DNA from: Mycobacterium gallinarum
Lineage (GTDB): Bacteria; Actinomycetota; Actinomycetes; Mycobacteriales; Mycobacteriaceae
Direction: 5' to 3'
NCBI RefSeq assembly: GCF_010726765.1
Contig: NZ_AP022601.1
Span: 434,001 to 498,000 of the forward strand
Length of the DNA: 64,000 nucleotides
Each line of letters starts with the position of its first letter. Positions within the stretch are counted from its first letter, which is position 1. The translations under genes were made by a program, and so were the position numbers. Below, piece after piece: positions 1 to 64,000 of this stretch. The notes beneath the pieces are model-generated. The model was not told the DNA's origin and ran no database searches. It saw nothing but the letters and a program-made list of their open reading frames with translations.

Positions 1-132
1 CGCGGCGGCCAGGTCGCGGCTTGTGGCGTCGAGTTCGGCGTACGTGAGCCGGGCGTCGGGGTCGATGACCATCGGCTTGCCCGCCTCGTTGGCCGCTCGA
101 AGTCGCACCAGCTGGTCGATCGTGTCAGGCAT
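1..132 (-). CDS. acyl-CoA synthetase (AMP-binding), N-terminus, cut by window edge
   Basis: Only the first 44 codons are present; the gene runs off the left edge. The reading begins MPDTIDQLV and contains a segment (IDPDARLTYAELD) typical of the N-terminal part of adenylate-forming acyl-CoA synthetases, where the enzyme restates the substrate-independent 'TYAEL' motif. Its ATG overlaps the stop of the upstream synthetase by 8 bases (ATGCCTGA), so it is the last visible gene of the minus-strand operon that starts at 5518. It would be the third synthetase in a row. Family is clear; substrate cannot be told. Confidence 0.8.
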   Translation of the reverse strand, partial: MPDTIDQLVRLRAANEAGKPMVIDPDARLTYAELDATSRDLAAA

Positions 133-1636
133 CGAAGACCTTTGTGAGACGGGGCATGTCGACTTTTCCGCTGGACATCACCGGAATCTCTGCGACGGGC
201 ACCGCGGCGAAGCGCCTCGGAATCTTGTATGACGACAGCTCGCTCTTCAGGCTTTCACGCAGCGCGTCCTCGTCGAATTCGGCACCTTCGTCCAGCGCAA
301 CAACCGCGGCCACAATTTGTCCGCGCTCGGGATCGGGTATTCCGACGACGTGCGCTGCGAATCCGGCAACCTTGGCGATCGCCTTCTCCACCTCGGCGGG
401 CGCGACGTTGGCGCCCGCGGTCTTGATCATTGCGCCGCGTCGCCCGATGAAGTACACGAAGCCGTCGGCGTCGGTGCGGACGAGATCGCCTGTGTGAAAC
501 CATCCGTCGGCGTCGAAGCACTCTTCACGGCTGCGCTTGTAATAGCGTTGCATCAGAAATGGCCCGCGGACACACAGTTCACCCAACTCCCCGGCACCGA
601 CACGTTCGCCGGTGTCGTCGACGACCTTGGTGTCGAATCCCGGTGCCGGCCGGCCGAACGACCCACGCCGATGTTCGGGCTGGTCGGATTCGTCCTCGCT
701 GATCGTGATGACGCTTCCGGTCTCGGTCATCCCGAGCATCGTGTGCCGCAGCTCGGGGTCCGCCGGCCGCACATCAGGAGCCATGATCGGGTAGAGGTTA
801 CCGCGGCGCATCGAGGACAGATCTCGTGTCGGGAGGCTGGGATGACTGGCCAGCGAGGTGATTCCGCCTACGAAACCATTCGTCATGGTGGGCTTTTCGG
901 CTTCCAGTAGGTCAAGGGTCTCGCCCGGGTCGACCGCGTTGGAGCACACGAGCGTGGCGCCGGCGAGCATCACGGCCAGAATCGAGAAGGCGATACCACC
1001 TATCCAGAAGAACGGTGAGTTGCAGAACAATCTGTCTGTCGGGCCCAGCCCTCGGATCTCGTTGAGCACCAGTTGATGGTCGAGTAGCGACGCATGTGTA
1101 TGGACAACACCCTTCGGTGCGCTCGTCGACCCCGACGTGTACACGATCGCCAGCGTGTCCGAGGCGTCGACGTCGTCTTCCATCGCCTCCAGCAGTTCCG
1201 AGTCGACGGCGACCGGCGGCGCGGAATCGAAGAAGGTGTGCCGTAGCAGCGGGATTCCGGCCCGGTCGATCTGGGCCAATCTCTCGCGGTAGTCGTGGCC
1301 GCGGTAGGAAGCGGTGGCGAGCAGGATCTCGACGTCGGCGTGGGCGAGCTGCGTCGCCATCTCGGGAGCGGTGGCGAAGGTCGAGAAGGGGATCACGACG
1401 GCGCCGATGCGGGCAGCGGCCAGCATTGCCACGATGAAGTCCGGCCCGTTCGGGTACAGCACTCCGACGTGAGTGCCCTTACCCGCGCCGAGCGTGATCA
1501 GCCCGCATGCCAACTTCGTCGAGCGTTGGTGGGCCTCGGCGTAGCTGAGGCGGCCGCTGTCGCATATCAGCAGCGGATGTTCGCCCCGGCGGCGCACTTG
1601 TTCTCGCAGCACTGCGGCGACGGTGTTGTCAGGCAT
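125..1636 (-). CDS. acyl-CoA synthetase, AMP-binding (class I adenylate-forming)
   Basis: Predicted to activate a carboxylic acid to its CoA thioester via an acyl-adenylate in the cytoplasm. The 503-residue protein has the P-loop YTSGSTSAPKG near residue 168, a GMTETG motif near 300, the FHTGDL hinge region near 385 and the C-terminal SSGK lysine near residue 490. Start and stop overlap both neighbours: the ATG overlaps the next upstream synthetase by 8 bases and the stop overlaps the partial synthetase. It therefore belongs to a tightly coupled operon of crotonases and synthetases. The usual length and all core motifs are present. The acyl substrate is unknown; a FadD-like or aryl/terpenoid-CoA ligase are both possible. 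Confidence 0.9.
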   Translation of the reverse strand: MPDNTVAAVLREQVRRRGEHPLLICDSGRLSYAEAHQRSTKLACGLITLGAGKGTHVGVLYPNGPDFIVAMLAAARIGAVVIPFSTFATAPEMATQLAHADVEILLATASYRGHDYRERLAQIDRAGIPLLRHTFFDSAPPVAVDSELLEAMEDDVDASDTLAIVYTSGSTSAPKGVVHTHASLLDHQLVLNEIRGLGPTDRLFCNSPFFWIGGIAFSILAVMLAGATLVCSNAVDPGETLDLLEAEKPTMTNGFVGGITSLASHPSLPTRDLSSMRRGNLYPIMAPDVRPADPELRHTMLGMTETGSVITISEDESDQPEHRRGSFGRPAPGFDTKVVDDTGERVGAGELGELCVRGPFLMQRYYKRSREECFDADGWFHTGDLVRTDADGFVYFIGRRGAMIKTAGANVAPAEVEKAIAKVAGFAAHVVGIPDPERGQIVAAVVALDEGAEFDEDALRESLKSELSSYKIPRRFAAVPVAEIPVMSSGKVDMPRLTKVFDA

Positions 1637-3089
1637 GGTCGACGGTGTCGAAGTGTCCGCGGACGGCGGTCAGGTCGGCCTTGCCCGACGGTGTTCTGGG
1701 AATTTGGTCGACGATCGCGATATCGGTGGGAATCTCATAGCTTGCCAATCGCATTCGCAAGTGGTCGAGCAGTGCGTCCGCCTCGACGGTCGCTCGCAGT
1801 TCGACCATCGCCACCGGTGTCTCGCCGAGCCGCTGATCGGGTCGGCCGACCACCGCCGCACCCTGGACCGCCGGATGGCTCTCCAACGCGCCGCGCACAT
1901 CGTCGGGCATCACCTTGAAGCCACCCCGGATGATCGCCTGATCGGCGCGGCCGAGAATCCAGAGAAATCCGTCCGCGTCGATGCGGGCCATATCGGTGGT
2001 CCGCATCCAGTCCCCGGTCGGCCCGAGCTGCCCCGGCCGCACCTCGAGCAGCCCTGGCTGATTGTCGGCGACAGGCGTGCCGCTGTCGTCGACGACACGC
2101 AACTGCGCTCCGAGCGTGGCCCTGCCGACGCTGCCACGCTTGGTAGCCCAGTACTTCTGGTAGTCACGCAGTGACCAGCCGGCCACCCCTCCGCCGAACT
2201 CCGTTGCGGCGTAGGACGTCAGGACCGGAATACCGAACTTGTCGGTGAACGCGTCGGCATCCTCCGCGGACAACGGCGCGGTACCCGAGGTCACCGCGCG
2301 GATGCTGTGCAGGTCGTCGCGGGTCAAGTCGGAATGAAGCACGGTGCGCAGGGCCGCGGGAACCAGCGATACCGCCTGCGGGCGGTGTCGACGGACCGCA
2401 TCGGCCCACCGGTCGAGCTCGAAGCGATCCAGCAGTGCGAATGACCTTGCTTCGCAGACGCATTGGAGTACTCGGAACACGCCGCCGATGTGCACCAGCG
2501 GGGCATTGACGATAGCCACGCCACGCCGTCGTTCGGTCGGTGACGGTGCGGTGTCGAAGTCGGTGCCGATCACGCTGCGGGCCAGCATGTCGTAGGTGAG
2601 ATCGATGCGCTTGGGCGGACCCGTCGTACCACTGGTCAGCATCCGTACCGCGACGCCGGCGCGGCCGGCATCACCGGTCGGCTCGTCTGCCGCGGTCACG
2701 GCGGGCGCGTCCGTGAGCCCAGCGATTGCCACGGCCGCGGTGTGCGCCGCCGGTGCGACCAGCGTCGACAGATCTTTGTCCGTACCGATGATCAATGGGA
2801 GGCGCAGTGATTCGATGTCAGCTCGGATCCGATCGTCGCCGCGCGAGGGGTTGATGACGACGACGGTCCCGCCGGCCAGCAGCACACCGAGGAATGTGGC
2901 GACGTGAGACGGTTTGTTACGCAACAGGATTCCGACCTGACGCCCTGCGTCATCGAGCGCCTCGATGCGACGCGCCAACGTGGCGATCTCACCCCACGTC
3001 CGCCATTCGGCGTCGTACTCGATCGCGGGAGCCTTGGGTCGCAGATCCAGTACATCGCTGATGCGCCGGCTGAGCGGATGTGCGGCCAT
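1629..3089 (-). CDS. acyl-CoA synthetase, AMP-binding, divergent
   Basis: A 486-residue adenylate-forming enzyme. The P-loop reads LTSGTTGPPKR near residue 152, so the last glycine of the usual PKG is replaced by arginine. YAATEFGGG (near 295) replaces the usual GxTE motif, MRTTDMARIDADG is the hinge and TPSGKADL supplies the C-terminal lysine. These departures suggest a divergent subfamily with an unusual substrate, though nothing looks broken. The ATG overlaps the stop of the upstream crotonase by one base (TGATG), and the stop overlaps the following synthetase by 8 bases, so translation is probably coupled. Reaction class is confident, substrate unknown. Confidence 0.87.
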   Translation of the reverse strand: MAAHPLSRRISDVLDLRPKAPAIEYDAEWRTWGEIATLARRIEALDDAGRQVGILLRNKPSHVATFLGVLLAGGTVVVINPSRGDDRIRADIESLRLPLIIGTDKDLSTLVAPAAHTAAVAIAGLTDAPAVTAADEPTGDAGRAGVAVRMLTSGTTGPPKRIDLTYDMLARSVIGTDFDTAPSPTERRRGVAIVNAPLVHIGGVFRVLQCVCEARSFALLDRFELDRWADAVRRHRPQAVSLVPAALRTVLHSDLTRDDLHSIRAVTSGTAPLSAEDADAFTDKFGIPVLTSYAATEFGGGVAGWSLRDYQKYWATKRGSVGRATLGAQLRVVDDSGTPVADNQPGLLEVRPGQLGPTGDWMRTTDMARIDADGFLWILGRADQAIIRGGFKVMPDDVRGALESHPAVQGAAVVGRPDQRLGETPVAMVELRATVEADALLDHLRMRLASYEIPTDIAIVDQIPRTPSGKADLTAVRGHFDTVDHA

Positions 3090-3886
3090 CAGCGCAGCCT
3101 CGGTGTGAATGTGTCGTCGGGAGCGCGGTCGGCGAGTTCAGCCTGCCCGAGGGGGTTTCCCAATCTCGTGTAAATCAGGTTCTGCTCCATGGCCGCGCGG
3201 TAGGGCTTGTCCAGAGATTCCCAGATGGCTTTCACAGTGCCCTGGGTTGCTGTCGGAGGTTTGGCCGCGATCGCGGACGCGATCTGGTGGGCGCGGGCCC
3301 ACAGCTGGTCGGTGGAGACGACCTCGGACACCAGGCCGATCCGCAGCGCGGTGCCGGCGCTCACGCGTTCGTCGTTGCCCATCAGCGCGATTCGCAGTGT
3401 TTCGCCCAAGCCGACGCGGCGCATCAGGCCGATCGGTTCCAGAGCGCACACCAGACCCGCGCTGACATGCGAGTCGAAAAAGGTCGCGTCGTCACTGCAG
3501 ATGACGACGTCGGATTCGTTGACGAAATAGAACGCGCCCGCGGTGCACATGCCTTGCACCGCGCATACGACGGGCTTCCACATCTTCTGCCACTTGGGGC
3601 TGAGGTACTCGCCCGGATCTTCGTGATTCCAGACGTTCTCCGGCTGACCATACGGGGATTTGATGTCTAGACCGGCGGAGAATGCCCGATCGCCCGCCGC
3701 ACGTACGACCACGGCATGGACCGTGTCGTCGAGCTTGACGATCCGCCACGCCTGGGCCATTTCCTGACACATCGCCCTGTTGAACGCGTTGAGCGAGTCC
3801 GGCCGGTTCAGCGTGATCGTCGCAACGTGCGCGGTGGCGTCCACATCGAGCAGGATGGTCTCGAAGCTGTTCGAGGTCATCGGCAT
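3089..3886 (-). CDS. enoyl-CoA hydratase/isomerase family (crotonase), atypical active site
   Basis: A 265-residue crotonase. The oxyanion-hole segments are visible as FSAGLDI (residues 69-75) and GMCTAGA (112-118). The two catalytic glutamates of classical enoyl-CoA hydratase are not found: the first position lies in the AFYF stretch and the second in FDSHVSAGLV. It is thus unlikely to be a plain hydratase and may act as an isomerase, lyase, hydrolase or C-C bond cleaving crotonase. An ATG six bases downstream (at 3880) forms an ATGA overlap with the stop of the upstream crotonase and is an equally good start. Second crotonase of a run of three in the same operon. Confidence 0.88.
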   Translation of the reverse strand: MPMTSNSFETILLDVDATAHVATITLNRPDSLNAFNRAMCQEMAQAWRIVKLDDTVHAVVVRAAGDRAFSAGLDIKSPYGQPENVWNHEDPGEYLSPKWQKMWKPVVCAVQGMCTAGAFYFVNESDVVICSDDATFFDSHVSAGLVCALEPIGLMRRVGLGETLRIALMGNDERVSAGTALRIGLVSEVVSTDQLWARAHQIASAIAAKPPTATQGTVKAIWESLDKPYRAAMEQNLIYTRLGNPLGQAELADRAPDDTFTPRLR

Positions 3887-4701
3887 TGCCAGATCGGCGC
3901 GCGTTTCTCCATGAACGCCCTGGGTCCCTCCAGCGAATCCGCTGTGTGCAGATTGCGCTCGCGAAAGGCTTCTGCGAGGATCTCGGCCTCGTTGAGCGGC
4001 AGGTCCAATGTCTTGTGAATGGCCAACCGAGTGCCCCGGACAGCCAAAGGGGCGTTCGAGTTCACCATGTCGGCGATCTCGTGTGCGCGTTCCAGAAGAC
4101 GGTCGTGGTCGACGATCTCGGAGATCATCCCGAGGTCGTACGCGCGCTGCGCATCCATCCGTTCGTGCTTACCTGTCAGCGCCATGCGCAGCGCGATGTT
4201 GCGGGGCAGCACGCGGGCAAGCCGCACCATTTCACGCCCTGCTACCAGGCCGATGCTGACGTGCGGGTCGAAGAATGTCGCCGTGTCCGAGGCGATGACA
4301 ATGTCGCCCGTCGTGACCCAGTCCAGGCCTGCGCCGCAGCAGATGCCGTTGATCGCGGCCAGCACGGGTTTGGCCATGCGGCGAAAGGGCGGTGTGCCCT
4401 CTTGGGGTGCCTCCCACTGGTCGTAGGTCGACAGGTAAGCCCTCTCGTTGATGACCTTGCCGTCCTCCGGGATCTGTTTCGCGTCGGCCCCGGTGCAGAA
4501 TGCGCGGCCGGTACCGGTCACGATGAGTATCCAGATGTTGTCGTCTGATTCGGCCTCGTCGTACGCGGAGCGCAGTTCAGTGATCATGTGCGGGCTCAGT
4601 GCGTTGAGCGCCTGTGGGCGGTTCAGCGTGATCGTGGCTTTGTGCCCGTCGACCTCGTAGGTGATGTCCTCGAAACCGGAGGATGACATGGCTTTTGACA
4701 T
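3877..4701 (-). CDS. enoyl-CoA hydratase/isomerase family (crotonase), atypical active site
   Basis: A 274-residue crotonase. The start was placed at the ATG at 4701 (MSKAMSSSG) because a purine-rich ribosome site (GGGAAAAGGA) lies just upstream; a longer reading from 4734 would overlap the preceding gene. The CoA-binding and oxyanion segments (FCTGAD, GICCGAGLDW) are present. The usual catalytic glutamates are replaced within GAGLDWVTTGD and FFDPHVSIGLV. This protein and its downstream neighbour share the pattern D-x-H-V-S-x-G-L, so they look like duplicates of one atypical lineage. It could form a mixed complex with that neighbour, which is inference only. Confidence 0.88.
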   Translation of the reverse strand: MSKAMSSSGFEDITYEVDGHKATITLNRPQALNALSPHMITELRSAYDEAESDDNIWILIVTGTGRAFCTGADAKQIPEDGKVINERAYLSTYDQWEAPQEGTPPFRRMAKPVLAAINGICCGAGLDWVTTGDIVIASDTATFFDPHVSIGLVAGREMVRLARVLPRNIALRMALTGKHERMDAQRAYDLGMISEIVDHDRLLERAHEIADMVNSNAPLAVRGTRLAIHKTLDLPLNEAEILAEAFRERNLHTADSLEGPRAFMEKRAPIWQCR

Positions 4702-4723
4702 TATCGGGTCCTTTTCCCTTTGG

Positions 4724-5518
4724 TCACCGGCCACCGAACTCCGGTGTGCGCTTCTCGCGGAACGCCGCGAGGCCTTCCTTGAAATCCTTGGTCCGACACG
4801 ACAGTTCCAGGTTGAAGAGCTCCTGGTTCATCGTTTGCGGGAGCGTCGAGTCCAGCCCGTAGTGAATCGCCTGCTTGGCGAGCCCGATCGCGACGGTCGG
4901 TCCGGAGGCCAATCGGGTCAACAGCTCTGCGGCGACGTCGTCGAGTTCGGTATCGTCGGCGCAACGGTGGATGAGCCCCCATGCCACGGCGTCTGCTCCG
5001 TTGACCCTCTCACCGAGCAGCAGCATGCTCTTCGCGCGCGCCAACCCGACCAACCGGGGGAGCAGCCACGTCGACCCCGAATCCGGGCTGAAGCCGCGGT
5101 CCAGGAACGGCTCCCAGAACACGGCGTCGGTGCTGGCGACGGTGAAATCGGCGGCCAGTGCGAGGTTGCAGCCCAGGCCGGCGGCCCAGCCGCGCACGCT
5201 GCACACGACGGGCAGCTGGATTGAGTGGACCAGTTCGATCACGCGGTGCGCACCGTGTGGGACGCGGCGCACGAGGTCACCGGTGCGGGGACGCTCGCCG
5301 CTGTTGGCCGAAATCCAGTCGACGCCCGCGCAGAAATCGGTTCCGCCGCCGCGAATGTGGACGGCGCGAAGAGAGTCGTCGGTGGCGGCCTCGGTCAGTG
5401 CGTCGACGAACGCGTTCACCATCGGCGGGCTCAACGAGTTGCGCCGTGACGGGCGGTCGAGCGTGACGTGAAGGACGTCGTCCACGCGGGAAGTTGTCAC
5501 CGCCCCGTCGTCGGTCAC
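4724..5518 (-). CDS. enoyl-CoA hydratase/isomerase family (crotonase)
   Basis: First gene of the minus-strand operon, 264 residues. FCAGVDW near residue 73 and GWAAGLGCNLALAADF near 111-126 make the oxyanion hole and CoA fold. The first catalytic glutamate is asparagine here (GCNLAL). The second region reads FWEPFLDRGFSPDSGSTWLLPR, resembling isomerase or methylglutaconyl-type crotonases with an Asp in the PD position. A palindromic element (5544-5562) lies 26 bases upstream in the promoter shared with the divergent thioesterase gene. Specific reaction unknown. Confidence 0.88.
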   Translation of the reverse strand: MTDDGAVTTSRVDDVLHVTLDRPSRRNSLSPPMVNAFVDALTEAATDDSLRAVHIRGGGTDFCAGVDWISANSGERPRTGDLVRRVPHGAHRVIELVHSIQLPVVCSVRGWAAGLGCNLALAADFTVASTDAVFWEPFLDRGFSPDSGSTWLLPRLVGLARAKSMLLLGERVNGADAVAWGLIHRCADDTELDDVAAELLTRLASGPTVAIGLAKQAIHYGLDSTLPQTMNQELFNLELSCRTKDFKEGLAAFREKRTPEFGGR

Positions 5519-5543
5519 CGTTGCCTCCGCCCTTCCCTCGTTA

Positions 5544-5562
5544 TACGGTTAGGCATACAGTA
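5544..5562. promoter_or_regulatory. candidate operator, diverged copy of the island palindrome
   Basis: TACGGTTA-GGC-ATACAGTA matches the island consensus TACTGTAA-N3-TTACAGTA at 13 of 16 arm positions. It sits in the 75-base gap between two divergent operons (crotonase at 5518 and thioesterase at 5594), so a repressor here could control both directions. Which protein binds is inference; the TetR paralogues of this window are the best candidates. Confidence 0.5.
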
Positions 5563-5593
5563 TTGCTATCTTGTACAAGTTAGCAAGGAAAGC

Positions 5594-6283
5594 GTGCTGA
5601 CGGAACAGGCGGCAGGCGAAAGGCGATTCATGGCCAAGGGCACCCCCCGTTTCGGTGAGCAACCGCTGCCTCAGACGGTGGCTGCCGCCGGGGCGCTGCG
5701 CCGGTTGACCGGGCTGCTGTTGTCGTTGGAACACGAGCACCCGATCGTCGATGCCATGGTTGCCCAGATCGCCGAATGGGAACGCGAGCTCGCGCCCGCC
5801 ACACCGCGGGATCCCACTCCGCGCATCGGTCCGCAAAGTACCGAACAGCAACGCGTGTACCTCGACCACGCATTCGACGTCGGTGCGTACAACCCGTGCT
5901 TCCCCGAATACTGTTTCGATCACCTGGACGCCGATACCGCGTCCGGGCGCGTCACCTTCCCTGTGGTCTACGAAGGGCCGCCGGGTTTGGTCAACGGGGG
6001 GTTCCTGGCGGTGTTCTTCGACTGCATCACCCAACATCAGAGTTGCGCGTCGGGGCGCACCGGCAAGACACGCTCGCTGACGGTGACGTTCCGCCGGCCG
6101 ACCCCGGTCCTCGTCGAGCTCGGGTTCGACGTCGTTCGCGCGGAAGCTGACGGCCGGGTCATCAGCACGGCTCGCCTGCGGTACGGCGACGAGGTGTTGT
6201 GCACCGGCGAATTCAGCACGGCTGCTTCGTCACCCGACAAACTGAGCGTCTTCGACTTCGGTCACCGGCGGGCGACGGACTGA
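5594..6283 (+). CDS. PaaI-like hotdog-fold acyl-CoA thioesterase
   Basis: Likely hydrolyses acyl-CoA esters in the cytoplasm. The C-terminal half carries the hotdog signature: GLVNGGFLAVFFDCI (near residues 135-150) followed by SLTVTFRRPTPV and a strand ending in GEF. The N-terminal 90 residues are a helical extension not typical of short PaaI proteins. I start at the GTG at 5594, 5 bases after an AGGA ribosome site; an ATG at 5630 (MAKGTPRF) with AAGG upstream is the alternative. The stop overlaps the start of the next regulator gene by one base (TGATG). It may recycle CoA from dead-end pathway intermediates. Confidence 0.82.
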   Translation: MLTEQAAGERRFMAKGTPRFGEQPLPQTVAAAGALRRLTGLLLSLEHEHPIVDAMVAQIAEWERELAPATPRDPTPRIGPQSTEQQRVYLDHAFDVGAYNPCFPEYCFDHLDADTASGRVTFPVVYEGPPGLVNGGFLAVFFDCITQHQSCASGRTGKTRSLTVTFRRPTPVLVELGFDVVRAEADGRVISTARLRYGDEVLCTGEFSTAASSPDKLSVFDFGHRRATD

Positions 6284-7050
6284 TGACCAGCGTGCAGCGG
6301 ATTCGTCAGCCACGGGTCGCCGAGATCGTCGCATCGCGATTGCGTGACGAGATCCTGTCCGGGCGAATCAAAGAAGGCGACGTACTCCCGTCGCAGGACA
6401 CTCTGCTCGCGGAATTCGGTGTCAGCCCGCCTGCGCTGCGCGAGGCGATTCACATACTGGAGACCGACGGGTTGATCTCCGTGCGACGCGGGAACATGGG
6501 CGGCGCTGTCGTTCATCCGCCTTCGGCCGAGCGCACGGCGCACATGATCAGCATGGTGTTGCAGACACGGTCGGCCACACCCGCCGACGTGAGCGGCGCA
6601 TTGATGCATATCGAGCCGATCTGCGCGGGCTTGTGTGCTGCCCGTGAAGATCGCATGACGGAGGTCGTCCCGTATCTGGAGGCGGAGATCAAAACGCAGA
6701 CAGAGCAATTCGACAACCTGTCCCGCTACGTCCCCAACGCGCGCCGATTCCACGAGGCGCTGGTGTCGCGGTGTGGCAACGAGCCGATGATCCTGTTGAT
6801 CGGCTCGTTGGAGCTGATCTGGTCGGCCCACGAGTCATCGGTGTGGAGCGACGAGGGTGACCCGATGCAGCACAAGACCATGCGGGCTGCTCTTCGCGAT
6901 CACCAGCGGCTGCTGGATGCGATCCGCGACGGAAACGAGGCGCGCGCAGTGAAGCTCGCGCAGGACCATCTGTTCGCCGCCCGGCGCAACACGCTCGCGG
7001 TTGGTGCGGACAAAACCATTGAGGCCAAATTGATTTCGAATGCCGAGTGA
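6283..7050 (+). CDS. GntR/FadR-type transcriptional regulator (FCD domain)
   Basis: A 255-residue DNA-binding regulator. Residues 10-75 are a winged helix-turn-helix of the GntR family, with VLPSQDTLLAEFGVSPPALREAI holding the recognition helix and SVRRGNMGGAVV the wing. Residues 100-230 are an all-helical FCD ligand-binding domain (RRFHEALVSRCGN, DHQRLLDAIRDGN) of the kind that binds carboxylates or acyl-CoA through histidines. The start ATG overlaps the thioesterase stop. It lies inside a catabolic operon and ends 10 bases before a crotonase, so it probably senses a pathway acid or CoA ester. Targets are not known. Confidence 0.88.
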   Translation: MTSVQRIRQPRVAEIVASRLRDEILSGRIKEGDVLPSQDTLLAEFGVSPPALREAIHILETDGLISVRRGNMGGAVVHPPSAERTAHMISMVLQTRSATPADVSGALMHIEPICAGLCAAREDRMTEVVPYLEAEIKTQTEQFDNLSRYVPNARRFHEALVSRCGNEPMILLIGSLELIWSAHESSVWSDEGDPMQHKTMRAALRDHQRLLDAIRDGNEARAVKLAQDHLFAARRNTLAVGADKTIEAKLISNAE

Positions 7051-7060
7051 AGGACTTCCG

Positions 7061-7927
7061 ATGACCGACGACCGGGTGCTTTTCGACGTCGACCGCGACA
7101 AGCGCATCGCGACGATTACGTTCAACAACCCGAGCCAGCGCAACTCCTACGATGCGACGATGCGCGAGACGGTCGGAAGATATCTCGACCGGGTGGCCGA
7201 GGACGACGACCTGACCGTCGTGGTGTTACGTGGCGCCGAGGGGGTGTTCAGCACCGGCGCGGACATGAACAACGCATACGGCTGGTACGGCGATGCGGAC
7301 GCACCCGAAGCCAAGCGCCGTCCGAGCCAGCGGCGTCGCCTGACCGTCGACCGCAAGTCGTTCGGCTTTTATCACAACCTGATGGGTTTCCCGAAGGTCA
7401 CGGTGGGGGAGATCAGCGGCTACGCCCTCGGCGGCGGCTTCGAGATGGCGTTGATGACCGATATTTCCGTGATCGGCCGCACCACAAAAATCGGCATGCC
7501 CGCCACCCGGTTCCTCGGTCCCGCGCTGGGCAGCCTGCACATGTTCTTTCACCGCCTCGGCCCCGTGCTGGCGCGGCGACTCCTGCTCACCGGCGACATC
7601 ATCGAGGCCGCCGCCGTCGAACACCTCGGCGTTTTCACCGAGACCTGCGATCCGGCGTCGGTCACCGCGAGGGCGCGGTACTGGGCCGAGAAGGCGGCGA
7701 AGATGCCTGCCGACGGAGTTGTCATCGCCAAGGAGGCGTTCCGCCTCGTCGAGCAGAGCCAGGCCTATCAGGGCGAGGAGGTGGCCAGCTATCTGTTCCA
7801 CGCCTACGGGACAAACCTGCAGTTCGCGCCCGGTGAGTTCAACTTCGTCAAGACCCGTGCGCAGCACGGCACCAAGGAGGCGTTCCGGCTGCGCGACGAG
7901 CACTTCCACGTACCTGAGCCGGAGTGA
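7061..7927 (+). CDS. enoyl-CoA hydratase/isomerase family (crotonase)
   Basis: A 288-residue crotonase. The ATG at 7061 was chosen over an in-frame ATG at 7040 because a GAAGGA ribosome site sits about 8 bases upstream. FSTGADMNN (near 62) and GYALGGGFEMAL (near 123-134) form the oxyanion hole, and the first catalytic glutamate is kept (FEMAL). The second catalytic position reads MPATRFLGPALG with no glutamate, so hydration activity is uncertain. Residues 70-95 hold an inserted charged loop. Cotranscribed with the regulator and thioesterase upstream and followed after 78 bases by a thiolase. Confidence 0.87.
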   Translation: MTDDRVLFDVDRDKRIATITFNNPSQRNSYDATMRETVGRYLDRVAEDDDLTVVVLRGAEGVFSTGADMNNAYGWYGDADAPEAKRRPSQRRRLTVDRKSFGFYHNLMGFPKVTVGEISGYALGGGFEMALMTDISVIGRTTKIGMPATRFLGPALGSLHMFFHRLGPVLARRLLLTGDIIEAAAVEHLGVFTETCDPASVTARARYWAEKAAKMPADGVVIAKEAFRLVEQSQAYQGEEVASYLFHAYGTNLQFAPGEFNFVKTRAQHGTKEAFRLRDEHFHVPEPE

Positions 7928-8005
7928 GCACCCTCACCTACTGGGAAAGCAACACTCTCTGCTACTTTTGTAAAGTTACCTACGCCGAAACCCGAGGTTG
8001 AAAAC

Positions 8006-9181
8006 ATGTCCACACCCGTCATCGTCGGTGCAGCCAGGACGGCAATCGGCCGATCCTTCAAGGGGACGCTGGTCAACACCCCGCCCGAGACTCTGATCAC
8101 CACCGTGCTGCCCGAGGTGGTCCGTCGGTCGGGTGTGGATCCCGCGGATATCGACGACATCATCTTTGCCGAGTCGCATTACGGGGGCGGCGATTTGGCG
8201 CGCTACGCCGCTGACGCGATGGGGCTACAACACGTTCCGGGCCAATCGGTGAACCGACACTGCGCAGGTAGCCTCACCGCGATCGGTAACGCAGCCGCGC
8301 AGATCGGCTCGGGCATGGAGCGTGTGCTGATCGCAGGCGGCGTGCAGTCGCTGTCGATGACCCCGCTGACCAACTGGCGGATCCCGGGACCCGAGCTGAA
8401 GTTCGAGGAGCGGTGGATGCCGCCCACGCACGTCGAGACACCCGATGCGCCGGCCAAGGACATGTCGATCACGGTGGGTTGGAACACCGCGCAGTCGGTC
8501 GGCATCACCCGCGAGGAGATGGACGCCTGGGCGGCCCGGTCACACGAACGGGCCGTCGCCGCGCAGGATGCGGGCAAGTTCGGTGACGAGATCATCCCGA
8601 TGAAGATCCAGCAGTTCGACGGATCGGTGGTCGACTTCAGCGTCGACGAGCATCCCCGCCGCGACACCACCGTCGAGAAGCTCGCCGGGCTCAAGGTGCT
8701 GCACCCGGAGATCGAGGGCTTCTCGATCACCGCGGGCAACAGCAGCGGCACCAACGATGCGGCTGCCGGCGTCGCGCTGGTCGAGCGCGGCTACGCCGAG
8801 GCCAACAACTTGTCGGTGATGGCCACCGTGAGGGCTTGGGGCGCAGCGGGTGTCCCCCCTCGCGACTGCGGGCTCGGTGCGGTGAAAGTGATCGGCAAGG
8901 TGCTCGACCGCGCCGGCTTGAAGCCGTCGGACATCACGCTGTGGGAGATCAACGAGGCCTTCGCATCGGTGCCGATCGCCGCATGCCGCGAGTACGGCAT
9001 CGACGAGGAACTGGTCAACTTCTCCGGAAGCGGTTGCAGCCTCGGCCATCCCATCGCCGCCTCCGGTGCGCGGATGGTGACGACGCTTGTCTATGAACTG
9101 CAGCGGCGTGGCGGTGGCATCGGTATGGCCGCGATGTGCGCAGGCGGCGGCCAGGGCGGCGCAGTCATCATCGAGGTCTGA
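8006..9181 (+). CDS. thiolase (acetyl-CoA acyltransferase)
   Basis: Thiolytic cleavage (or condensation) of 3-oxoacyl-CoA, giving a shortened acyl-CoA and acetyl-CoA or propionyl-CoA. All thiolase residues are visible in 391 residues: nucleophile Cys86 in NRHCAGS, the NEAFA motif near residue 314, His348 in SLGHPIAASG and Cys378 in CAGGGQGG. Full-length degradative type. It closes the plus-strand operon that begins with the thioesterase, although a 78-base gap with an AT-rich patch (7968-7980) could hold its own promoter. A strong hairpin follows the stop. FadA-like; exact member not assigned. Confidence 0.93.
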   Translation: MSTPVIVGAARTAIGRSFKGTLVNTPPETLITTVLPEVVRRSGVDPADIDDIIFAESHYGGGDLARYAADAMGLQHVPGQSVNRHCAGSLTAIGNAAAQIGSGMERVLIAGGVQSLSMTPLTNWRIPGPELKFEERWMPPTHVETPDAPAKDMSITVGWNTAQSVGITREEMDAWAARSHERAVAAQDAGKFGDEIIPMKIQQFDGSVVDFSVDEHPRRDTTVEKLAGLKVLHPEIEGFSITAGNSSGTNDAAAGVALVERGYAEANNLSVMATVRAWGAAGVPPRDCGLGAVKVIGKVLDRAGLKPSDITLWEINEAFASVPIAACREYGIDEELVNFSGSGCSLGHPIAASGARMVTTLVYELQRRGGGIGMAAMCAGGGQGGAVIIEV

Positions 9182-9186
9182 ACCTT

Positions 9187-9239
9187 GCGATTTCGGTGTA
9201 GTTGGTCGCGGTGAGCGCGACCAACTACACCGAAATCGC
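9187..9239. terminator. 53-bp hairpin repeat, copy 1, between convergent genes
   Basis: Two perfect 23-base inverted arms (9187-9209 and 9217-9239) flank the 7-base loop GGTGAGC. The arms contain ATTTCGGTGTAG and its complement. The element starts 6 bases after the thiolase stop and touches the stop codon of the convergent TetR gene, so it can terminate transcription from either side. It has no U-tract. A near-identical copy lies at 40721-40773. Confidence 0.75.
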
Positions 9240-9946
9240 TAGCGTTTGCGCGCTGGCTTCTTGGCCTCGTCGATCAGCCGGCCGGCATGATCGAGGATGC
9301 ACTCGAGACCGAACTCGAAGTTCTTTTCGTCGGCCGCGCCGAGGTGGTGGCCCTTTTCGGTGACCAACGCAAGCAGCGGTGTGGATTCGCTGTCGATCGC
9401 CATGGCCTCGTCGAGATCGGCGGGACCGTCATCCGCCGCGCGGTTCTTCTCGCGCAGGCGTTGCAGCACCACCGAACCGCGGACGTGCACCGACACCGCG
9501 GAATACGTATCGAAGGCGTCATCGGCCGACAGGCCCGCCTCTGTCAGACTGGCGATCGCCTTCTCGACCTCTTGCACGCCGAGCCGCGCAGTACGGGGGC
9601 TCAGGGCGGATCGGATGAGGATCAGATCGCTGAGAATTGGGTTGCCCAGGAACGTCTTTCGCATCGAGCGGGCGTGATTGCGCAGTGTTTCGCGCCAGTC
9701 CTTCGCCTCGACGTACGGCGTCGCGAAGACGTATTGGCGTAGCGCCCGGTCGGTCATCGCGTTGAGTAGGTCGTCCTTCTTGCGGAAATACCAGTAGATG
9801 CTGGTCACGCCGACCCCGAGGTGCTTACCGAGCAGCGGCATGGACAGGTTGTCGATGCCCACTTCCTCGGCGAGTTCGAACGCACCCTTGATGATGTCGT
9901 CCGGATTGATCGACCCGCGCTCGCGCCGTGGACGCTTCTCGGCCAT
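9239..9946 (-). CDS. TetR-family regulator (paralogue of the 27697-28323 protein)
   Basis: About 235 residues. The helix-turn-helix spans residues 15-55 with NLSMPLLGKHLGVGVTSIYW as its core, followed by FRKKDDLLNAMTDRAL, which is characteristic of TetR proteins. The start at 9946 (MAEKRPRRERGS) was picked by alignment with the paralogue; an upstream in-frame ATG at 9976 and a longer reading to 10060 also exist. It is divergent from the crotonase operon at 10139, with a diverged copy of the island palindrome between them, so autoregulation and control of that operon are likely. The ligand is presumably a CoA thioester or the starting substrate. Confidence 0.88.
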   Translation of the reverse strand: MAEKRPRRERGSINPDDIIKGAFELAEEVGIDNLSMPLLGKHLGVGVTSIYWYFRKKDDLLNAMTDRALRQYVFATPYVEAKDWRETLRNHARSMRKTFLGNPILSDLILIRSALSPRTARLGVQEVEKAIASLTEAGLSADDAFDTYSAVSVHVRGSVVLQRLREKNRAADDGPADLDEAMAIDSESTPLLALVTEKGHHLGAADEKNFEFGLECILDHAGRLIDEAKKPARKR

Positions 9947-10087
9947 CGCCTGCCTTGCCACGAACGGCACCTCCATTTCGACTGGTGGACTGAATGTACC
10001 GGCAATTGCCCTCTGATCTGCGTCTACGCAGGTGTGTCGGCCCTCCGCCCTTGCCGTCAAACGTACCGTTGCACCGTTTCGCTTCTT

Positions 10088-10106
10088 TACTGTAAGCCCT
10101 ATAGTA
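10088..10106. promoter_or_regulatory. candidate operator, diverged copy of the island palindrome
   Basis: TACTGTAA-GCC-CTATAGTA: the left arm is perfect and the right arm differs at two or three positions. It lies 33 bases before the GTG of the crotonase at 10139 and about 140 bases from the divergent TetR start. The rest of the 192-base gap (9947-10138) shows no other clear signal. Confidence 0.6.
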
Positions 10107-10138
10107 AGTGTTTCTAGCGTGGCAGCGAAAGGCGAAGG

Positions 10139-10900
10139 GTGTCGGACGAAATCCTGACGGAGCGCCGGGGACGCGTCCTCGTCATCACGATCAATCGACG
10201 GGAAGCGCGAAATGCGGTCAACCTCGCCGTCAGTCAGGGCCTGGCCGACGCGGTCGATGAACTCGACGCGGACAAGGATCTATCGGTCGCCGTGTTGACC
10301 GGCGCGGGCGGCAACTTCTGTTCGGGCATGGATCTGAAGGCCTTCGCCGCAGGGGAGATGGTCGCGATTCCGGGTCGCGGCATCGGCTTCACCGAGCGGC
10401 CGCCACGCAAACCGCTGATCTCGGCAGTCGAAGGTTACGCGCTGGCCGGCGGCACCGAAGTCGTGCTCGCCACCGATCTGGTGGTCGCATCGAGGACGGC
10501 GAAGTTCGGCATCCCCGAGGTGAAGCGCGGCCTCGTGGCTGCCGGCGGCGGACTGCTACGTCTGCACAGGCGGATCCCGTACCAGAAGGCACTTCAGTTG
10601 GCGCTCACCGGTGAGAGCTTCACCGCCGAGCAGGCAGAAGCGTGGGGGTTCGTCAACGTGCTGACCGAACCGGGCGACGCGCTAGCCGGCGCAATCGAAT
10701 TGGCCGAACAAATCACGGCCAACGGTCCGCTGGCGGTCGCCACCACCAAGGAGATCTTCGTCAAGTCTGTCGGCTGGAGCGAGGACGAGATGTGGAAGAA
10801 GCAACGCGAGTACATCGTTCCGATCTTCTCGTCGAACGACGCGAAAGAAGGCGCGATCGCGTTTGCGGAGAAGCGCGCACCCAACTGGACCGGCACCTGA
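10139..10900 (+). CDS. enoyl-CoA hydratase (crotonase with both catalytic glutamates)
   Basis: A 253-residue crotonase, likely adding water across the 2,3 double bond of an enoyl-CoA. Unlike its relatives in this window, both catalytic glutamates are kept: GYALAGGTEVVLATD (near residue 101-115) and FGIPEVKRGLVAAGG (near 123-137). FCSGMDL makes the other half of the oxyanion hole. Starts at GTG 10139 behind GGCGAAGG. First gene of a long plus-strand operon and just downstream of a candidate operator, so it is a likely TetR target. EchA-type; substrate unknown. Confidence 0.92.
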   Translation: MSDEILTERRGRVLVITINRREARNAVNLAVSQGLADAVDELDADKDLSVAVLTGAGGNFCSGMDLKAFAAGEMVAIPGRGIGFTERPPRKPLISAVEGYALAGGTEVVLATDLVVASRTAKFGIPEVKRGLVAAGGGLLRLHRRIPYQKALQLALTGESFTAEQAEAWGFVNVLTEPGDALAGAIELAEQITANGPLAVATTKEIFVKSVGWSEDEMWKKQREYIVPIFSSNDAKEGAIAFAEKRAPNWTGT

Positions 10901-10913
10901 CCGCGCGCACGAC

Positions 10914-11108
10914 ATGGATCTCGGGTTGGCCAATTCGGCCGCAACGGATTTGGTCGAGCACGACGGCGTGACGGGAATGGTGCGCTGCGTCCGTTCCGCG
11001 CTACCGCTGCTGCGGAAGGCGCCGTTTCTCGTGTCGCGAAATTTGTACCTGACCGGTGCCAACGTCAACCTCGACGGCGGCAGCGACTTCACCCGAGACT
11101 TCACCTGA
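10914..11108 (+). pseudogene. short-chain dehydrogenase C-terminal remnant
   Basis: A 64-codon open frame whose end, LYLTGANVNLDGGSDF, is the hallmark C-terminus of short-chain dehydrogenases (the TG-x-x-x-x-x-DGG motif). The Rossmann nucleotide-binding part and the YxxxK active site are absent, and the preceding bases belong to the crotonase. It is best read as the leftover of a deleted SDR gene. It lacks a good ribosome site, but it stays open and sits between two operon genes, so a short peptide may still be made. Confidence 0.6.
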
Positions 11109-11118
11109 GGAGGCAGCA

Positions 11119-12123
11119 GTGGCCACAGCCAAAGAGGCCCGCGAGTGGGCCCGCGGCAATCTGCGCGGGATCGGCAATTCCCTCTACACGCCGTTCAGCG
11201 GTGACGACGGCGACGACATCGACTGGGACGCCTACCGAACATTGGTGCGCTACTGCGTAGGCGAGTTGCGCCACCCCATGCTCTGGTGCACCAGCGGCAT
11301 CGCGGAGTTCTGGTCACTGACGATTGAGGAACGAAAGCGGCTGCTGGAGGTCGCTATCGAAGAGGGGCGGGCCGCCGACCCCGGTGTCGTCGTGCAAGCA
11401 TGCACCGCCGCGATGTCGGCGAAGGACTGCCTGGAACTGACGTTGCACGCGCAGCAGGCCGGTGCCGACATCGTCTACATCCAGACGCCGATGATGGAGG
11501 CGCACGGCGGAGCCGGAGTTCTACGGTTCTTCCAATACATCGCCGACCGCAGCGATATCGCGTTGGGCATGTTCAATTCGCCATCATCGGGTTACGTCTT
11601 GACGCCTGCCGAGGGCGCGCGGATCTACGACGAGATACCCGCGGTGTGCGCGACCAAGGAAGGCGCCTTCCGGCCCACGGCCAGCCGGCAGCTTCACGGC
11701 CTCGCTCCAGACCTGACGATCTGGGAATGCGAGACGACCGTCTACCGAGCCGGGTGGCTGCGCGCGGGGATCGTCGGACCCGCGCAACTGGGCACGTCGG
11801 GCTATCTCTACGAAACCCCGCAGCATCGAGTGTTCTCCGAATACTGGGAGCTCGTGTGGAGCGACAAATTGTCCGACGCGATCGACTACGCCGAGAGGTC
11901 GGGTATCGACCAGTTCACCGTCGACATCGGAGGGTGCTTCACGTGCTATCCGGGGCGGCCGGACTATTTCACCCACTGGGGCGGGGCGTTCAAGTACGCG
12001 GCATCGGTGCTCGGACTCCCCATCGGTTCATACCCCCACTCGCGGCCGCCGCAGGCCGAGCTTTCGCAGGAGGCGAAAAGCCGGATCGACGCAGCGTATA
12101 GGCGATTCGGATTGGTCGGCTGA
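11119..12123 (+). CDS. DapA/NAL-superfamily aldolase or lyase
   Basis: A 334-residue (beta/alpha)8 protein of the dihydrodipicolinate synthase/N-acetylneuraminate lyase family. These enzymes form a Schiff base between a lysine and a keto acid and make or break C-C bonds. The probable Schiff-base lysine is Lys180 in AVCATKEG. The usual YNxPxRTG motif is MFNSPSSGY here, so the catalytic tyrosine is phenylalanine (residue 152) and the arginine that binds pyruvate is missing. It starts at GTG 11119 behind GGAGG. Within a crotonase/synthetase operon a hydratase-aldolase role on an aromatic or alicyclic intermediate is plausible, but this is inference. Confidence 0.85.
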   Translation: MATAKEAREWARGNLRGIGNSLYTPFSGDDGDDIDWDAYRTLVRYCVGELRHPMLWCTSGIAEFWSLTIEERKRLLEVAIEEGRAADPGVVVQACTAAMSAKDCLELTLHAQQAGADIVYIQTPMMEAHGGAGVLRFFQYIADRSDIALGMFNSPSSGYVLTPAEGARIYDEIPAVCATKEGAFRPTASRQLHGLAPDLTIWECETTVYRAGWLRAGIVGPAQLGTSGYLYETPQHRVFSEYWELVWSDKLSDAIDYAERSGIDQFTVDIGGCFTCYPGRPDYFTHWGGAFKYAASVLGLPIGSYPHSRPPQAELSQEAKSRIDAAYRRFGLVG

Positions 12124-12151
12124 TGAGTCACCAGACGGTTGCGGAAGGTGC

Positions 12152-12170
12152 TACCGATAGGTGTACAGTA
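12152..12170. promoter_or_regulatory. weak copy of the island palindrome upstream of a crotonase
   Basis: TACCGATA-GGT-GTACAGTA: the right arm matches the consensus at seven of eight positions, the left arm at only five. It lies in the 89-base gap before the crotonase GTG at 12213, which suggests an internal promoter. Weak on its own; supported by the stronger copies elsewhere. Confidence 0.35.
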
Positions 12171-12212
12171 TGCACATACATCCAGTTCGAAGCGCCTGAG
12201 GAGGGCTGACGG

Positions 12213-13070
12213 GTGAGCGTTGAAGACCGCGTCGCCGACCCCGTTGCCGCCCGCGAGGCCGAACCGGTGCTCTACGAGGTGCGCGATACCGGCGTCGCGG
12301 TCCTGACGCTCAACCGGCCCGAACGCATGAATGGTTGGGGTGGCGGTCTGGCCACGACGTTCTACCTGCGTCTCGACGACGCCGAGGCCGATCCCGATGT
12401 TCGTGCCATCGTCGTCACCGGCCGGGGCCGCGCCTTCTGCGCAGGCGCGGACATGGGTGATCTCAGCTCGATCAGCGCCGCCACCGTCGACGCCGCAGCG
12501 GACACCGACGTCGGCAAGTTGGTCGGTGCGCGTCATCCTCACTTCACGACCACGATGCGCAAGCCGGTCGTCGCGGCAATCAACGGCGCGTGCGCAGGCA
12601 TGGGTATGACGATGGCATTGATGTGCGATGTGCGGTTCGCTGCAGACGGTGCGAAATTCACCACGTCCTTCGCCCGACGGGGTCTGATCGCGGAGTACGG
12701 GATCTCCTGGATCCTGCCGCGCATCGTCGGTCAGGGTGTTGCACTGGACCTGCTGCTGTCCGGTCGCGTCTTCCTGGCCGACGAGGCGGCGCACCTCGGC
12801 CTGGTCAAAGAGGTCGTCGCACCAGACGAGTTGCTGCCGCGGGCGATCGCCTATGCCGAGGACATCGCCGCCAATTGCGCGCCCAGCTCGCTGGCGGTGA
12901 TCAAGCAACAGGTGTACGCAGACACCATGCGCGAAGTATTGGATGCCAGCGACGATGCCGAGAAGCTGATGCACGAATCCATGCAGCGTCCCGATTTCAT
13001 CGAAGGCATCACGAGCTTCTTCGAAAAGCGTCAGCCCAATTTCCCGCCTTTGAAAGGACAGGAATCGTGA
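12213..13070 (+). CDS. enoyl-CoA hydratase/isomerase family (crotonase)
   Basis: A 285-residue crotonase starting at GTG 12213 behind a strong GAGGAGGG site. FCAGADMGD (near 76) and NGACAGMGMTMALMCD (near 128-143) make the oxyanion hole. The first catalytic glutamate is replaced by Met/Thr (MTMAL), while the second region reads SFARRGLIAEYGISWILPR, a pattern seen in EchA proteins of uncertain reaction. The stop overlaps the start of the amidohydrolase by four bases (GTGA), so the two are translationally coupled. Confidence 0.88.
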   Translation: MSVEDRVADPVAAREAEPVLYEVRDTGVAVLTLNRPERMNGWGGGLATTFYLRLDDAEADPDVRAIVVTGRGRAFCAGADMGDLSSISAATVDAAADTDVGKLVGARHPHFTTTMRKPVVAAINGACAGMGMTMALMCDVRFAADGAKFTTSFARRGLIAEYGISWILPRIVGQGVALDLLLSGRVFLADEAAHLGLVKEVVAPDELLPRAIAYAEDIAANCAPSSLAVIKQQVYADTMREVLDASDDAEKLMHESMQRPDFIEGITSFFEKRQPNFPPLKGQES

Positions 13071-14278
13071 AAGCCCTGGACTACATGGCCATCGACGTCG
13101 ACAACCACTATTACGAGACGATCGACTCGTGCACACGCCACCTGCCCAAGGAGTTCAAGCGCCGCGGCGTGCAGATGCTGACCGAGGGCAAGCGCACGTT
13201 CGCCGTCATGGGTGGCGTGGTCAATCACTTCATCCCGAATCCGACATTTGATCCGATCATCGAACCGGGCTGCCTGGATCTGTTGTTCCGCGGCGAAATC
13301 CCCGAAGGCGTCGATCCGGCATCACTGATGAAGGTCGACCGGTTGCCCGATCATCCCGAGTATCAGAATCGCGACGCCAGGGTGAAGATTCTCGACAAGC
13401 AGAACCTCGAAACCGTATTCATGCTGCCAACTTTCGCGTGCGGCGTGGAGGAAGCCCTCAAGCACGACATCGACGCGACCATGGCCACGGTGCACGCGTT
13501 CAATCTTTGGCTGGACGAGGACTGGGGCTTCGATCGCCCCGATCACCGGTTTCTGTCGGCGCCGATCATCTCGCTGGCCGATCCGGACAAGGCTGTGGAA
13601 GAGGTCGAGTTCGTCCTGTCCCGCGGCGCCAAGAACGTCTGTGTGCGGCCCGCGCCGGTCCCGGGCCGGGTCAAGCCACGCTCTCTGGGCGACCCGTTGC
13701 ACGATCCGGTGTGGGCCCGGCTGGCCGAGGCCGGCGTTCCGGTGATCTTCCACCTGTCCGACAGCGGCTATCTCGCGATCGCGGCATTGTGGGGCGGCAA
13801 GGCCACGTTCGAGGGATTCGGCAAGAAGGATCCGTTGGACCAGGTGCTGCTCGACGACCGCGCCATCCACGACGCGATGGCCTCGATGATCGTGCATCAG
13901 GTCTTCACCCGGCACCCGAAACTCAAGGTCGCGAGCATCGAGAACGGCTCGTATTTCGTCTACCGGTTGATCAAACGGCTCAAGAAGGCTGCCAACACCG
14001 CGCCGTACCACTTCAAAGAAGATCCGGTCGAACAGCTGAAGAACAACGTCTGGATCGCGCCGTACTACGAGGACGACGTCAAGGAGCTCGCCGCAACGAT
14101 CGGTGTCGACAAGATCCTGTTCGGCTCGGACTGGCCCCACGGTGAGGGTCTGGCCGATCCGATGAACTTCACCGCCGACATCCCGCAGTTCCCCGAGTTC
14201 AGCTACGAGGACACCCGGAAGGTGATGCGCGACAACGCACTCGAACTGCTTGGTGCGAACGTGACGGCTTCCGCCTAG
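13067..14278 (+). CDS. amidohydrolase-2 family metal-dependent hydrolase/decarboxylase
   Basis: A 403-residue TIM-barrel protein of the ACMSD/amidohydrolase-2 family, which performs metal-dependent hydrolysis or non-oxidative decarboxylation of cyclic acids. The first motif IDVDNHYYE (residues 8-16) has the D-x-H pattern, FHLSDSGY (near 227) and VASIENGS (near 287) carry further ligand-side residues, and LFGSDWPHGEG (near 350) carries the catalytic Asp. Starts at GTG 13067 in a GTGA overlap; MAIDVDN at 13085 is a less likely start. One of four family members in the window, all next to CoA-ester genes. Confidence 0.87.
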   Translation: MKALDYMAIDVDNHYYETIDSCTRHLPKEFKRRGVQMLTEGKRTFAVMGGVVNHFIPNPTFDPIIEPGCLDLLFRGEIPEGVDPASLMKVDRLPDHPEYQNRDARVKILDKQNLETVFMLPTFACGVEEALKHDIDATMATVHAFNLWLDEDWGFDRPDHRFLSAPIISLADPDKAVEEVEFVLSRGAKNVCVRPAPVPGRVKPRSLGDPLHDPVWARLAEAGVPVIFHLSDSGYLAIAALWGGKATFEGFGKKDPLDQVLLDDRAIHDAMASMIVHQVFTRHPKLKVASIENGSYFVYRLIKRLKKAANTAPYHFKEDPVEQLKNNVWIAPYYEDDVKELAATIGVDKILFGSDWPHGEGLADPMNFTADIPQFPEFSYEDTRKVMRDNALELLGANVTASA

Positions 14279-14280
14279 CC

Positions 14281-15897
14281 ATGGGCGAATGGACCATCGG
14301 GGCGGTGCTCGACGCGATCGCCGAGGCCGTACCCGACCGGCTGATGACCGTCTGTGGAACACGCCGCAGCACGTTCGGCGAATCGGCGGAACGGACCCGT
14401 CGACTGGCCAATTTTCTGGCCGCCCAGGGCTTGGGCGCACACCGGGAACGGGACGAGCTGCAGAACTGGGAGTGCGGACAGGATCGCGTCGCACTGGTCA
14501 TGCACAACGATCTCTACCCCGACGCGGTCATCGGCTCGTTGAAGGCGCGAACCGTGCCGGTCAACATCAACTACAACTACGCCCCGCGCGAGGTTGCCGA
14601 ACTGCTGGAGTACCTGCAACCGCGGGCGGTGATCTATCACCGCTCGTTCGGGCCCACGTTCGCTGACGTGCTCCCGCCTGCCGCGGCGGACGTGATGATC
14701 GCGGTGGACGACGACAGCACCGTCCCGCTCCTGCCCGGCGCCATCAGCTTCGACGATGCTCTGGCGCAGGGCGATACGGACCACGATCTCGCGCCTTCAC
14801 CGGACGACGTGATGATGGTGTGCACCGGCGGGACGACCGGCCGCCCGAAGGGTGTGATGTGGCGGCAGAGCGACACCTACGTGGTGTCCATGAACGGTGC
14901 CGACCACGAGACCGTCGACGAGATTCACGCCAAGCTCGGATTCGAAGGCCAGCCGTGGTTCGCGGTGTCCCCGCTGATGCATGCGGCGGGTATGTGGACG
15001 GCATTTGCGGGACTCCTCAACGGGTTGCCGATCGTCCTCTACGACAAGACACGCTTCGACCCGCGTGCGGTACTGGAGACCGCCGAGCGTGAGAAGGTCG
15101 GGATGATGACGATGGTCGGTGACGCCTACGCGGCCCCGCTGGTGGAGGAACTGCGCGCCGGTTCCTACGATCTGTCGTCGATGTATGCGATCGGCACCGG
15201 CGGAGCGGCGACCAATCCGAAACACCAAGAGGCTCTTCTGGAATTGCTGCCGCAGATCACCCTGATCAACGGATACGGCTCGTCGGAGACCGGGAACGTG
15301 GGCTTCGGGCGCAGCCAGCACGGAGACCAGAAGGACACGTTCGTACTCAGGGAGGGCGCGCTGGTCCTGTCTGAGAACTACAGCCGCTTCCTGCAACCGG
15401 GGGAGCAGGAAGTCGGCTTCGTCGCGCGTGCGGGGCGTATCCCGCTGGGGTACTTCGACGACGAGGCCGCCACCCGCAAGACGTTCCCCGTCGTCGAGGG
15501 GCGGCGGGTGGTGATCTCCGGGGACCGTGGCTCGCTGGCTGCCGATGGCTCGCTGCAGTTGTTCGGCCGAGATTCCCTTGTCGTCAACACCGGAGGCGAG
15601 AAGGTCTTCGTCGAAGAAGTCGAGGAAGTGCTGCGCGCCTGTTCGGGCGTGGCCGACGCGTTGGTGGTCGGGCGTCCGAGCGACCGCTGGGGTGAAGAAC
15701 TCGTCGCCCTCGTGGCCCTGAAGGAGGCCGTCGATGTCACCCCGGAACAGCTTCATCGTCAGTGCACGTCGCATCTCGCGCGGTTCAAGGCGCCGAAGGA
15801 GTTCATCATCGTGGATCAGGTCCGTCGGCTCGGAAACGGTAAGCCGGACTACCGCTGGGCGAAAGCCGCTGCCGTGCAAGAGGCGTCGCTGACGTGA
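14281..15897 (+). CDS. acyl-CoA synthetase (FadD-type, WRQ subfamily)
   Basis: A 538-residue acid-CoA ligase. The P-loop reads CTGGTTGRPKGVMWRQ near residue 180, YGSSETG near 333, SGDRG for the hinge and GNGKPDYRW for the C-terminal lysine. The 'GVMWRQ' and 'DYRW' signatures are shared with the synthetase at 29793-31448, so the two are paralogues of a subfamily distinct from those at 125-3089. FadD19-type steroid side-chain ligases carry similar signatures as far as I recall, which is a hint rather than proof. Starts 2 bases after the amidohydrolase stop, and its own stop overlaps the next start (GTGA). Confidence 0.9.
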   Translation: MGEWTIGAVLDAIAEAVPDRLMTVCGTRRSTFGESAERTRRLANFLAAQGLGAHRERDELQNWECGQDRVALVMHNDLYPDAVIGSLKARTVPVNINYNYAPREVAELLEYLQPRAVIYHRSFGPTFADVLPPAAADVMIAVDDDSTVPLLPGAISFDDALAQGDTDHDLAPSPDDVMMVCTGGTTGRPKGVMWRQSDTYVVSMNGADHETVDEIHAKLGFEGQPWFAVSPLMHAAGMWTAFAGLLNGLPIVLYDKTRFDPRAVLETAEREKVGMMTMVGDAYAAPLVEELRAGSYDLSSMYAIGTGGAATNPKHQEALLELLPQITLINGYGSSETGNVGFGRSQHGDQKDTFVLREGALVLSENYSRFLQPGEQEVGFVARAGRIPLGYFDDEAATRKTFPVVEGRRVVISGDRGSLAADGSLQLFGRDSLVVNTGGEKVFVEEVEEVLRACSGVADALVVGRPSDRWGEELVALVALKEAVDVTPEQLHRQCTSHLARFKAPKEFIIVDQVRRLGNGKPDYRWAKAAAVQEASLT

Positions 15898-16730
15898 GCA
15901 CGAGAGCGATTGATTGTCTGGTCAACGTCCACTTCGGCGAGACCGAGAAGCAGCCCGAGTTCATGCTCAAGGTGCGTGACGACTACTTCAAGGGACCCCA
16001 GTCCCTCTATGACCAGGTCGAGCTCGCGCAGCTACTCGAGGAGATGGACGAGCGCGGCGTGGAGAAGGCCATCCTGATGGACAACCTGACTAAGCCGTCG
16101 GTGACGGCCCGCAAGTTCGTCGATCAGCGGCCCGACAAATTCGCCCTCGCCATGGGCGGGGTGAACCTGCTGCGCCCCATGCCGTCGCTGCGAGAACTCA
16201 CCGCCGTCGTGCGGGATATGCCGGTGGCGTATACCGCAGTGGGGCCCAGCTTTTGGGGCGACGGCCAATACCCGCCGAGCGACGCAGTGTATTACCCGCT
16301 CTACACCAAATGCGCTGAGCTCGGGCTGCCGCTGTGCGTGAACACCGGGCTGCCGGGGCCGCCGATCCCGGGGGAGGCGCAGAACCCGATTCACCTCGAC
16401 CGGGTCTGCGTGCGATTCCCCGAGTTGAAACTCTGCATGATTCACGGGGCCGACCCGTGGTGGGATGTCGCGATCCGACTGATGATCAAGTACAAGAACC
16501 TGCGACTGATGACGTCGGCGTGGTCGCCGAAGCGACTGCCGGACAGCCTGCTGCACTACATGCGCACCCGCGGACCCGACAAGGTGATCTTCGCTTCGGA
16601 CTGGCCGGTGCTGAGAATGCATCGGGTGGTGCCCGAGGCGCTGGCGCTGGACCTGCCAGCCGAGGTGCTGGACAACTACCTCTACAACAACGCACAGGAT
16701 TTCTTTTTCGGGCCCCGAGAGGAGCAGTGA
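15894..16730 (+). CDS. amidohydrolase-2 family protein
   Basis: A 278-residue member of the amidohydrolase-2 family, shorter than its neighbours (about 400). The N-terminal metal motif is DCLVNVHFG, where a D-x-H pair is usual, so metal binding at that end is uncertain. CMIHGADPWW (near 182) and IFASDWPVLRM (near 229) are conserved, with the catalytic Asp in the latter. Starts at GTG 15894, overlapping the synthetase stop. Probably a hydrolase or lyase acting in the same pathway as the synthetase and the two acyl-CoA dehydrogenases downstream. Confidence 0.82.
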   Translation: MSTRAIDCLVNVHFGETEKQPEFMLKVRDDYFKGPQSLYDQVELAQLLEEMDERGVEKAILMDNLTKPSVTARKFVDQRPDKFALAMGGVNLLRPMPSLRELTAVVRDMPVAYTAVGPSFWGDGQYPPSDAVYYPLYTKCAELGLPLCVNTGLPGPPIPGEAQNPIHLDRVCVRFPELKLCMIHGADPWWDVAIRLMIKYKNLRLMTSAWSPKRLPDSLLHYMRTRGPDKVIFASDWPVLRMHRVVPEALALDLPAEVLDNYLYNNAQDFFFGPREEQ

Positions 16731-16732
16731 CG

Positions 16733-17770
16733 ATGGACCGTTACGAACTGCGAAGGCTGGACTACAGCCTGTCGGACGACCACGAGGCGATACAGTCCGC
16801 GTATCGGGAATTCTTCAAGACTCACTGCCCGATCGAAACCGTCCGCGCCGCCGAGGAATCCGGCTTCGACAAGAGTCTGTGGGAACGCCTGTGCGCCATG
16901 GGGGCAACCAGCATGGCGCTGGCCGAATCCAGCGGAGGAGACGGCGCCACACTCGTCGACCTGACCCTGGTGGCCGAGGAACTCGGCCGGGCGCTGGCTC
17001 CGGTTCCGTGGATCGATCACATCTGTGCAGCGCGCCTGCAAGCACGGCTCGGCACGGTAGAACCCGACGTGGTCAACGGTAAGCAGCTCGTTGCGCTCGA
17101 TCCTCGACACGACAACGTGTCGGGTGTCCGGCTGATCCCGACCGGCTCGATCGCGGATCGCATCATCGTCCGCGACGGGGACGACGTGGTGTGCCTGACG
17201 TTCGGAACCCGACCGGCGAAGGTCGACAACATCGGCAAGATGCCAATGGCATGGGTCGATCCCAACGCGGCCGATGACCGTACCGTCCTGGGCAGTGGTC
17301 CGGAGGCGTTGACCGAATATCAACGTGCACTCGACGAATGGCGGGTGCTCACCGCTGCAGCGCTTGTCGGACTCGTCGAGGAGACGATGACCATCGCCGC
17401 CGAGTTCGCCAAGTCCCGCTACACACTCGGCGTCCCGATCTCGACGCTGCAGGGCATCTCGCATCCGCTCGCCAACATCGCCATCACGGTGCAGGGCGGA
17501 CGCAACCTGGCGCGGCGGGCCGCGTGGTTCCTCGACAACGAGCCCGACGAACGTCCGGAATTGGCACCGTCGGCGTTCGTGTTCATGGCCGAAGAAGCCT
17601 CGAAGGCGGCGACGATGGCGGTTCACGTTCAAGGCGGTCTTGGTGTTTCGGCCGAAGCCGCCGCCACCGCCTATCTGGTGCGGGCCCGTGGATGGTCACT
17701 GGCCGGCGGCGATCCGGGCGTCACCGCCAAGTACGTCGCCGAAATCGTCGTGGCCCGGGAAAGCAGATAG
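16733..17770 (+). CDS. acyl-CoA dehydrogenase, small subunit type
   Basis: A 345-residue acyl-CoA dehydrogenase-fold protein. The start at 16733 (MDRYELRRLDYS) follows GAGGAGCAG. It has the N-terminal helical domain and the C-terminal bundle with SRYTLGVPISTLQGISHPLA and VQGGLGVSAEAAATAYLVR, but lacks a clear FAD motif such as YTEPxGGSD. It lies directly before a 397-residue dehydrogenase. The size pair resembles the steroid-degrading alpha2beta2 dehydrogenases of mycobacteria (FadE28/FadE29 type), in which two different subunits share active sites. A heterotetramer is therefore the best guess. Confidence 0.87.
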   Translation: MDRYELRRLDYSLSDDHEAIQSAYREFFKTHCPIETVRAAEESGFDKSLWERLCAMGATSMALAESSGGDGATLVDLTLVAEELGRALAPVPWIDHICAARLQARLGTVEPDVVNGKQLVALDPRHDNVSGVRLIPTGSIADRIIVRDGDDVVCLTFGTRPAKVDNIGKMPMAWVDPNAADDRTVLGSGPEALTEYQRALDEWRVLTAAALVGLVEETMTIAAEFAKSRYTLGVPISTLQGISHPLANIAITVQGGRNLARRAAWFLDNEPDERPELAPSAFVFMAEEASKAATMAVHVQGGLGVSAEAAATAYLVRARGWSLAGGDPGVTAKYVAEIVVARESR

Positions 17771-17778
17771 GTACCGCC

Positions 17779-18972
17779 ATGGATTTTTCACGGGTCGAAC
17801 TCTCCGACGACGATCAGGCCTTCCTCGACGAGGTGCGTGGCTTCCTGCGCACCCACGTCACCGATGAGGTGATCCGCCGCGATCGCGAGACCGGCGACAA
17901 CTTCGACGAGGGTGTGCACCTCGCCCTGGGCAAAGCGGGCTACCTCGAGAAGGAATGGAAGCCGGAATCGGAGGGCGGTTTCGATCGCCTCCGGGCCCGA
18001 ATCTGGGCTCTGGAGAAGCGCCGCGCCCACGTGCCGTGGGTCACCTCGGGCACCACCGCCATGATCGCGCGCTCGGTCGAGAAGTTCGGTTCCCCCGAGC
18101 TCAAAGCCGAAGTGATGCCGCAGGTTTACAGCGGCCACGCCCGACTCTGTCTTGGATACACCGAACCCGAGGGCGGGTCCGACGTCGCGACGTGCAAGAC
18201 CCGTGCGGTGCGTGACGGCAACGGGTGGGTGATCAACGGATCGAAGATGTTCACTACCGGCGCACACAACTGCCAGTACGTCTTCCTCATCACCAACACC
18301 GATCCGACGGCGCCGAAGCACAAGAGCCTGACCATGTTTCTCGTCCCGCTCGATTCGCCCGGCATCGAGATCCAGGGCGTACGTACCGTCGACGGTGACC
18401 GCACGAACATCGTCTACTACAGCGATGTGCGCGTCGACGACAAGTACCGGCTGGGAGAGGTCAACGGCGGCTGGACGGTGGTGCGTGAACCGCTCAACGT
18501 CGAACACGGTGCGGTGGAAGCCGCGAAGGACGGTCTGCAGGATGTGTCGATCATGATGCACCAGGCCGGGTTCATGGCTGCCGCAGTCGACAAGGCGGCC
18601 GCCAAGGTCGACGAGACAGGCCCCGACGGCCGCCGCCTGATCGACGACGGTTCGGTCGCATACCGACTGGGGCGAAGCGTCGCTCGAATGGAGGCGGCCC
18701 TGAGCGCGCCGAGCATCTTCGGACGCGTCGCGCTCGCCCAGACGATGCGCGACATCTCACCGGATCTGATGGACATCCTTGGCACGGCAGCGTCACTGCC
18801 GATCGGCGCCGACGGGGCGGCCGACGACGGGGCCGCCGAGTATGTCTTCCGGTTCGCCCCGCTGGTCGGCATCTACGGTGGCACTCTCGAGGTGTTCCGA
18901 AACATGATCGCGCAGTATGTGCTTGGCCTCGGTAAACCGGCATACGCACCGGTCACCAAGAAGGCGTCGTAG
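17779..18972 (+). CDS. acyl-CoA dehydrogenase, FAD-binding subunit type
   Basis: A 397-residue acyl-CoA dehydrogenase that would introduce an alpha,beta double bond into an acyl-CoA and pass electrons to ETF. CLGYTEPEGGSD (near residue 126-137) contacts FAD, INGSKMFTTGA follows, and YGGTLEVFRNMIAQ lies near residue 372. The base position YEGT of ordinary enzymes is YGGT here, so the catalytic glutamate must come from elsewhere, as in heteromeric steroid dehydrogenases. Starts at ATG 17779, 8 bases after the partner subunit, and is followed after 1 base by an SDR. Confidence 0.9.
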   Translation: MDFSRVELSDDDQAFLDEVRGFLRTHVTDEVIRRDRETGDNFDEGVHLALGKAGYLEKEWKPESEGGFDRLRARIWALEKRRAHVPWVTSGTTAMIARSVEKFGSPELKAEVMPQVYSGHARLCLGYTEPEGGSDVATCKTRAVRDGNGWVINGSKMFTTGAHNCQYVFLITNTDPTAPKHKSLTMFLVPLDSPGIEIQGVRTVDGDRTNIVYYSDVRVDDKYRLGEVNGGWTVVREPLNVEHGAVEAAKDGLQDVSIMMHQAGFMAAAVDKAAAKVDETGPDGRRLIDDGSVAYRLGRSVARMEAALSAPSIFGRVALAQTMRDISPDLMDILGTAASLPIGADGAADDGAAEYVFRFAPLVGIYGGTLEVFRNMIAQYVLGLGKPAYAPVTKKAS

Positions 18973-18973
18973 T

Positions 18974-19984
18974 ATGCCGACGCCGCGTCGGGCTCTCGTC
19001 ATGGGGGCGAGCGGGTTCGTCGGCTCCCATGTCACTCGCAAGCTCGTCGAGCGCGGCGACGACGTGCGGGTGTACCTCCGCAAGTCCAGCAAGACGCTGG
19101 GGATCGACGACCTCGACGTCGCACGGTGCTACGGCGACCTGTACGACGAAGCGGCCTTGCGGGCTGCGATGGCCGACCGCGACGTCGTCTACTACTGCGT
19201 GGTCGACACGCGATTCCACCTGCGCGACCCAGCACCGCTTTTCGAAACGAACGTCAACTGCCTGCAACGGGTGCTCGATATCGCCACCGAGGCCGATCTG
19301 TATCGGTTCGTGTTCTGTAGCACCATCGGCACGATCGCCCTCGGCGAAGGCCGCCCGGCGACCGAAGACGATGCGTTCAATTGGCCAGGGGTGGGCGGAC
19401 CCTATATCGAGTCGCGCCGTAAGGCGGAAGATATGGTGCTGCGCTATGCCCGCGAACGGGGATTGCCTGCAATCGCGTTGAATGTGTCCAACCCGTATGG
19501 GCCGCTGGACTGGCAGCCGAATCAAGGATTGATGGTGAAACTGGCTGCCCAAGGCAAGCTTCCGGTTTTCGTCAAAGGCGTGTCCACCGAGGTCGTCGGG
19601 ATCGAAGATGTCGCCGACGCGTTCCTGCTCGCCGCCGACCACGGAAGGGTGGGAGAGCGCTACATCGTCTCCGAAACATACATGCCGATGCGGGAACTGC
19701 TGACGACCGCTGCGGACGAGGTCGGTGCGCGACCGCCGCGCTTCGGCATCCCGCTCGCGGTGATGTACGCCGCGGGCTTCCTCAACGGCGCGGTGTCCCG
19801 ACTGCTGCGACGTGATCCCGTCATCGATGTGACGGGCGTGCGTCTGCTACACACCACATCGCCTGCGGACCACGGCAAGGCGACGCGCGAACTCGGCTGG
19901 AAGCCGCGCCCTGCCGCGGAATCGATTCGCAAGGCGGCAAGGTTCCACATCGACCATGCCAAGGATGTAGCCCGCCGCGGCTGA
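18974..19984 (+). CDS. extended SDR, NAD(P)-dependent epimerase/dehydratase family
   Basis: A 336-residue extended SDR resembling 3-beta-hydroxysteroid dehydrogenase or dihydroflavonol reductase-type proteins. The nucleotide motif GASGFVG is at residues 11-17, and STIGT near 116-120 gives the catalytic Ser/Thr region. The YxxxK motif is YIESR (144-148), so arginine takes the place of the catalytic lysine although the flanking pattern YxxSxxxAE is kept. It ends the plus-strand operon. Substrate may be a hydroxyl or keto group on a cyclic intermediate. Confidence 0.87.
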   Translation: MPTPRRALVMGASGFVGSHVTRKLVERGDDVRVYLRKSSKTLGIDDLDVARCYGDLYDEAALRAAMADRDVVYYCVVDTRFHLRDPAPLFETNVNCLQRVLDIATEADLYRFVFCSTIGTIALGEGRPATEDDAFNWPGVGGPYIESRRKAEDMVLRYARERGLPAIALNVSNPYGPLDWQPNQGLMVKLAAQGKLPVFVKGVSTEVVGIEDVADAFLLAADHGRVGERYIVSETYMPMRELLTTAADEVGARPPRFGIPLAVMYAAGFLNGAVSRLLRRDPVIDVTGVRLLHTTSPADHGKATRELGWKPRPAAESIRKAARFHIDHAKDVARRG

Positions 19985-20020
19985 GCCGGTCGGCATGCCG
20001 CGAACCGGCGAGATAGCCGG

Positions 20021-21250
20021 CTATGCGTTGGACAGCACGGGCGGCTCGAGCGCCGCTGGATCCGGGTTCGCGATCGGCAGTCCCATGAACCGCCGCGCGT
20101 TGTCGCCCATGAAGTCGTACGTACGCCGCTCGTCCATGCCCTCGGCGTACTTCCAGAACCCCTTCGGCTCCGCCAGTCCTTCGGGGTGCGGATAGTCGGA
20201 ACCGAACAGCACCTTGTCCCAGCCGACGGTTGTCACGACGTCCGACACACACCCCTCCCAGAACGGGCTCACCCAGATGTTGCGGCGGAACACGTCGTGT
20301 GGATGCTCGGGAAAGTTCTGCGGCATCTTCTTGTAGAGGTCCTCGAAGTCGTTGAACAACGGGAAGATCCACGAGCTGCCGTTCTCGACACTGGCGATGC
20401 GCAACTTCGGGAACCGGGTCAGCGTTCCGTGACAGATGAGGGCGGCGATCATGTCGGAGATCTCCCGGTGCCCCAGCACCATCCAGCGGAATGCGCTTTG
20501 CGCCATGAAGTTCTGCGTGTAGGGCGGCTCCCATTTGGCGACGTAGTCGTCGAGTGGGGGATAGCTGGCGTGCAGGACGACTGGCAGGCCAGCGGCCTCG
20601 ACATCGCGCCAGAACGGGTCGAACTCGGGTAGCGCCGGTGAACGCCAGCCGCGGATGCCGTTGACGGGGCCGGGTTTGATCAGCACGACCTTGACGTCGT
20701 TGGCGAGCAGGTACTCCAGCTCGCGCTGGGCGCCGTCGACCTCGGAGAGGTTGATGATGGGCGTCGAGAACACGCGGTTCTGGTAGTTGAACGTCCACTG
20801 CTCGAGCATCCACTGGTTGAGTGCGTGAATGACGGCCAGCGACAGCTCGGGGTCATCGGCGGTCGCGTGCTCGATGAGGCTGGCCAGCGTCGGGTAGTTC
20901 AACGCCTCGACGACACCCTGACGGTCCAGTTCGTCAACGCGGTCGACAGGGTTGCGGGTCGCGGCGGGCGCGTTGATCGCCGGCCCCTGCATTTCGCGCA
21001 GCGTGAGACCTTCGGTGTTCTCGCCCGCGAAGAACTTCTCGTGGGCACCCGGCGCAGCGACACGCTCGAACGTGGGGTTGGGGATGAAGTCGTTGACCCT
21101 GTTGTTGATCACGATCCGAGTGTGTCGACCGAACTGTGCGAATTGCACAGCGCGCGAGTACTTGTCGGGCAGGAACTTCGTCAGCGACTCAGGCGTCTCG
21201 TACATGTGCTGGTCCGCGTCGAAGATCGGCGCTCCGGTGAACTGGGTCAT
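20021..21250 (-). CDS. amidohydrolase-2 family metal-dependent hydrolase/decarboxylase
   Basis: A 409-residue member of the amidohydrolase-2 family and close in design to the 13067 protein (shared NDFIPNPTFE/NHFIPNPTFD and ASVENGS/ASIENGS signatures). The metal motif is FDADQHMYE (residues 9-17), VVLHASYPP is mid-barrel and LFGSDYPHPEG carries the catalytic Asp. Start taken at ATG 21250 (MTQFTGAP); the reading is open further but would overlap the SDR. Last gene of an operon with the SDR and the thiolase-like protein. The family suggests hydrolysis or decarboxylation. Confidence 0.87.
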   Translation of the reverse strand: MTQFTGAPIFDADQHMYETPESLTKFLPDKYSRAVQFAQFGRHTRIVINNRVNDFIPNPTFERVAAPGAHEKFFAGENTEGLTLREMQGPAINAPAATRNPVDRVDELDRQGVVEALNYPTLASLIEHATADDPELSLAVIHALNQWMLEQWTFNYQNRVFSTPIINLSEVDGAQRELEYLLANDVKVVLIKPGPVNGIRGWRSPALPEFDPFWRDVEAAGLPVVLHASYPPLDDYVAKWEPPYTQNFMAQSAFRWMVLGHREISDMIAALICHGTLTRFPKLRIASVENGSSWIFPLFNDFEDLYKKMPQNFPEHPHDVFRRNIWVSPFWEGCVSDVVTTVGWDKVLFGSDYPHPEGLAEPKGFWKYAEGMDERRTYDFMGDNARRFMGLPIANPDPAALEPPVLSNA

Positions 21251-21258
21251 GGTCACTT

Positions 21259-22038
21259 TCACTTGGGCAGGGTCGTGGTGCCGGTTGGCGCGCCCCGCGC
21301 GATCACCATCGGCATCGACGTTGACGAATCGGTGCTCAGGATCGTGTGCACCACGTCGACGAGGTCCTCGACGGGCATCAACTTGCCGGGCATGCAGCCA
21401 CGCGACACCCACAGCGGAAACGCCATTGTCGCGAGTTCCTTGTCCCAGCCGTCGGTCATGCCCGTCTGGCCGTCACCTTCGCCGCCGGAGCACTCGCCGA
21501 CGACGAGACAGGTGAACCCGATGTTCGGATGCTCGGCCCGCCACGATTCGGCGAGTCGCTCGAGCGCCGACTTGCTCACGCCGTAGGCGCCGAGGCCCGG
21601 CCACGGCGGCCCGTACGTGCCCGCGTCTGAGGATAGATAGACCACCTTGCCCTTGGACTCCGCGAGGTGTGGCACCGCAGCGGCGGTGGCCAGCGCCGCA
21701 CCGATCACGTTGGTGTCAAAGATGCGTCGCCACGTCTCGGCGTCGGTGTCAACGAGGCGCACCAGAGGCCCGACGGCGGGGGTGTATACGAGGTTGTCGA
21801 TCCCGCCGAGTGCTTCCGCGGCGGCATCGATGGCACCCCGGACCGACGATTCGTCGGTGATGTCGCACTCTAGGGCGACGGCGTCGGACCCGGATTCCTC
21901 GGCCGCGGCTTCGAGACGCTTGACGCGCCTCGCGAGCAGCGCTACCCGCCCACCCTTCTGGGCCAGGCCCACCCCGATGCAACGACCGAGGCCGCTCGAC
22001 GCCCCTATTACGACGGTTTTGGACATCTCTTGCGTCAC
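21259..22038 (-). CDS. short-chain dehydrogenase/reductase
   Basis: A 259-residue classical SDR. GASSGLG at residues 12-18 binds NAD(P), LSSDAG near 145 gives the catalytic serine and YGVSK near 158-162 gives the Tyr and Lys. The usual NNAG is VYTPAVG here. The start overlaps the stop of the thiolase-like gene by four bases (22035-22038), indicating coupling; the stop is 8 bases before the amidohydrolase start. Likely a hydroxyacyl-CoA or alcohol dehydrogenase of the pathway. Confidence 0.9.
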   Translation of the reverse strand: MTQEMSKTVVIGASSGLGRCIGVGLAQKGGRVALLARRVKRLEAAAEESGSDAVALECDITDESSVRGAIDAAAEALGGIDNLVYTPAVGPLVRLVDTDAETWRRIFDTNVIGAALATAAAVPHLAESKGKVVYLSSDAGTYGPPWPGLGAYGVSKSALERLAESWRAEHPNIGFTCLVVGECSGGEGDGQTGMTDGWDKELATMAFPLWVSRGCMPGKLMPVEDLVDVVHTILSTDSSTSMPMVIARGAPTGTTTLPK

Positions 22039-23183
22039 CTCGTGAGGATTGTCGCCGCTGCGGTGCCGGGTGCCCCGTAGAGCTGGGCGAAGCCGACCTT
22101 GGGCTCGCCGGGTACCTGCCTGTCACCCGCCTCGCCACGCAGCTGTCGTACCAATTCGTGGATCTGGCGCAGGCCCGACGCGCCGATTGGTTCGCCGTTG
22201 GCGATCAGCCCGCCGTCGGTGTTGATGGGTAGCGCGCCGCCGATCTCGGTGGCGCCGTCGGCCAGCAGCTTCTCCTGATCGCCGTCGGCGCAGAATCCGC
22301 ACTCGGCCATATGGATGATCTCGGCTCCGGCATCGGTGTCCTGCAGCTGGATCACGTCGACGTCCTCCGGTGCCACACCGGCCTTTTCGAATGCGGATCT
22401 GGCGGCGTAGACGGTGGGTGATACGTCCTCGGCGACCGGAGCGAACGTCGTGTTGACCTCATAGGCGCCGTACCGGCGAGTCCGCACCTCGACCGCCTTC
22501 AGGTACACGGGTTTCTCGCTGTACTTGTGCGCGATGTCGGCGCGGCACATCACCACGGCCGCTGCTCCCTCGTCGGGTGCGCAGAACATGTACTGCGTGA
22601 GGGGATAGTTCAGCATCGTCGAGTTGAGGATGTCCTCCTCGGCGATGGGCTTGCGCCGGAACGCATTCGGGTTCAGCGCGCCGTTGCGGAAGTTCTTGGC
22701 GGCGACCTTGGCCAGCGTTTCGTGCGAGATGCCGTGGTCGTGCAGATACTTGTTGGCCTTCATCCCGAAGAACTGCGTGGTGAGGTACTGGCCGTTTTCG
22801 GCGTACCAGCTCGGCATCCCCACCAGTGTCGGATCTTCGGTGAATGCGCCCCTGGGATGTTTGTCCAGACCGATCGCGATGCCGATGTCGTAGTCGCCGA
22901 GCCGGATTCCGTCGGCACAGGCCTTCGCCGCGCTCGCGGCCGTGGCGCACGCATTGAACACGTTGGTGAACGGAATGCCGGACAGTCCGACCATGCCGAC
23001 GATGGCGTCGGGGTTGGCGACGGTCCAGCTGCCACCGGTGGCGGCCTGGATGTCTTTCCAGTCGACGCCGGCATCGGCGACGGCGGCGAAGATCGCGTCG
23101 ACGCCCATCTTGATGGCCGACTTGCCCTCGAAGCGGCCGAACGGGTGGATCCCGACACCGATGATGGCGACGCCGTTGGTCAT
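22035..23183 (-). CDS. thiolase-like protein (lipid-transfer/SCP-x thiolase type)
   Basis: A 382-residue thiolase-fold protein of the Ltp (SCP-x thiolase domain) type. The nucleophile is Cys79 in NVFNACATAAS. In place of the GHP histidine motif it has NGEPIGASG, with glutamate at the histidine position. Such changes are typical of Ltp proteins, some of which act as retro-aldolases with a DUF35 partner; no DUF35 partner is seen nearby. Start at ATG 23183 (MTNGVAIIG). First gene of a three-gene minus operon and divergent to the molybdoenzyme, with an operator between them. Confidence 0.87.
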   Translation of the reverse strand: MTNGVAIIGVGIHPFGRFEGKSAIKMGVDAIFAAVADAGVDWKDIQAATGGSWTVANPDAIVGMVGLSGIPFTNVFNACATAASAAKACADGIRLGDYDIGIAIGLDKHPRGAFTEDPTLVGMPSWYAENGQYLTTQFFGMKANKYLHDHGISHETLAKVAAKNFRNGALNPNAFRRKPIAEEDILNSTMLNYPLTQYMFCAPDEGAAAVVMCRADIAHKYSEKPVYLKAVEVRTRRYGAYEVNTTFAPVAEDVSPTVYAARSAFEKAGVAPEDVDVIQLQDTDAGAEIIHMAECGFCADGDQEKLLADGATEIGGALPINTDGGLIANGEPIGASGLRQIHELVRQLRGEAGDRQVPGEPKVGFAQLYGAPGTAAATILTR

Positions 23184-23225
23184 GTGCGAGACCTTTCCTC
23201 CCGAGTCGGGCCAATGGCCTATCCC

Positions 23226-23244
23226 AACTGTAACTCTTACAGTA
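23226..23244. promoter_or_regulatory. candidate operator, near-perfect island palindrome
   Basis: AACTGTAA-CTC-TTACAGTA differs from the consensus only at the first base. It is centred in the 72-base gap between the divergent starts at 23183 (thiolase-like) and 23256 (molybdoenzyme), a position from which it could repress both. Confidence 0.7.
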
Positions 23245-23255
23245 TCGTAGTCGGC

Positions 23256-25526
23256 GTGCCGCCGGTGATCGAACACAAGCCCACGTTCTGCCGGATATGC
23301 GAGCCGCTCTGCGGCATGGTCGCGACCGTTGAGGACGGCCGTCTCGTCGCGCTGCGGCCCGACAAGGAACATCCGCTGTCGGCGGGGTTCGCGTGCCAGA
23401 AGGGCATCGCCTTCACCGAGGTCCAGAACGACCCCGACCGTGTCACGACACCGCTGCGGCGCCGGCGGGCTGGAGCGGTGGGCCCCCCGCTTGCGTGGGG
23501 ACGACCCGGGGATGACGGAAGCCCGAACGGATTCGAACCGGTCTCTTGGGACGAGGCGATGTCCGATATCGCGGCGCGGTTGTCGGCGGTTCTGCGGCGG
23601 CACGGTTCCGGCGGCGTCGGTTGGTACATGGGCAATCCCGGCGCGTTCAGCTACGCGCATACCTTCGCGGCACTGTTGTTCATCAAGGGTCTCGGACGGC
23701 ACGGTCACTACTTCACCGCGTCGTCGCAGGACACCAACAGCAGATTGATCGCGAGCCAGTTGCTCTACGGCGTGCCGACGTCGGTCCCGATCCCCGATCT
23801 GACACGTACCGAACTCTTGGTGATGATGGGCGCCAATCCGGTTGTCTCCCACGGTAGTTTCCTGACCGCGCCCAGGATCAAAGACCGCATGCACGACATC
23901 GTCAAGCGCGGCGGCCGGGTCGTGGTCGTCGACCCGCGCCGTACCGAGACCGCCGTCGCCTTCGAATGGCTCGGCATCGTTCCCGACTCGGACTCCTTTC
24001 TGCTGCTGTCGTTGCTGCAGGTGATGTTCTCCGAGCACCTCGTCGACGTGGCCAGGGTGAGTCGGGACGCCGACGGCGTCGACTGGCTGCGATCGCTGAG
24101 CGCACCGTTCACGCCGGAGGCGACGGCCGCCCACACCGGTATCGATGCTGCGAGCGTCAAGGCGCTCGCCCGCGACCTCGTGCGGACGCCGCGCGCCGCG
24201 ATCTACGGAAGACTCGGTACCTGCGTGGGCCGTTACGGCACGCTCACCACCTACCTGATCGATGCGGTCAACCTGGTCGCGGGAAATCTCGACGCGCCGG
24301 GCGGGTCGGTGTTCAGCTCGATGCAGACGGTGGGCCAGAGGTGGCAGAACACGTTGATGGGCGCCGTGATGCGACGGTCCCGACGCCGGAAACGCTCGCC
24401 CGTCAGCGGGATTCGCAGTGCGATTGGTTCCGAGCCGGCCGCGCTGATGGCCAAGGAGATCATGACGCCGGGCGACCGCCAGATCAAGGCGATGTTCGTG
24501 TCGGCGGGCAACCCTGTGCTGTCGGTGCCGAACGGCGATGAACTCGAGGCCGCGTTCGAAACACTGGAACTGTCGGTGGCGCTGGATTTCTATATCACCG
24601 AGACCACTGCGCGATGCGACTACATCCTTCCCGTCACCACCATGTACGAGCGTGACGACTTCCCCTACACCTTCCAGGCCTTTCAGGCCACGCCGTTCCG
24701 CCAGGCCACCGAGGCCGTGGTCGCACCCGCGGGTGAGTCGCGCCCGGAATGGGACATCGTCGACGACCTCGCACGTCGACTGGGGAGACAGGTACCGGCA
24801 TTCGCGGCCTTCGGAGTTGCGCGGAAGGCGTTGAGTGCCTTAGGGACCGACCTCACGCCGCGACTCATGATGGATGCGCTTGTGCGAATGTCGGAGGGTG
24901 GTGACCGCTTCGGCCTGCGCCGTGGTGGGCTGACGTTGCGCAGGTTGACCGAACGGCACCCGCACGGCGTGGTGGTGGCCCCGCACATCCGCACCGGAGT
25001 GTTGCGCGACGCGGTCGGCTATCTGTCCAGACGCGTCCGGTTGGTCCATTCCGATATCGCCGACGAGGTCGCCAAGCTGACGCGCAGCGAGCATCCGCCG
25101 GGCTACCCGCTGCGAATGATCGGCATGCGAGAGCCACGCTCGGAGAACTCGTGGATGCACAACTCGCCGTTGTTGATGCGCGGCGAGCGTCGCCATCATG
25201 CGCTGATCCATGTCGACGACGCGGCGGAGCTGCAGATCGCGGACGGCGATGTCGTGCAGATCAGCTCGCCCTACGGCCAGATCACCGTGCCGGTCACCGC
25301 GACGAAGGACCTCATGGCCGGCGTCGTCGCCATTCCGCACGGCTGGGGTCACAAGGGCACCGGCGGCTGGCAGCTGGCCAACCGCGCCGGCGGGGCGAAC
25401 GTGAACCGGTTGACTTCGAGTGAGCCCGAAGACGTCGAGTCGATGTCCGGAATGGCCTGGCTGACAGGCATACCCGTGCGCATCGAGCGCATTGACGCTG
25501 CGTCCACGGCTAAGCAAAGCGAGTGA
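23256..25526 (+). CDS. molybdopterin (bis-MGD) oxidoreductase with one [4Fe-4S] cluster
   Basis: A 756-residue member of the DMSO reductase superfamily. The N-terminal cluster motif is Cys12-x2-Cys15-x3-Cys19-x27-Cys47, followed by Lys49. The middle has bis-MGD segments (MMGANPVVSHGS, VVVDPRRTETA, FVSAGNPVLSVPNG), and the last 120 residues form the molydopterin dinucleotide-binding domain. The segment where a Cys or SeCys ligand is expected reads TASSQDTNSR, so the metal ligand is probably not Cys/SeCys. The GTG at 23256 was chosen because upstream starts would include the operator. No Tat signal, so it is cytoplasmic. It may reduce, hydroxylate or dehydroxylate a pathway compound. Confidence 0.87.
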   Translation: MPPVIEHKPTFCRICEPLCGMVATVEDGRLVALRPDKEHPLSAGFACQKGIAFTEVQNDPDRVTTPLRRRRAGAVGPPLAWGRPGDDGSPNGFEPVSWDEAMSDIAARLSAVLRRHGSGGVGWYMGNPGAFSYAHTFAALLFIKGLGRHGHYFTASSQDTNSRLIASQLLYGVPTSVPIPDLTRTELLVMMGANPVVSHGSFLTAPRIKDRMHDIVKRGGRVVVVDPRRTETAVAFEWLGIVPDSDSFLLLSLLQVMFSEHLVDVARVSRDADGVDWLRSLSAPFTPEATAAHTGIDAASVKALARDLVRTPRAAIYGRLGTCVGRYGTLTTYLIDAVNLVAGNLDAPGGSVFSSMQTVGQRWQNTLMGAVMRRSRRRKRSPVSGIRSAIGSEPAALMAKEIMTPGDRQIKAMFVSAGNPVLSVPNGDELEAAFETLELSVALDFYITETTARCDYILPVTTMYERDDFPYTFQAFQATPFRQATEAVVAPAGESRPEWDIVDDLARRLGRQVPAFAAFGVARKALSALGTDLTPRLMMDALVRMSEGGDRFGLRRGGLTLRRLTERHPHGVVVAPHIRTGVLRDAVGYLSRRVRLVHSDIADEVAKLTRSEHPPGYPLRMIGMREPRSENSWMHNSPLLMRGERRHHALIHVDDAAELQIADGDVVQISSPYGQITVPVTATKDLMAGVVAIPHGWGHKGTGGWQLANRAGGANVNRLTSSEPEDVESMSGMAWLTGIPVRIERIDAASTAKQSE

Positions 25527-25645
25527 GGACGTGCTCGGCGGCGCTGACGCGGACTCAACGTTGTCGTGAAACCGGCATATCACGGTCGATGGCGTCGTAA
25601 CTTGAACCCCTGGGGGTTGAACAGCAGGGGCGAGGGGGCGTCGCT
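25527..25645. other. 119-base gap with a short hairpin
   Basis: Between the molybdoenzyme and the DUF2510 gene. The inverted repeat AACCCC-tg-GGGGTT at 25605-25618 is small and has no U-tract. A GAGGGGG ribosome site precedes the ATG at 25646. No copy of the island palindrome is seen, so the next gene is probably outside the regulon. Confidence 0.4.
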
Positions 25646-26281
25646 ATGGCGATCACATCTGAACAAATCGAACTGGTTGCGCGTCGGGTGACTGACGCGC
25701 ACCTGAAACCGCCCAACAAGGCCAGTCGCGACGTAGACGACCGAATGGCGCGAGAAGCAGCCGCTCCCGCGGTGTACCAGGCCAGCCGTGAGTTGATGGG
25801 CGCCATCGCGCACCATGTCGCCACCGACGAGGCGCTCGTCGACGTGAAGCACGCATCCGGTTACTCCACTGTGGGATTCAGAGGGACCAAAGCCAAGGTG
25901 CGCCTGCTTGCCGCAACCAACCGCCGGGTCTGGTTCAGCCGGTATGAGGACGGAACCGTTCAGGATTTGCAGGCCGTCGAATACCCGACCATGAACATCG
26001 AAAAGAAGCGAATATCTATTGGGTGGCCGAAGCTGGAGGGTACGACCATCGCGTGCGGTGGATCGACCGCAGAGTGGCTGACGGAATTGAAGTCGGGTCG
26101 TCACCAGCCGGCACCTTGGCTGCAGCCGGCAGCCTCATCGCAAGCGTCCCAAGGCGGGCCCGCCCCGAACTGGTACCCAGATCCGTATGGGCGTCACCAG
26201 CTGCGGTACTGGGACGGCGCCCGCTGGACCCCTCATGTCTCTACGAACGGGGTCAGCGCGCAGGACCCCGTCAGCCAATAG
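25646..26281 (+). CDS. DUF2510-domain protein with N-terminal PH-like region
   Basis: A 211-residue actinobacterial protein. Residues 165-200 form a DUF2510 domain (NWYPDPYGRHQLRYWDGARW), a short motif common in actinobacterial membrane or surface-related proteins. The N-terminal 135 residues resemble bacterial PH-like domains (VRLLAATNRRVWFSRYEDG) but this is a weak match. No signal peptide or membrane segment is visible. It is flanked by catabolic genes without obvious connection to them. Function unknown. Confidence 0.8.
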   Translation: MAITSEQIELVARRVTDAHLKPPNKASRDVDDRMAREAAAPAVYQASRELMGAIAHHVATDEALVDVKHASGYSTVGFRGTKAKVRLLAATNRRVWFSRYEDGTVQDLQAVEYPTMNIEKKRISIGWPKLEGTTIACGGSTAEWLTELKSGRHQPAPWLQPAASSQASQGGPAPNWYPDPYGRHQLRYWDGARWTPHVSTNGVSAQDPVSQ

Positions 26282-26299
26282 TCGAAGCCCTCCGACGAT

Positions 26300-27523
26300 T
26301 CAGGCGATGGCGCCGGAGTCCTTGAGCGCCTCGATGCGGTCCCAGTCCAGCCCAAGTTCCATCAACACGATCTCGGTGTGCTCCGAGGCCTGCGGGGCGC
26401 GCGTCGTCTCCAGCGGCTCGTGGTTGAACTGCACGGGACCGCGCACGACCTTGAACGGAGCGCCGCCGTCGCTGGCTTCCACCTCGACGATCATGTCGTT
26501 GGCGATCGCCTGCTCATCGGAGGCGAGGTCGATGAGGCTCTGGAACGGCGCCCACTGGCCCTTCATGGTCTTGAGATGCTCACGCCAGTATGCGAAGGGC
26601 TTGCTGCGGATCGCCTCGGCGATGAGTTGTACACCCGCTTCGGCGTTTTGGATCAGTGGCATGACGTCGCAGAAGCGTGGATCGTCCGCCAGCTCGGGCA
26701 GTCCGAGATGCTCGAACGCATCCCGGATGTATCCGGTTGGGCTGACGATGCATAGGTTGATCGTGCCGCCGTCAGACGTCAGGTAGTTCGCCATGAAGGG
26801 GTTGACCGACGCTGTGGTTCCCGGCATCAGCGAGCGCATCGTCTCGCCGGTTTCCATACCCTGGGTGACGCTGGCGCCGGCGGCCCACCACGCGGTGCTC
26901 AGCAACGACACGTCGAGTTCGACGGCTTCGCCTGTGCGCTCCCGATGGAACAGCGCCGCGGAGATGCCGCCCGCGATGTTCATTCCGCCGATGGAATCGC
27001 CGAACGCCGGAATGCCCTGTGGCAGTGCGCCGCCGATCTCCTCGGGTGTCAGGGCATGGCCCACACCGCTACGTGTCCAGAACGCGGTTCCGTCGAAACC
27101 GCCGGTATCGCGTTCGACTCCCTTGTCTCCGTACGCGCTGCCGCGCGCGTAGATGATGTTCGGGTTGGCGGCGCGGATGTGCTCGATGTCGAACTTGTTC
27201 TTCTGCCGTTGGGCGGGCATGTAATTGGTGAGGAAGACGTCCGCGGTCTTGGCGATCTCGTACAGGACTTCCTGACCGCCGGGAGTGGAGACGTCGATGC
27301 CGACGCTGCGCTTGCCGCGGTTGGGATGCTCGATCAGGGGATGGCGGTTGGGGTCGAGCTGGAACCCGCCCATGTTGATGAAGCCGCGCTGGGTGTCACC
27401 GCGCACCGGGTGCTCGACTTTGATCACGTCCGCGCCCCAGTCGGCGAGGATCGCCCCGGCGGCGGGAACGAACGTGAACTGCGCAACCTCGAGAACGCGA
27501 ACGCCCTCCATTACCTTGATCAA
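26300..27523 (-). CDS. CoA-transferase family III (CaiB/BaiF)
   Basis: About 407 residues. Class III enzymes move CoA between carboxylic acids through aspartyl-CoA anhydride intermediates. The N-terminal MEGVRVLEVAQFTFVPAAG, GADVIKVEHPVRGDTQRG and RGKRSVGIDVSTPGG segments are all family signatures, and the length is normal. I start at TTG 27523 (read as Met, then IKVMEGV), which has GAGAGG 6 bases upstream; ATG 27511 and GTG 27541 are alternatives. A copy of the island palindrome lies 36 bases upstream. It could activate or recycle an acid intermediate without ATP. Donor and acceptor unknown. Confidence 0.9.
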   Translation of the reverse strand: MIKVMEGVRVLEVAQFTFVPAAGAILADWGADVIKVEHPVRGDTQRGFINMGGFQLDPNRHPLIEHPNRGKRSVGIDVSTPGGQEVLYEIAKTADVFLTNYMPAQRQKNKFDIEHIRAANPNIIYARGSAYGDKGVERDTGGFDGTAFWTRSGVGHALTPEEIGGALPQGIPAFGDSIGGMNIAGGISAALFHRERTGEAVELDVSLLSTAWWAAGASVTQGMETGETMRSLMPGTTASVNPFMANYLTSDGGTINLCIVSPTGYIRDAFEHLGLPELADDPRFCDVMPLIQNAEAGVQLIAEAIRSKPFAYWREHLKTMKGQWAPFQSLIDLASDEQAIANDMIVEVEASDGGAPFKVVRGPVQFNHEPLETTRAPQASEHTEIVLMELGLDWDRIEALKDSGAIA

Positions 27524-27558
27524 GTCGACCTCTCTGCCCACACGTCGTCGTATTTACC

Positions 27559-27577
27559 TACTGTAGTGGTTACAGTT
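27559..27577. promoter_or_regulatory. candidate operator, good island palindrome
   Basis: TACTGTAG-TGG-TTACAGTT matches the consensus at 14 of 16 arm positions; both outermost inner/outer changes are symmetric in type. It lies upstream of the CoA-transferase, in the gap behind the TetR gene. Confidence 0.65.
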
Positions 27578-27696
27578 GAGCGTCCGGCGTGTTCTGATGG
27601 TGCGAGGCGGCAGGGTGGACACCACCGACGATGCGGTAGACCCTGACGTTTCCCACCCGCGCCGACGCCGAGCAATCGCTGATCAGGAGGCGTCGA

Positions 27697-28323
27697 TCAG
27701 CGTTTGCGCGTGGTCGAGAATGCTCTCGAGGATGTAGTCGAGTCGATGTCGTCGGCGAAGCCGATGTAGCGCTTGCCGTTCGAGCGCGGAGCGGGGAAGC
27801 CCTCGGTCTTGTCCTGGATGCGCTCCAGCACCGCCGACCCGCGAGTGTGGACGGAGATCGCGCCGTAAACGGCGATGGCCTGGCTCGCGTCGAGTCCCGC
27901 CTCGATCAGCGCTCCGACGGGCTGCTCGATCTTCTGCAGTGCTCCACGTACGGCGCTGCCACCGAACTGGCTGCGAATGAGCACCAGGTCGCACAGGATC
28001 GGATTGTCGCGGAAGTGCTTGCGCATCGTATGTGCGTGGTCGCGAAGCGACGCACGCCAGTTGGAGGCGTCGATGGTCGGCACGGTGAACTCGAACCGCT
28101 CCAGCGCGCAATCTGTCATCGCGTCGAGTAGATCGTCCTTGCGCCGGAAGTACCAGTAGATGCTCGTGACCCCGACGTCCAGATGCTTGGCCAGCATCGG
28201 CATGCTGAGGTTGTCGATCGACACCAGCGCGGCTACGTCAAAGGCTCCCTGCAGGATCTCGTCGGCACTGATCGAGCCGCGGTCCCGTCGCTTGCGAGTG
28301 TCTGCCTTCGCATTCGCGCCCAC
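27697..28323 (-). CDS. TetR-family regulator with a frameshifted C-terminus
   Basis: A 208-residue TetR protein, close paralogue of the 9239-9946 regulator. The helix-turn-helix core NLSMPMLAKHLDVGVTSIYW differs at only two of 20 positions. After residue about 190 the frame changes: the encoded tail ends STTRKR, while another frame encodes LDYILESILDHAQTLIDAS ending at 27683, which matches the paralogue's ECILDHAGRLIDE. A single missing base near 27740-27742 explains this. The DNA-binding part and most of the ligand domain are intact. It follows the P450 gene by 3 bases, so it is cotranscribed with it under a perfect operator. Confidence 0.87.
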   Translation of the reverse strand: MGANAKADTRKRRDRGSISADEILQGAFDVAALVSIDNLSMPMLAKHLDVGVTSIYWYFRRKDDLLDAMTDCALERFEFTVPTIDASNWRASLRDHAHTMRKHFRDNPILCDLVLIRSQFGGSAVRGALQKIEQPVGALIEAGLDASQAIAVYGAISVHTRGSAVLERIQDKTEGFPAPRSNGKRYIGFADDIDSTTSSRAFSTTRKR

Positions 28324-28326
28324 AAC

Positions 28327-29535
28327 TCAACCAGCGGAGTTGAACGTGACGGGGAGGGCGGTCGGGGAGCGGAAGGGCTGCCCGTGAATGGTGGGGTTGT
28401 CGTCGGTGACCAGGTGAATGTCGGTCAGTCGATCGAGTAGGCATTCGACGGCGACGCGGGTCTCCATGCGGGCCAGATGCAGACCCATGCAGGTGTGTTC
28501 GCCGGCCGCAAACGATATGTGCGGCACGCGTTTGCGGTGAATGTCGAACTCCTCCGACCGTTCCCAGCGGTGCTCGTCGCGGTTCGCCGATCCGATGCAC
28601 ACGTCGATCACCGCGCCGTGTGGAATGGTGACGCCCTCGAGCTCGGTCTCCTCGGTGGCGTAGCGCTGCACCGTGGTGAGCGGCGTCTCGTAGCGCAACC
28701 CCTCCTCGATCGCGGGCCCGATGAGATCGCGGTCGGCCTGCACCGCGCGGAACTGCTCGGGATGGGTCAGCAGGAGGAACAGCAGGTTGCCCGACGACCG
28801 GTAGGTGGTCTCGAGCCCGGCGGGCAGTAGCAGACGCAGGAAGGAATAGATGGCTTCGTCGGTGAGCTTTTCGCCGTCGATCTCGGCGGTCACCAGGTCG
28901 CCGATGATGTCCGGCGTCGGCTTGCGCCTGCGCAACTCGATCTGTTGCAGGAAATAGTCTTTCAGCGCTGTCGACGCTTCGAAGGCCCGCTTCCACTTGA
29001 CGGTGTAGCTGATCAGTTCGACAGCGCGCTTGCGGAACCAGGGCAAGTCTTCTTCGGGAAGCCCCAACAGCTTCGAGATCACCCGGGTGGGGAACTCGAG
29101 GGTGAATTGCTTGACCAGGTCGGCGTGTCCGACATCGATGAACTCGTCGATCAACCCCTCGACGACCGGGCGGACGATCTCGGGTTCCCACCGCGACAGC
29201 GATCTCGTCTTGAAGGCTGCCGAGACCAGATTCCGGTGCTCCCAGTGCTTCTTGCCTTCCATCGCGAGGATCGTCGGCCCGATGAACAGGCCGATGGTGC
29301 TGTCGTAGATGTGCGAATTGAAGACCTTGCTGTCCCGGAACACCCGGTTGACCGCATCGAAAGACACTGCGGCATAGATGTTTTCGGGGAGCATCGACTC
29401 CGGCGTCTTGGACCAATCCATGACGCTGCCCTTGAAGACACCGAACTCCTGCCGCCGCCGCGCGAACAGGGGATACGGGTCACGGACGAGGTCAGCCGCC
29501 TCCTCGACCGTGACGTTGTGCACTGAGCTCTCCAC
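28327..29535 (-). CDS. cytochrome P450
   Basis: A 402-residue soluble bacterial P450 that would hydroxylate a substrate with electrons from a ferredoxin or equivalent. The I-helix AGLETT is near residue 240, the ExxR motif is EGLR near 283, and the haem ligand is Cys349 in FAAGEHTCMG. The family is CYP-like of mycobacteria; no CYP number can be assigned. Reads from GTG 29535, with a second GTG at 29523 that has GGAGAG upstream as an alternative. A perfect island palindrome lies 45 bases before the start. Downstream, three bases away, is the TetR gene. Confidence 0.93.
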   Translation of the reverse strand: MESSVHNVTVEEAADLVRDPYPLFARRRQEFGVFKGSVMDWSKTPESMLPENIYAAVSFDAVNRVFRDSKVFNSHIYDSTIGLFIGPTILAMEGKKHWEHRNLVSAAFKTRSLSRWEPEIVRPVVEGLIDEFIDVGHADLVKQFTLEFPTRVISKLLGLPEEDLPWFRKRAVELISYTVKWKRAFEASTALKDYFLQQIELRRRKPTPDIIGDLVTAEIDGEKLTDEAIYSFLRLLLPAGLETTYRSSGNLLFLLLTHPEQFRAVQADRDLIGPAIEEGLRYETPLTTVQRYATEETELEGVTIPHGAVIDVCIGSANRDEHRWERSEEFDIHRKRVPHISFAAGEHTCMGLHLARMETRVAVECLLDRLTDIHLVTDDNPTIHGQPFRSPTALPVTFNSAG

Positions 29536-29579
29536 GAATGCTCCAGCATCTCCGGGTTCGGGCTTGGTCCTGCGAACAG

Positions 29580-29598
29580 TACTGTAAATCTTACAGTA
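29580..29598. promoter_or_regulatory. perfect island palindrome (operator candidate)
   Basis: TACTGTAAATCTTACAGTA, with 8-base arms separated by ATC. It lies in the promoter of the P450-TetR pair and is one of two exact copies in the window. A TetR dimer footprint of this size is typical. Confidence 0.8.
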
Positions 29599-29600
29599 GA

Positions 29601-29725
29601 CTATATCAGCTGGACAGGAGGCCCGGCTGTCACCGAAGTGACGAACCCGCCGTCGACGTGAATGTCCTGGCCTGCCGGGCAGCCCCGCCGTTCAGCGCAT
29701 CGATGCGGGCAGGTTCACGCCTCGC
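29601..29725 (-). pseudogene. short-chain dehydrogenase C-terminal remnant
   Basis: On the minus strand this stretch encodes GQDIHVDGGFVTSVTAG and then a stop at 29601-29603. GQDIHVDGG is a textbook SDR C-terminus. Going upstream the frame reaches a stop within about 40 codons, and no Rossmann or YxxxK motif precedes it. The remnant lies between the end of the acyl-CoA synthetase and the P450 operator. The remaining bases (29726-29792) show nothing recognisable. Confidence 0.6.
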
Positions 29726-29792
29726 CTTGCGGATCGCGCGCAACCGTACGAGCCGTCGACTACGGTGCCGATGATTCGCTGGCAAGCGTCGC

Positions 29793-31448
29793 TCATGCGC
29801 TCCCGCTGATTGCCTGCTCGCGGGCCCACCGGTAGTCGGCCTTGCCTGCTGGACTGCGCTCGATGACGGGCCGGAACACCACCGCCTTCGGCAGCTTGTA
29901 GCGCGCAATGGAATTCGAGGCATGGTCGATCAGTTCCTGGGCGTCAGCGCTGGCGCCGTCCAGCAGAGCCACGATCGCGACGACCTCCTGGCCCCACCGC
30001 TCGCTCGGCCGGCCTGAGACCACGACGTCGGCCACCGCGGGGTGCGATAGCAGCGCGGTCTCGACCTCTTCGACGAAGATCTTCTCGCCACCGGAGTTGA
30101 CGGTCTGGGACTCGCGGCCCAGTAGTTCGATCCCACCGTCGGCGAGATGGCGTGCGCGATCACCGGGAATCGAGAACCGGACGCCGTCGATGACGGGGAA
30201 TGTCTTGGCGGTCTTGGCCTCATCGCCCTTGTAACCCAGCGGCACAAACCCGCGCTGGGCCAGCCAGCCCATGCCGTCATGGCCCGGTTCCAGAATCGAG
30301 TCGAGTTCCTCGGATGCGACGAAGGTGTCCGGCCCCGCGTTGAACTTGCCCGTCGACACCGCACCGGGAGTGGACATATGACTCATCTGGATGCCGGTCT
30401 CCGAGGATCCGACACCGTCCATGACGATCAGGCCCGGCTTGACGTCGATCAGCCGCTGTTTGGCGGTCGGCGTCAGCAGCGCACCGCCGTTCGCGACCAC
30501 GGCCATCGACGACAAATCAGCCGACGAACGTTCGATGGCGTCGGCGAGTGGCCGTGCCATCGCGTCGCCGACCACCTGCACCGCCAACACCTCTTCCTTC
30601 TCGACGGTCTGCACGACCTCATCGGCGTCGAACCGGCTCGGGTTGTCCGAGAACACGACCGTTTGCCCGGTGGTGAGCGCGGTCATCACACTCCACTGCG
30701 CGGCGCCGTGCATCAGCGGCGGGAGCGTGAAGATCTTTGTGCCCGGGTTCTCCTGGACGCGTTTGGCGATCTCGTCGTAGGACTGGGTCAGCTCGCCGGT
30801 CGCCATGTTGCGACCGCCGAACGACGTCATGAAGATGTCGTGCTGACGCCACAGCACGCCCTTGGGCATTCCGGTCGTACCGCCGGTGTACAGGACGTAG
30901 AGATCGTCCGGGGAGGGCTCGACCGGCGGCGGCTCCGACGAGCCCGACCTGACGATCGACTCGTAATCGACCGCGCCGTGGACCAGGTCGTTGCCCGAGT
31001 CGTCGGCGATCTGGATGAGGACGCGCAAGCGCGGCAGCGCACGCTTGACGTCAGCGACGCGTGGCGCGAACGTCGCGTGGTAGATCAGCGCGGTCGCACC
31101 GGAATCTTGGAGCAGGTACTGAAGCTCGGTCTTCACGTAGCGATAGTTCACATTGAACGGCGCGACCCTGGCCCGCCATGAACCGAGCATCGCCTCGACG
31201 TACTCGGGTCCGTTGTAGGCGTAGATGCCCAGGAGGTCCTGGCCCACCTCGTGCCCGGCGAGCTCGGACCGTTCGGTCTTGGCTCCCAGTCCGCGGGAGT
31301 GCAAATACCTGGCAAGCCGGTTGGACCGTTCCAGGATCTGGGCGTATGTATACCGGCGGTTGCCGTGGACGACGAATTCGCGGTCACCGATCACCGCGGC
31401 GACGGCGTCGGCGGTGGCCGGGACGGTGAACTGCGGCGTGTCGGACAT
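29793..31448 (-). CDS. acyl-CoA synthetase (FadD-type, WRQ subfamily)
   Basis: About 551 residues. The P-loop is YTGGTTGMPKGVLWRQ near 188, GSSETG near 345, IPGDRA the hinge, NSGGEKIFVEEVE and SPAGKADYRWA at the C-terminus. It is a paralogue of the 14281 synthetase. The first ATG at 31460 overlaps the stop of the thioesterase (ATGA); the ATG pair at 31451/31448 has GAGAGG upstream and is preferred. Length and motifs resemble FadD19-like ligases that act on steroid side chains, which is only suggestive. Confidence 0.9.
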   Translation of the reverse strand: MSDTPQFTVPATADAVAAVIGDREFVVHGNRRYTYAQILERSNRLARYLHSRGLGAKTERSELAGHEVGQDLLGIYAYNGPEYVEAMLGSWRARVAPFNVNYRYVKTELQYLLQDSGATALIYHATFAPRVADVKRALPRLRVLIQIADDSGNDLVHGAVDYESIVRSGSSEPPPVEPSPDDLYVLYTGGTTGMPKGVLWRQHDIFMTSFGGRNMATGELTQSYDEIAKRVQENPGTKIFTLPPLMHGAAQWSVMTALTTGQTVVFSDNPSRFDADEVVQTVEKEEVLAVQVVGDAMARPLADAIERSSADLSSMAVVANGGALLTPTAKQRLIDVKPGLIVMDGVGSSETGIQMSHMSTPGAVSTGKFNAGPDTFVASEELDSILEPGHDGMGWLAQRGFVPLGYKGDEAKTAKTFPVIDGVRFSIPGDRARHLADGGIELLGRESQTVNSGGEKIFVEEVETALLSHPAVADVVVSGRPSERWGQEVVAIVALLDGASADAQELIDHASNSIARYKLPKAVVFRPVIERSPAGKADYRWAREQAISGSA

Positions 31449-31456
31449 CATGCCTC

Positions 31457-32071
31457 TCATGGCTGGTGGGGGAGCAGGCGGAGCATCAGGCCGTTGGCTT
31501 CGCTGAGGACATTGCCGTCAGAGTCTGTCATCGTCGCGGTGACGAAGGCCTTCCGCCCATCGATCGAATCTATCCGACCGTGAGAAACGAGTGGTTGGTC
31601 TATCGGCGTGATCTTGCGGTAGTCGACGTGCAAATACGCGGTGCGACTGTTGGCGCGGCTGGCCGCGGAAACGATCATCCCGAAATGCCAGTCGTAGAAC
31701 AGCGGTATCACGCCACCGTGCACGGCGTTGTTGCCGCCGACATGGAAGCGGCTGAAGTGGCCCGTCATCACCACACCGTCGGGCCCGAACTCCGTCATCG
31801 TCCATGGCGGCATTAGGGGATGCCCGAGACCCGGCAAGTGAGGTCCGCGCCCGGCAGGGGCGACACCCTGCGGTGCGCGGTGGACTTCCAGGCGCGTGCA
31901 CAGTTCTTCGATCTGGCCGGCGGCGTCGGCCCACAGTTCCTGGTCCGGATCGGTCGACACGACGATGTCCTGCAGTCTCCGCATGGCGGTCATGAAACGG
32001 CCCAACTCGGGGCCGGTGTCGACGGGTTCGATCTCGGGGAAGGCCGTGCTCTGGTGGTCGGTGTCTGTCAC
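31457..32071 (-). CDS. PaaI-like hotdog-fold thioesterase
   Basis: A 204-residue protein with the hotdog signature GGNNAVHGGVIPLFYDWHFG (the helix holding the catalytic region) and YLHVDYRKITPIDQPL strands. GTG 32071 was chosen because it overlaps the stop of the upstream gene (GTGA). The N-terminal 90 residues are mostly helical. Sandwiched between an isochorismatase-like gene and an acyl-CoA synthetase. Likely releases CoA from pathway intermediates or protects against CoA trapping. Confidence 0.83.
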   Translation of the reverse strand: MTDTDHQSTAFPEIEPVDTGPELGRFMTAMRRLQDIVVSTDPDQELWADAAGQIEELCTRLEVHRAPQGVAPAGRGPHLPGLGHPLMPPWTMTEFGPDGVVMTGHFSRFHVGGNNAVHGGVIPLFYDWHFGMIVSAASRANSRTAYLHVDYRKITPIDQPLVSHGRIDSIDGRKAFVTATMTDSDGNVLSEANGLMLRLLPHQP

Positions 32072-32532
32072 GGCTGCTTCCATACCTCGATGAGTTTGTC
32101 GGTGGTGGTGATGGTCGCGAGCAGGGACAGCATGTTGTCGATGACCGTGTTCGCGTAGTCGGTGGGGATACCGGCGACTGCGTTGCGTGGCAGGACGACG
32201 CGATAGGCCTTGTTCACCGCGTCGAGGTTGGTGCCGCCCATCGGACCGATACCGCGCCACCGGCGCAACACGAGATCGGTTGATGCCGGGCCGAGTTCGG
32301 GCAACAGCTCGGCACCCGGCGCGCCCGGGGTGATGGCGATTTCGCCGCCCGAGCCGTCGCCGATCGCGAAGATCTTCGCGTTGTGATTGCCGCCGAGACC
32401 GTCGGGTCGGCGTTGCACGAGACAGTGCATGACCTTGACACCGGCGTCCCGCGCGGCCGGCATCATACGTTCGATGTTCGGCAGGGCCTCACGACGGGCT
32501 TCGTCTGCAACGGCGGCCAGACCAATTCTCAT
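32068..32532 (-). CDS. isochorismatase-like hydrolase, truncated and internally deleted
   Basis: A 154-residue ORF, while family members are usually near 190-220. The middle and end are clearly family-like (VKVMHCLVQRRPDGLGGNHN, GIGPMGGTNLDAV, VVLPRNAVAGIP, DNMLSLLATITTTD). The N-terminal strand with the catalytic Asp (normally ALLxIDxQ) is missing, and LDAV runs straight into NKAYRVV, skipping the stretch that normally includes the nucleophile region. It still has an intact frame with ATGA overlap at the Rieske stop and GTGA overlap at the thioesterase. Probably inactive as a hydrolase, or a structural remnant kept by translational coupling. Confidence 0.7.
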   Translation of the reverse strand: MRIGLAAVADEARREALPNIERMMPAARDAGVKVMHCLVQRRPDGLGGNHNAKIFAIGDGSGGEIAITPGAPGAELLPELGPASTDLVLRRWRGIGPMGGTNLDAVNKAYRVVLPRNAVAGIPTDYANTVIDNMLSLLATITTTDKLIEVWKQP

Positions 32533-33527
32533 ACAGATGCGGGAACCTCGTAAAACTGCTGCGCCCACTTCCTCAGCGCCATATAGGGTTTGGCGTCGAT
32601 TTTCGCCAGCGGCGGGTTCTCGATGTACTCCTGGTATCGCCAGATGTCGAGGTCCTCCCAGACCGTGCCGAGGAACTGCTTCTCGACGCGCTCGCGCACC
32701 TCGTCGGGCGGGATGTCGGAGGTCTCACCGTTCAGCTTGGGCCACCAGACCGAGTAGAACATCGTCGACAGCCCGTCCTCCACGGGGGTCACCGCGAAGA
32801 TCAGACGATGATTCGACTGTCCCTCGAACACGCTGATCGCGCCTCCGAGCCCGAACATATGGCTGTGGATGTGCAGCGCCATCTTGTTCGGGTCGTCGCT
32901 GCGGGCATCCGGCCAGCCGGTGAGGAACTGCCACTGCTCGTCGACGATCTTCCACTCCAGGTTCACCGGTGTCACCGTCGCGCCGTGCACGTAATGGAAG
33001 TGCGAGCTGTCCGGACCGTTCTCGGCCACGATCTGCGGGTGCACCGGCTCGTTCTCGGCACGGCGTGAAAACTCCGGGTACGGGCGGTAATACGCCGACG
33101 GGTCGGTCTCGAACTGCGGGAACGAGGTGAAGATGTCGGGCATCTCCCACTGCGGCTCCTTGCCCTGAGGCTGATGCCAGACGAAGACGCAGCCGTGCTG
33201 CTCGTTGACGGGGTACACGCGAAGCTTGAGTGCGCGGTTGGGTCGGTCGGGTTGGTACGGGATATAGCGGTTGGTCCCGTCGGGACCCCATCGCCAGCCA
33301 TGAAACGGGCACTCCACGCAGTCGCCGACCACCTTGCCGCCGTGTCCGATGTGCGCGCCGAGGTGCCTGCAGTGCGCCTGCATCACATGGAGTTCGCCGG
33401 AGTCGTCGCGATATGCGACGAGATCCTCGCCGAAGTATCGGAGGGGACGGACCTCGCCCCGCGGAAATTCGGCCGACCAGCCCACCATGAACCAGCCGGT
33501 GACCTTCCAGGTGAACGGGACCTTCAC
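32529..33527 (-). CDS. Rieske non-haem iron oxygenase, terminal oxygenase component
   Basis: A 332-residue ring-hydroxylating oxygenase. The Rieske [2Fe-2S] cluster is bound by Cys53, His55, Cys73 and His76 (CRH and CPFH). The mononuclear iron motif ENGPDSSHFHYVHG near residue 168 holds the two histidines. It looks like the KshA/KstD-associated 3-ketosteroid 9-alpha-hydroxylase oxygenase type but shorter at the end. No reductase gene is adjacent, so electrons must come from elsewhere. GTG 33527 behind GAGGAGG. A half-site of the island palindrome (33568-33575) lies upstream. Confidence 0.9.
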   Translation of the reverse strand: MKVPFTWKVTGWFMVGWSAEFPRGEVRPLRYFGEDLVAYRDDSGELHVMQAHCRHLGAHIGHGGKVVGDCVECPFHGWRWGPDGTNRYIPYQPDRPNRALKLRVYPVNEQHGCVFVWHQPQGKEPQWEMPDIFTSFPQFETDPSAYYRPYPEFSRRAENEPVHPQIVAENGPDSSHFHYVHGATVTPVNLEWKIVDEQWQFLTGWPDARSDDPNKMALHIHSHMFGLGGAISVFEGQSNHRLIFAVTPVEDGLSTMFYSVWWPKLNGETSDIPPDEVRERVEKQFLGTVWEDLDIWRYQEYIENPPLAKIDAKPYMALRKWAQQFYEVPASV

Positions 33528-33567
33528 GGCGCCTCCTCTGCCGGCAAAGCGTAGCCAACGGAAGATA

Positions 33568-33575
33568 TTACAGTA
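33568..33575. promoter_or_regulatory. half-site of the island palindrome before the Rieske gene
   Basis: TTACAGTA is exact; the expected left arm (33557-33564) matches at only four of eight positions. It lies about 40 bases before the Rieske GTG. Weak as a single site, but it is the same distance from the start as the good copies. Confidence 0.3.
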
Positions 33576-33656
33576 GAGGTTTCGACAGTTCGCGGCGTGG
33601 AAGTGCGCGGGGGTCGTACGCCGTGTGTAACGGCATGGCGAGATTTCGGTCCTGGT

Positions 33657-33682
33657 CGCGCCGCGTGGTTACACGCGGCGCG
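33657..33682. repeat. strong GC-rich hairpin in the Rieske/desaturase intergenic region
   Basis: A perfect 11-base inverted repeat, CGCGCCGCGTG and its complement, around the loop GTTA. It is followed by AAACAAGC rather than a U-tract. It lies between divergent genes, so it is not needed as a terminator. It could be an mRNA leader structure or a transcription-blocking insulator; nothing in the sequence decides. Confidence 0.5.
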
Positions 33683-33770
33683 AAACAAGCTGTCGGCTAG
33701 GGGCTTTGAACCCATACCGCGTTGGCTGGGCATCAGGAGTTCTAGCCGATGCCCGCACTTGCATTTCCGT
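33683..33770. other. structured non-coding stretch with tRNA-like inverted ends
   Basis: An 8-base inverted repeat (TCGGCTAG at 33693-33700 with CTAGCCGA at 33742-33749) encloses GGGCTTTGAACCCA. On the minus strand this reads like a T-loop (GGGTTCAAAGCCC) next to an acceptor-like stem. The span is only 57 bases, so it is not a full tRNA. It may be a tRNA remnant or a small RNA. Low certainty. Confidence 0.3.
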
Positions 33771-33773
33771 CGA

Positions 33774-33804
33774 CCTACGGTAGCGTAGGTTACGCAGCCG
33801 TAGG
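33774..33804. promoter_or_regulatory. 31-bp palindromic operator before the desaturase gene
   Basis: CCTACGG at 33774-33780 and CCGTAGG at 33798-33804, with an inner GCGTA-GGT-TACGC at 33783-33795, are all centred on 33789. Only two mirrored positions fail to pair. It is unlike the TACTGTAA element, so the desaturase is probably under a different regulator. The TetR-type MadR is known to control mycobacterial desA genes; whether this is its site is unproven. Confidence 0.6.
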
Positions 33805-33819
33805 TATTGGAGAGCCTTG

Positions 33820-34752
33820 ATGACGACAACCCAGAGTGCACTTCTCACCGAGCTGGAACCAGTGGTGGAGAGCAACCTGAACCGCCACCTGTCCTTGGCG
33901 AAGCCATGGAATCCACACGACTACGTGCCGTGGAGCCGCGGTCGTGACTTCGCATTTCTGGGTGGAGAGGACTGGGTCCCGGAGGATTCGCCTCTCGACG
34001 ACGTCGCCAAGGCGGCCATGGTCGTCAATCTGCTCACCGAGGACAACCTGCCGTCCTATCACCGCGAGATCGCGGTGCGCTTCGGGCCCGACGGGCCGTG
34101 GGGCCAGTGGGTAGGCCAGTGGACCGCCGAGGAGGCGCGGCACAGCATCGCTATCCGCGACTACCTCATCGTCACCCGCGGCGTCGATCCGGTGGCGCTC
34201 GAGGAAGGCCGCATGATCCACATGAAGGCCGGTTACGACTCGGGTGACAAGTCGATGCTGGAGGCCTTGGCCTACGTGTCGTTCCAGGAACTCGCGACGC
34301 GGATCAGCCATCGCAACACTGGCAAGGCGTCGGGGTGCCCTCTGGCAGAACAACTCCTGACACGAGTGGCCACCGACGAGAACCTGCACATGGTCTTCTA
34401 CCGAAACCTGGTCGACGCTGCCTTCGACATCGCGCCCAACGAGACGATGAAGGCGATCGCGCACGAGGTCATCCACTTCCAGATGCCCGGCAGCACCATG
34501 CCCGGATTCGCGGACAACGCTTTGGTGATCGCCAAGGCGGGCATCTATGACCTGCGTTCACATCTGGACGACGTCGTCCGGCCCGTCTTGCGGTTCTGGC
34601 GCGTGTTCGAACGCGACGATGTCGACGGCGAAGGGGCGCGTGCGCGCGACGAGATGGCGGCCTTCCTTGACCTCGTCGAGGACAAGGCGAGTCACTACGA
34701 GCGGCGACGCCAGGAGCGACTCGCGGGCGCAGGAGCGCCTGCCGGCGGCTGA
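33820..34752 (+). CDS. acyl-ACP desaturase, DesA1-like
   Basis: A 310-residue di-iron stearoyl-ACP-desaturase-type enzyme that puts a double bond into acyl-ACP chains. The start was set at ATG 33820 behind GGAGAG (TTG 33817 is in frame). Iron-ligand helices are visible: LTEDNLPSYHRE near 65, WTAEEARHSIAIRDY near 100, SFQELATRISHRNTG near 150 and DENLHMVFYR near 184, giving the ExxH pairs. The sequence follows M. tuberculosis DesA1 closely but lacks its C-terminal tail (the degron-like AMSRR). It is probably a third desaturase besides the housekeeping ones. Stand-alone gene with its own operator. Confidence 0.9.
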   Translation: MTTTQSALLTELEPVVESNLNRHLSLAKPWNPHDYVPWSRGRDFAFLGGEDWVPEDSPLDDVAKAAMVVNLLTEDNLPSYHREIAVRFGPDGPWGQWVGQWTAEEARHSIAIRDYLIVTRGVDPVALEEGRMIHMKAGYDSGDKSMLEALAYVSFQELATRISHRNTGKASGCPLAEQLLTRVATDENLHMVFYRNLVDAAFDIAPNETMKAIAHEVIHFQMPGSTMPGFADNALVIAKAGIYDLRSHLDDVVRPVLRFWRVFERDDVDGEGARARDEMAAFLDLVEDKASHYERRRQERLAGAGAPAGG

Positions 34753-34804
34753 CCTCCTGCGCCAGTCGGCAGCAATCTGGGTCACCGACGCTGCTCACGC
34801 CTGA

Positions 34805-34823
34805 TACTGTAATCGTTACAGTA
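34805..34823. promoter_or_regulatory. perfect island palindrome (operator candidate)
   Basis: TACTGTAATCGTTACAGTA, exact in both 8-base arms, 34 bases before the GTG of the Baeyer-Villiger monooxygenase. It is identical in arms to the copy before the P450 gene 5 kb away, strongly suggesting a shared regulator. Confidence 0.8.
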
Positions 34824-34856
34824 TCTCCCGTCGGAGCGAACACGAGGTGCCGACAC

Positions 34857-36482
34857 GTGACCAAGCCCAGCCCTTCCCGATTCGATGCGATCGTCATCGG
34901 CGCCGGATTCTCCGGCTTGTACGCACTGCACCGGTTGCGTCAACTCGGCGTGCGGACGCGCGTGCTCGAGGCTGCCGAGGACGTCGGCGGGACGTGGCTG
35001 TTCAACCGGTATCCCGGTGCTCGATGTGACATCGAGAGCATCGAGTATTCCTACAGCTTCTCCGACGCGATCCAGCAGGAGTGGGTGTGGTCCGAGACCA
35101 TGCCGGCCCAGCCGGAAATCGAGGCCTACCTCCACTTCGTGGCCGACAAACTCGATCTGCGCCGCGATATCCGCTTCAACACCAAGGTCGTTGCGATGAC
35201 CTTCGACGAGGCCGCGGGCGAATGGCTGGTCGAAACCGAGGCCGGTGAGTCGTTGGTCGCCTCGTTCGTGGTCGCCGCATCGGGCATCCTGTCGGTGCCG
35301 CTGGACCCCGACTTTCCCGGAATGGACGCGTTCACCGGGGCGTCGTTGTTCACCGGTCACTGGCCGAAGGACGGCTTCGACGTCTCAGGTAAGCGGGTCG
35401 GTGTCATCGGCACCGGCTCGACGGGCGTTCAGTTGATCCCCGTGGTCGCCAAGCAGGCCGAACACCTCACGGTGTTTCAGCGCTCACCGGCCTACACGCT
35501 GCCGTGGGAAGTGCGTCCGTTCGACGACGGGGAGCTCGACGAGCTGAAGGCCAACTACGCCGAAATCCGCGCCGCACAAAGGGAACACGCGGTCGGGGCA
35601 GCTCGGTTGAGCGCCTTCTCGGTGTTGTTCGACATGATGGCCAAGCCGCCGTTGAAGTCGGCCTCGCGGCAGGACCAGCTGCGTGCCATCGAGGAGGGCG
35701 GCGTGATGGGCGCGCTCAGTTGGGGCGACGTCTTCTTCGACATCGAAGCCAACCGAATGGCCGCGAAGCTCTACGGCGAGGCGGTCGCCCGCATCGTCAA
35801 GGATCCCGAGACCGCGGCCTCGCTGACGCCGAGCCACCCCTTCGGCTGCAAGCGACCGATCATCGACCAGGGCTACTACGAGACGTTCAACCGCGACAAC
35901 GTGACGCTGGTCGACCTGCGCAAGGGGCCGATCGTCGAGATCACGCCGACGGGTATCCGTACCGAGCAGGGGCACCACGACCTCGATGTCATCGTCTACG
36001 CCACCGGGTTCGACGCGATGACGGGAGCGCTCACCCGGATCAATGTCCGGGGCCGCGACAGGTTGTCGTTGGCGGACTTCTGGACGTCTGAGGGGCCGTA
36101 CACCTATCTCGGGATCGCCGTCGCGGGTTTCCCGAACCTGTTCATCGTGCAGGCGCCCGGAAGCCCCTCGGCGGCAACTAATTTCGTCGCAGCACTCGAG
36201 CAGCACGTCGAGTGGATCGGCGACTGCATCGGATATCTGCGCGACAACGGCTACCGCACCATCGAGGCGTTGCCGGATGCGCAGCGTGAATGGATCGAGC
36301 ACACCACAGCGCTCGTGGCGCCGACGGTCCTGGTCGATCCGTCGTGCAACTCCTGGTACAACGGCGGCAACGTCCCCGGGAAGAAGCGGATGTACATGGG
36401 CTACACGGCGGGCATCCCGGAGTACCGCAAGCGGTGCGACGAGATCGCGGACGCCGGCTACTCGGGTTTCAAGCTCGCATGA
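34857..36482 (+). CDS. flavin-containing Baeyer-Villiger-type monooxygenase
   Basis: A 541-residue class B flavoprotein monooxygenase that would insert oxygen next to a ketone using NADPH and FAD. The FAD motif GAGFSG is at residues 15-20, the NADPH motif GTGSTG near 185-190, and the second signature GGTWLFNRYPGARCD (44-58) is complete. The FxGxxxHxxxWP fingerprint reads FTGASLFTGHWP (159-170), so the histidine is phenylalanine (165). Ketones of cyclic terpenoids or steroids are typical substrates. The perfect operator precedes it and the hydrolase follows with ATGA overlap. Confidence 0.92.
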   Translation: MTKPSPSRFDAIVIGAGFSGLYALHRLRQLGVRTRVLEAAEDVGGTWLFNRYPGARCDIESIEYSYSFSDAIQQEWVWSETMPAQPEIEAYLHFVADKLDLRRDIRFNTKVVAMTFDEAAGEWLVETEAGESLVASFVVAASGILSVPLDPDFPGMDAFTGASLFTGHWPKDGFDVSGKRVGVIGTGSTGVQLIPVVAKQAEHLTVFQRSPAYTLPWEVRPFDDGELDELKANYAEIRAAQREHAVGAARLSAFSVLFDMMAKPPLKSASRQDQLRAIEEGGVMGALSWGDVFFDIEANRMAAKLYGEAVARIVKDPETAASLTPSHPFGCKRPIIDQGYYETFNRDNVTLVDLRKGPIVEITPTGIRTEQGHHDLDVIVYATGFDAMTGALTRINVRGRDRLSLADFWTSEGPYTYLGIAVAGFPNLFIVQAPGSPSAATNFVAALEQHVEWIGDCIGYLRDNGYRTIEALPDAQREWIEHTTALVAPTVLVDPSCNSWYNGGNVPGKKRMYMGYTAGIPEYRKRCDEIADAGYSGFKLA

Positions 36483-37600
36483 GGGCGTCCGAGCGGGCCC
36501 GGCTCATCGGCCGCGATTTCGCCGGCGTGGTGCCCAGGGCACACGCCGCGGTGTCGACCTCGGCGGACTGGAAGCCGTTGTCGCAGCGCGGAGCCCGTCA
36601 ACTCGGCGAGGTGGTGCTGGACGAACTCGCGCTGTCCGGAATGACCTTGACCGCGCCGCCGCCCAAACTGGAACGCACGATCGACGCCTGTGCCGCCGCG
36701 GCGCAGGCGCTGTCCGGCCGCACCGTGGCGGAGGCCAACGCGGATCCGGAACCGTTGCAGATCAAGTCCATTCGACGACGCCGAATCGGGCGACTGATCT
36801 ACGAACAGATGACGTTCGATCACGATCCGCGGCTTGCGCAGGCGCTGGTGTCAGAGGGGTTCGGAGGTCCCGCGACCGCTGTCGTTCATCTTTGTCGGAC
36901 CGGAGACGACAAGCGTCCCTGGCTCGTCTGGGTGCATGGTGCGGGTCAGGGGCAGCCGATCGACATGTTGTTCTCGCGGGCGCGTCGACTCCAGGAGAAG
37001 TTGGGTTTCAACATCGCGCTGCCGGTGCAGCCCGGCCACGGTGCCCGCCGTGACGCGTGGCCGACCTATCCCGACATGGATCCGCTGAACAATGTCGCGG
37101 GCATGATGCGGGTGGTGTCCGAGGTCCGCGCGCTGGTCCGGTGGTTGGGCCCCCAATCCAATGCGATCGCGGTGTCCGGTGTGTCCATGGGGAGTCCAGT
37201 GGCGGCGCTGGTCGCACATCTCGAGAAAGTCGACGGGGTAGCGGTTTACACGCCGATCTCCGGGCTCAACGGGATGATCGCTCAGCACCTCGGCCGGTGG
37301 GGACCGTCGGTGCGCGACACGATCGAGCTACTGCAGTCCGACAACGTGGCCGCGGTGGCCTCCGTCGTCGATCACTTGGATGTCGAGCCGACTCCGCCCC
37401 CGTCGCGCAGGCTCATCGTGGGCGCCTGGCACGACCGGATGGCGATGCGCGAACCCGCTCAGCGGTTGCACGCGCGGTGGGGTGGCGAGTTGTACTGGCA
37501 CCCGGGAAGCCACGTCGGGCATCTGTTCGCAGGTGGGGCTCAGCAGGCCTCGGAGCGATTTCTCCGCGGAGTCAGCGAGTCGAGCCATACTCGCGAATGA
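36479..37600 (+). CDS. alpha/beta hydrolase (esterase/lactonase-like)
   Basis: A 373-residue alpha/beta hydrolase. The nucleophile is Ser236 in GVSMG, the acid Asp319 in AWHDRM and the base His348 in SHVGH; HGAGQG near 153 is the oxyanion loop. An extra N-terminal 130 residues form a helical extension. ATG 36479 overlaps the Baeyer-Villiger stop (ATGA), so the two are made together: ester or lactone formation by the first and cleavage by the second. It ends 29 bases inside the convergent TetR gene. Confidence 0.88.
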   Translation: MRASERARLIGRDFAGVVPRAHAAVSTSADWKPLSQRGARQLGEVVLDELALSGMTLTAPPPKLERTIDACAAAAQALSGRTVAEANADPEPLQIKSIRRRRIGRLIYEQMTFDHDPRLAQALVSEGFGGPATAVVHLCRTGDDKRPWLVWVHGAGQGQPIDMLFSRARRLQEKLGFNIALPVQPGHGARRDAWPTYPDMDPLNNVAGMMRVVSEVRALVRWLGPQSNAIAVSGVSMGSPVAALVAHLEKVDGVAVYTPISGLNGMIAQHLGRWGPSVRDTIELLQSDNVAAVASVVDHLDVEPTPPPSRRLIVGAWHDRMAMREPAQRLHARWGGELYWHPGSHVGHLFAGGAQQASERFLRGVSESSHTRE

Positions 37601-38198
37601 ACCGGTCGCGGACGTAGGCCAACTCGCGATCGAGATCGTAACCATCGCCAATCAGAGTCCACAGGTACGCGGCGCCGAAGATCGCCGCGCTGAGGTCGCT
37701 TGTCGCACGGTCGATGTCGACGTCATCACGAACCGATCCGTCGTCAACTCCGCGTCGCAAACCGGCCTCGACTTTGTCGACTCCGCGCTGGAGCCAACGC
37801 TGAACGCGTTCGCGCAACGGCGAAGTACTCTTGACGCCCTCGAACGTGGCAACAAACATTGCGCGCAAGAAGGCCTGGTCTTCGGAGAACAGTCGTCGAA
37901 CCCGGTCGAAGTGGCCGACCGCCTCCTGCAGGCCCGTGGCATTGGGATCGGCGTCCGGACTGAGCTGCTTGACGTAGTCGTGCAGAAAGAAGGCGTCGAG
38001 AATCGCGTCCTTACTGCCGTACCTAGCGTGGACCATGGCCCTGCTGTAACCCGCCCGGCGGCCAATCTCCGCGGCTGTCGTTGCCTCCCAGCCCTTTTCG
38101 ACGATCAACTCGGCGGCTGCCTCGACCAGCCGGCGACTGGAGATCTCGACCCGTTCCGGCTGTGTCAGGCCACGAGTGGGTGACGGCACGCATTGCAT
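37572..38198 (-). CDS. TetR-family regulator (third, unrelated to the paralogue pair)
   Basis: A 208-residue TetR protein. The helix-turn-helix EATTAAEIGRRAGYSRAMVHARYGSKDAIL is near residues 40-70, and the C-terminal domain is helical with a DVDIDRATSDLSAAIFG segment. It does not share the recognition helix of the two island regulators. A perfect 15-base palindrome lies in the gap to the divergent kinase operon, so it likely controls that operon and itself. The 3' end overlaps the hydrolase gene by 29 bases. Confidence 0.88.
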   Translation of the reverse strand: MQCVPSPTRGLTQPERVEISSRRLVEAAAELIVEKGWEATTAAEIGRRAGYSRAMVHARYGSKDAILDAFFLHDYVKQLSPDADPNATGLQEAVGHFDRVRRLFSEDQAFLRAMFVATFEGVKSTSPLRERVQRWLQRGVDKVEAGLRRGVDDGSVRDDVDIDRATSDLSAAIFGAAYLWTLIGDGYDLDRELAYVRDRFIREYGSTR

Positions 38199-38211
38199 AT
38201 TAGACGATCGA

Positions 38212-38226
38212 CAACTATGTTAGTTG
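38212..38226. promoter_or_regulatory. candidate operator of the third TetR regulator
   Basis: CAACTA-TGT-TAGTTG, perfect six-base arms, 14 bases upstream of the TetR start and 32 bases before the divergent ATG at 38258. It has no similarity to the island palindrome, in line with a different regulator. Confidence 0.55.
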
Positions 38227-38257
38227 CGTCTCGTCAAGTAAGTGGCAGAGGAACTCG

Positions 38258-39313
38258 ATGAAGAGTGCGGGTGCGACCGACGTTCCGTTGGGGATCGACG
38301 CCGTGACACCGCAGTGGTTGACCGATGTGCTCGGTTCCGACGTGACGGGTGTCCGTGCCGAACAGATCGCGATGGACAGCGGCTTCTCGTCGCTGCTTTA
38401 CCGCCTGACCCTGACCGGAGACAGCGTCCCGCCGACGTTGATCGCGAAACTCCCCGCGCTCTCCGAAGCCCGTGGTGCGATGGATCTGATGGGTGGTTAC
38501 CGCAGGGAGGTCGCCTTCTACCGAGACATCGCCGGTCGGGCGCCGATGAAAACCCCGGACGTGCACGTCGCCCGGATCGCCGACAATGGTGTCGACTTCG
38601 TGCTGTTGCTCGAGGATCTCGCCAGCTGGGACAACGCGGACCATTTGGCAGGCCTGTCTATGGACCGAGCGCGAACGTGTCTCGAGTCATTGGCGGGATT
38701 GCACGCGTGGTCCTCGCACCGGGCCAATAGACATGTGCTGCAGCAGTTTCCGAGTATGGACAATCCGATGATCCGCGAAGCCATGGTGCCGGCCTTTGGC
38801 TACGGATGGCAGTCGTACCTCGAGAAGAGCGATACAGCTCTGCCGTCAGAGCTCGCCGAGTTCTTCGAGCACTTTTCGGATCGCGCTCCGGCAGCGCTTT
38901 CCGCGTTGACCCAACACGACATGCTGATACATGGTGACATCCGGGCCGACAATCTGTTCTTCGACGGTGACGCACTCAAAGTGGTGGACTTCCAATTCGC
39001 GGCCCGCGGGTCCGGTGTCGCCGACGTGGCCTACCTGCTCACCCAGGGATTGCCGATCGAGGAGCGTACCGGTCAGGACGAGGTCCTGCTCCGTGAGCAT
39101 TTAGGCCATCTGGCCGACAGCGGAGTCGATTACGGATTCGACGCCGCGTGGCGCGACTACCGGACCGCTGCGGTGTACCTGACATTGATGCCCGTCGTCG
39201 CGCTACTGACCTGGGATATCGTGCCGGAACGGTCGCGCCGGCTCTGCCTCACACTCACCGATCGTGCGGTCGCCGCCATCGACGAGATCGACGCACTGGA
39301 GGTGTTCAAGTGA
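38258..39313 (+). CDS. aminoglycoside-phosphotransferase-like kinase (APH/EcKinase fold)
   Basis: A 351-residue kinase-fold protein. The Brenner motif HGDIRADNLFF near residue 227 gives the catalytic Asp and VVDFQFA near 247 the metal-binding Asp; an ATP lysine is near 68 (LIAKLP). Members of this group in mycobacteria are found next to lipid or steroid catabolic genes and phosphorylate small hydroxyl compounds. It opens a three-gene operon whose junctions are GTGA overlaps. A resistance role is possible but less likely given neighbours. Confidence 0.85.
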   Translation: MKSAGATDVPLGIDAVTPQWLTDVLGSDVTGVRAEQIAMDSGFSSLLYRLTLTGDSVPPTLIAKLPALSEARGAMDLMGGYRREVAFYRDIAGRAPMKTPDVHVARIADNGVDFVLLLEDLASWDNADHLAGLSMDRARTCLESLAGLHAWSSHRANRHVLQQFPSMDNPMIREAMVPAFGYGWQSYLEKSDTALPSELAEFFEHFSDRAPAALSALTQHDMLIHGDIRADNLFFDGDALKVVDFQFAARGSGVADVAYLLTQGLPIEERTGQDEVLLREHLGHLADSGVDYGFDAAWRDYRTAAVYLTLMPVVALLTWDIVPERSRRLCLTLTDRAVAAIDEIDALEVFK

Positions 39314-39684
39314 CTCGTACGGCGCGCGAAGTGGTGGAGCTGTACAACCTCGTCGTCTGGAACGAACGCAGGTTCGACCTTGCTGAGGAACTCATGGGGG
39401 ACAGCGTGATTCGTCATAATGTCGGCGAATCGACGACGCTGACTCACGAGCAGGCGGTTGCGCGCATCGTGGACCACTGGGCCATGTTCGAGACGATTCG
39501 TTTCGACCTCAACCTGGTGGTGGCGGGCGACGACGGCGAGCACGTCGCCATCGTCTACCAGTCGCCGATGGAACTGAAGGACGGCACCAGGACCGATGTC
39601 GGCAGTATGGAGATCTTCCGGGTAGTCGACGGTCGGATCGTCGAAGTGTGGAATTGCGGCTACAAGCAAGGAGTTTGGCAGTGA
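39310..39684 (+). CDS. SnoaL-like/NTF2-fold protein
   Basis: A 124-residue cone-shaped alpha+beta barrel protein of the SnoaL-like/nuclear transport factor 2 group. EVVELYNLVVWNERRFDLAEELM is the N-terminal helix pair and EIFRVVDGRIVEVWNCGY the closing strand. These proteins act as small isomerases, hydrolases or ligand-binding proteins. GTG 39310 overlaps the kinase stop. Reaction unknown, but it is cotranscribed with a kinase and an LLM oxidoreductase. Confidence 0.83.
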   Translation: MTRTAREVVELYNLVVWNERRFDLAEELMGDSVIRHNVGESTTLTHEQAVARIVDHWAMFETIRFDLNLVVAGDDGEHVAIVYQSPMELKDGTRTDVGSMEIFRVVDGRIVEVWNCGYKQGVWQ

Positions 39685-40724
39685 CTGAACGCGTCTTGGA
39701 TGAGCTCGGCTACTACCTGCTGGCCGGCGCTGGAGGTGAGGGTCCGGCAGGCCTGATGGACGAGGCGCGGCGGGGTGAGGAACTGGGTTTCGGCACTGGG
39801 TTCATCTCCGAGCGGTGGAACGTCAAGGAAGCCTGCTCATTGACCGGCGCCGCGTTGGCCGTCACCAACCGGATGCAGATCGCCACTGCCGCGACGAATC
39901 ACAACACCCGGCACCCGCTGATCACCGGCTCCTACGCGACCACCATGCACCGACTGTCGAAAGGCCGCTTCACCCTGGGGATTGGCCGCGGTATCGCAGC
40001 GATGTACGGCGCCTTCGGGGTGCCGGCTGTCACGACCGCGCAGATGGAGGACTTCGCTCAGGTCATGCGGAGGCTCTGGCACGGTGAGCTCATCTTCAAC
40101 CACGACGGACCAATCGGGAAGTATCAGTTGTTGTTCCTGGATCCGGACTTCAACGAGGACATCCGGCTGGCGATCGTGGCGTTCGGCCCCAAGACGTTGG
40201 CGCTGGGCGGGCGCGAGTTCGACGACGTCATTCTGCACACCTACTTCACGCCCGACACCCTGCAGCGCGCGGTGAAGACCGTCAAAGACGCTGCGGAGCA
40301 GGCGGGCCGCAACCCCGACGACGTGAGGGTGTGGTCGTGCTTTGCGACGGTCGGTGACCATCTGCCCGAAGAGCTCCGACTGAAGAAGACGGTGGCGAGG
40401 CTGGCCACCTATCTGCAGGGATACGGCGAACTGCTCATCAACACCAACGGTTGGGATCTTTCAGTGCTGCAACGCTTCAGGGGCGACGAGGTGGTGCAGT
40501 CCATTGGCGGCGGCATCGACCACAAGGCGACTGCCGAGCAGATCGAACACATCGCCACGCTCATCCCCGATGAGTGGCTCGAGCCCTCTGCGACGGGATC
40601 GGCGCAGCAGTGTGTCGAGCGGATCCGCAAGGAATTCGACTACGGCGCCGATGCGGTGATCATGCACGGCGCCACTCCCGACGAACTCGAACCGATCGTC
40701 GCCGAATACCGTGCAACCGTGTGA
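39681..40724 (+). CDS. F420-dependent LLM-class oxidoreductase
   Basis: A 347-residue luciferase-like monooxygenase-fold enzyme, in mycobacteria typically using coenzyme F420. GFGTGFISERWNVKEA near 33-48 and GRFTLGIGRGIAAMYGAFG near 94-112 are characteristic. It starts at GTG 39681, overlapping the SnoaL-like stop with AAGGAG upstream. It may oxidise an alcohol or reduce an enone. Followed immediately by a bidirectional hairpin repeat. Family is firm, substrate unknown. Confidence 0.9.
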   Translation: MTERVLDELGYYLLAGAGGEGPAGLMDEARRGEELGFGTGFISERWNVKEACSLTGAALAVTNRMQIATAATNHNTRHPLITGSYATTMHRLSKGRFTLGIGRGIAAMYGAFGVPAVTTAQMEDFAQVMRRLWHGELIFNHDGPIGKYQLLFLDPDFNEDIRLAIVAFGPKTLALGGREFDDVILHTYFTPDTLQRAVKTVKDAAEQAGRNPDDVRVWSCFATVGDHLPEELRLKKTVARLATYLQGYGELLINTNGWDLSVLQRFRGDEVVQSIGGGIDHKATAEQIEHIATLIPDEWLEPSATGSAQQCVERIRKEFDYGADAVIMHGATPDELEPIVAEYRATV

Positions 40725-40773
40725 TTTCGGTGTAGCTGGTCGCGGTGAGCGCAACCAGCTACACCGAAATCGC
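40721..40773. terminator. 53-bp hairpin repeat, copy 2, between convergent genes
   Basis: Arms 40721-40743 and 40751-40773 with the same loop GGTGAGC as copy 1 at 9187-9239. The arms carry ATTTCGGTGTAG and differ by a wobble and one mismatch, with a compensated T-to-C / A-to-G change (GTAGT to GTAGC). It overlaps the LLM stop and ends 6 bases before the stop of the convergent carboxyltransferase. Confidence 0.75.
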
Positions 40774-40779
40774 AAAGAG

Positions 40780-42276
40780 CTAGGGCGTGATGACGGTGCG
40801 GCTCACCGGTTCTGCCGCGGCCTGCCTGCTGTAGAGCCCACGCTGCAGCGCCGAGAGCAACGCATTGCGCGTCTCCTCCGGGCTGATGAGGTCGTCGAAC
40901 CCGAGGTGGCGGGCCGAGCGGAAGGACGCCTCGACTTCTGCCTTGCGCAGCTTGGCTTCCATATCCTCGGCGGCGTGGGAGGCCTTGCTAAGGGCGGCCG
41001 CGCTCATCGCGCCCATCGTCGCACCCGGGTAGGCGAACGTGGCGCTCTGGTTGTCGAAGCCAAGCAGCGACATCACCATCGACCCGAATCCGTAGGCCTT
41101 GCGCAGGGTTACATGCAGCTTCAGCGTGGTGGCCGCGGTCTGGGCGGCGAACATCCGGGCACCGCTGCGCAGCACGCCGCTCTTCTCGGATCGGCTGCCC
41201 GGCAACATTCCCGGGTTGTCCGCGAGGAACACGATGGGCAGGTGGAAAGAGTCGGCGACATTGATGAAATGCGCTGCCTTGTCGGCGGCGTCGGCGTCGA
41301 TCGATCCGGCGATCACCTTCGGCTGATTGGCGATGACGGCGACGGGATGACCGCCGAGATGGGCCAGCGCACAGATCATCGCCTGCCCGAATTTCGGCTG
41401 CACCTCGAACCAACCGCGGTCGTCGAACACCACGTCGAGCACGGCACGCATGTCGTAGACGCGCCGGTTGCCACGCGGGACGATGTCGAGCAGTTCCGGC
41501 GTCGAGCGCGGTTCGCTCACCTCGTCCTCGGGCAGTGACGCCGGATACGACCACGCGCTCGACGGGAAGTACGACAGATAGCGACGGATGTCGTCGAGGA
41601 CCGCCTGATCGTCCTCAGCGAGGTTGTGGATCACCCCGCTGGCGAGTGCCACCGACGGGCCTCCCAGATCTTCTTTCGAAATGTCCTCGCCCGTCGACTC
41701 TTTCACGACCGGCGGGCCGGCGGTGAAGATCGCGCCCTGGTTGCTCATGATGGTCCAGTCGCACACCGGCGCCACCAGTGCACCATGGCCCGCCGACGGG
41801 CCGAGCAGCCCTCCGACCATCGGCACCTTGCCGGAACATTGCGCCTGAGCGAGCAAATCGGTTGGGGTGCGGCCATAGTGCTCGCCGCTGGGCCGGAAGC
41901 CCGCGCCCTCCAGAAGCATCACCAACGGGATCCGGTCCCGCAGCGCCAACTCCGCAAGCCGATAGCGCTTCGCGTTACCGCCGGGGCCGATGCTGCCCGC
42001 CAGCGTGGTGAAGTCCTCCGCGCCGACCATCACAGGCGAGCCGTTGACGAGGCCCGAACCGGCCACAATCCCGTCAGCTGCGATCTCACCGCCCACCAGC
42101 GTGCCGAACTCCCGGAAGCTGCCCTTGTCGAGGAGGTGGTCCAGCCGCGCACGGGCATCCAGCTTGCCCTTGCCGTGATGCTTGGCCAGCCGCTCCGGGC
42201 CACCCATCGCGCGCGACCGCTCACGCCGAAGATCGAGGTCTTCGAGCGTCTCCTTCCAACCCTGCTCGTTCGTCAT
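40780..42276 (-). CDS. acyl-CoA carboxylase carboxyltransferase (AccD-type beta subunit)
   Basis: A 498-residue carboxyltransferase that would move carboxyl from biotin to an acyl-CoA. AGSIGPGGNAKRYR and EGAGFRPSGEHYG near residue 95-125, QGAIFTAGPPVVKESTGE near 175 and FLADNPGMLPG near 345 are typical of AccD/PccB. No biotin carboxylase or biotin carrier gene is adjacent, so it must use subunits encoded elsewhere. In the island it could carboxylate a branched or terpenoid acyl-CoA. Divergent to an LLM oxidoreductase with a palindrome half-site between. Confidence 0.9.
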   Translation of the reverse strand: MTNEQGWKETLEDLDLRRERSRAMGGPERLAKHHGKGKLDARARLDHLLDKGSFREFGTLVGGEIAADGIVAGSGLVNGSPVMVGAEDFTTLAGSIGPGGNAKRYRLAELALRDRIPLVMLLEGAGFRPSGEHYGRTPTDLLAQAQCSGKVPMVGGLLGPSAGHGALVAPVCDWTIMSNQGAIFTAGPPVVKESTGEDISKEDLGGPSVALASGVIHNLAEDDQAVLDDIRRYLSYFPSSAWSYPASLPEDEVSEPRSTPELLDIVPRGNRRVYDMRAVLDVVFDDRGWFEVQPKFGQAMICALAHLGGHPVAVIANQPKVIAGSIDADAADKAAHFINVADSFHLPIVFLADNPGMLPGSRSEKSGVLRSGARMFAAQTAATTLKLHVTLRKAYGFGSMVMSLLGFDNQSATFAYPGATMGAMSAAALSKASHAAEDMEAKLRKAEVEASFRSARHLGFDDLISPEETRNALLSALQRGLYSRQAAAEPVSRTVITP

Positions 42277-42343
42277 GCGCTCTTCCTGTCGTTGAAAGGC
42301 GATCGTCGCACCGGCATGTTCACGTTGACCATACTGAATTGCT

Positions 42344-42351
42344 TACTGTAG
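42344..42351. promoter_or_regulatory. half-site of the island palindrome in a divergent promoter
   Basis: TACTGTAG, with no recognisable right arm at the expected spacing. It lies 12 bases before the LLM start at 42363 and 68 bases from the carboxyltransferase start. Confidence 0.3.
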
Positions 42352-42362
42352 CGTCTGCGGGC

Positions 42363-43400
42363 ATGGGTAGCGGCGCCGGCCTCAAGGTCGACGGCGGTGT
42401 GTTCAGCCAGCTCCATGCCGTGGTCGACGCGGCGGTGACCCTGGAACGGCGGGGCTATGACGGCTGCTGGACCGCCGAGGTCAACCATGACCCGTTCCTG
42501 CCGCTGACGCTCGCCGCCGAGCACACCGAGACGATCGAACTGGGCACCAGCATCGCTGTCGCGTTCGCCCGGAACCCGATGACCGTCGCCAACGTCGGCT
42601 GGGATCTGCAGGAGTACTCCGCGGGTCGGCTGAACCTCGGTCTCGGCTCGCAGATCCAGCCGCACATCGAGAAGCGCTTTTCCATGCCGTGGAGCCGGCC
42701 GGTGCCGCGGATGCGGGAGTTCGTGCTGGCGTTACACGAAATCTGGGCGTGCTGGCACAACGGCTCGAAGTTGCGGTTCGAGGGCGACTTCTACACACAC
42801 AAGATCATGACGCCGATGTTCGTGCCGGAGCCGCACCAGTACGGCGTCCCGAAGGTGTTCATCGCCGCAGTCGGTGAGGCGATGACGGAGATGACGGGCG
42901 AAGTCGCCGACGGGGTTCTCGCGCACGCCTTTACGACCAAGCGGTATTTCGAGGAGGTGACCATTCCGGCGCTGATGCGGGGGATGGCCAAGTCGGGCCG
43001 GGTGCGCGACGACTTCCAGGTGTCGGCTCCGCTGTTCGTCGTCACCGGTTCCGACGAGTCCGAGTTGGGCGCCGCCGCCCTGGGCACCCGCAAGCAGATA
43101 GCTTTCTACGGTTCGACACCCGCGTACAAGAAGGTGCTCGATCTGCACGGCTGGGGAGCGTTGCACGACGAGTTGCACGGCCTTTCGCTGAAGGGCGACT
43201 GGGACGGTATGGGTGCCCTGATCGACGACGAGATTCTCGAAGCCTTCGCGGTCGTTGCGCCAATCGACAAGCTGGCGGTCAAGATTCGCGACCGTTGCGA
43301 CGGTCTGATCGACCGCGTCATGGTGGGCTTTCCCCGTACGACTTCGGAATCAACAATCTCGGCGGTATTGACAGAGCTGCGCGCGCCGACTGCACAGTGA
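42363..43400 (+). CDS. F420-dependent LLM-class oxidoreductase
   Basis: A 345-residue luciferase-like fold enzyme. GGVFSQLHAVVDAAVTLERRGYDGCWTAEVNHDPFLPL at the N-terminus, the ARNPMTVAN segment and GRLNLGLGSQIQPHIEKRF are family traits. The ATG at 42363 was preferred over the TTG at 42339, which would include the promoter half-site. It is not closely related to the 39681 LLM protein. It is followed after 10 bases by a P450, with which it is probably cotranscribed; the two may act one after the other on one compound. Confidence 0.9.
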   Translation: MGSGAGLKVDGGVFSQLHAVVDAAVTLERRGYDGCWTAEVNHDPFLPLTLAAEHTETIELGTSIAVAFARNPMTVANVGWDLQEYSAGRLNLGLGSQIQPHIEKRFSMPWSRPVPRMREFVLALHEIWACWHNGSKLRFEGDFYTHKIMTPMFVPEPHQYGVPKVFIAAVGEAMTEMTGEVADGVLAHAFTTKRYFEEVTIPALMRGMAKSGRVRDDFQVSAPLFVVTGSDESELGAAALGTRKQIAFYGSTPAYKKVLDLHGWGALHDELHGLSLKGDWDGMGALIDDEILEAFAVVAPIDKLAVKIRDRCDGLIDRVMVGFPRTTSESTISAVLTELRAPTAQ

Positions 43401-43410
43401 GGAACCGGCT

Positions 43411-44646
43411 ATGGCCACCCGGATCATGGATGAAGCCGCGAAGGTGTTCGCGACCCCGCGGGCGTACACCGACGAGACCAAGCTGCACGCCGCACTGACG
43501 CATCTGCGCGCGAACGCTCCTGTGTCATGGGTAGACGTACCGGACTACCGGCCGTTCTGGGCGATCACCAAGCACGCCGACATCATGGCGATCGAACGGG
43601 CGAACACGTTGTTCACCAACTCGCCGCGTCCCGTGCTGACCACCGCTGCCGGCGATGATCAGCAGGCTGCAATCGGGGTCAAAACCCTGATTCATCAAGA
43701 TGATCCGGAGCACCGCGCCATCCGGGCCATCGGAGCCGACTGGTTCCGGCCGAAAGCCATGCGTGCGCTGAAGGTGCGTATCGACGAGCTCGCCAAGCGC
43801 TACGTCGACCAGATGGTTGCGGCGGGACCGGAATGCGACTTCGTCCAAGAAGTCGCGGTGAATTATCCGCTCTACGTGATCATGTCGATGCTCGGCATTC
43901 CCGAATCCGACTTTCCGCAGATGTTGAAGTACACACAGGAGCTGTTCGGAACCGACGACGAGGAGATGCAGCGTAGTTCGTCCATCGAGGAATCCATGGG
44001 TGTGCTGCTCGAGATGTTCGCCTACTTCAACGAATTGACCGCGGCGCGTCGCGCGACGCCTACCGAGGATCTGGCCTCAGCGATCGCGAACGCCACGATC
44101 GACGGTGAACCGCTGTCCGACATCGATACCGTGTCCTACTACCTGATCATCGCGACCGCCGGTCACGACACCACCAGCGCCGTGATCTCAGGCGGACTTC
44201 ACGCGCTGATCGACCATCCAGATCAGTTGCAGCGCCTACGCGACAACATGGATCTCATGCCGTTGGCCACCGAGGAAATGATTCGCTGGGTCACGCCGGT
44301 CAAGGAGTTCATGCGCACCGCGCAGCAAGACACCGAGGTGCGCGGTGTCCCTATCGCGGCAGGGGAGTCGGTACTGCTGTCGTATGTCTCGTCGAATCGC
44401 GATGAAGACGTTTTCGACGAACCGTTCGCATTCGACGTGGGACGTGAGCCGAACAAGCACAACGCATTCGGCTACGGCGTGCACTTCTGTCTGGGCGCGG
44501 CGCTGGCCCGGATGGAGGTCAACAGTTTCTTCTCCGAGCTGGTACCCCGGCTGGACTCGATAGAACTGACCGGCGATCCTGCGTATACCGCAACGGTCTT
44601 CGTCGGCGGTCCCAAACACCTGCCGATCCGCTACTCGCTCAAATGA
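43411..44646 (+). CDS. cytochrome P450
   Basis: A 411-residue P450 and not a near relative of the one at 28327. The I-helix motif AGHDTT is near residue 251, ExxR is EEMIR near 287, and the haem ligand is Cys360 in FGYGVHFCLG. Typical soluble bacterial monooxygenase for hydrophobic substrates. Translated just after the LLM gene. The stop is 9 bases from the stop of the convergent amidohydrolase. Redox partner genes are not in the immediate vicinity. Confidence 0.93.
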   Translation: MATRIMDEAAKVFATPRAYTDETKLHAALTHLRANAPVSWVDVPDYRPFWAITKHADIMAIERANTLFTNSPRPVLTTAAGDDQQAAIGVKTLIHQDDPEHRAIRAIGADWFRPKAMRALKVRIDELAKRYVDQMVAAGPECDFVQEVAVNYPLYVIMSMLGIPESDFPQMLKYTQELFGTDDEEMQRSSSIEESMGVLLEMFAYFNELTAARRATPTEDLASAIANATIDGEPLSDIDTVSYYLIIATAGHDTTSAVISGGLHALIDHPDQLQRLRDNMDLMPLATEEMIRWVTPVKEFMRTAQQDTEVRGVPIAAGESVLLSYVSSNRDEDVFDEPFAFDVGREPNKHNAFGYGVHFCLGAALARMEVNSFFSELVPRLDSIELTGDPAYTATVFVGGPKHLPIRYSLK

Positions 44647-44655
44647 TCTGAGCGC

Positions 44656-45951
44656 TCACTTCTGCGGCGCGGTCGCCCGGTTCAGCTGGTCCTGCAACGT
44701 GGTCGCGCCCAGGCTCGAGTCCTTCTTGTGGTGCGACAGTGCCTGGATGGAGACATCGTGGCCTTCCGCCGCCTTGCGCAGGGCGCCGACCGTCGCCTGC
44801 TCCTTGGAAATGTGACTGAATGGGTCGAAGTTGTACCAGCGCATGGCGTTCTCGTAGGTCATCTTGTTGATCTCGACGTCGGTGGCGTGATGCTCCTTGA
44901 GGACCTCGTCGAGTTGCTCCGGGGCGCCGGGCCACATCGAGTCGCTGTGCGGGTAGTCGGCTTCCCAGCAGATGTTGTCGATACCGATCTGGTTGCGCAG
45001 TGCCACGCCGACCGGATCGGAGATGAAGCAGGTCAAGAAATGGTCGCGGAACACCTCGGAAGGTTTCTGCTTGCCGAAGTCCTGGCCCGTCCAGGTGGAG
45101 TGCATCTCATAGGTGCGATCGGCGCGGTCCAGGAAGTAGGGGATCCACCCGGTGCCGCCCTCGCTCAGGGCGATCTTGAGGCCGGGATATTTCTTGATCG
45201 GCTTGGACCACAAGAGGTCCGCGGCGGCCTGCACGATGTTCATGGGCTGCAGCGTGATCATCACGTCCATCGGGGCGTCAGCTGCGGTGATGGCAAGCTT
45301 CCCCGAGGAACCGATGTGCACGTTCATCACGGTGTCGGTGTCGACGAGGGCCTCCCACATCGGCGTCCAGTAGTCGTCGTGGAACGACGGATAACCCATC
45401 GCGGCGGGGTTTTCACTGAATGTGAGTGCGTGGACGCCGCGTTCGGCGTTGCGGCGGATCTCTTTGGCGCAGGCTTCGGCGTCCCAGATGACCGGCAAAG
45501 TCATTGGGATGAACCGGGCTGGATAGGCGCCGCACCACTCTTCGACGTGCCAGTCGTTGTAGGCCTGTACCAGCGCCACGCTGAACTCGGGATCCTCGGT
45601 GGCGAACAATCGGCCGGCGAAACCACAGAAGGTGGGGAAGCAGATGGAACCGAGGATGCCGCCGGCGTTCATGTCCTTGACCCGCTCGTCGACCTGCCAG
45701 CAGCCGGGCCGGATCTCGTCGAGACCCTGCGGCTCCAGTCCGTACTCCTCCTTCGGCCGGCCGGCCACCGCGTTGAGCGCGACGTTTGGGATGACCACAT
45801 CGCGAAACTGCCAGGTGTCTGACCCATCGGGGTTGTGCACCAGCCGTGGCGCCTCGTCGAGGTATTTCTTGGCCAGATGATTTTTGAACATGTCCGGGGG
45901 TTCGACGATGTGATCGTCAACGCTGATCAAAATCATGTCGTCCTTGTTCAC
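44656..45951 (-). CDS. amidohydrolase-2 family metal-dependent hydrolase/decarboxylase
   Basis: A 431-residue amidohydrolase-2 protein, the longest of the four. SVDDHIVEPPDMF (residues 10-22) has the D-x-H metal motif; ENPAAMGYPSFHDDYW and NVHIGSSGK are mid-barrel and WEADYPHSDS carries the catalytic Asp. About 60 extra C-terminal residues are low-complexity and charged. ATG 45951. A diverged copy of the island palindrome lies 24 bases upstream. Stand-alone, convergent with the P450. Confidence 0.87.
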   Translation of the reverse strand: MNKDDMILISVDDHIVEPPDMFKNHLAKKYLDEAPRLVHNPDGSDTWQFRDVVIPNVALNAVAGRPKEEYGLEPQGLDEIRPGCWQVDERVKDMNAGGILGSICFPTFCGFAGRLFATEDPEFSVALVQAYNDWHVEEWCGAYPARFIPMTLPVIWDAEACAKEIRRNAERGVHALTFSENPAAMGYPSFHDDYWTPMWEALVDTDTVMNVHIGSSGKLAITAADAPMDVMITLQPMNIVQAAADLLWSKPIKKYPGLKIALSEGGTGWIPYFLDRADRTYEMHSTWTGQDFGKQKPSEVFRDHFLTCFISDPVGVALRNQIGIDNICWEADYPHSDSMWPGAPEQLDEVLKEHHATDVEINKMTYENAMRWYNFDPFSHISKEQATVGALRKAAEGHDVSIQALSHHKKDSSLGATTLQDQLNRATAPQK

Positions 45952-45974
45952 GGCGGCGCTCCTTTGTAGTTGCT

Positions 45975-45993
45975 TACCGTATGACCGACAGTT
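45975..45993. promoter_or_regulatory. candidate operator, diverged copy of the island palindrome
   Basis: TACCGTAT-GAC-CGACAGTT matches 11 of 16 arm positions of the consensus. It is upstream of the amidohydrolase start at 45951, within the 111-base gap to the divergent AhpD-like gene. Confidence 0.4.
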
Positions 45994-46062
45994 TAGCTGT
46001 CGCAGTTGACGCGATACGGTGTCTCCCAGCGCTAACCTACGGCAGATGTGAGGTGATTCAGA

Positions 46063-46653
46063 GTGTCAAAGTCCCGAATTACCCCTTCCGCGGCGTTCGC
46101 TGCGATCCCGGTGGACGACCTCGGTCAGGGCGACCGGATCAACATCGGAGTCGCGTCGATCCTCGGGCATCGGCCGGAGGTGGCGGGTGCGCTCGGATCG
46201 CTGAAGGCGGCGCTTACCTCGACCGGGACGCTGCCCCCGCGGCTCGTCGAATTGGTGCGGTTGCGGATCGCGTTCCACAACCAGTGCCGCAGCTGTATGT
46301 CGGTGCGCTATCAGAGCGCGATCGACGACGGTCTCACCGAGGACCTGGTGTGCTCGCTCGAACAGCCGGCCGACGCCGACGACCTCACCGACGCCGAGCG
46401 CAGCGCGCTGCGCTACGCAGACCTGTTCGCCACCAACCATCTGGCGATCGACGAGACTGTCTACGACGATCTGCGCAGGCACTTCACCGAAGATGAACTC
46501 GTCGAACTCGGCGTGCACTGCGCCTATATGGTCGGAATGGGCCGGCTGGCGGCGACATGGAGCGTCACCGATGATGTGCCCGACGCTTTCCGTGCGACAT
46601 CGGATGCGCCTCTGGCGCCGTGGGATTCCGAAGGCGTCGTCGCATCCGGCTAG
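46063..46653 (+). CDS. AhpD/carboxymuconolactone decarboxylase-family protein
   Basis: A 196-residue all-helical protein. LVELVRLRIAFHNQCRSCMSVRYQSA (near residues 62-87) has the CxxC pair of AhpD-like peroxidase/disulfide reductases. The usual histidine four residues after the second Cys is arginine (CMSVR). It may detoxify peroxides from the oxygenases or act as a decarboxylase. GTG 46063. No obvious partner; divergent from the amidohydrolase. Confidence 0.82.
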   Translation: MSKSRITPSAAFAAIPVDDLGQGDRINIGVASILGHRPEVAGALGSLKAALTSTGTLPPRLVELVRLRIAFHNQCRSCMSVRYQSAIDDGLTEDLVCSLEQPADADDLTDAERSALRYADLFATNHLAIDETVYDDLRRHFTEDELVELGVHCAYMVGMGRLAATWSVTDDVPDAFRATSDAPLAPWDSEGVVASG

Positions 46654-46754
46654 TTGCCGCAGGTCAGCGCCTTGCGAACCTATCTAGGCGTACGGCCCGC
46701 AAAGTAGGATTGCCGCTGGCATGATGTGCCTTTGCTACGGCAGAGAGGCGCGAG
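46654..46754. other. 101-base gap, promoter region of the MHS transporter
   Basis: Contains TAGGAT-type and GGCATGAT sequences but no clear promoter pair; a GAGAGGCGCGAG ribosome site precedes the transporter ATG. No copy of the island palindrome. Confidence 0.3.
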
Positions 46755-48143
46755 ATGAACTCAGAGACGGCAGACGCTGATCTGGTCGGCGGAGTTCCGC
46801 GTCGCCGCATCGTGATCGCCTCGATGGTCGGTACCACCATCGAGTTCTACGACTTCTATATCTATGCCACCGCCGCGGTTTCGGTGTTCCCGCACCTGTT
46901 CTTTCCCAAGGGTGATCCGACGACGGCACTGCTGGCCTCGCTGGCCACATTCGGTCTCGCGTTCGTGGCACGCCCGGTGGGCTCGGTGCTGTTCGGCCAT
47001 TTCGGCGACCGCGTGGGCCGCAAGGCCACCCTAGTCGCCTCCCTGCTGGTGATGGGGATAGCGACCTTTGTCATCGGGTTGCTGCCGACGTACTCGCAGG
47101 TGGGCGTCATCGCTCCGGCACTGCTGGCAGTCATGCGCTTCTCGCAGGGTTTGGCCCTCGGCGGTGAATGGAGCGGCGCGGCGCTACTCGCCACCGAGAC
47201 CGCAGAACCCGGGCGGCGGGGATGGGCGGCGATGTGGCCACAGCTCGGAGCCCCGTTCGGATTCCTTTTGGCCAACGGGCTTTTCGTAGGGCTGCTGCTG
47301 TGGCTCGGGCACAGCAATCTGAACCCAGATCCCGACGGGGCATTCCTCACCTGGGGCTGGCGAGTTCCATTCCTGCTGAGCGCGGTGATGGTGGCCATCG
47401 GTCTGTACGTGCGGTTGCGGCTTATCGAGACGCCGGTGTTCACCCGCGCCGTCGCGCGCGGTGAAAAAGTGAAAACGCCGCTGACCGAAGTGTTTCGGAC
47501 CAGCTGGCGTCAGCTGATCATCGGCACATTCGTGATGTTGGCGACGTACACCATCTTCTACATCGTGACGACATGGGCGCTGAGCTTCGGCACCGGCAAG
47601 CGACCGCCCGACGGTAAGGGACTCGGGTTCGCCTACGTCGACTTCCTGCAACTGCAACTGATCGCGGTGCTGTTTTTCGCGGCGACGCTACCCCTTTCGG
47701 GTCTGGTCTCCGACCGCTTCGGCCGCAGGCGCTCGCTGCTGGTCGTCACGATCGGCATCATGGCGTACGGCGCGCTGTTCGCCCCGATGCTCGGGTCGGG
47801 TAACACCTCCGAGGGCACGATGCTGCTCTTCTTGATCATCGGAATGACGTTGATGGGCTTTACTTTCGGGCCGATGAGCGCGGTTCTGCCCGAGTTGTTC
47901 CCGACGAATGTGCGTTATACGGGTTCGGGGATCTCGTACAACGTCGCCAGTATCCTCGGCGCCGCGGTGGCGCCGTTCATCGCCACCTGGCTGGCGACGT
48001 CCTACGGCGTCGGCTGGGTGGGCCTGTATCTGTTCGTCGCGGCGTGTCTGAGCTTCATCGCGATCTTCGTCATGCATGAGACCAAGGACACCTCGCTGGA
48101 TTCGGTGGCCCAGCCAGATCCCGGAACGGTCATCACCCCCTAA
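46755..48143 (+). CDS. MFS transporter, metabolite:H+ symporter (MHS/ShiA-like)
   Basis: A 462-residue major facilitator protein with 12 predicted membrane helices. The MHS hallmark is TIEFYDFYIYA near residue 27-37, with FGHFGDRVGRKATL after helix 2 and the second half motif SDRFGRRRSLLV. MHS members import organic acids such as shikimate, citrate, ketoglutarate or aromatic acids with protons. It could feed an acid to the catabolic island, but that is inference. Stands alone between the AhpD-like gene and narK. Confidence 0.9.
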   Translation: MNSETADADLVGGVPRRRIVIASMVGTTIEFYDFYIYATAAVSVFPHLFFPKGDPTTALLASLATFGLAFVARPVGSVLFGHFGDRVGRKATLVASLLVMGIATFVIGLLPTYSQVGVIAPALLAVMRFSQGLALGGEWSGAALLATETAEPGRRGWAAMWPQLGAPFGFLLANGLFVGLLLWLGHSNLNPDPDGAFLTWGWRVPFLLSAVMVAIGLYVRLRLIETPVFTRAVARGEKVKTPLTEVFRTSWRQLIIGTFVMLATYTIFYIVTTWALSFGTGKRPPDGKGLGFAYVDFLQLQLIAVLFFAATLPLSGLVSDRFGRRRSLLVVTIGIMAYGALFAPMLGSGNTSEGTMLLFLIIGMTLMGFTFGPMSAVLPELFPTNVRYTGSGISYNVASILGAAVAPFIATWLATSYGVGWVGLYLFVAACLSFIAIFVMHETKDTSLDSVAQPDPGTVITP

Positions 48144-48295
48144 TACCGTCAACGGTGCCACATTTCAGCAAATGGTCAGGGTCACCTAACTCGGCGTGGT
48201 GAACGCACGAAGCCGCCTCGCGCGCGCGGCGGCCATGACTCCGCTTTTACCGCAATAGTTTCCGCGAAAGCCACACTGTATTCGCAGTCGGGTGG
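48144..48295. other. 152-base gap before narK with two small hairpins
   Basis: ACCGT-CA-ACGGT (48145-48156) and GCCGCC...GGCGGC (48212-48233) could terminate transcription from the MHS gene. The remainder is presumably the nar promoter; no FNR-, Cmr- or DosR-like box was recognised. Confidence 0.35.
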
Positions 48296-49534
48296 TTGTC
48301 TGAGGACGTGAGCACGGCGGCCACGCCGGACACCGGCACCGGCAGAACTGTCAATCTGGTGCTGGCCACCTGGGTGTCGGCAATCAACTTCTGGGCCTGG
48401 AACATGATCGGGCCCCTTTCCACCACCTACGCGGGCGACCTGGCGTTGAGCAGTACCGAGGCGTCGATGCTCGTCGCGACACCGATTCTGGTTGGCTCGC
48501 TGGGCCGCATCGTCGTCGGATCGCTCACCGACAGGTTCGGCGGCCGCACGATGTTCATCGCCGTGTCCGTCGCATCTATCGTGCCGGTGCTCGCCGTGGG
48601 TGCCGCTGGGTCAGCGGGGTCCTACCCGTTGTTGCTCGTCTGTGGCTTCTTCCTCGGCATTGCCGGAACAATCTTCGCCGTCGGCATCCCGTTCGCGAAC
48701 AGTTGGTTCGAGGCCTCGCGACGCGGCTTCGCCACCGGCGTTTTCGGGATGGGAATGGTCGGTACGGCGCTTTCGGCGTTCTTCACACCGCGACTCGTAC
48801 GGTGGTTTGGTCTCCTCACCACCCACGTGATCGTCGCGGTTGCGCTCGCGCTGACCGCGGCAGTCTGCGTCCTGCTGATGCGGAACTCACCGAACTTCAC
48901 CCCCAACACCGGGCCGGTGGTGCCGAAGCTGGTCGCCGCGGCGAAGTTACCCGTCACATGGGAGATGTCGTTCCTCTATGCGGTGGCGTTCGGCGGCTTT
49001 GTCGCATTCAGCAACTATTTGCCCACCTACATCAAGACGATCTACGCGTTCACAGCGGTAGACGCGGGCGCACGCACGGCAGGTTTCGCGCTGGCCGCCG
49101 TGCTGGCCCGACCGGTCGGTGGAGCGCTGGCTGACCGGATCGCACCCAAGTACGTGGTGCTGACGTCATTCGCTGGCACGGCGGCGATGGCGTTCGTCGC
49201 CGTATTTCAGCCGCCGGCGGACGTGTGGTCCGCGGCGACGTTCATCTCGCTGGCCATCTTCCTCGGGATCGGCACCGGCGGCGTGTTCGCGTGGGTGGCA
49301 CGGCGGGCACCCGCACAGTCAGTGGGTGCGGTCACGGGAATCGTCGCCGCGGCAGGCGGCCTCGGCGGCTACTTCCCGCCGCTGGTGATGGGAGCGACCT
49401 ACGACGCGACCGACAACGACTACACCGTCGGCTTGCTGCTCTTGGTGGCCGCCGCACTGGTCGCCCTCGGCTACACCGCGCTGCGACTACACGCGCACGA
49501 ACCGGAGGCTCAACCCAGCAAGGGCGGGACATGA
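48296..49534 (+). CDS. narK: nitrate/nitrite transporter, NarK-type MFS protein
   Basis: A 412-residue major facilitator protein that moves nitrate in and/or nitrite out of the cell. Signature segments include INFWAWNMIGPL at the first helix and two Gly-rich nitrate signature helices, GFFLGIAGTIFAVGIPFANSWF and GIVAAAGGLGGYFPPLVMG. Reads from TTG 48296; GTG 48308 is possible. The stop overlaps the narG start by four bases (ATGA), so transporter and reductase are coupled. This supports respiratory rather than assimilatory nitrate use. Confidence 0.9.
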   Translation: MSEDVSTAATPDTGTGRTVNLVLATWVSAINFWAWNMIGPLSTTYAGDLALSSTEASMLVATPILVGSLGRIVVGSLTDRFGGRTMFIAVSVASIVPVLAVGAAGSAGSYPLLLVCGFFLGIAGTIFAVGIPFANSWFEASRRGFATGVFGMGMVGTALSAFFTPRLVRWFGLLTTHVIVAVALALTAAVCVLLMRNSPNFTPNTGPVVPKLVAAAKLPVTWEMSFLYAVAFGGFVAFSNYLPTYIKTIYAFTAVDAGARTAGFALAAVLARPVGGALADRIAPKYVVLTSFAGTAAMAFVAVFQPPADVWSAATFISLAIFLGIGTGGVFAWVARRAPAQSVGAVTGIVAAAGGLGGYFPPLVMGATYDATDNDYTVGLLLLVAAALVALGYTALRLHAHEPEAQPSKGGT

Positions 49535-52500
49535 CGACTACACCGCACACCGGCGGCCCGATCGAGGAACTGCTCGAGCGCAGCGGCCGCTTCTTCACTC
49601 CCGGCGAGTTCTCCGACGATTTGCGCACCGTCACGCGTCGCGGCGGACGCGACGGCGACGTCTTCTACCGCGATCGCTGGAGCCATGACAAGGTCGTGCG
49701 CTCCACGCACGGCGTGAACTGCACCGGATCCTGTTCGTGGAAGATCTACGTCAAGGACGGCATCATCACCTGGGAGACCCAGGAAACGGACTACCCCTCG
49801 GTGGGGTCCGACCGCCCCGAGTACGAGCCCCGCGGCTGCCCGCGCGGTGCGGCCTTCTCCTGGTATACCTATTCGCCAACGCGGGTTCGCTACCCCTATG
49901 CCCGCGGCGTCCTCGTCGAGATGTACCGCGAAGCCAAAGCGCGACTGGGTGACCCGGTGCTCGCGTGGGCGGACATCCAGGCCGACCCGGAACGCCGCCG
50001 CCGATATCAGCAGGCGCGCGGCAAGGGCGGGCTGGTGCGGGTGACGTGGACCGAGGCGACGGAGATGATCGCCGCCGCGCACGTCTACACGATCAAGACC
50101 TACGGCCCCGACCGGGTCGCGGGTTTCTCGCCCATACCGGCCATGTCGATGGTCAGCCACGCCGCGGGTTCCCGGTTCGTCGAGCTGATCGGCGGAGCGA
50201 TGACCTCGTTTTACGACTGGTACGCCGATCTGCCGGTGGCCTCACCGCAGGTGTTCGGCGACCAGACCGACGTACCGGAGTCCGGAGATTGGTGGGACGC
50301 CGCCTATTTGATGATGTGGGGCTCCAACGTTCCCGTCACCCGAACACCGGACGCACACTGGATGGCCGAGGTGCGCTACCGCGGCACCAAGGTCGTCTCC
50401 GTCAGCCCGGACTACGCCGATAACACCAAGTTCGCCGACGAGTGGATGCCGTGTGCGGCCGGCACCGACGGCGCGCTCGCGATGGCGATGGGCCACGTGA
50501 TCCTTTCTGAATGCTTTGTGCACCATCGGGTTCCGTTCTTCGTCGATTATGTGCGCAAGTTCACTGACCTGCCGTTCCTGATCAAGCTGGAGCAACGAAA
50601 CGGGACGCTGGTGCCCGGAAAGAACCTCACCGCCGCCGATCTCGGCCGAGGGTTCGCGGAACAGGAGAACTCAGCGTTCAAACCGGCCCTGCTCGACGGG
50701 GCGACCGGAACCGTCGCGGTGCCACAAGGGTCTTTGGGGTTCCGCTTTGGGGACGGGGGTGTCGGCCAGTGGAACCTCGATCTGGAGGCCCTGGTGCCTG
50801 CGCTGACAGTGGCGACCGAGGACGGTGAGGTCGCCGCCATCCGGCTGCCGTGTTTCGACACCGTCGACGGCCGGGGCGCGACGTTGGAGCGCGGTGTTCC
50901 GGTGCGCCGCGTGGGGGATCACCTCGTGTGCACGGTGTTCGACTTGATGCTCGCACAGTACGGCGTGGCGCGGCCCGGTCTGCCGGGGGACTGGCCCACC
51001 GGCTATGACGACGCGGAGCATCCGTACACGCCGGCCTGGCAGGAGTCGATCACCGGAGTCGCTGCCGCCCAAGCCATCCGGGTGGCCAAGGAGTTTGCCC
51101 GGAACGCCGAGGATACCAACGGCCGGTCGATGATCATCATGGGCGCCGGCATCTGCCAGTGGTTTCACGGCGACGCCACCTACCGCGCCGTGCTGGCCCT
51201 GCTGCTGCTCACCGGGTCGATGGGTCGAAACGGCGGCGGCTGGGCGCATTACGTCGGGCAGGAGAAATGCCGGCCGATCACTGGGTGGGCGACATTGGCG
51301 ATGGGCACCGACTGGTCGCGTCCGCCGCGGCAGATGCCCGGCACGTCGTACTGGTATGCCCACACCGATCAATGGCGCTACGACGGATACCGCGCCGATG
51401 CGCTGGTGAGCCCGCTCGGCCGGGGCCGGTTCGCAGGCAAGCACACGATGGATGTGCTGGCCTCGGCCACCGCTATGGGGTGGTCCCCGTTCTTCCCGCA
51501 GTTCGACCGGTCCAGCCTGGATGTCGCCGACGAAGCGCTGGCGGCCGGACGCGAAACCTCGGACATCCCGAATTACGTCGCCGAACAACTGGCAAGCGGC
51601 GCACTGAAACTGGCCGTCACCGATCCGGACAATCCGGCGAACTGGCCACGGGTGCTGAACGTCTGGCGGGCCAATCTGCTCGGTTCGTCGAGCAAGGGCA
51701 ACGAGTACTTTCTGCGCCACCTGCTCGGCACCACCTCCAACGTGCAGGGCCAGCCCGCCGATCTGCGCGCACGCGACATCGTCTACACCGACGAGATTCC
51801 GGAGGGCAAGCTCGACCTGCTGATGTCAATCGACTTCCGGATGACGTCGACGACTCTGTTGTCCGATGTGGTGCTGCCCGCCGCGACCTGGTACGAGAAG
51901 GCGGACCTGTCCAGCACCGACATGCACCCGTTCATCCACGCTTTCAGCCCGGCCATCGACCCGCCGTGGGAAACGCGTTCGGACTACGAGGCGTTCGGTG
52001 CGATCGCCAGGACGTTCAGCGTGCTGGCTTCGCAACACCTCGGCACGCGCACCGACGTGGTGCTCGGCACGTTGCAGCACGACACGCCCGGGGCAATGGC
52101 CTATCCGGGTGGTACGGAACGTGACTGGCGGGTTACCGGCGAGACGCCTATCCCCGGCAAGACCATGGGCCCTATCGCGGTGGTGGAACGCGATTACGCG
52201 GCGATCGGCGAAAAGTGGGTCACGCTGGGTCCGCTCGTCGACACTCTCGGCGTCACGACAAAGGGCATCACCACCCACCCGATGACCGAAGTCACCGAGT
52301 TGTCGGCCAAATTCGGTGTGATGGATTCCGGTGCGGCCCAGGGCCGTCCGGCCATGACCTCGGCGGAGCGTATGGCCGACGCGATCCTGGCTTTGTCCGG
52401 TACATCCAACGGCAGGCTCGCGGTGGAGGGATTCCGACAGCTGGAGCGCCGGACCGGCCGCAAAATGGTGCATCTGGCCGAGGGCAGCGAGGAACGCCGC

Positions 52501-53226
52501 ATCACCTACGCCGACACCCAGGCCCGGCCGGTGCCCGTCATCACCAGCCCGGAGTGGTCGGGTAGCGAGACCGGTGGCCGCCGCTACGCACCGTTCACGG
52601 TGAACATCGAAGAGCTCAAACCGTTCCATACCCTGACCGGCCGGATGCACTTCTACGTCGACCACGACTGGCTTGAGGAGTTGGGCGAACAACTGCCGAT
52701 CTACCGTCCGCCGCTGGACATGTCGAGATTGTGCGGTGAGCCCGCGGTGGGCACCGGCGACGGTGCTGCCCTGACGGTGCGGTATCTGACCCCGCACTCG
52801 AAATGGTCGATTCACTCCGAATACCAGGACAACCTGTTCATGTTGTCACTGTCCCGGGGTGGGCCGGTGATGTGGATGAGCCCGGCCGATGCGGCGAAAA
52901 TCCAAGTCCGCGACAATGATTGGGTCGAGGCGGTCAATCGCAACGGCGTCGTGGTGTGCCGCGCCGCCGTCAGCCACCGAATGCCCGACGGCGTGGTGTT
53001 CGTATATCACGCGATGGAGCGCACCATTGACGTGCCGCTCACCGAGACCACCGGAACCCGCGGCGGGATCCACAATTCGCTGACCCGGTTGCTGATCAAG
53101 CCAAGCCACCTAGCCGGTGGCTATGCGCAGCATTCGTTCGCGTTCAACTACCTCGGCCCGACCGGAAACCAGCGAGACGAGGTGACGGTGGTGCGCCGTC
53201 GCTCCCAGGAGGTGAGCTACCAGTGA
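49531..53226 (+). CDS. narG: respiratory nitrate reductase alpha subunit NarG
   Basis: A 1231-residue molybdenum bis-MGD enzyme that reduces nitrate to nitrite. THGVNCTGSCSWK near residue 58-70 carries the His and cysteines of the FS0 [4Fe-4S] cluster. AMSMVSHAAGSRFVELIGG and SFYDWYADLP (near 205-230) are the NarG active-site segments including the Mo-ligand Asp region. Length is standard. The start overlaps narK (ATGA) and the stop overlaps narH (GTGA). With no signal peptide it faces the cytoplasm. Confidence 0.97.
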   Translation: MTTTPHTGGPIEELLERSGRFFTPGEFSDDLRTVTRRGGRDGDVFYRDRWSHDKVVRSTHGVNCTGSCSWKIYVKDGIITWETQETDYPSVGSDRPEYEPRGCPRGAAFSWYTYSPTRVRYPYARGVLVEMYREAKARLGDPVLAWADIQADPERRRRYQQARGKGGLVRVTWTEATEMIAAAHVYTIKTYGPDRVAGFSPIPAMSMVSHAAGSRFVELIGGAMTSFYDWYADLPVASPQVFGDQTDVPESGDWWDAAYLMMWGSNVPVTRTPDAHWMAEVRYRGTKVVSVSPDYADNTKFADEWMPCAAGTDGALAMAMGHVILSECFVHHRVPFFVDYVRKFTDLPFLIKLEQRNGTLVPGKNLTAADLGRGFAEQENSAFKPALLDGATGTVAVPQGSLGFRFGDGGVGQWNLDLEALVPALTVATEDGEVAAIRLPCFDTVDGRGATLERGVPVRRVGDHLVCTVFDLMLAQYGVARPGLPGDWPTGYDDAEHPYTPAWQESITGVAAAQAIRVAKEFARNAEDTNGRSMIIMGAGICQWFHGDATYRAVLALLLLTGSMGRNGGGWAHYVGQEKCRPITGWATLAMGTDWSRPPRQMPGTSYWYAHTDQWRYDGYRADALVSPLGRGRFAGKHTMDVLASATAMGWSPFFPQFDRSSLDVADEALAAGRETSDIPNYVAEQLASGALKLAVTDPDNPANWPRVLNVWRANLLGSSSKGNEYFLRHLLGTTSNVQGQPADLRARDIVYTDEIPEGKLDLLMSIDFRMTSTTLLSDVVLPAATWYEKADLSSTDMHPFIHAFSPAIDPPWETRSDYEAFGAIARTFSVLASQHLGTRTDVVLGTLQHDTPGAMAYPGGTERDWRVTGETPIPGKTMGPIAVVERDYAAIGEKWVTLGPLVDTLGVTTKGITTHPMTEVTELSAKFGVMDSGAAQGRPAMTSAERMADAILALSGTSNGRLAVEGFRQLERRTGRKMVHLAEGSEERRITYADTQARPVPVITSPEWSGSETGGRRYAPFTVNIEELKPFHTLTGRMHFYVDHDWLEELGEQLPIYRPPLDMSRLCGEPAVGTGDGAALTVRYLTPHSKWSIHSEYQDNLFMLSLSRGGPVMWMSPADAAKIQVRDNDWVEAVNRNGVVVCRAAVSHRMPDGVVFVYHAMERTIDVPLTETTGTRGGIHNSLTRLLIKPSHLAGGYAQHSFAFNYLGPTGNQRDEVTVVRRRSQEVSYQ

Positions 53227-54869
53227 AAGTGATGGCGCAGATGGCGATGGTGATGAACCTCGACAAATGCATCGGCTGCCACACCTGCTCGGTGACCTGC
53301 AAACAGGCCTGGACGAACCGATCCGGCACCGAGTACGTGTGGTTCAACAACGTCGAAACCCGCCCTGGCCAAGGCTATCCACGCACCTACGAAGATCAGG
53401 AGCGCTGGCGCGGGGGTTGGCGCCGTGATCGCCGGGGGCGGTTACGGCTGCGCGACGGCGGCCGGCTGGCCAAGCTGGCCCGGATCTTCGCGAATCCGAA
53501 GCTGCCGACCATCAACGACTATTACGAGCCCTGGACCTACGACTACGAGAATCTGATCTCTGCACCACTCGGTGACCAGATGCCGGTTGCTCCGCCGCGC
53601 AGCCTGATCAGTGGTAAGCCGATGAAGGTTTCATGGTCGGCCAATTGGGACGACGACCTCGCCGGGTCACCCGAAATCGTCCCGGGAGACCCGATTCTCG
53701 CGAAGGTGAGCGAGGAGGTGAAGCTGCAGCTGGAACAGACGTTCATGTTCTACCTGCCGCGGATATGTGAGCACTGCCTGAACCCGTCCTGCGTGGCGTC
53801 GTGCCCGTCGGGTGCGATGTACAAGCGCAGCGAGGACGGCATCGTGCTCGTCGACCAGGACCGTTGTCGTGGCTGGCGGATGTGTGTATCGGGCTGCCCG
53901 TACAAGAAGGTGTACTTCAACCACAAGACCGGCAAGGCTGAGAAGTGCACGCTGTGCTATCCGCGTATCGAAGTGGGCCTGCCCACCGTGTGCTCAGAAA
54001 CCTGCGTGGGCCGGCTGCGCTACCTGGGTCTGGTTCTTTACGACGTCGACCGAGTATTGGAGGCCGCATCAGTCGAGGACGAGAAGGATCTGTACGAGGC
54101 GCATCGGCGGATCCTGTTGGATCCCGCCGATCCTGAAGTGATCGCGGGCGCCCGGGCCGAGGGGATCTCCGACGAGTGGATCGAGGCCGCGCAACGGTCG
54201 CCGGTCTATGCGCTGATCAACACGTATCAGGTTGCGCTGCCGCTGCATCCGGAGTTCCGGACGGTGCCGATGGTGTGGTACATCCCGCCGCTGTCGCCGA
54301 TCGTCGACGCGGTCAGCCGCGACGGGCACGACGGTGAAGACGTCGGCAACCTGTTCGGTGCGCTGGACGCGCTGCGCATCCCGATGGAATACCTCGCCGG
54401 ACTGTTCACCGCTGGGGACACGTCCGTCGTGGAGGCGGTGCTGCAGCGGTTGGCGGCGATGCGGTCCTACATGCGTGACATCAACCTGGGCCGCGAAACC
54501 AAGCCCCACATTCCGGAGGCTGTCGGAATGACCGAAGAGCAGATCTATGAGATGTACCGGTTGCTTGCGCTGGCGAAATACGAAGACCGCTATGTGATTC
54601 CGACCGCTTACGTCGCCGAGGGTCCGCAACTCGAGGAGGCCGGCTGCTCACTGTCCTTTGACGGCGGGCCGGGAATGTACGAATCGGGCCCATTCGGAGA
54701 GGCGAGCGGCGGGCCGGTGCCGGTCGCCGTGGAATCCTTCCACGCGCTGCAACAGCGCCAGACCTACGAGGGGATGGCCGCCAATGCCGAGCGTCCGTCG
54801 CGGGTGAATCTGCTCAACTGGGACGGTAGGGGAGTGCCGCCTGACATGTTCCCGGGCGGCAAGTCGTGA
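53223..54869 (+). CDS. narH: respiratory nitrate reductase beta subunit NarH
   Basis: A 548-residue iron-sulfur subunit that relays electrons from NarI to NarG. Four cysteine groups are visible: CIGCHTCSVTC near 16-26, CEHCLNPSCVASCP near 180, CRGWRMCVSGCP near 217 and CTLCYPR/CSETCVG near 244-262. In the third group a Trp replaces one Cys, giving the typical [3Fe-4S] cluster of NarH. GTG 53223 overlaps the narG stop and the end overlaps narJ. Confidence 0.97.
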   Translation: MKVMAQMAMVMNLDKCIGCHTCSVTCKQAWTNRSGTEYVWFNNVETRPGQGYPRTYEDQERWRGGWRRDRRGRLRLRDGGRLAKLARIFANPKLPTINDYYEPWTYDYENLISAPLGDQMPVAPPRSLISGKPMKVSWSANWDDDLAGSPEIVPGDPILAKVSEEVKLQLEQTFMFYLPRICEHCLNPSCVASCPSGAMYKRSEDGIVLVDQDRCRGWRMCVSGCPYKKVYFNHKTGKAEKCTLCYPRIEVGLPTVCSETCVGRLRYLGLVLYDVDRVLEAASVEDEKDLYEAHRRILLDPADPEVIAGARAEGISDEWIEAAQRSPVYALINTYQVALPLHPEFRTVPMVWYIPPLSPIVDAVSRDGHDGEDVGNLFGALDALRIPMEYLAGLFTAGDTSVVEAVLQRLAAMRSYMRDINLGRETKPHIPEAVGMTEEQIYEMYRLLALAKYEDRYVIPTAYVAEGPQLEEAGCSLSFDGGPGMYESGPFGEASGGPVPVAVESFHALQQRQTYEGMAANAERPSRVNLLNWDGRGVPPDMFPGGKS

Positions 54870-55501
54870 GGCTTCGAACCCAGCAGCTGCAGGACCGCCT
54901 GGTGTGGCAGGCGGCGTCACTGCTGCTGGCCTACCCCGATGAGCATCAGCGCGACCGGCTGGACACTGTCGACCGACTGCTGGAGTGCATCACCGGGCCC
55001 GCGCCCGTGCTGCTGGGACGAACCGTTGCGGCGTTGCGCGCGCGGGAACCGATGCGGGCGGCGGCAGAGTACGTCGAAACCTTCGACCTGCAGCGCCGCT
55101 CGACGATGCTACTGACCTACTGGACCGCCGGGGACACCCGCAACCGCGGTACACAGATGCTGGTCTTTGCGCAGTCCTACCGCGACGCCGGTGTCCAGCC
55201 GCCGAAAGATGAGGCCCCAGATCATCTTCCGGTCGTCCTGGAATTCGCCGCCACCGTCGATCCGGTGGCGGGGCGACGCCTGCTCGCCGATCACCGCGTC
55301 CCGATCGACGTGTTGCGGCAGGCCCTGGTCGATGCCGAGTCGCCGTACGCACCGGCCGTCACTGCTGTGGCTGCGACATTACCGGCCGCCGAGGAACAGG
55401 ATGCCCATCGGTTACTGCACTCCGGGCCGCCGGCCGAAGCGGTTGGCTTGCAGCCCTTTCAACTGACGGTGCCGCCACGGCGGGCGGAAGGAGCCCGGTG
55501 A
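54866..55501 (+). CDS. narJ: nitrate reductase assembly chaperone NarJ
   Basis: A 211-residue helical chaperone that helps insert the molybdenum cofactor into NarG before membrane attachment. VWQAASLLLAYPDE at the N-terminus and YVETFDLQRRSTMLLTYWTAGDTRNRG near residue 70-96 are standard NarJ motifs. GTG 54866 in an overlap with narH; the stop overlaps narI. Not part of the final enzyme. Confidence 0.95.
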   Translation: MRLRTQQLQDRLVWQAASLLLAYPDEHQRDRLDTVDRLLECITGPAPVLLGRTVAALRAREPMRAAAEYVETFDLQRRSTMLLTYWTAGDTRNRGTQMLVFAQSYRDAGVQPPKDEAPDHLPVVLEFAATVDPVAGRRLLADHRVPIDVLRQALVDAESPYAPAVTAVAATLPAAEEQDAHRLLHSGPPAEAVGLQPFQLTVPPRRAEGAR

Positions 55502-56232
55502 CAGTGTCGGGTTGGGAGATCTTCTGGGATGTGGTGCCGTATGTGACGCTCGCGATCGTCATCGTTGGCACCTGGTGGCGTTACCGCTACGACAAGTTCG
55601 GTTGGACCACCCGCTCGTCGCAGCTCTATGAGTCGCGGCTGCTGCGGATCGGCAGTCCGCTGTTCCACTTCGGCATGCTGGTCGTCATCATCGGGCACAT
55701 CATCGGATTGCTGATCCCAGAGTCCTGGACCAGGCTGATCATGAGCGACCACATGTACCACCTGCAGGCGGGGATCCTCGGCGGAATCGCCGGTGTCGCC
55801 ACCTTGGCGGGTATCGCGCTACTCGTGTACCGGCGCCGGACCAACGGGCCGGTGTTCATGGCGACCACCGTCAACGACAAGGTGATGTACCTGGTGTTGG
55901 TGCTGGCCATCGTCGCCGGGCTCAGCTGCACCCTGATGAGTGTTACACCGCAAGGTGCAGAGCACGACTACCGGGAGACGGTGTCACCGTGGTTCCGCTC
56001 GATCTGGGTGCTGCAGCCGCGCGGCGATCTGATGGTGCAGGCGCCGTTGTATTTCCACATCCACGTGCTGATCGCGCTCGTGCTGTTCTGCATCTGGCCG
56101 TTCACCCGGCTGGTGCATGTGTTCAGCGCGCCCATCGGCTACCTGTTTCGGCCCTACATCGTGTACCGCAGCCGTGAGCTGTCGGGTGGTAACCAGCTGG
56201 TGGGTTCGCATCCGCGGCGCCGAGGTTGGTGA
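55498..56232 (+). CDS. narI: respiratory nitrate reductase gamma subunit NarI
   Basis: A 244-residue membrane cytochrome b that takes electrons from menaquinol. Five membrane helices are predicted. Haem-ligating histidines are likely in PLFHFGMLVVIIGHIIG (near 56-66) and in YFHIHVLIALVLF with TRLVHVFS near the end. GTG 55498 overlaps narJ. It is the last gene of the operon and ends 17 bases before the stop of the convergent globin. Confidence 0.96.
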   Translation: MTVSGWEIFWDVVPYVTLAIVIVGTWWRYRYDKFGWTTRSSQLYESRLLRIGSPLFHFGMLVVIIGHIIGLLIPESWTRLIMSDHMYHLQAGILGGIAGVATLAGIALLVYRRRTNGPVFMATTVNDKVMYLVLVLAIVAGLSCTLMSVTPQGAEHDYRETVSPWFRSIWVLQPRGDLMVQAPLYFHIHVLIALVLFCIWPFTRLVHVFSAPIGYLFRPYIVYRSRELSGGNQLVGSHPRRRGW

Positions 56233-56249
56233 CTCAGCCGGGTCCGATG

Positions 56250-56663
56250 TCACGCCCTGATGCCGGCTGTCGGTGCGTCGAGCTCGCGCGCGTCGGCGCC
56301 TCTGAGCCTGCGGTGCATCGCCCTCGCGATTCTGCCTGCTTGTGTCTTCGCGCGATCAGCCGCCGGGCCGTCGTACATCTCGTCGACCGTCGTTTCCCAT
56401 AGCCCGAGCCAGCGCGCGAAGTGCTTGGCGTGCAAGGGATGCCGACGGTCAAGTTGGCGGTGAACCACCAGGGCGTTACCGCGATAGAGTCCGGCGCGAA
56501 ACAGCACGGTTTCCCAGAAGTCGCACATCACCGGAAGGTGTGATTCGAGTCCTTGCGCGCGCAGCTCGCTGAACGGCTCGGCGAGGACATCGTCGGCAAA
56601 GACCTGGCCGTAGAAGCGCCGCAACAGCACCTCGACGTCATCGCGGTTGGCCAAGTCGCCCAT
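56250..56663 (-). CDS. group III truncated haemoglobin
   Basis: A 137-residue 2-on-2 globin of group III. RRFYGQVFADDVLAEPF, CDFWETVLFRAGLYRGNALVVHRQL and HAKHFARWLGLWETTVDEMY follow the group III pattern, with the proximal His probably His81. These globins handle nitric oxide or oxygen near nitrogen-oxide respiration. It faces narI tail to tail and is divergent to the Cys-rich regulator. NO produced from nitrite by NarG would be a fitting substrate. Confidence 0.88.
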   Translation of the reverse strand: MGDLANRDDVEVLLRRFYGQVFADDVLAEPFSELRAQGLESHLPVMCDFWETVLFRAGLYRGNALVVHRQLDRRHPLHAKHFARWLGLWETTVDEMYDGPAADRAKTQAGRIARAMHRRLRGADARELDAPTAGIRA

Positions 56664-56680
56664 GCTGCCCCCTTTGTTTC

Positions 56681-56696
56681 TACAAGAGCATTTGTA
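56681..56696. promoter_or_regulatory. candidate operator in the globin/regulator divergent promoter
   Basis: TACAA-GAGCAT-TTGTA in a local AT-rich patch (TTTGTTTC before, TATAAAC after). It is 14 bases upstream of the regulator start at 56710 and 18 bases from the globin start, so one regulator could hold both genes off. Confidence 0.5.
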
Positions 56697-56709
56697 TAAA
56701 CTCTAACCC

Positions 56710-57384
56710 ATGTCGAGCGCGCCGACACTGAGCTCCGTGTCACAGCCGTCCGGCCGTCGCGAAGGCGTCCTGGCGGCTCTGAGGGATGCAACCGATGCGA
56801 TGAGCATTGCGAACCTAGCGGAACAGCTTGAGGTGCATCCGAATACCGTGCGCTTCCACCTCGACGCCCTGGTCGCCGACGGCAGGGCCGAGCGGGTCGA
56901 ACCGGGTCGCAAGGGCCAAGGCCGGCCGCCGCAGTTATACCGTGCGGTCGCAGGGATGGATCCCGGCGGGACACGGCGCTACCGAATGCTGGCCGAGATC
57001 CTCACCTCGGCGCTGGCGGGCGACCCCAACGCCAGCGCCAAGGCACTCGAGGCGGGCCGCGCGTGGGCTGGCAGGCTGAGCCATCCGCCCCGCACCAAGC
57101 TTGGTGTCCGGGCGTCGGTCAATCGGCTGGTCGGCCTGCTCGACGACCTCGGGTTTGCCCCGCAGCGGCGGGAGAGCGACGGCGAAGTCCAAGTCGGACT
57201 CCGTCATTGCCCGTTTCTCGAACTGGCCGACGAAGCTCGTGGGGTGATCTGCCCGATTCACCTCGGCCTCATGCAGGGTGCGATGGCGACGTGGCGCGCG
57301 CCCGTCGCCGTCGACCGCCTGGAACCCTTCGTCGAGCCGGGCCTGTGTCTGGCTCACCTCACCCTCGATGAGGAGGCGTCATGA
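56710..57384 (+). CDS. ArsR/SufR-like winged-helix regulator with Cys cluster
   Basis: A 224-residue transcriptional regulator. Residues 18-75 are a winged helix (NLAEQLEVHPNTVRFHLDALVADG, GRPPQLYR). The C-terminal part has CPFLELADEARGVICPIHLGL and GLCLAHL, cysteines and histidines with the spacing used by SufR-type proteins to bind an iron-sulfur cluster. It could sense NO, oxygen or iron-sulfur status. Divergent to the globin and just before a membrane protein whose start overlaps its stop (ATGA). Confidence 0.85.
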   Translation: MSSAPTLSSVSQPSGRREGVLAALRDATDAMSIANLAEQLEVHPNTVRFHLDALVADGRAERVEPGRKGQGRPPQLYRAVAGMDPGGTRRYRMLAEILTSALAGDPNASAKALEAGRAWAGRLSHPPRTKLGVRASVNRLVGLLDDLGFAPQRRESDGEVQVGLRHCPFLELADEARGVICPIHLGLMQGAMATWRAPVAVDRLEPFVEPGLCLAHLTLDEEAS

Positions 57385-57806
57385 GCGCGGGTCCGGCAGT
57401 CGCGACCGCATTGACGTTCGTTTGGCTCGGCATGGTCCTGGCCATCTCCTTTCTCGAGGCACCGCTGAAGTTCCGGGCTCCCGGCGTGACGCTGCAGATC
57501 GGGCTCGGCATCGGCCGGTTGGTCTTCCGTGCGCTCAACAGTGCCGAAGTGCTGATCGCCGTCGGTATCACTGTCGCGCTGGCGCTGAACCACCCGCGTA
57601 CCGGCATCGTCGTGGCGTTCGCCATCGCCTTCGGCGCGCTGATTGCCCAACTTGCCGGTGTGCGACCGCGATTGACACGCCGCTCCGACGCGGTGCTTGC
57701 TGGTGAGAATGCCCCACGCTCTCATGCCCACTATGTCTACGTGGCATTGGAGGCGGTGAAGGTCATCGCGCTGATCGTGTGCGGAATTCTGCTGCTGGCC
57801 AGCTGA
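57381..57806 (+). CDS. four-helix integral membrane protein, unknown function
   Basis: A 141-residue hydrophobic protein with four predicted membrane helices: LTFVWLGMVLAISFLEAPLKF, a helix after LVFRALNSAEV, VAFAIAFGALIAQLAG and VIALIVCGILLLAS. The pattern FLEAPLKF-x-APGV recalls small DUF-type membrane proteins of actinobacteria. Its ATG overlaps the regulator stop (57381-57384), so the two are coexpressed. No catalytic motif visible. Confidence 0.75.
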   Translation: MSAGPAVATALTFVWLGMVLAISFLEAPLKFRAPGVTLQIGLGIGRLVFRALNSAEVLIAVGITVALALNHPRTGIVVAFAIAFGALIAQLAGVRPRLTRRSDAVLAGENAPRSHAHYVYVALEAVKVIALIVCGILLLAS

Positions 57807-57828
57807 AGCGGGTCCCTACACTGCATTC

Positions 57829-58248
57829 ATGGACGGTGAACCGATGGAGGTCCTCTCGGCAGACGAGAGCTGGAACCTGTTGTCGAGCCGGACGTTGGGC
57901 CGTCTGGTCACATGTGTGGACGGCTACCCAGAGGTCTTTCCCGTCAACTTCGTCGTCCAGCGCAGAACCGTCCTGTTCCGCACCGCGGAATTCGCCACCA
58001 AACTTTTCACCGTCGTGATGAATGCCCACGTGGTTTTCGAGGCCGACGACCACACCGTGTCGGAGGGCTGGAGCGTGATTGTCAAGGGCATCGCGCAGGT
58101 GCTCAATACCAGCGACGAGATCGAAGAAGCGGAGCGCGCGCAACTGCTGCCGTGGACGGCCGGGATGAAGCCTCGATACGTGCGGGTGGAGCCGACCGAA
58201 ATCAGCGGTCGCCGCTTCCGATTCGGATCTGCGGCCGTCACCGACTGA
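57829..58248 (+). CDS. pyridoxamine-phosphate-oxidase-like split-barrel protein
   Basis: A 139-residue flavin- or F420-binding split-barrel protein of the PNPOx-like family. LGRLVTCVDGYPEVFPVNFVV (residues 24-44), GWSVIVKGIAQVL and ISGRRFRFG are the barrel strands. It resembles the 59728 protein, which suggests duplication around the WS/DGAT gene. Mycobacterial homologues of this group are often stress or hypoxia induced. Cofactor and reaction unknown. Confidence 0.8.
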   Translation: MDGEPMEVLSADESWNLLSSRTLGRLVTCVDGYPEVFPVNFVVQRRTVLFRTAEFATKLFTVVMNAHVVFEADDHTVSEGWSVIVKGIAQVLNTSDEIEEAERAQLLPWTAGMKPRYVRVEPTEISGRRFRFGSAAVTD

Positions 58249-58259
58249 CTGCCCTTCAA

Positions 58260-58280
58260 CTAGGGGCCTTTGGCCCCTAG
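58260..58280. promoter_or_regulatory. DosR-box-like palindrome before the WS/DGAT gene
   Basis: CTAGGGGCC-TTT-GGCCCCTAG, perfect nine-base arms, 33 bases before the ATG at 58313. It fits the DosR core pattern GGGnC-TTT-G-CCC with G/C changes. In M. tuberculosis the DosR regulon includes the WS/DGAT gene tgs1, so the location makes sense. It could equally be a hairpin terminator for the gene before. Confidence 0.5.
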
Positions 58281-58312
58281 GGCTGCGGACCGGAACCGCC
58301 GACAGTGGACTC

Positions 58313-59722
58313 ATGGAGCAATTGAGCACGCTCGACGCGGGATTTCTCCACGCCGAGGACTCCGACCGCCACGTCAGCCTGGCGATCGGTGCCGTGGCCG
58401 TGCTGGCCGGACCGATGCCCAGCTTCGATTCCTTGACCGCGACCATCGGTGAGCGCGTTCGGTCGGTTCCCCGCTTCACCCAAGTGCTGCACACCCAGCC
58501 CCTGGACCTCGGGGCTCCGCACTGGGTCGAGGACACCGAGCTCGACATCTCCCATCACATCCGGCTGGCGGCGCTGCCCCGGCCCGGAGACGACGCGGCC
58601 CTGTCCCGCTGGGTGGCCGAGGTCATGGAGCGGCGCCTCGACCGTGAGCGGCCGCTGTGGGAATGCTGGATTGTCGACGGCCTGGCGCACAACCGGTGGG
58701 CGATCCTGATCAAGGTTCACCACTGCATCGCCGACGGAATCGCCGCCACGCACATGCTTTCCCGAATCTGCGACGACGGCGCCGGTGACACCTTCGCGAC
58801 CGAAATCCGCGCCGCGCACGAGTCGACAGACGGTCTGCGGCTGCCCGTGCTCACCCTTAACCCGGTCGACTGGGTCGCCGGGGCGTGGCGTACCTCGGTC
58901 GGCGTGACGAGTGCCGTGGCGCAGGTCCTGTACGGGGCGGCCGAGATCGCGGCCGGTCTGCTGCGGCCCGCGGCGACGTCGTCACTGACCGGCCCGCTGA
59001 CCAGCATGCGGCGCTACGCTTCGGTCGAGGTCTCGATGGAACACGTGACGAAGATCTGCAATCGGTTCGACGTGACCATCAACGACGTTGCGCTGGCGGC
59101 GATTACGGACAGTTACCGCACGATGCTCCTCCGTCGTGGCGAGCGGCCCCTGCCCGACTCGCTCCGAACCCTCGTTCCGGTGTCGATGCGCTCTGCCGAT
59201 GCAGCCGACGAGACGGACAACCGTGTCTCGGTCATGCTGCCGTGCCTGCCCGTCGAGGAGGCCGATCCCGTCGCGCAGCTGCAAACGGTGCACAAACGAC
59301 TCACGCGGGCCAAGGCCAGTGGCCAGCGCCAAGCCGGGAACATCTTCTTCTCCGCCGCGAAGGCAATTCCTTTCGCGCTCACGGCGTGGACGGTTCGGAC
59401 GTTGACCCGGCTGCCTCAGCGCGGCATCGTGACGCTGGCGACGAATGTGCCTGGACCGCGAAAGCGCTTGCGGGTCATGGGCCGAGAGGTCATCCGGCTG
59501 CTGCCGATTCCGCCGCTGGCGCTGAATCTGCGCACGGGCATCGCGATCATGAGCTACGCGGACCACCTTGCGTTCGGCATCATCGGCGACTACGACGCCG
59601 CGCCTGATGTCGAGGAACTGGCGATCGGCATCGAGCGTGCGGTCGAACGTTTGATGTCCGTCAGTGCCGGCTACTGGCGTTCCACACCCGTGGGGACGCT
59701 CTCACTCGTACAAGGGGGCTGA
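58313..59722 (+). CDS. wax ester synthase/diacylglycerol acyltransferase (WS/DGAT)
   Basis: A 469-residue acyltransferase making triacylglycerol or wax esters from diacylglycerol or alcohol and acyl-CoA. The catalytic motif HHCIADG is at residues 136-142 with His137 and Asp141 the key pair. TNVPGPRKRLRVMG near residue 377 and SVMLPCLP near 303 are further family motifs. A DosR-like palindrome precedes it. The neighbouring split-barrel protein follows after 5 bases. Tgs-type; which member is not assigned. Confidence 0.93.
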   Translation: MEQLSTLDAGFLHAEDSDRHVSLAIGAVAVLAGPMPSFDSLTATIGERVRSVPRFTQVLHTQPLDLGAPHWVEDTELDISHHIRLAALPRPGDDAALSRWVAEVMERRLDRERPLWECWIVDGLAHNRWAILIKVHHCIADGIAATHMLSRICDDGAGDTFATEIRAAHESTDGLRLPVLTLNPVDWVAGAWRTSVGVTSAVAQVLYGAAEIAAGLLRPAATSSLTGPLTSMRRYASVEVSMEHVTKICNRFDVTINDVALAAITDSYRTMLLRRGERPLPDSLRTLVPVSMRSADAADETDNRVSVMLPCLPVEEADPVAQLQTVHKRLTRAKASGQRQAGNIFFSAAKAIPFALTAWTVRTLTRLPQRGIVTLATNVPGPRKRLRVMGREVIRLLPIPPLALNLRTGIAIMSYADHLAFGIIGDYDAAPDVEELAIGIERAVERLMSVSAGYWRSTPVGTLSLVQGG

Positions 59723-59727
59723 ACACG

Positions 59728-60168
59728 ATGCCGAACACCGGAGAACTCGACGTCCTCAACCGCAGGCAGTGCCTGGACCTCCTTCAGGACGTTCGGGTGG
59801 GGCGCCTCATCTTCACTGAAGACGCGCTGCCGGCGGTTCAGCCGGTCAACTTCCGAATGTGGCGCGACGACGTAGTGATTCGGGTCGCCGGCGGGGCCAA
59901 GCTGGCCGCCGCGAGCGACAACCTCGTCGTCGCCTTCGAGGCCGACGAGTTGGACCCTGACCTGCGCAGCGGATGGAGCGTGACCGTCGTCGGGCACGCG
60001 CAGCCGATCACGGGCGTCGAGGATCTGGTCGAGATCGCGGGCACCTTCGTGCAGCCGTGGGTCCAGGGTCGACGCGACCACTTCATCCGCATCCGGACCG
60101 AGAAGATCACCGGACGCCGCTTCCGCGAACGGGGTTTACCGCAGTATCACGCTGCCGCGAGCGGCTAG
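59728..60168 (+). CDS. pyridoxamine-phosphate-oxidase-like split-barrel protein
   Basis: A 146-residue split-barrel protein like the one at 57829: RVGRLIFTEDALPAVQPVNFRMW, GWSVTVVGHAQPI and ITGRRFRERG. It starts 5 bases after the WS/DGAT stop and is probably cotranscribed with it. Flavin or F420 binding is expected from the family. Function unknown. Confidence 0.8.
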   Translation: MPNTGELDVLNRRQCLDLLQDVRVGRLIFTEDALPAVQPVNFRMWRDDVVIRVAGGAKLAAASDNLVVAFEADELDPDLRSGWSVTVVGHAQPITGVEDLVEIAGTFVQPWVQGRRDHFIRIRTEKITGRRFRERGLPQYHAAASG

Positions 60169-60213
60169 CTCGCCCCTGTCGAACGGATCCGGCATGGTGG
60201 GACCTTGGACGGA

Positions 60214-61761
60214 TCAGTCGGCGCGCTGGTAAAGGTCGCGAACGGTGTCGATGGTGTCGGCCTCCGCGGGGCTCTTGTCGTCGCGGTAGCGCAGGACCCG
60301 CGCGAAACGCAGTGCCATTCCGCCGGGATAGCGCGATGACGTCTGCACGCCGTCCAGCGCGATTTCGACGACCTGTTCGGGGCGCACCTTGACGACATAA
60401 CCGTCGGTCGGGCCGTCGGCGAGTTCGAGGAAGCGGGCGGTCTGCCATGCCAGCATCGCGTCCGTCATCCCCTTGAAAGTCTTTCCGAGCATGACGAATT
60501 CGCCAGTCTGGGCGTCTCGCGCCCCGAGATGGATGTTCGACAGCTTGCCGGTTCGCCGGCCCGACCCCCATTCGACTCCGAGGACCACCAGATCCAGCGT
60601 GTGAACCGGCTTGACCTTCAGCCACCCGGCGCCGCGACGGCCGGCCTCGTACGGCGTCGACAGCGATTTCGCCATGACGCCTTCGTGGCCGGCGGCCAGC
60701 GTGACCTCGAGGAAATTCTGCGCCTGCTCGGCGTCGTCGGTGATCAACCGGTCGACGCGCTGGGCCTTCGGCACGATTGCGTCCAGCGCCGCGATGCGTT
60801 CACTGGTCGGCAGGTCCAGGAGGTCGGTGCCGTCGAGGTGCAGCAGATCGAAAACGAACACCGACAGGGGTTGCGCCGTGCGGGCCGCCGCGATGTCGAC
60901 CGAGCGCCCGAACCGTGACGCGGTCACCTGAAACCGATGGGGACGACCGTCGGGACGCAGCGCAATCGCTTCGGCATCGGCGATCAGATCGGTGACCGAC
61001 AGCGCCAATGTCGCATCCACCACCTCGGGCAGCCGTGCGGTGACATCGTCGAGGCTGCGGGTGTAGATCCGGACCTCGTCGCGCGTGCGGTGAATCTGCA
61101 CCCGCGCGCCGTCCAGCTTCGCCTCGAAAACCGCTGCGCCACCGATACGTTCAAGTGCCTCGGCGACCCCGGTGGCGGTTTGGGCGAGCATCGGACCGAC
61201 GGGCTGGCCGACCTCGAGCCTGAACTCCTGCAGCGCAACCTCGCCCCCCGTCAGCGCGGCGGCCGCGACGGCGGGAAGATCGCCGCCGAGCATGGCCGCG
61301 CGGCGCACCGCGGCGACGGGAACATCGGCGGCCTTCGCGACCGCGTCGGCCATCACTCCCACCAGGGCCCCCTGGCGGAGTTCGCCGCCGAGCAGGCGTC
61401 GCAGGAATGTCTGTTCGGCATCGGTGGCCTGACCGAACAGTCCCGCGACCAACTCGGCACGCCGAGCCTGGGAGCCCTTGCCTGCGACCGTCCCGATCTC
61501 GCTGAACCGGGCATCGACAGCAAGGACGGTCAGCGACGCCTCGGCCGCCGCGGGCGGCAACGATCGAAGCGCCGCCCAGCCGACGCCGATCTGGCGCTGC
61601 GGCAGCTCGCCGGACAGCCACGACACGACCACCGCGACCAGCGCGGCATCGCCCTCGTCACCAGCGCGGCGCAGCAGGTCGGCGATCCTGGCGATCTTTT
61701 TCAAACGGGCCGAAGAGGCGCCGACCTCGGCGGAGGCGGTGACGACGTCACGAAGCTGCAC
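60214..61761 (-). CDS. ligB: ATP-dependent DNA ligase, LigB type
   Basis: A 515-residue ligase that seals nicks with ATP. The AMP-accepting lysine is Lys215 in EAKLDGAR. The N-terminal 200 residues are the DNA-binding domain, [11 protein letters not shown] and [17 protein letters not shown] are nucleotidyltransferase motifs, WLKVKP is motif V and the end ([17 protein letters not shown]) is the OB-fold. Length and order match mycobacterial LigB (about 507). It accompanies the essential NAD-dependent ligase elsewhere. Its short gap to the YqeY-like gene suggests co-transcription. Confidence 0.93.
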
Positions 61762-61782
61762 GACCCCAGCCTGGCACGGGTG

Positions 61783-62151
61783 TCAGACATCTCCGAGTAG
61801 GCCGGTGAGCACCGCGGCTTCCGCGCGGAGGCTGGCGGCGCGTTCGGTGTGCCCTCCGCTGCTCACCTGCTCGGCCGCGGCCAGCCGCTCGTCGACCTCG
61901 GCCCGCACCAGGTCGCGAATCTCGTCGTCGGACAACTCCCGGCGCGCCACCTCGGCAGCACCGAGCCCCACCACCCCGCCGGCGATGGCCTCACTCCCCG
62001 GCGCGTCGATGTCCACCGCGTCGGGGGTTTCGGCGTTGTCGATGGCACTCAGGGCCGAGCGCAGCGCGGACACCCGGGGGGCGTCGCGCTCTTTGCGGGC
62101 GGCGAGTAGCGCATCGCGCAGGGTTTCTCTCCAAAGCTGTGCAGCGGTCAC
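61783..62151 (-). CDS. YqeY-like (GatB/YqeY domain) protein
   Basis: A 122-residue helical protein. LWRETLRDALLAARKERDAPRVSALRSALSAI and ELSDDEIRDLVRAEVDERLAAAEQ resemble the helices of GatB/YqeY-domain proteins, which bind tRNA in some contexts. It starts at GTG 62151 and is shorter than typical (about 150). It lies 21 bases upstream of ligB on the same strand. Moderate confidence in the family. Confidence 0.7.
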   Translation of the reverse strand: MTAAQLWRETLRDALLAARKERDAPRVSALRSALSAIDNAETPDAVDIDAPGSEAIAGGVVGLGAAEVARRELSDDEIRDLVRAEVDERLAAAEQVSSGGHTERAASLRAEAAVLTGLLGDV

Positions 62152-62192
62152 GGCACGCCAAACTAGGCGGCCGAGGCCGCGACCGCAGCTCA

Positions 62193-63725
62193 TTATTTGA
62201 CTGCGAAGGAGACGGTGTGCCAGCCGGTGGCGCCGTCGGGAATCGGGTCGGCCAGGTCGGCCGTCTGGACAGCACCGGTGTTGTCGGTGGCGCGCACGGA
62301 GATCGTGTGCATGCCCGGCGCTGTGGCCTGCCACGGAAAGCTCCACAGCCGCCATGTGTCGTCGGCGTAGCTCGCGCCGAGCTCGGCCTGATTCCAGTCG
62401 CCCTCATCGATGCGCACCTCGACGGCGCGCACACCGCGGTCCTGAGCCCACGCGACGCCGCCGAACCTCACCGCCCCCTGTGCCACGTCCTGGCCGCTGC
62501 GCGGCACGTCGATGCGTGACTGCGTTTTGATCGGTCCGCGCGCGGACCAGCCCAGCGGCGTCCAGTACCCCTGTGCGCGATCGAACCGGGTGACTTCGAG
62601 GTCGACGACCCACTTGGTGGCCGACACATAGCCGTAGAGGCCGGGTACGACGAGGCGCGCGGGATAGCCGTGTTCGGTGGGCAGCGGTTGACCGTTCATG
62701 CCGACGGCAAGCAGCGAATCGCGGTCGTCGGTAAGCGCTTCCACGGGGCTGCCCGCGGTGAACCCGTCGATCGACATCGACAGCACCATGTCCGCGTCGG
62801 AGTGAATACCGGCCTCCGCCAACAGGTCCCGCAATCGATAGCCGGTCCATGCCGCGTTCCCGATGAGATCGCCTCCGACGGGGTTGGACACGCACGTCAG
62901 CGTCACCAGCTTCTCGACGACCTCGAACCGTTCGAGATCCTCGAAGCGGTAGGTGATTTCGCGGTCGACCATGCCATGGATCCTCAACTGCCAGTCGGCC
63001 CGACTCAGCTGCGGCACCGACAGCGCGGTATCGATCCGGTAGAAGTCCTCGTTGGCGGTGACGAAGGAGGGCAGCGCGACACCTTCCGGTTGGACTGTCG
63101 GCGGGACCGCCGGTGCGGCGAGGTCGATCTTGGGCAGTGCGAAGGCGTTGCGGTCGCCCGCGACCGACGTCGTCAGCCGCGACAACACCGCACCCCCGAC
63201 CCCGGTGAGCGCTCCCGCACCGAGGAATCCGAGTGTGACGAGTGACAGCCGTCGGCCGCGATCGGGGGAGTCCGTCGCGGGATCGCCTTCCGGTTCGTCG
63301 ACGAACCGGCCCGACGTCAGCAGCCGAAGCACGGCGACACCGCAGAGGGTGCCGATGATCGTCGGGACGACGTCGGCCCAGCCCGCGCCCGCACGCGACA
63401 GCACGGCCGCACAACCCGCGGCCCCGGCGGCGACGATCGCGGCGCTGCCTACGGGTACGCGGCGCGTCTCGTACTGCGCCGTCACCGCCGCGATCGCCGC
63501 GATGACGGCGACCACCGCGATCGACAGGAACAGTTTGTCGGCCGTGCCGAACGTCTGGATGGCCCATTCCTTGACCGGGCCCGGCGTGAGATCGATGACG
63601 GCCGATCCGACGGCATTGCGTGCGTCGGCTCCAGGCCCGAAGAACACGACGAGCAGTTGGGTCAGGCCGAGGGCGACCGCCGCCGCCGCCACCCCCGCCA
63701 TCGCCTTGGCGCCGCGCTCCGTCAT
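62193..63725 (-). CDS. membrane-anchored sulfite-oxidase-fold molybdoenzyme
   Basis: A 510-residue protein. The first 185 residues have about five hydrophobic helices; the rest is an oxidoreductase molybdopterin-binding domain followed by a dimerisation domain. The molybdenum-ligand cysteine lies in VTLTCVSNPVGG (near residue 278). RHPWRIHG-like strands and WTGYRLRDLLAEAG are typical of the family. It would sit on the outer face of the membrane. Donor and acceptor are unknown; sulfite, sulfoxide or methionine sulfoxide repair are options. Distinct from the bis-MGD enzymes in the window. Confidence 0.87.
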   Translation of the reverse strand: MTERGAKAMAGVAAAAVALGLTQLLVVFFGPGADARNAVGSAVIDLTPGPVKEWAIQTFGTADKLFLSIAVVAVIAAIAAVTAQYETRRVPVGSAAIVAAGAAGCAAVLSRAGAGWADVVPTIIGTLCGVAVLRLLTSGRFVDEPEGDPATDSPDRGRRLSLVTLGFLGAGALTGVGGAVLSRLTTSVAGDRNAFALPKIDLAAPAVPPTVQPEGVALPSFVTANEDFYRIDTALSVPQLSRADWQLRIHGMVDREITYRFEDLERFEVVEKLVTLTCVSNPVGGDLIGNAAWTGYRLRDLLAEAGIHSDADMVLSMSIDGFTAGSPVEALTDDRDSLLAVGMNGQPLPTEHGYPARLVVPGLYGYVSATKWVVDLEVTRFDRAQGYWTPLGWSARGPIKTQSRIDVPRSGQDVAQGAVRFGGVAWAQDRGVRAVEVRIDEGDWNQAELGASYADDTWRLWSFPWQATAPGMHTISVRATDNTGAVQTADLADPIPDGATGWHTVSFAVK

Positions 63726-63789
63726 GAGGCCAAGCTACCCACGCACCGACCCGAAAGCCTTAACGAAAAGTGACGTCAGCTAAGTTGCT

Positions 63790-63797
63790 TTACAGTC
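63790..63797. promoter_or_regulatory. half-site of the island palindrome before the last SDR
   Basis: TTACAGTC, 27 bases before the ATG at 63824. No left arm at the expected spacing. Listed because it again falls just before a lipid-catabolic gene. Confidence 0.25.
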
Positions 63798-63823
63798 TGA
63801 CCTCATTTTGGAAAGGGAACTAA

Positions 63824-64000
63824 ATGGAGATCTCGGGCAAGAAGGCCATCATCGTCGGCGGGGCTTCAGGCTTCGGTAAGGCCACCGCTGAATTGCTGGC
63901 CAAGCGCGGCGCGAGCGTGGCAGTGCTGGACCGCCCGCAATCGAAGGGCAAGGAAGTCGCTGACGAGATCGGCGGCACCTTCTATGAGGTCGACGTCACC
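63824..64000 (+). CDS. short-chain dehydrogenase, 3-hydroxyacyl-CoA type, cut by window edge
   Basis: The first 59 codons of an SDR. GGASGFGKATAELLAKRGASV shows the TGxxxGxG-type NAD motif with a phenylalanine, as in the 17-beta-HSD10/3-hydroxyacyl-CoA dehydrogenase type II group. GGAAAGGGA lies before the ATG. The remainder lies outside the window, so the active site cannot be checked. Probably the first gene of a further beta-oxidation operon. Confidence 0.82.
   Translation, partial: MEISGKKAIIVGGASGFGKATAELLAKRGASVAVLDRPQSKGKEVADEIGGTFYEVDVT

Follow-up and report, generated by a model that had tools for sequence, protein, structure and literature searches.

The DNA analysed here, referred to as the window, is a 64,000-nucleotide stretch of the Mycobacterium gallinarum genome (contig NZ_AP022601.1) carrying a catabolic island roughly 46 kb long, for which we propose a pair of regulators and an operator. 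Large parts of the island recur in other mycobacteria and, in a rearranged form, in further genera of the family. The coordinates of the features discussed are given in Table 1. Fifty ORFs were searched against Pfam, with the region past 49.5 kb barely covered, and the regulator genes among them are three of the TetR type and one GntR. The GntR gene lies at 6283, 3' of site 5544, and TetR3 lies at 37572.

Table 1. Palindromic sites and selected genes of the island (positions in the window; distances are from site to gene start)
Feature	Coordinates	Strand	Mismatches	Matrix score	Neighbouring genes and remarks
Site 5544	5544..5562	.	3	23.1	ECH3-ECH2-ECH1-FACL2-FACL1 (-); gene 5630-6283 (no Pfam match) then GntR, ECH4 (+)
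Site 10088	10088..10106	.	2	26.9	ECH5 (+), 32 nt; TetR1 (-), 141 nt
Site 12152	12152..12170	.	4	15.8	ECH6-AMH1-FACL3-AMH2-ACAD1-ACAD2-EPIM (+), 42 nt
Site 23226	23226..23244	.	1	31.0	Divergent gap: thiolase/SDR/amidohydrolase (-), molybdopterin oxidoreductase 'nar' (+)
Site 27559	27559..27577	.	2	27.1	CoA-transferase (-), 17 nt
Site 29580	29580..29598	.	0 (perfect)	34.2	P450a-TetR2 (-), 44 nt
Site 33557	33557..33575	.	4	20.8	Rieske-isochorismatase-4HBT-ligase (-), 29 nt
Site 34805	34805..34823	.	0 (perfect)	33.6	BVMO and next gene (weak alpha/beta-hydrolase match) (+), 33 nt
Site 42332	42332..42350	.	3	24.2	Carboxyltransferase (-); LLM2-P450b (+), LLM2 start uncertain
Site 45975	45975..45993	.	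5 (weakest)	14.7	AMH4 amidohydrolase (-); CMD (+)
TetR1	9239..9946	-			235 aa; TetR_N and TetR_C_1; proposed main repressor
ECH6 to EPIM run	12213..19984	+			Includes paired acyl-CoA dehydrogenases
TetR2	27697..28323	-			208 aa; 3' of P450a; TetR1 paralogue
P450a	28327..29535	-			Proposed regulated gene
KshA-like Rieske oxygenase	32529..33527	-			Proposed regulated gene
Baeyer-Villiger monooxygenase (BVMO)	34857..36482	+			Proposed regulated gene
P450b	43411..44646	+			3' of LLM2

TetR1 and TetR2 score 49.9 and 39.4 bits against TetR_N (cut-off 24 bits), and TetR1 scores 51.9 bits against TetR_C_1 (cut-off 21 bits). No TetR-type C-terminal Pfam domain was reached by the TetR2 of the window, the end of which differs from that of its relatives. 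Identity between the two proteins is 51% across the alignment and 56% within a stretch of 167 aa, and they have the recognition helix VGVTSIYWYF in common. TetR1 matches a protein of M. tusciae DSM 44338 at 100% over residues 2-235, and TetR2 is 89% identical to a protein from another M. tusciae record; a TetR2-like second copy is present in only five of the 14 same-genus genomes that have TetR1.

The 19-bp palindrome TACTGTAA-N3-TTACAGTA was found at all eight positions proposed in a sequence-only reading of the window, the matches being perfect at 29580 and 34805 and carrying one to five mismatches at the other six. Seven sites in the window have at most three mismatches; 100 shuffles gave none. 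Across the whole genome (6.3 Mb) this threshold returned eight matches, seven of them inside the island, against five for the pattern read backwards, and the eighth falls within ORFs of up to 571 aa. With a relaxed pattern the genome shows 15 matches (backward control: two), eight in the island and seven outside. A symmetrical position matrix of 28 bits was then built from 67 distinct sites, drawn from 25 regions in 19 other genomes; its independence is incomplete, since these sites were collected with the consensus of the earlier reading (at most three mismatches). The matrix finds exactly ten sites in the window, with scores from 14.7 to 34.2 and the next best at 3.4, while 200 simulated windows (first-order Markov copies) held on average 0.015 sites scoring at least 12, and never more than one. 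The palindrome is confirmed as real and lies far outside what chance would give.

Since the matrix recovers them, the four sites initially described as diverged (5544, 10088, 12152 and 45975) stand, and the supposed half-sites before the Rieske and LLM2 genes (33557 and 42332) prove to be whole sites. A further half-site reported before the terminal SDR gene was not found among exact words: TACAGTA/TACTGTA occurs 11 times in the window, always within a site, and site 45975 contains none. Scores of the seven relaxed-pattern matches outside the island range between -9.4 and 15.1; the only one above 12 (C1:1377836, 15.1) lies inside an ORF and was taken for chance. Site 45975 scores below this match, and AMH4 has an upstream site in only one of two relatives.

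The sites lie 17-69 nt from 12 of the 15 gene starts listed. The exceptions are TetR1 (141 nt), nar (2 nt, for one possible start) and LLM2, which is overlapped (start uncertain). Both arms of the palindrome contain TANNNT, a possible -10 element; this is the usual form of the mycobacterial -10. Sites in the relatives' regions were called per gene at a score of at least 12 and within 250 nt upstream, and the resulting counts are biased upward because nearly all regions were chosen for carrying the motif. A site stands upstream of ECH6 in 15/15 relatives, the carboxyltransferase in 6/6, nar in 7/8, P450a in 12/14, BVMO in 7/10, TetR1 in 12/18, the CoA-transferase in 7/11, Rieske in 7/12 and the thiolase THL2 in 7/14, and of ECH3 in 2/4, ECH5 in 2/5, LLM2 in 2/5 and P450b in 2/4. 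Genes inside the runs mostly have none (AMH2 0/16, ACAD1 0/16, ACAD2 0/17, AMH1 1/16, FACL3 1/15). The initial statement that no site precedes nar has to be withdrawn in view of site 23226 and the nar counts. For the MHS, ligase and DUF2510 genes it is correct that none precedes them directly, but all four ligases belong to same-strand runs headed by a site. The description of a whole island under one control was slightly too wide, as the ecdysteroid-kinase-like (0/5), SnoaL (0/8), LLM1 (0/8) and TetR3 (0/4) genes have no upstream site in the relatives, nor in the window.

When no more than one mismatch is allowed, 19 of the 201 family genomes surveyed, our own included, carry the motif, and all 19 encode a TetR1 homologue. 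Such homologues (E ≤ 1e-20) are present in 29 of the 201 genomes, and none of the 172 genomes lacking one has the motif (Fisher p = 1e-19, shared ancestry not corrected). Outside the genus, a TetR1 homologue is found in 6/6 motif genomes as against 9/180 others (p = 9e-8, again not corrected for shared ancestry). In each of the ten TetR1 genomes without a motif at this threshold, in which protein identity reaches down to 36%, the roughly 20 kb around the gene contain one or more sites scoring at least 16.5. Homologues near sites have the helix GVTSIYWYF or a version of it with one or two residues changed. Sites cannot be predicted from the helix alone, however, since the helices of two site-less cases differ little from those of homologues with sites: about 20 kb around the low-identity paralogues of genomes G174 (40%, GVTSLYWYF) and G119 (39%, GVASMYWYF) held no site, whereas the homologue of G162 (GVTSLYWHF) has one of 16.5. 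Genome G162 also encodes a further TetR homologue, 31% identical.

Our own genome yields 28 matches to TetR1 at E ≤ 1, a search that misses distant TetRs, TetR3 among them, and a site is present in the 3-kb locus of TetR1 and TetR2 only. Among 14 helix regions compared (one plainly misaligned), GVTSIYWYF occurs only in these two proteins, the closest other helix being AVTSIYWHI. The sequence-only reading had put forward two TetR proteins as candidate readers; the island holds three TetR genes and a GntR, but only these two TetRs fit.

It is improbable that the motif is read by another regulator of the island, GntR or TetR3, or by an unlinked factor. Both genes are encoded within the island, GntR behind site 5544, yet in 18 of 66 ECH3 loci there is no GntR match, and a site of at least 12 nevertheless precedes ECH3 in ten of the 18. 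The gene runs of GntR and TetR3 each have a different palindrome beside their promoter (judged in part by eye), TetR3 has no upstream site in any of the four relatives examined, and the motif tracks TetR1 across genera. Equally doubtful is an identity with the 'motif X' regulon of an Rv0767c-type TetR in Mycobacterium sp. VKM Ac-1817D. As far as the accessible text of that study goes, motif X is likewise a predicted TetR palindrome, standing before phytosterol-induced P450, SDR and TetR genes and operons, but it is assigned to a different TetR and KstR sites adjoin it in two cases (PMC6593523); the two motifs were compared by description and not by their letters. In our own genome, moreover, the 26 other TetR-like loci examined yielded no additional site, and outside the island the lone relaxed-pattern match above 12 lies in an ORF.

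Conservation was examined in 80 orthologous loci from mycobacteria, the best-matching among 372 relatives. In 77 of them the 330 nt preceding TetR1 include a site scoring at least 10; none was detected there in the other three (L039, L061 and L070), and the first 330 nt of the TetR1 gene hold none in any of the 80. Across 73 windows centred on a site, identity is 96% in the arms, 60% in the spacer and 46-47% in the flanks. Equal frequency inside genes, named at the outset as what would speak against a regulon, is not seen: none of the 228 sites scoring at least 12 in these loci is within annotated genes (matches to the proteins of the window, a site counting as inside when over 30 nt from either end), which span 83% of the DNA. 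The same holds for the 80 sites with at most three mismatches in the 25 regions, 74 of which stand within 400 nt upstream of the counterpart of a window gene and six of which do not. A structural repeat or mobile-element remnant, which a perfect inverted repeat in many copies within one region might suggest, is very hard to reconcile with strong conservation limited to the arm bases beside a varying spacer and flanks, with the avoidance of annotated genes and with the presence of the element in genera of other gene orders.

Comparison across genomes demonstrates the sites, their conservation and, at the level of sequence, their link to this TetR subfamily. The single regulon envisaged from the outset is supported by confinement to the island, placement outside genes, footprint-like conservation, recurrence at orthologous promoters and co-occurrence with the TetR1 family. 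We consider it highly probable that the palindrome serves as operator for a single catabolic regulon repressed by TetR1 and released by an intermediate, with TetR2 acting on the same sites. A TetR1 dimer would bind the palindrome at the ten promoters and, once bound, cover the core promoter and repress transcription; since both arms contain TANNNT, binding would block the polymerase. An intermediate of the pathway, probably a CoA ester or an alicyclic ketone, would then release TetR1. TetR2, with the same DNA-reading helix, should bind the same sites and may add feedback or a second ligand, feedback being suggested by its position behind P450a under site 29580. Autoregulation of TetR1 is uncertain because the nearest site is 141 nt from its start.

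Among the products of the runs headed by sites are six enoyl-CoA hydratase-like proteins, ligases, a thiolase, amidohydrolase-2 proteins, a DHDPS-like protein, paired acyl-CoA dehydrogenases, a KshA-like Rieske protein, BVMO and both P450s. Such a set of enzymes is what an alicyclic compound of terpenoid- or steroid-like type would call for. A steroid-like compound was considered because of the Rieske protein, BVMO (best PDB matches: phenylacetone and steroid monooxygenases) and the paired dehydrogenases; the closest match of ACAD2 is Tcur3483, which we take to be of the FadE26-27-like type. A terpenoid was considered because P450b has P450terp as its top match (332 bits, followed by a CYP125 ancestral construct at 318 bits) and because AMH1, whose first match is its near-relative 4dzi, weakly matches DitZ and PtmU3 after it. 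The DHDPS-like aldolase raised a PAH substrate, its match to PhdJ being weak. For P450a, comparison with the PDB gave no telling neighbour. The CYP108 enzymes of Rhodococcus are described as having p-cymene, limonene and terpineols as substrates, and the accessible text names no regulon for them (PMC11279926). CYP108J1/NarL of Rhodococcus sp. P14 was considered and set aside, regulator and operator both being different in what could be consulted of that report (PMC7037279). The predicted operator offers a direct handle on the substrate of the island, which annotation alone did not reveal. The locus names MSMEG_2249 and MSMEG_2256 come from NCBIfam matches, and plasmid searches with TetR1 and AMH1 gave, among the matches listed, only identities below 60%.

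The closest known systems are KstR and KstR2, the TetR repressors of the cholesterol regulons in mycobacteria and their relatives, according to the accessible parts of the reports (PMC1995591, PMC3068626), which for KstR2 give palindrome-to-start distances of 22-82 nt for five controlled genes. They resemble the predicted TetR control described here in serving ring-catabolic clusters from palindromes near gene starts. Their boxes, TnnAACnnGTTnnA for KstR and AnCAAGnnCTTGnT for KstR2, are 14 bp long, in contrast to a 19-bp box with a TetR_C_1-type protein and two paralogues. Neither published box occurs in the window, in keeping with the difference noted at the start. BkaR is likewise a TetR repressor with a palindrome and acyl-CoA genes, but its core, given as GTTA(N)T(N4)A(N)TAAC in the accessible text (PMC3920632), is different and was not found in the window with up to one mismatch. 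TetR1 is also similar to the tetracycline-resistance repressors, its best PDB sequence matches being 9dt3 (the sulfonylurea repressor EsR) and 5mru (TetR class A), with a Pfam domain pair of the same kind; it differs in scoring 87.6 bits against an NCBIfam cut-off of 265 and in having catabolic neighbours. A survey of mycobacterial TetR proteins gives its motifs as logos in the portion available (PMC4482099). We found no description of this motif or regulon in the text-searchable literature, which leaves out figures, supplements and most subscription papers.

A predicted TetR regulon of a known type is well supported by these comparisons, its interesting part being the substrate and the double repressor. 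More tentatively, and with somewhat less than even confidence, it may represent a third large mycobacterial ring-catabolism regulon beside those of KstR and KstR2, with an alicyclic or terpenoid-like substrate, two paralogous repressors that share an operator code and, in related genera, operators of 31 bp in which three half-sites follow one another at 12-bp intervals. The nearest such case in the window, at 29568, scores only 0.5. Among the 143 strong sites of the relatives and the window, nine have a second site (score at least 15) exactly 12 bp away, the middle half-site being common to both, as against a mean of 0.26 and a maximum of two such pairs in local shuffles.

The palindrome that adjoins site 5544, the predicted operator between the ECH3-led run and the run including the GntR gene, is possibly the operator of that GntR/FCD gene (6283-7050). 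Its 10-bp core, allowing at most one mismatch, was found in 29 of the 48 loci with GntR versus 2 of the 18 without it (raw counts that ignore kinship). The palindrome beside TetR3, the third TetR gene of the island, is a possible separate operator of that regulator, and the three genes at 38258-40724 had no TetR1 site (the 19-bp predicted operator) in the window or in the relatives examined.

Sequence features of the island
Feature	Position	Remark
24-bp palindrome TTGCTATCTTGTACAAGTTAGCAA	5563-5586	immediately adjoins site 5544
Two long hairpins, alike	9184-9242; 40720-40774	where convergent genes end
Palindrome CAACTA-TGT-TAGTTG	38212-38226	between ecdysteroid-kinase-like gene and TetR3; spotted by eye
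Ecdysteroid-kinase-like, SnoaL-like and F420-type LLM genes	38258-40724	

The two hairpins are terminator-like. The final residues (27697-27760) of TetR2, the paralogue of TetR1, diverge from its relatives of about 213 aa, the best matches in a sequence search span 93% of the query, and a Pfam search scored no TetR C-terminal domain in the window copy; this end looks as if it were read in a different frame.

In five loci from other genera (L188, L189, L190, L191 and L192), the predicted operators overlap in 12-bp steps, forming three half-sites over 31 bp.
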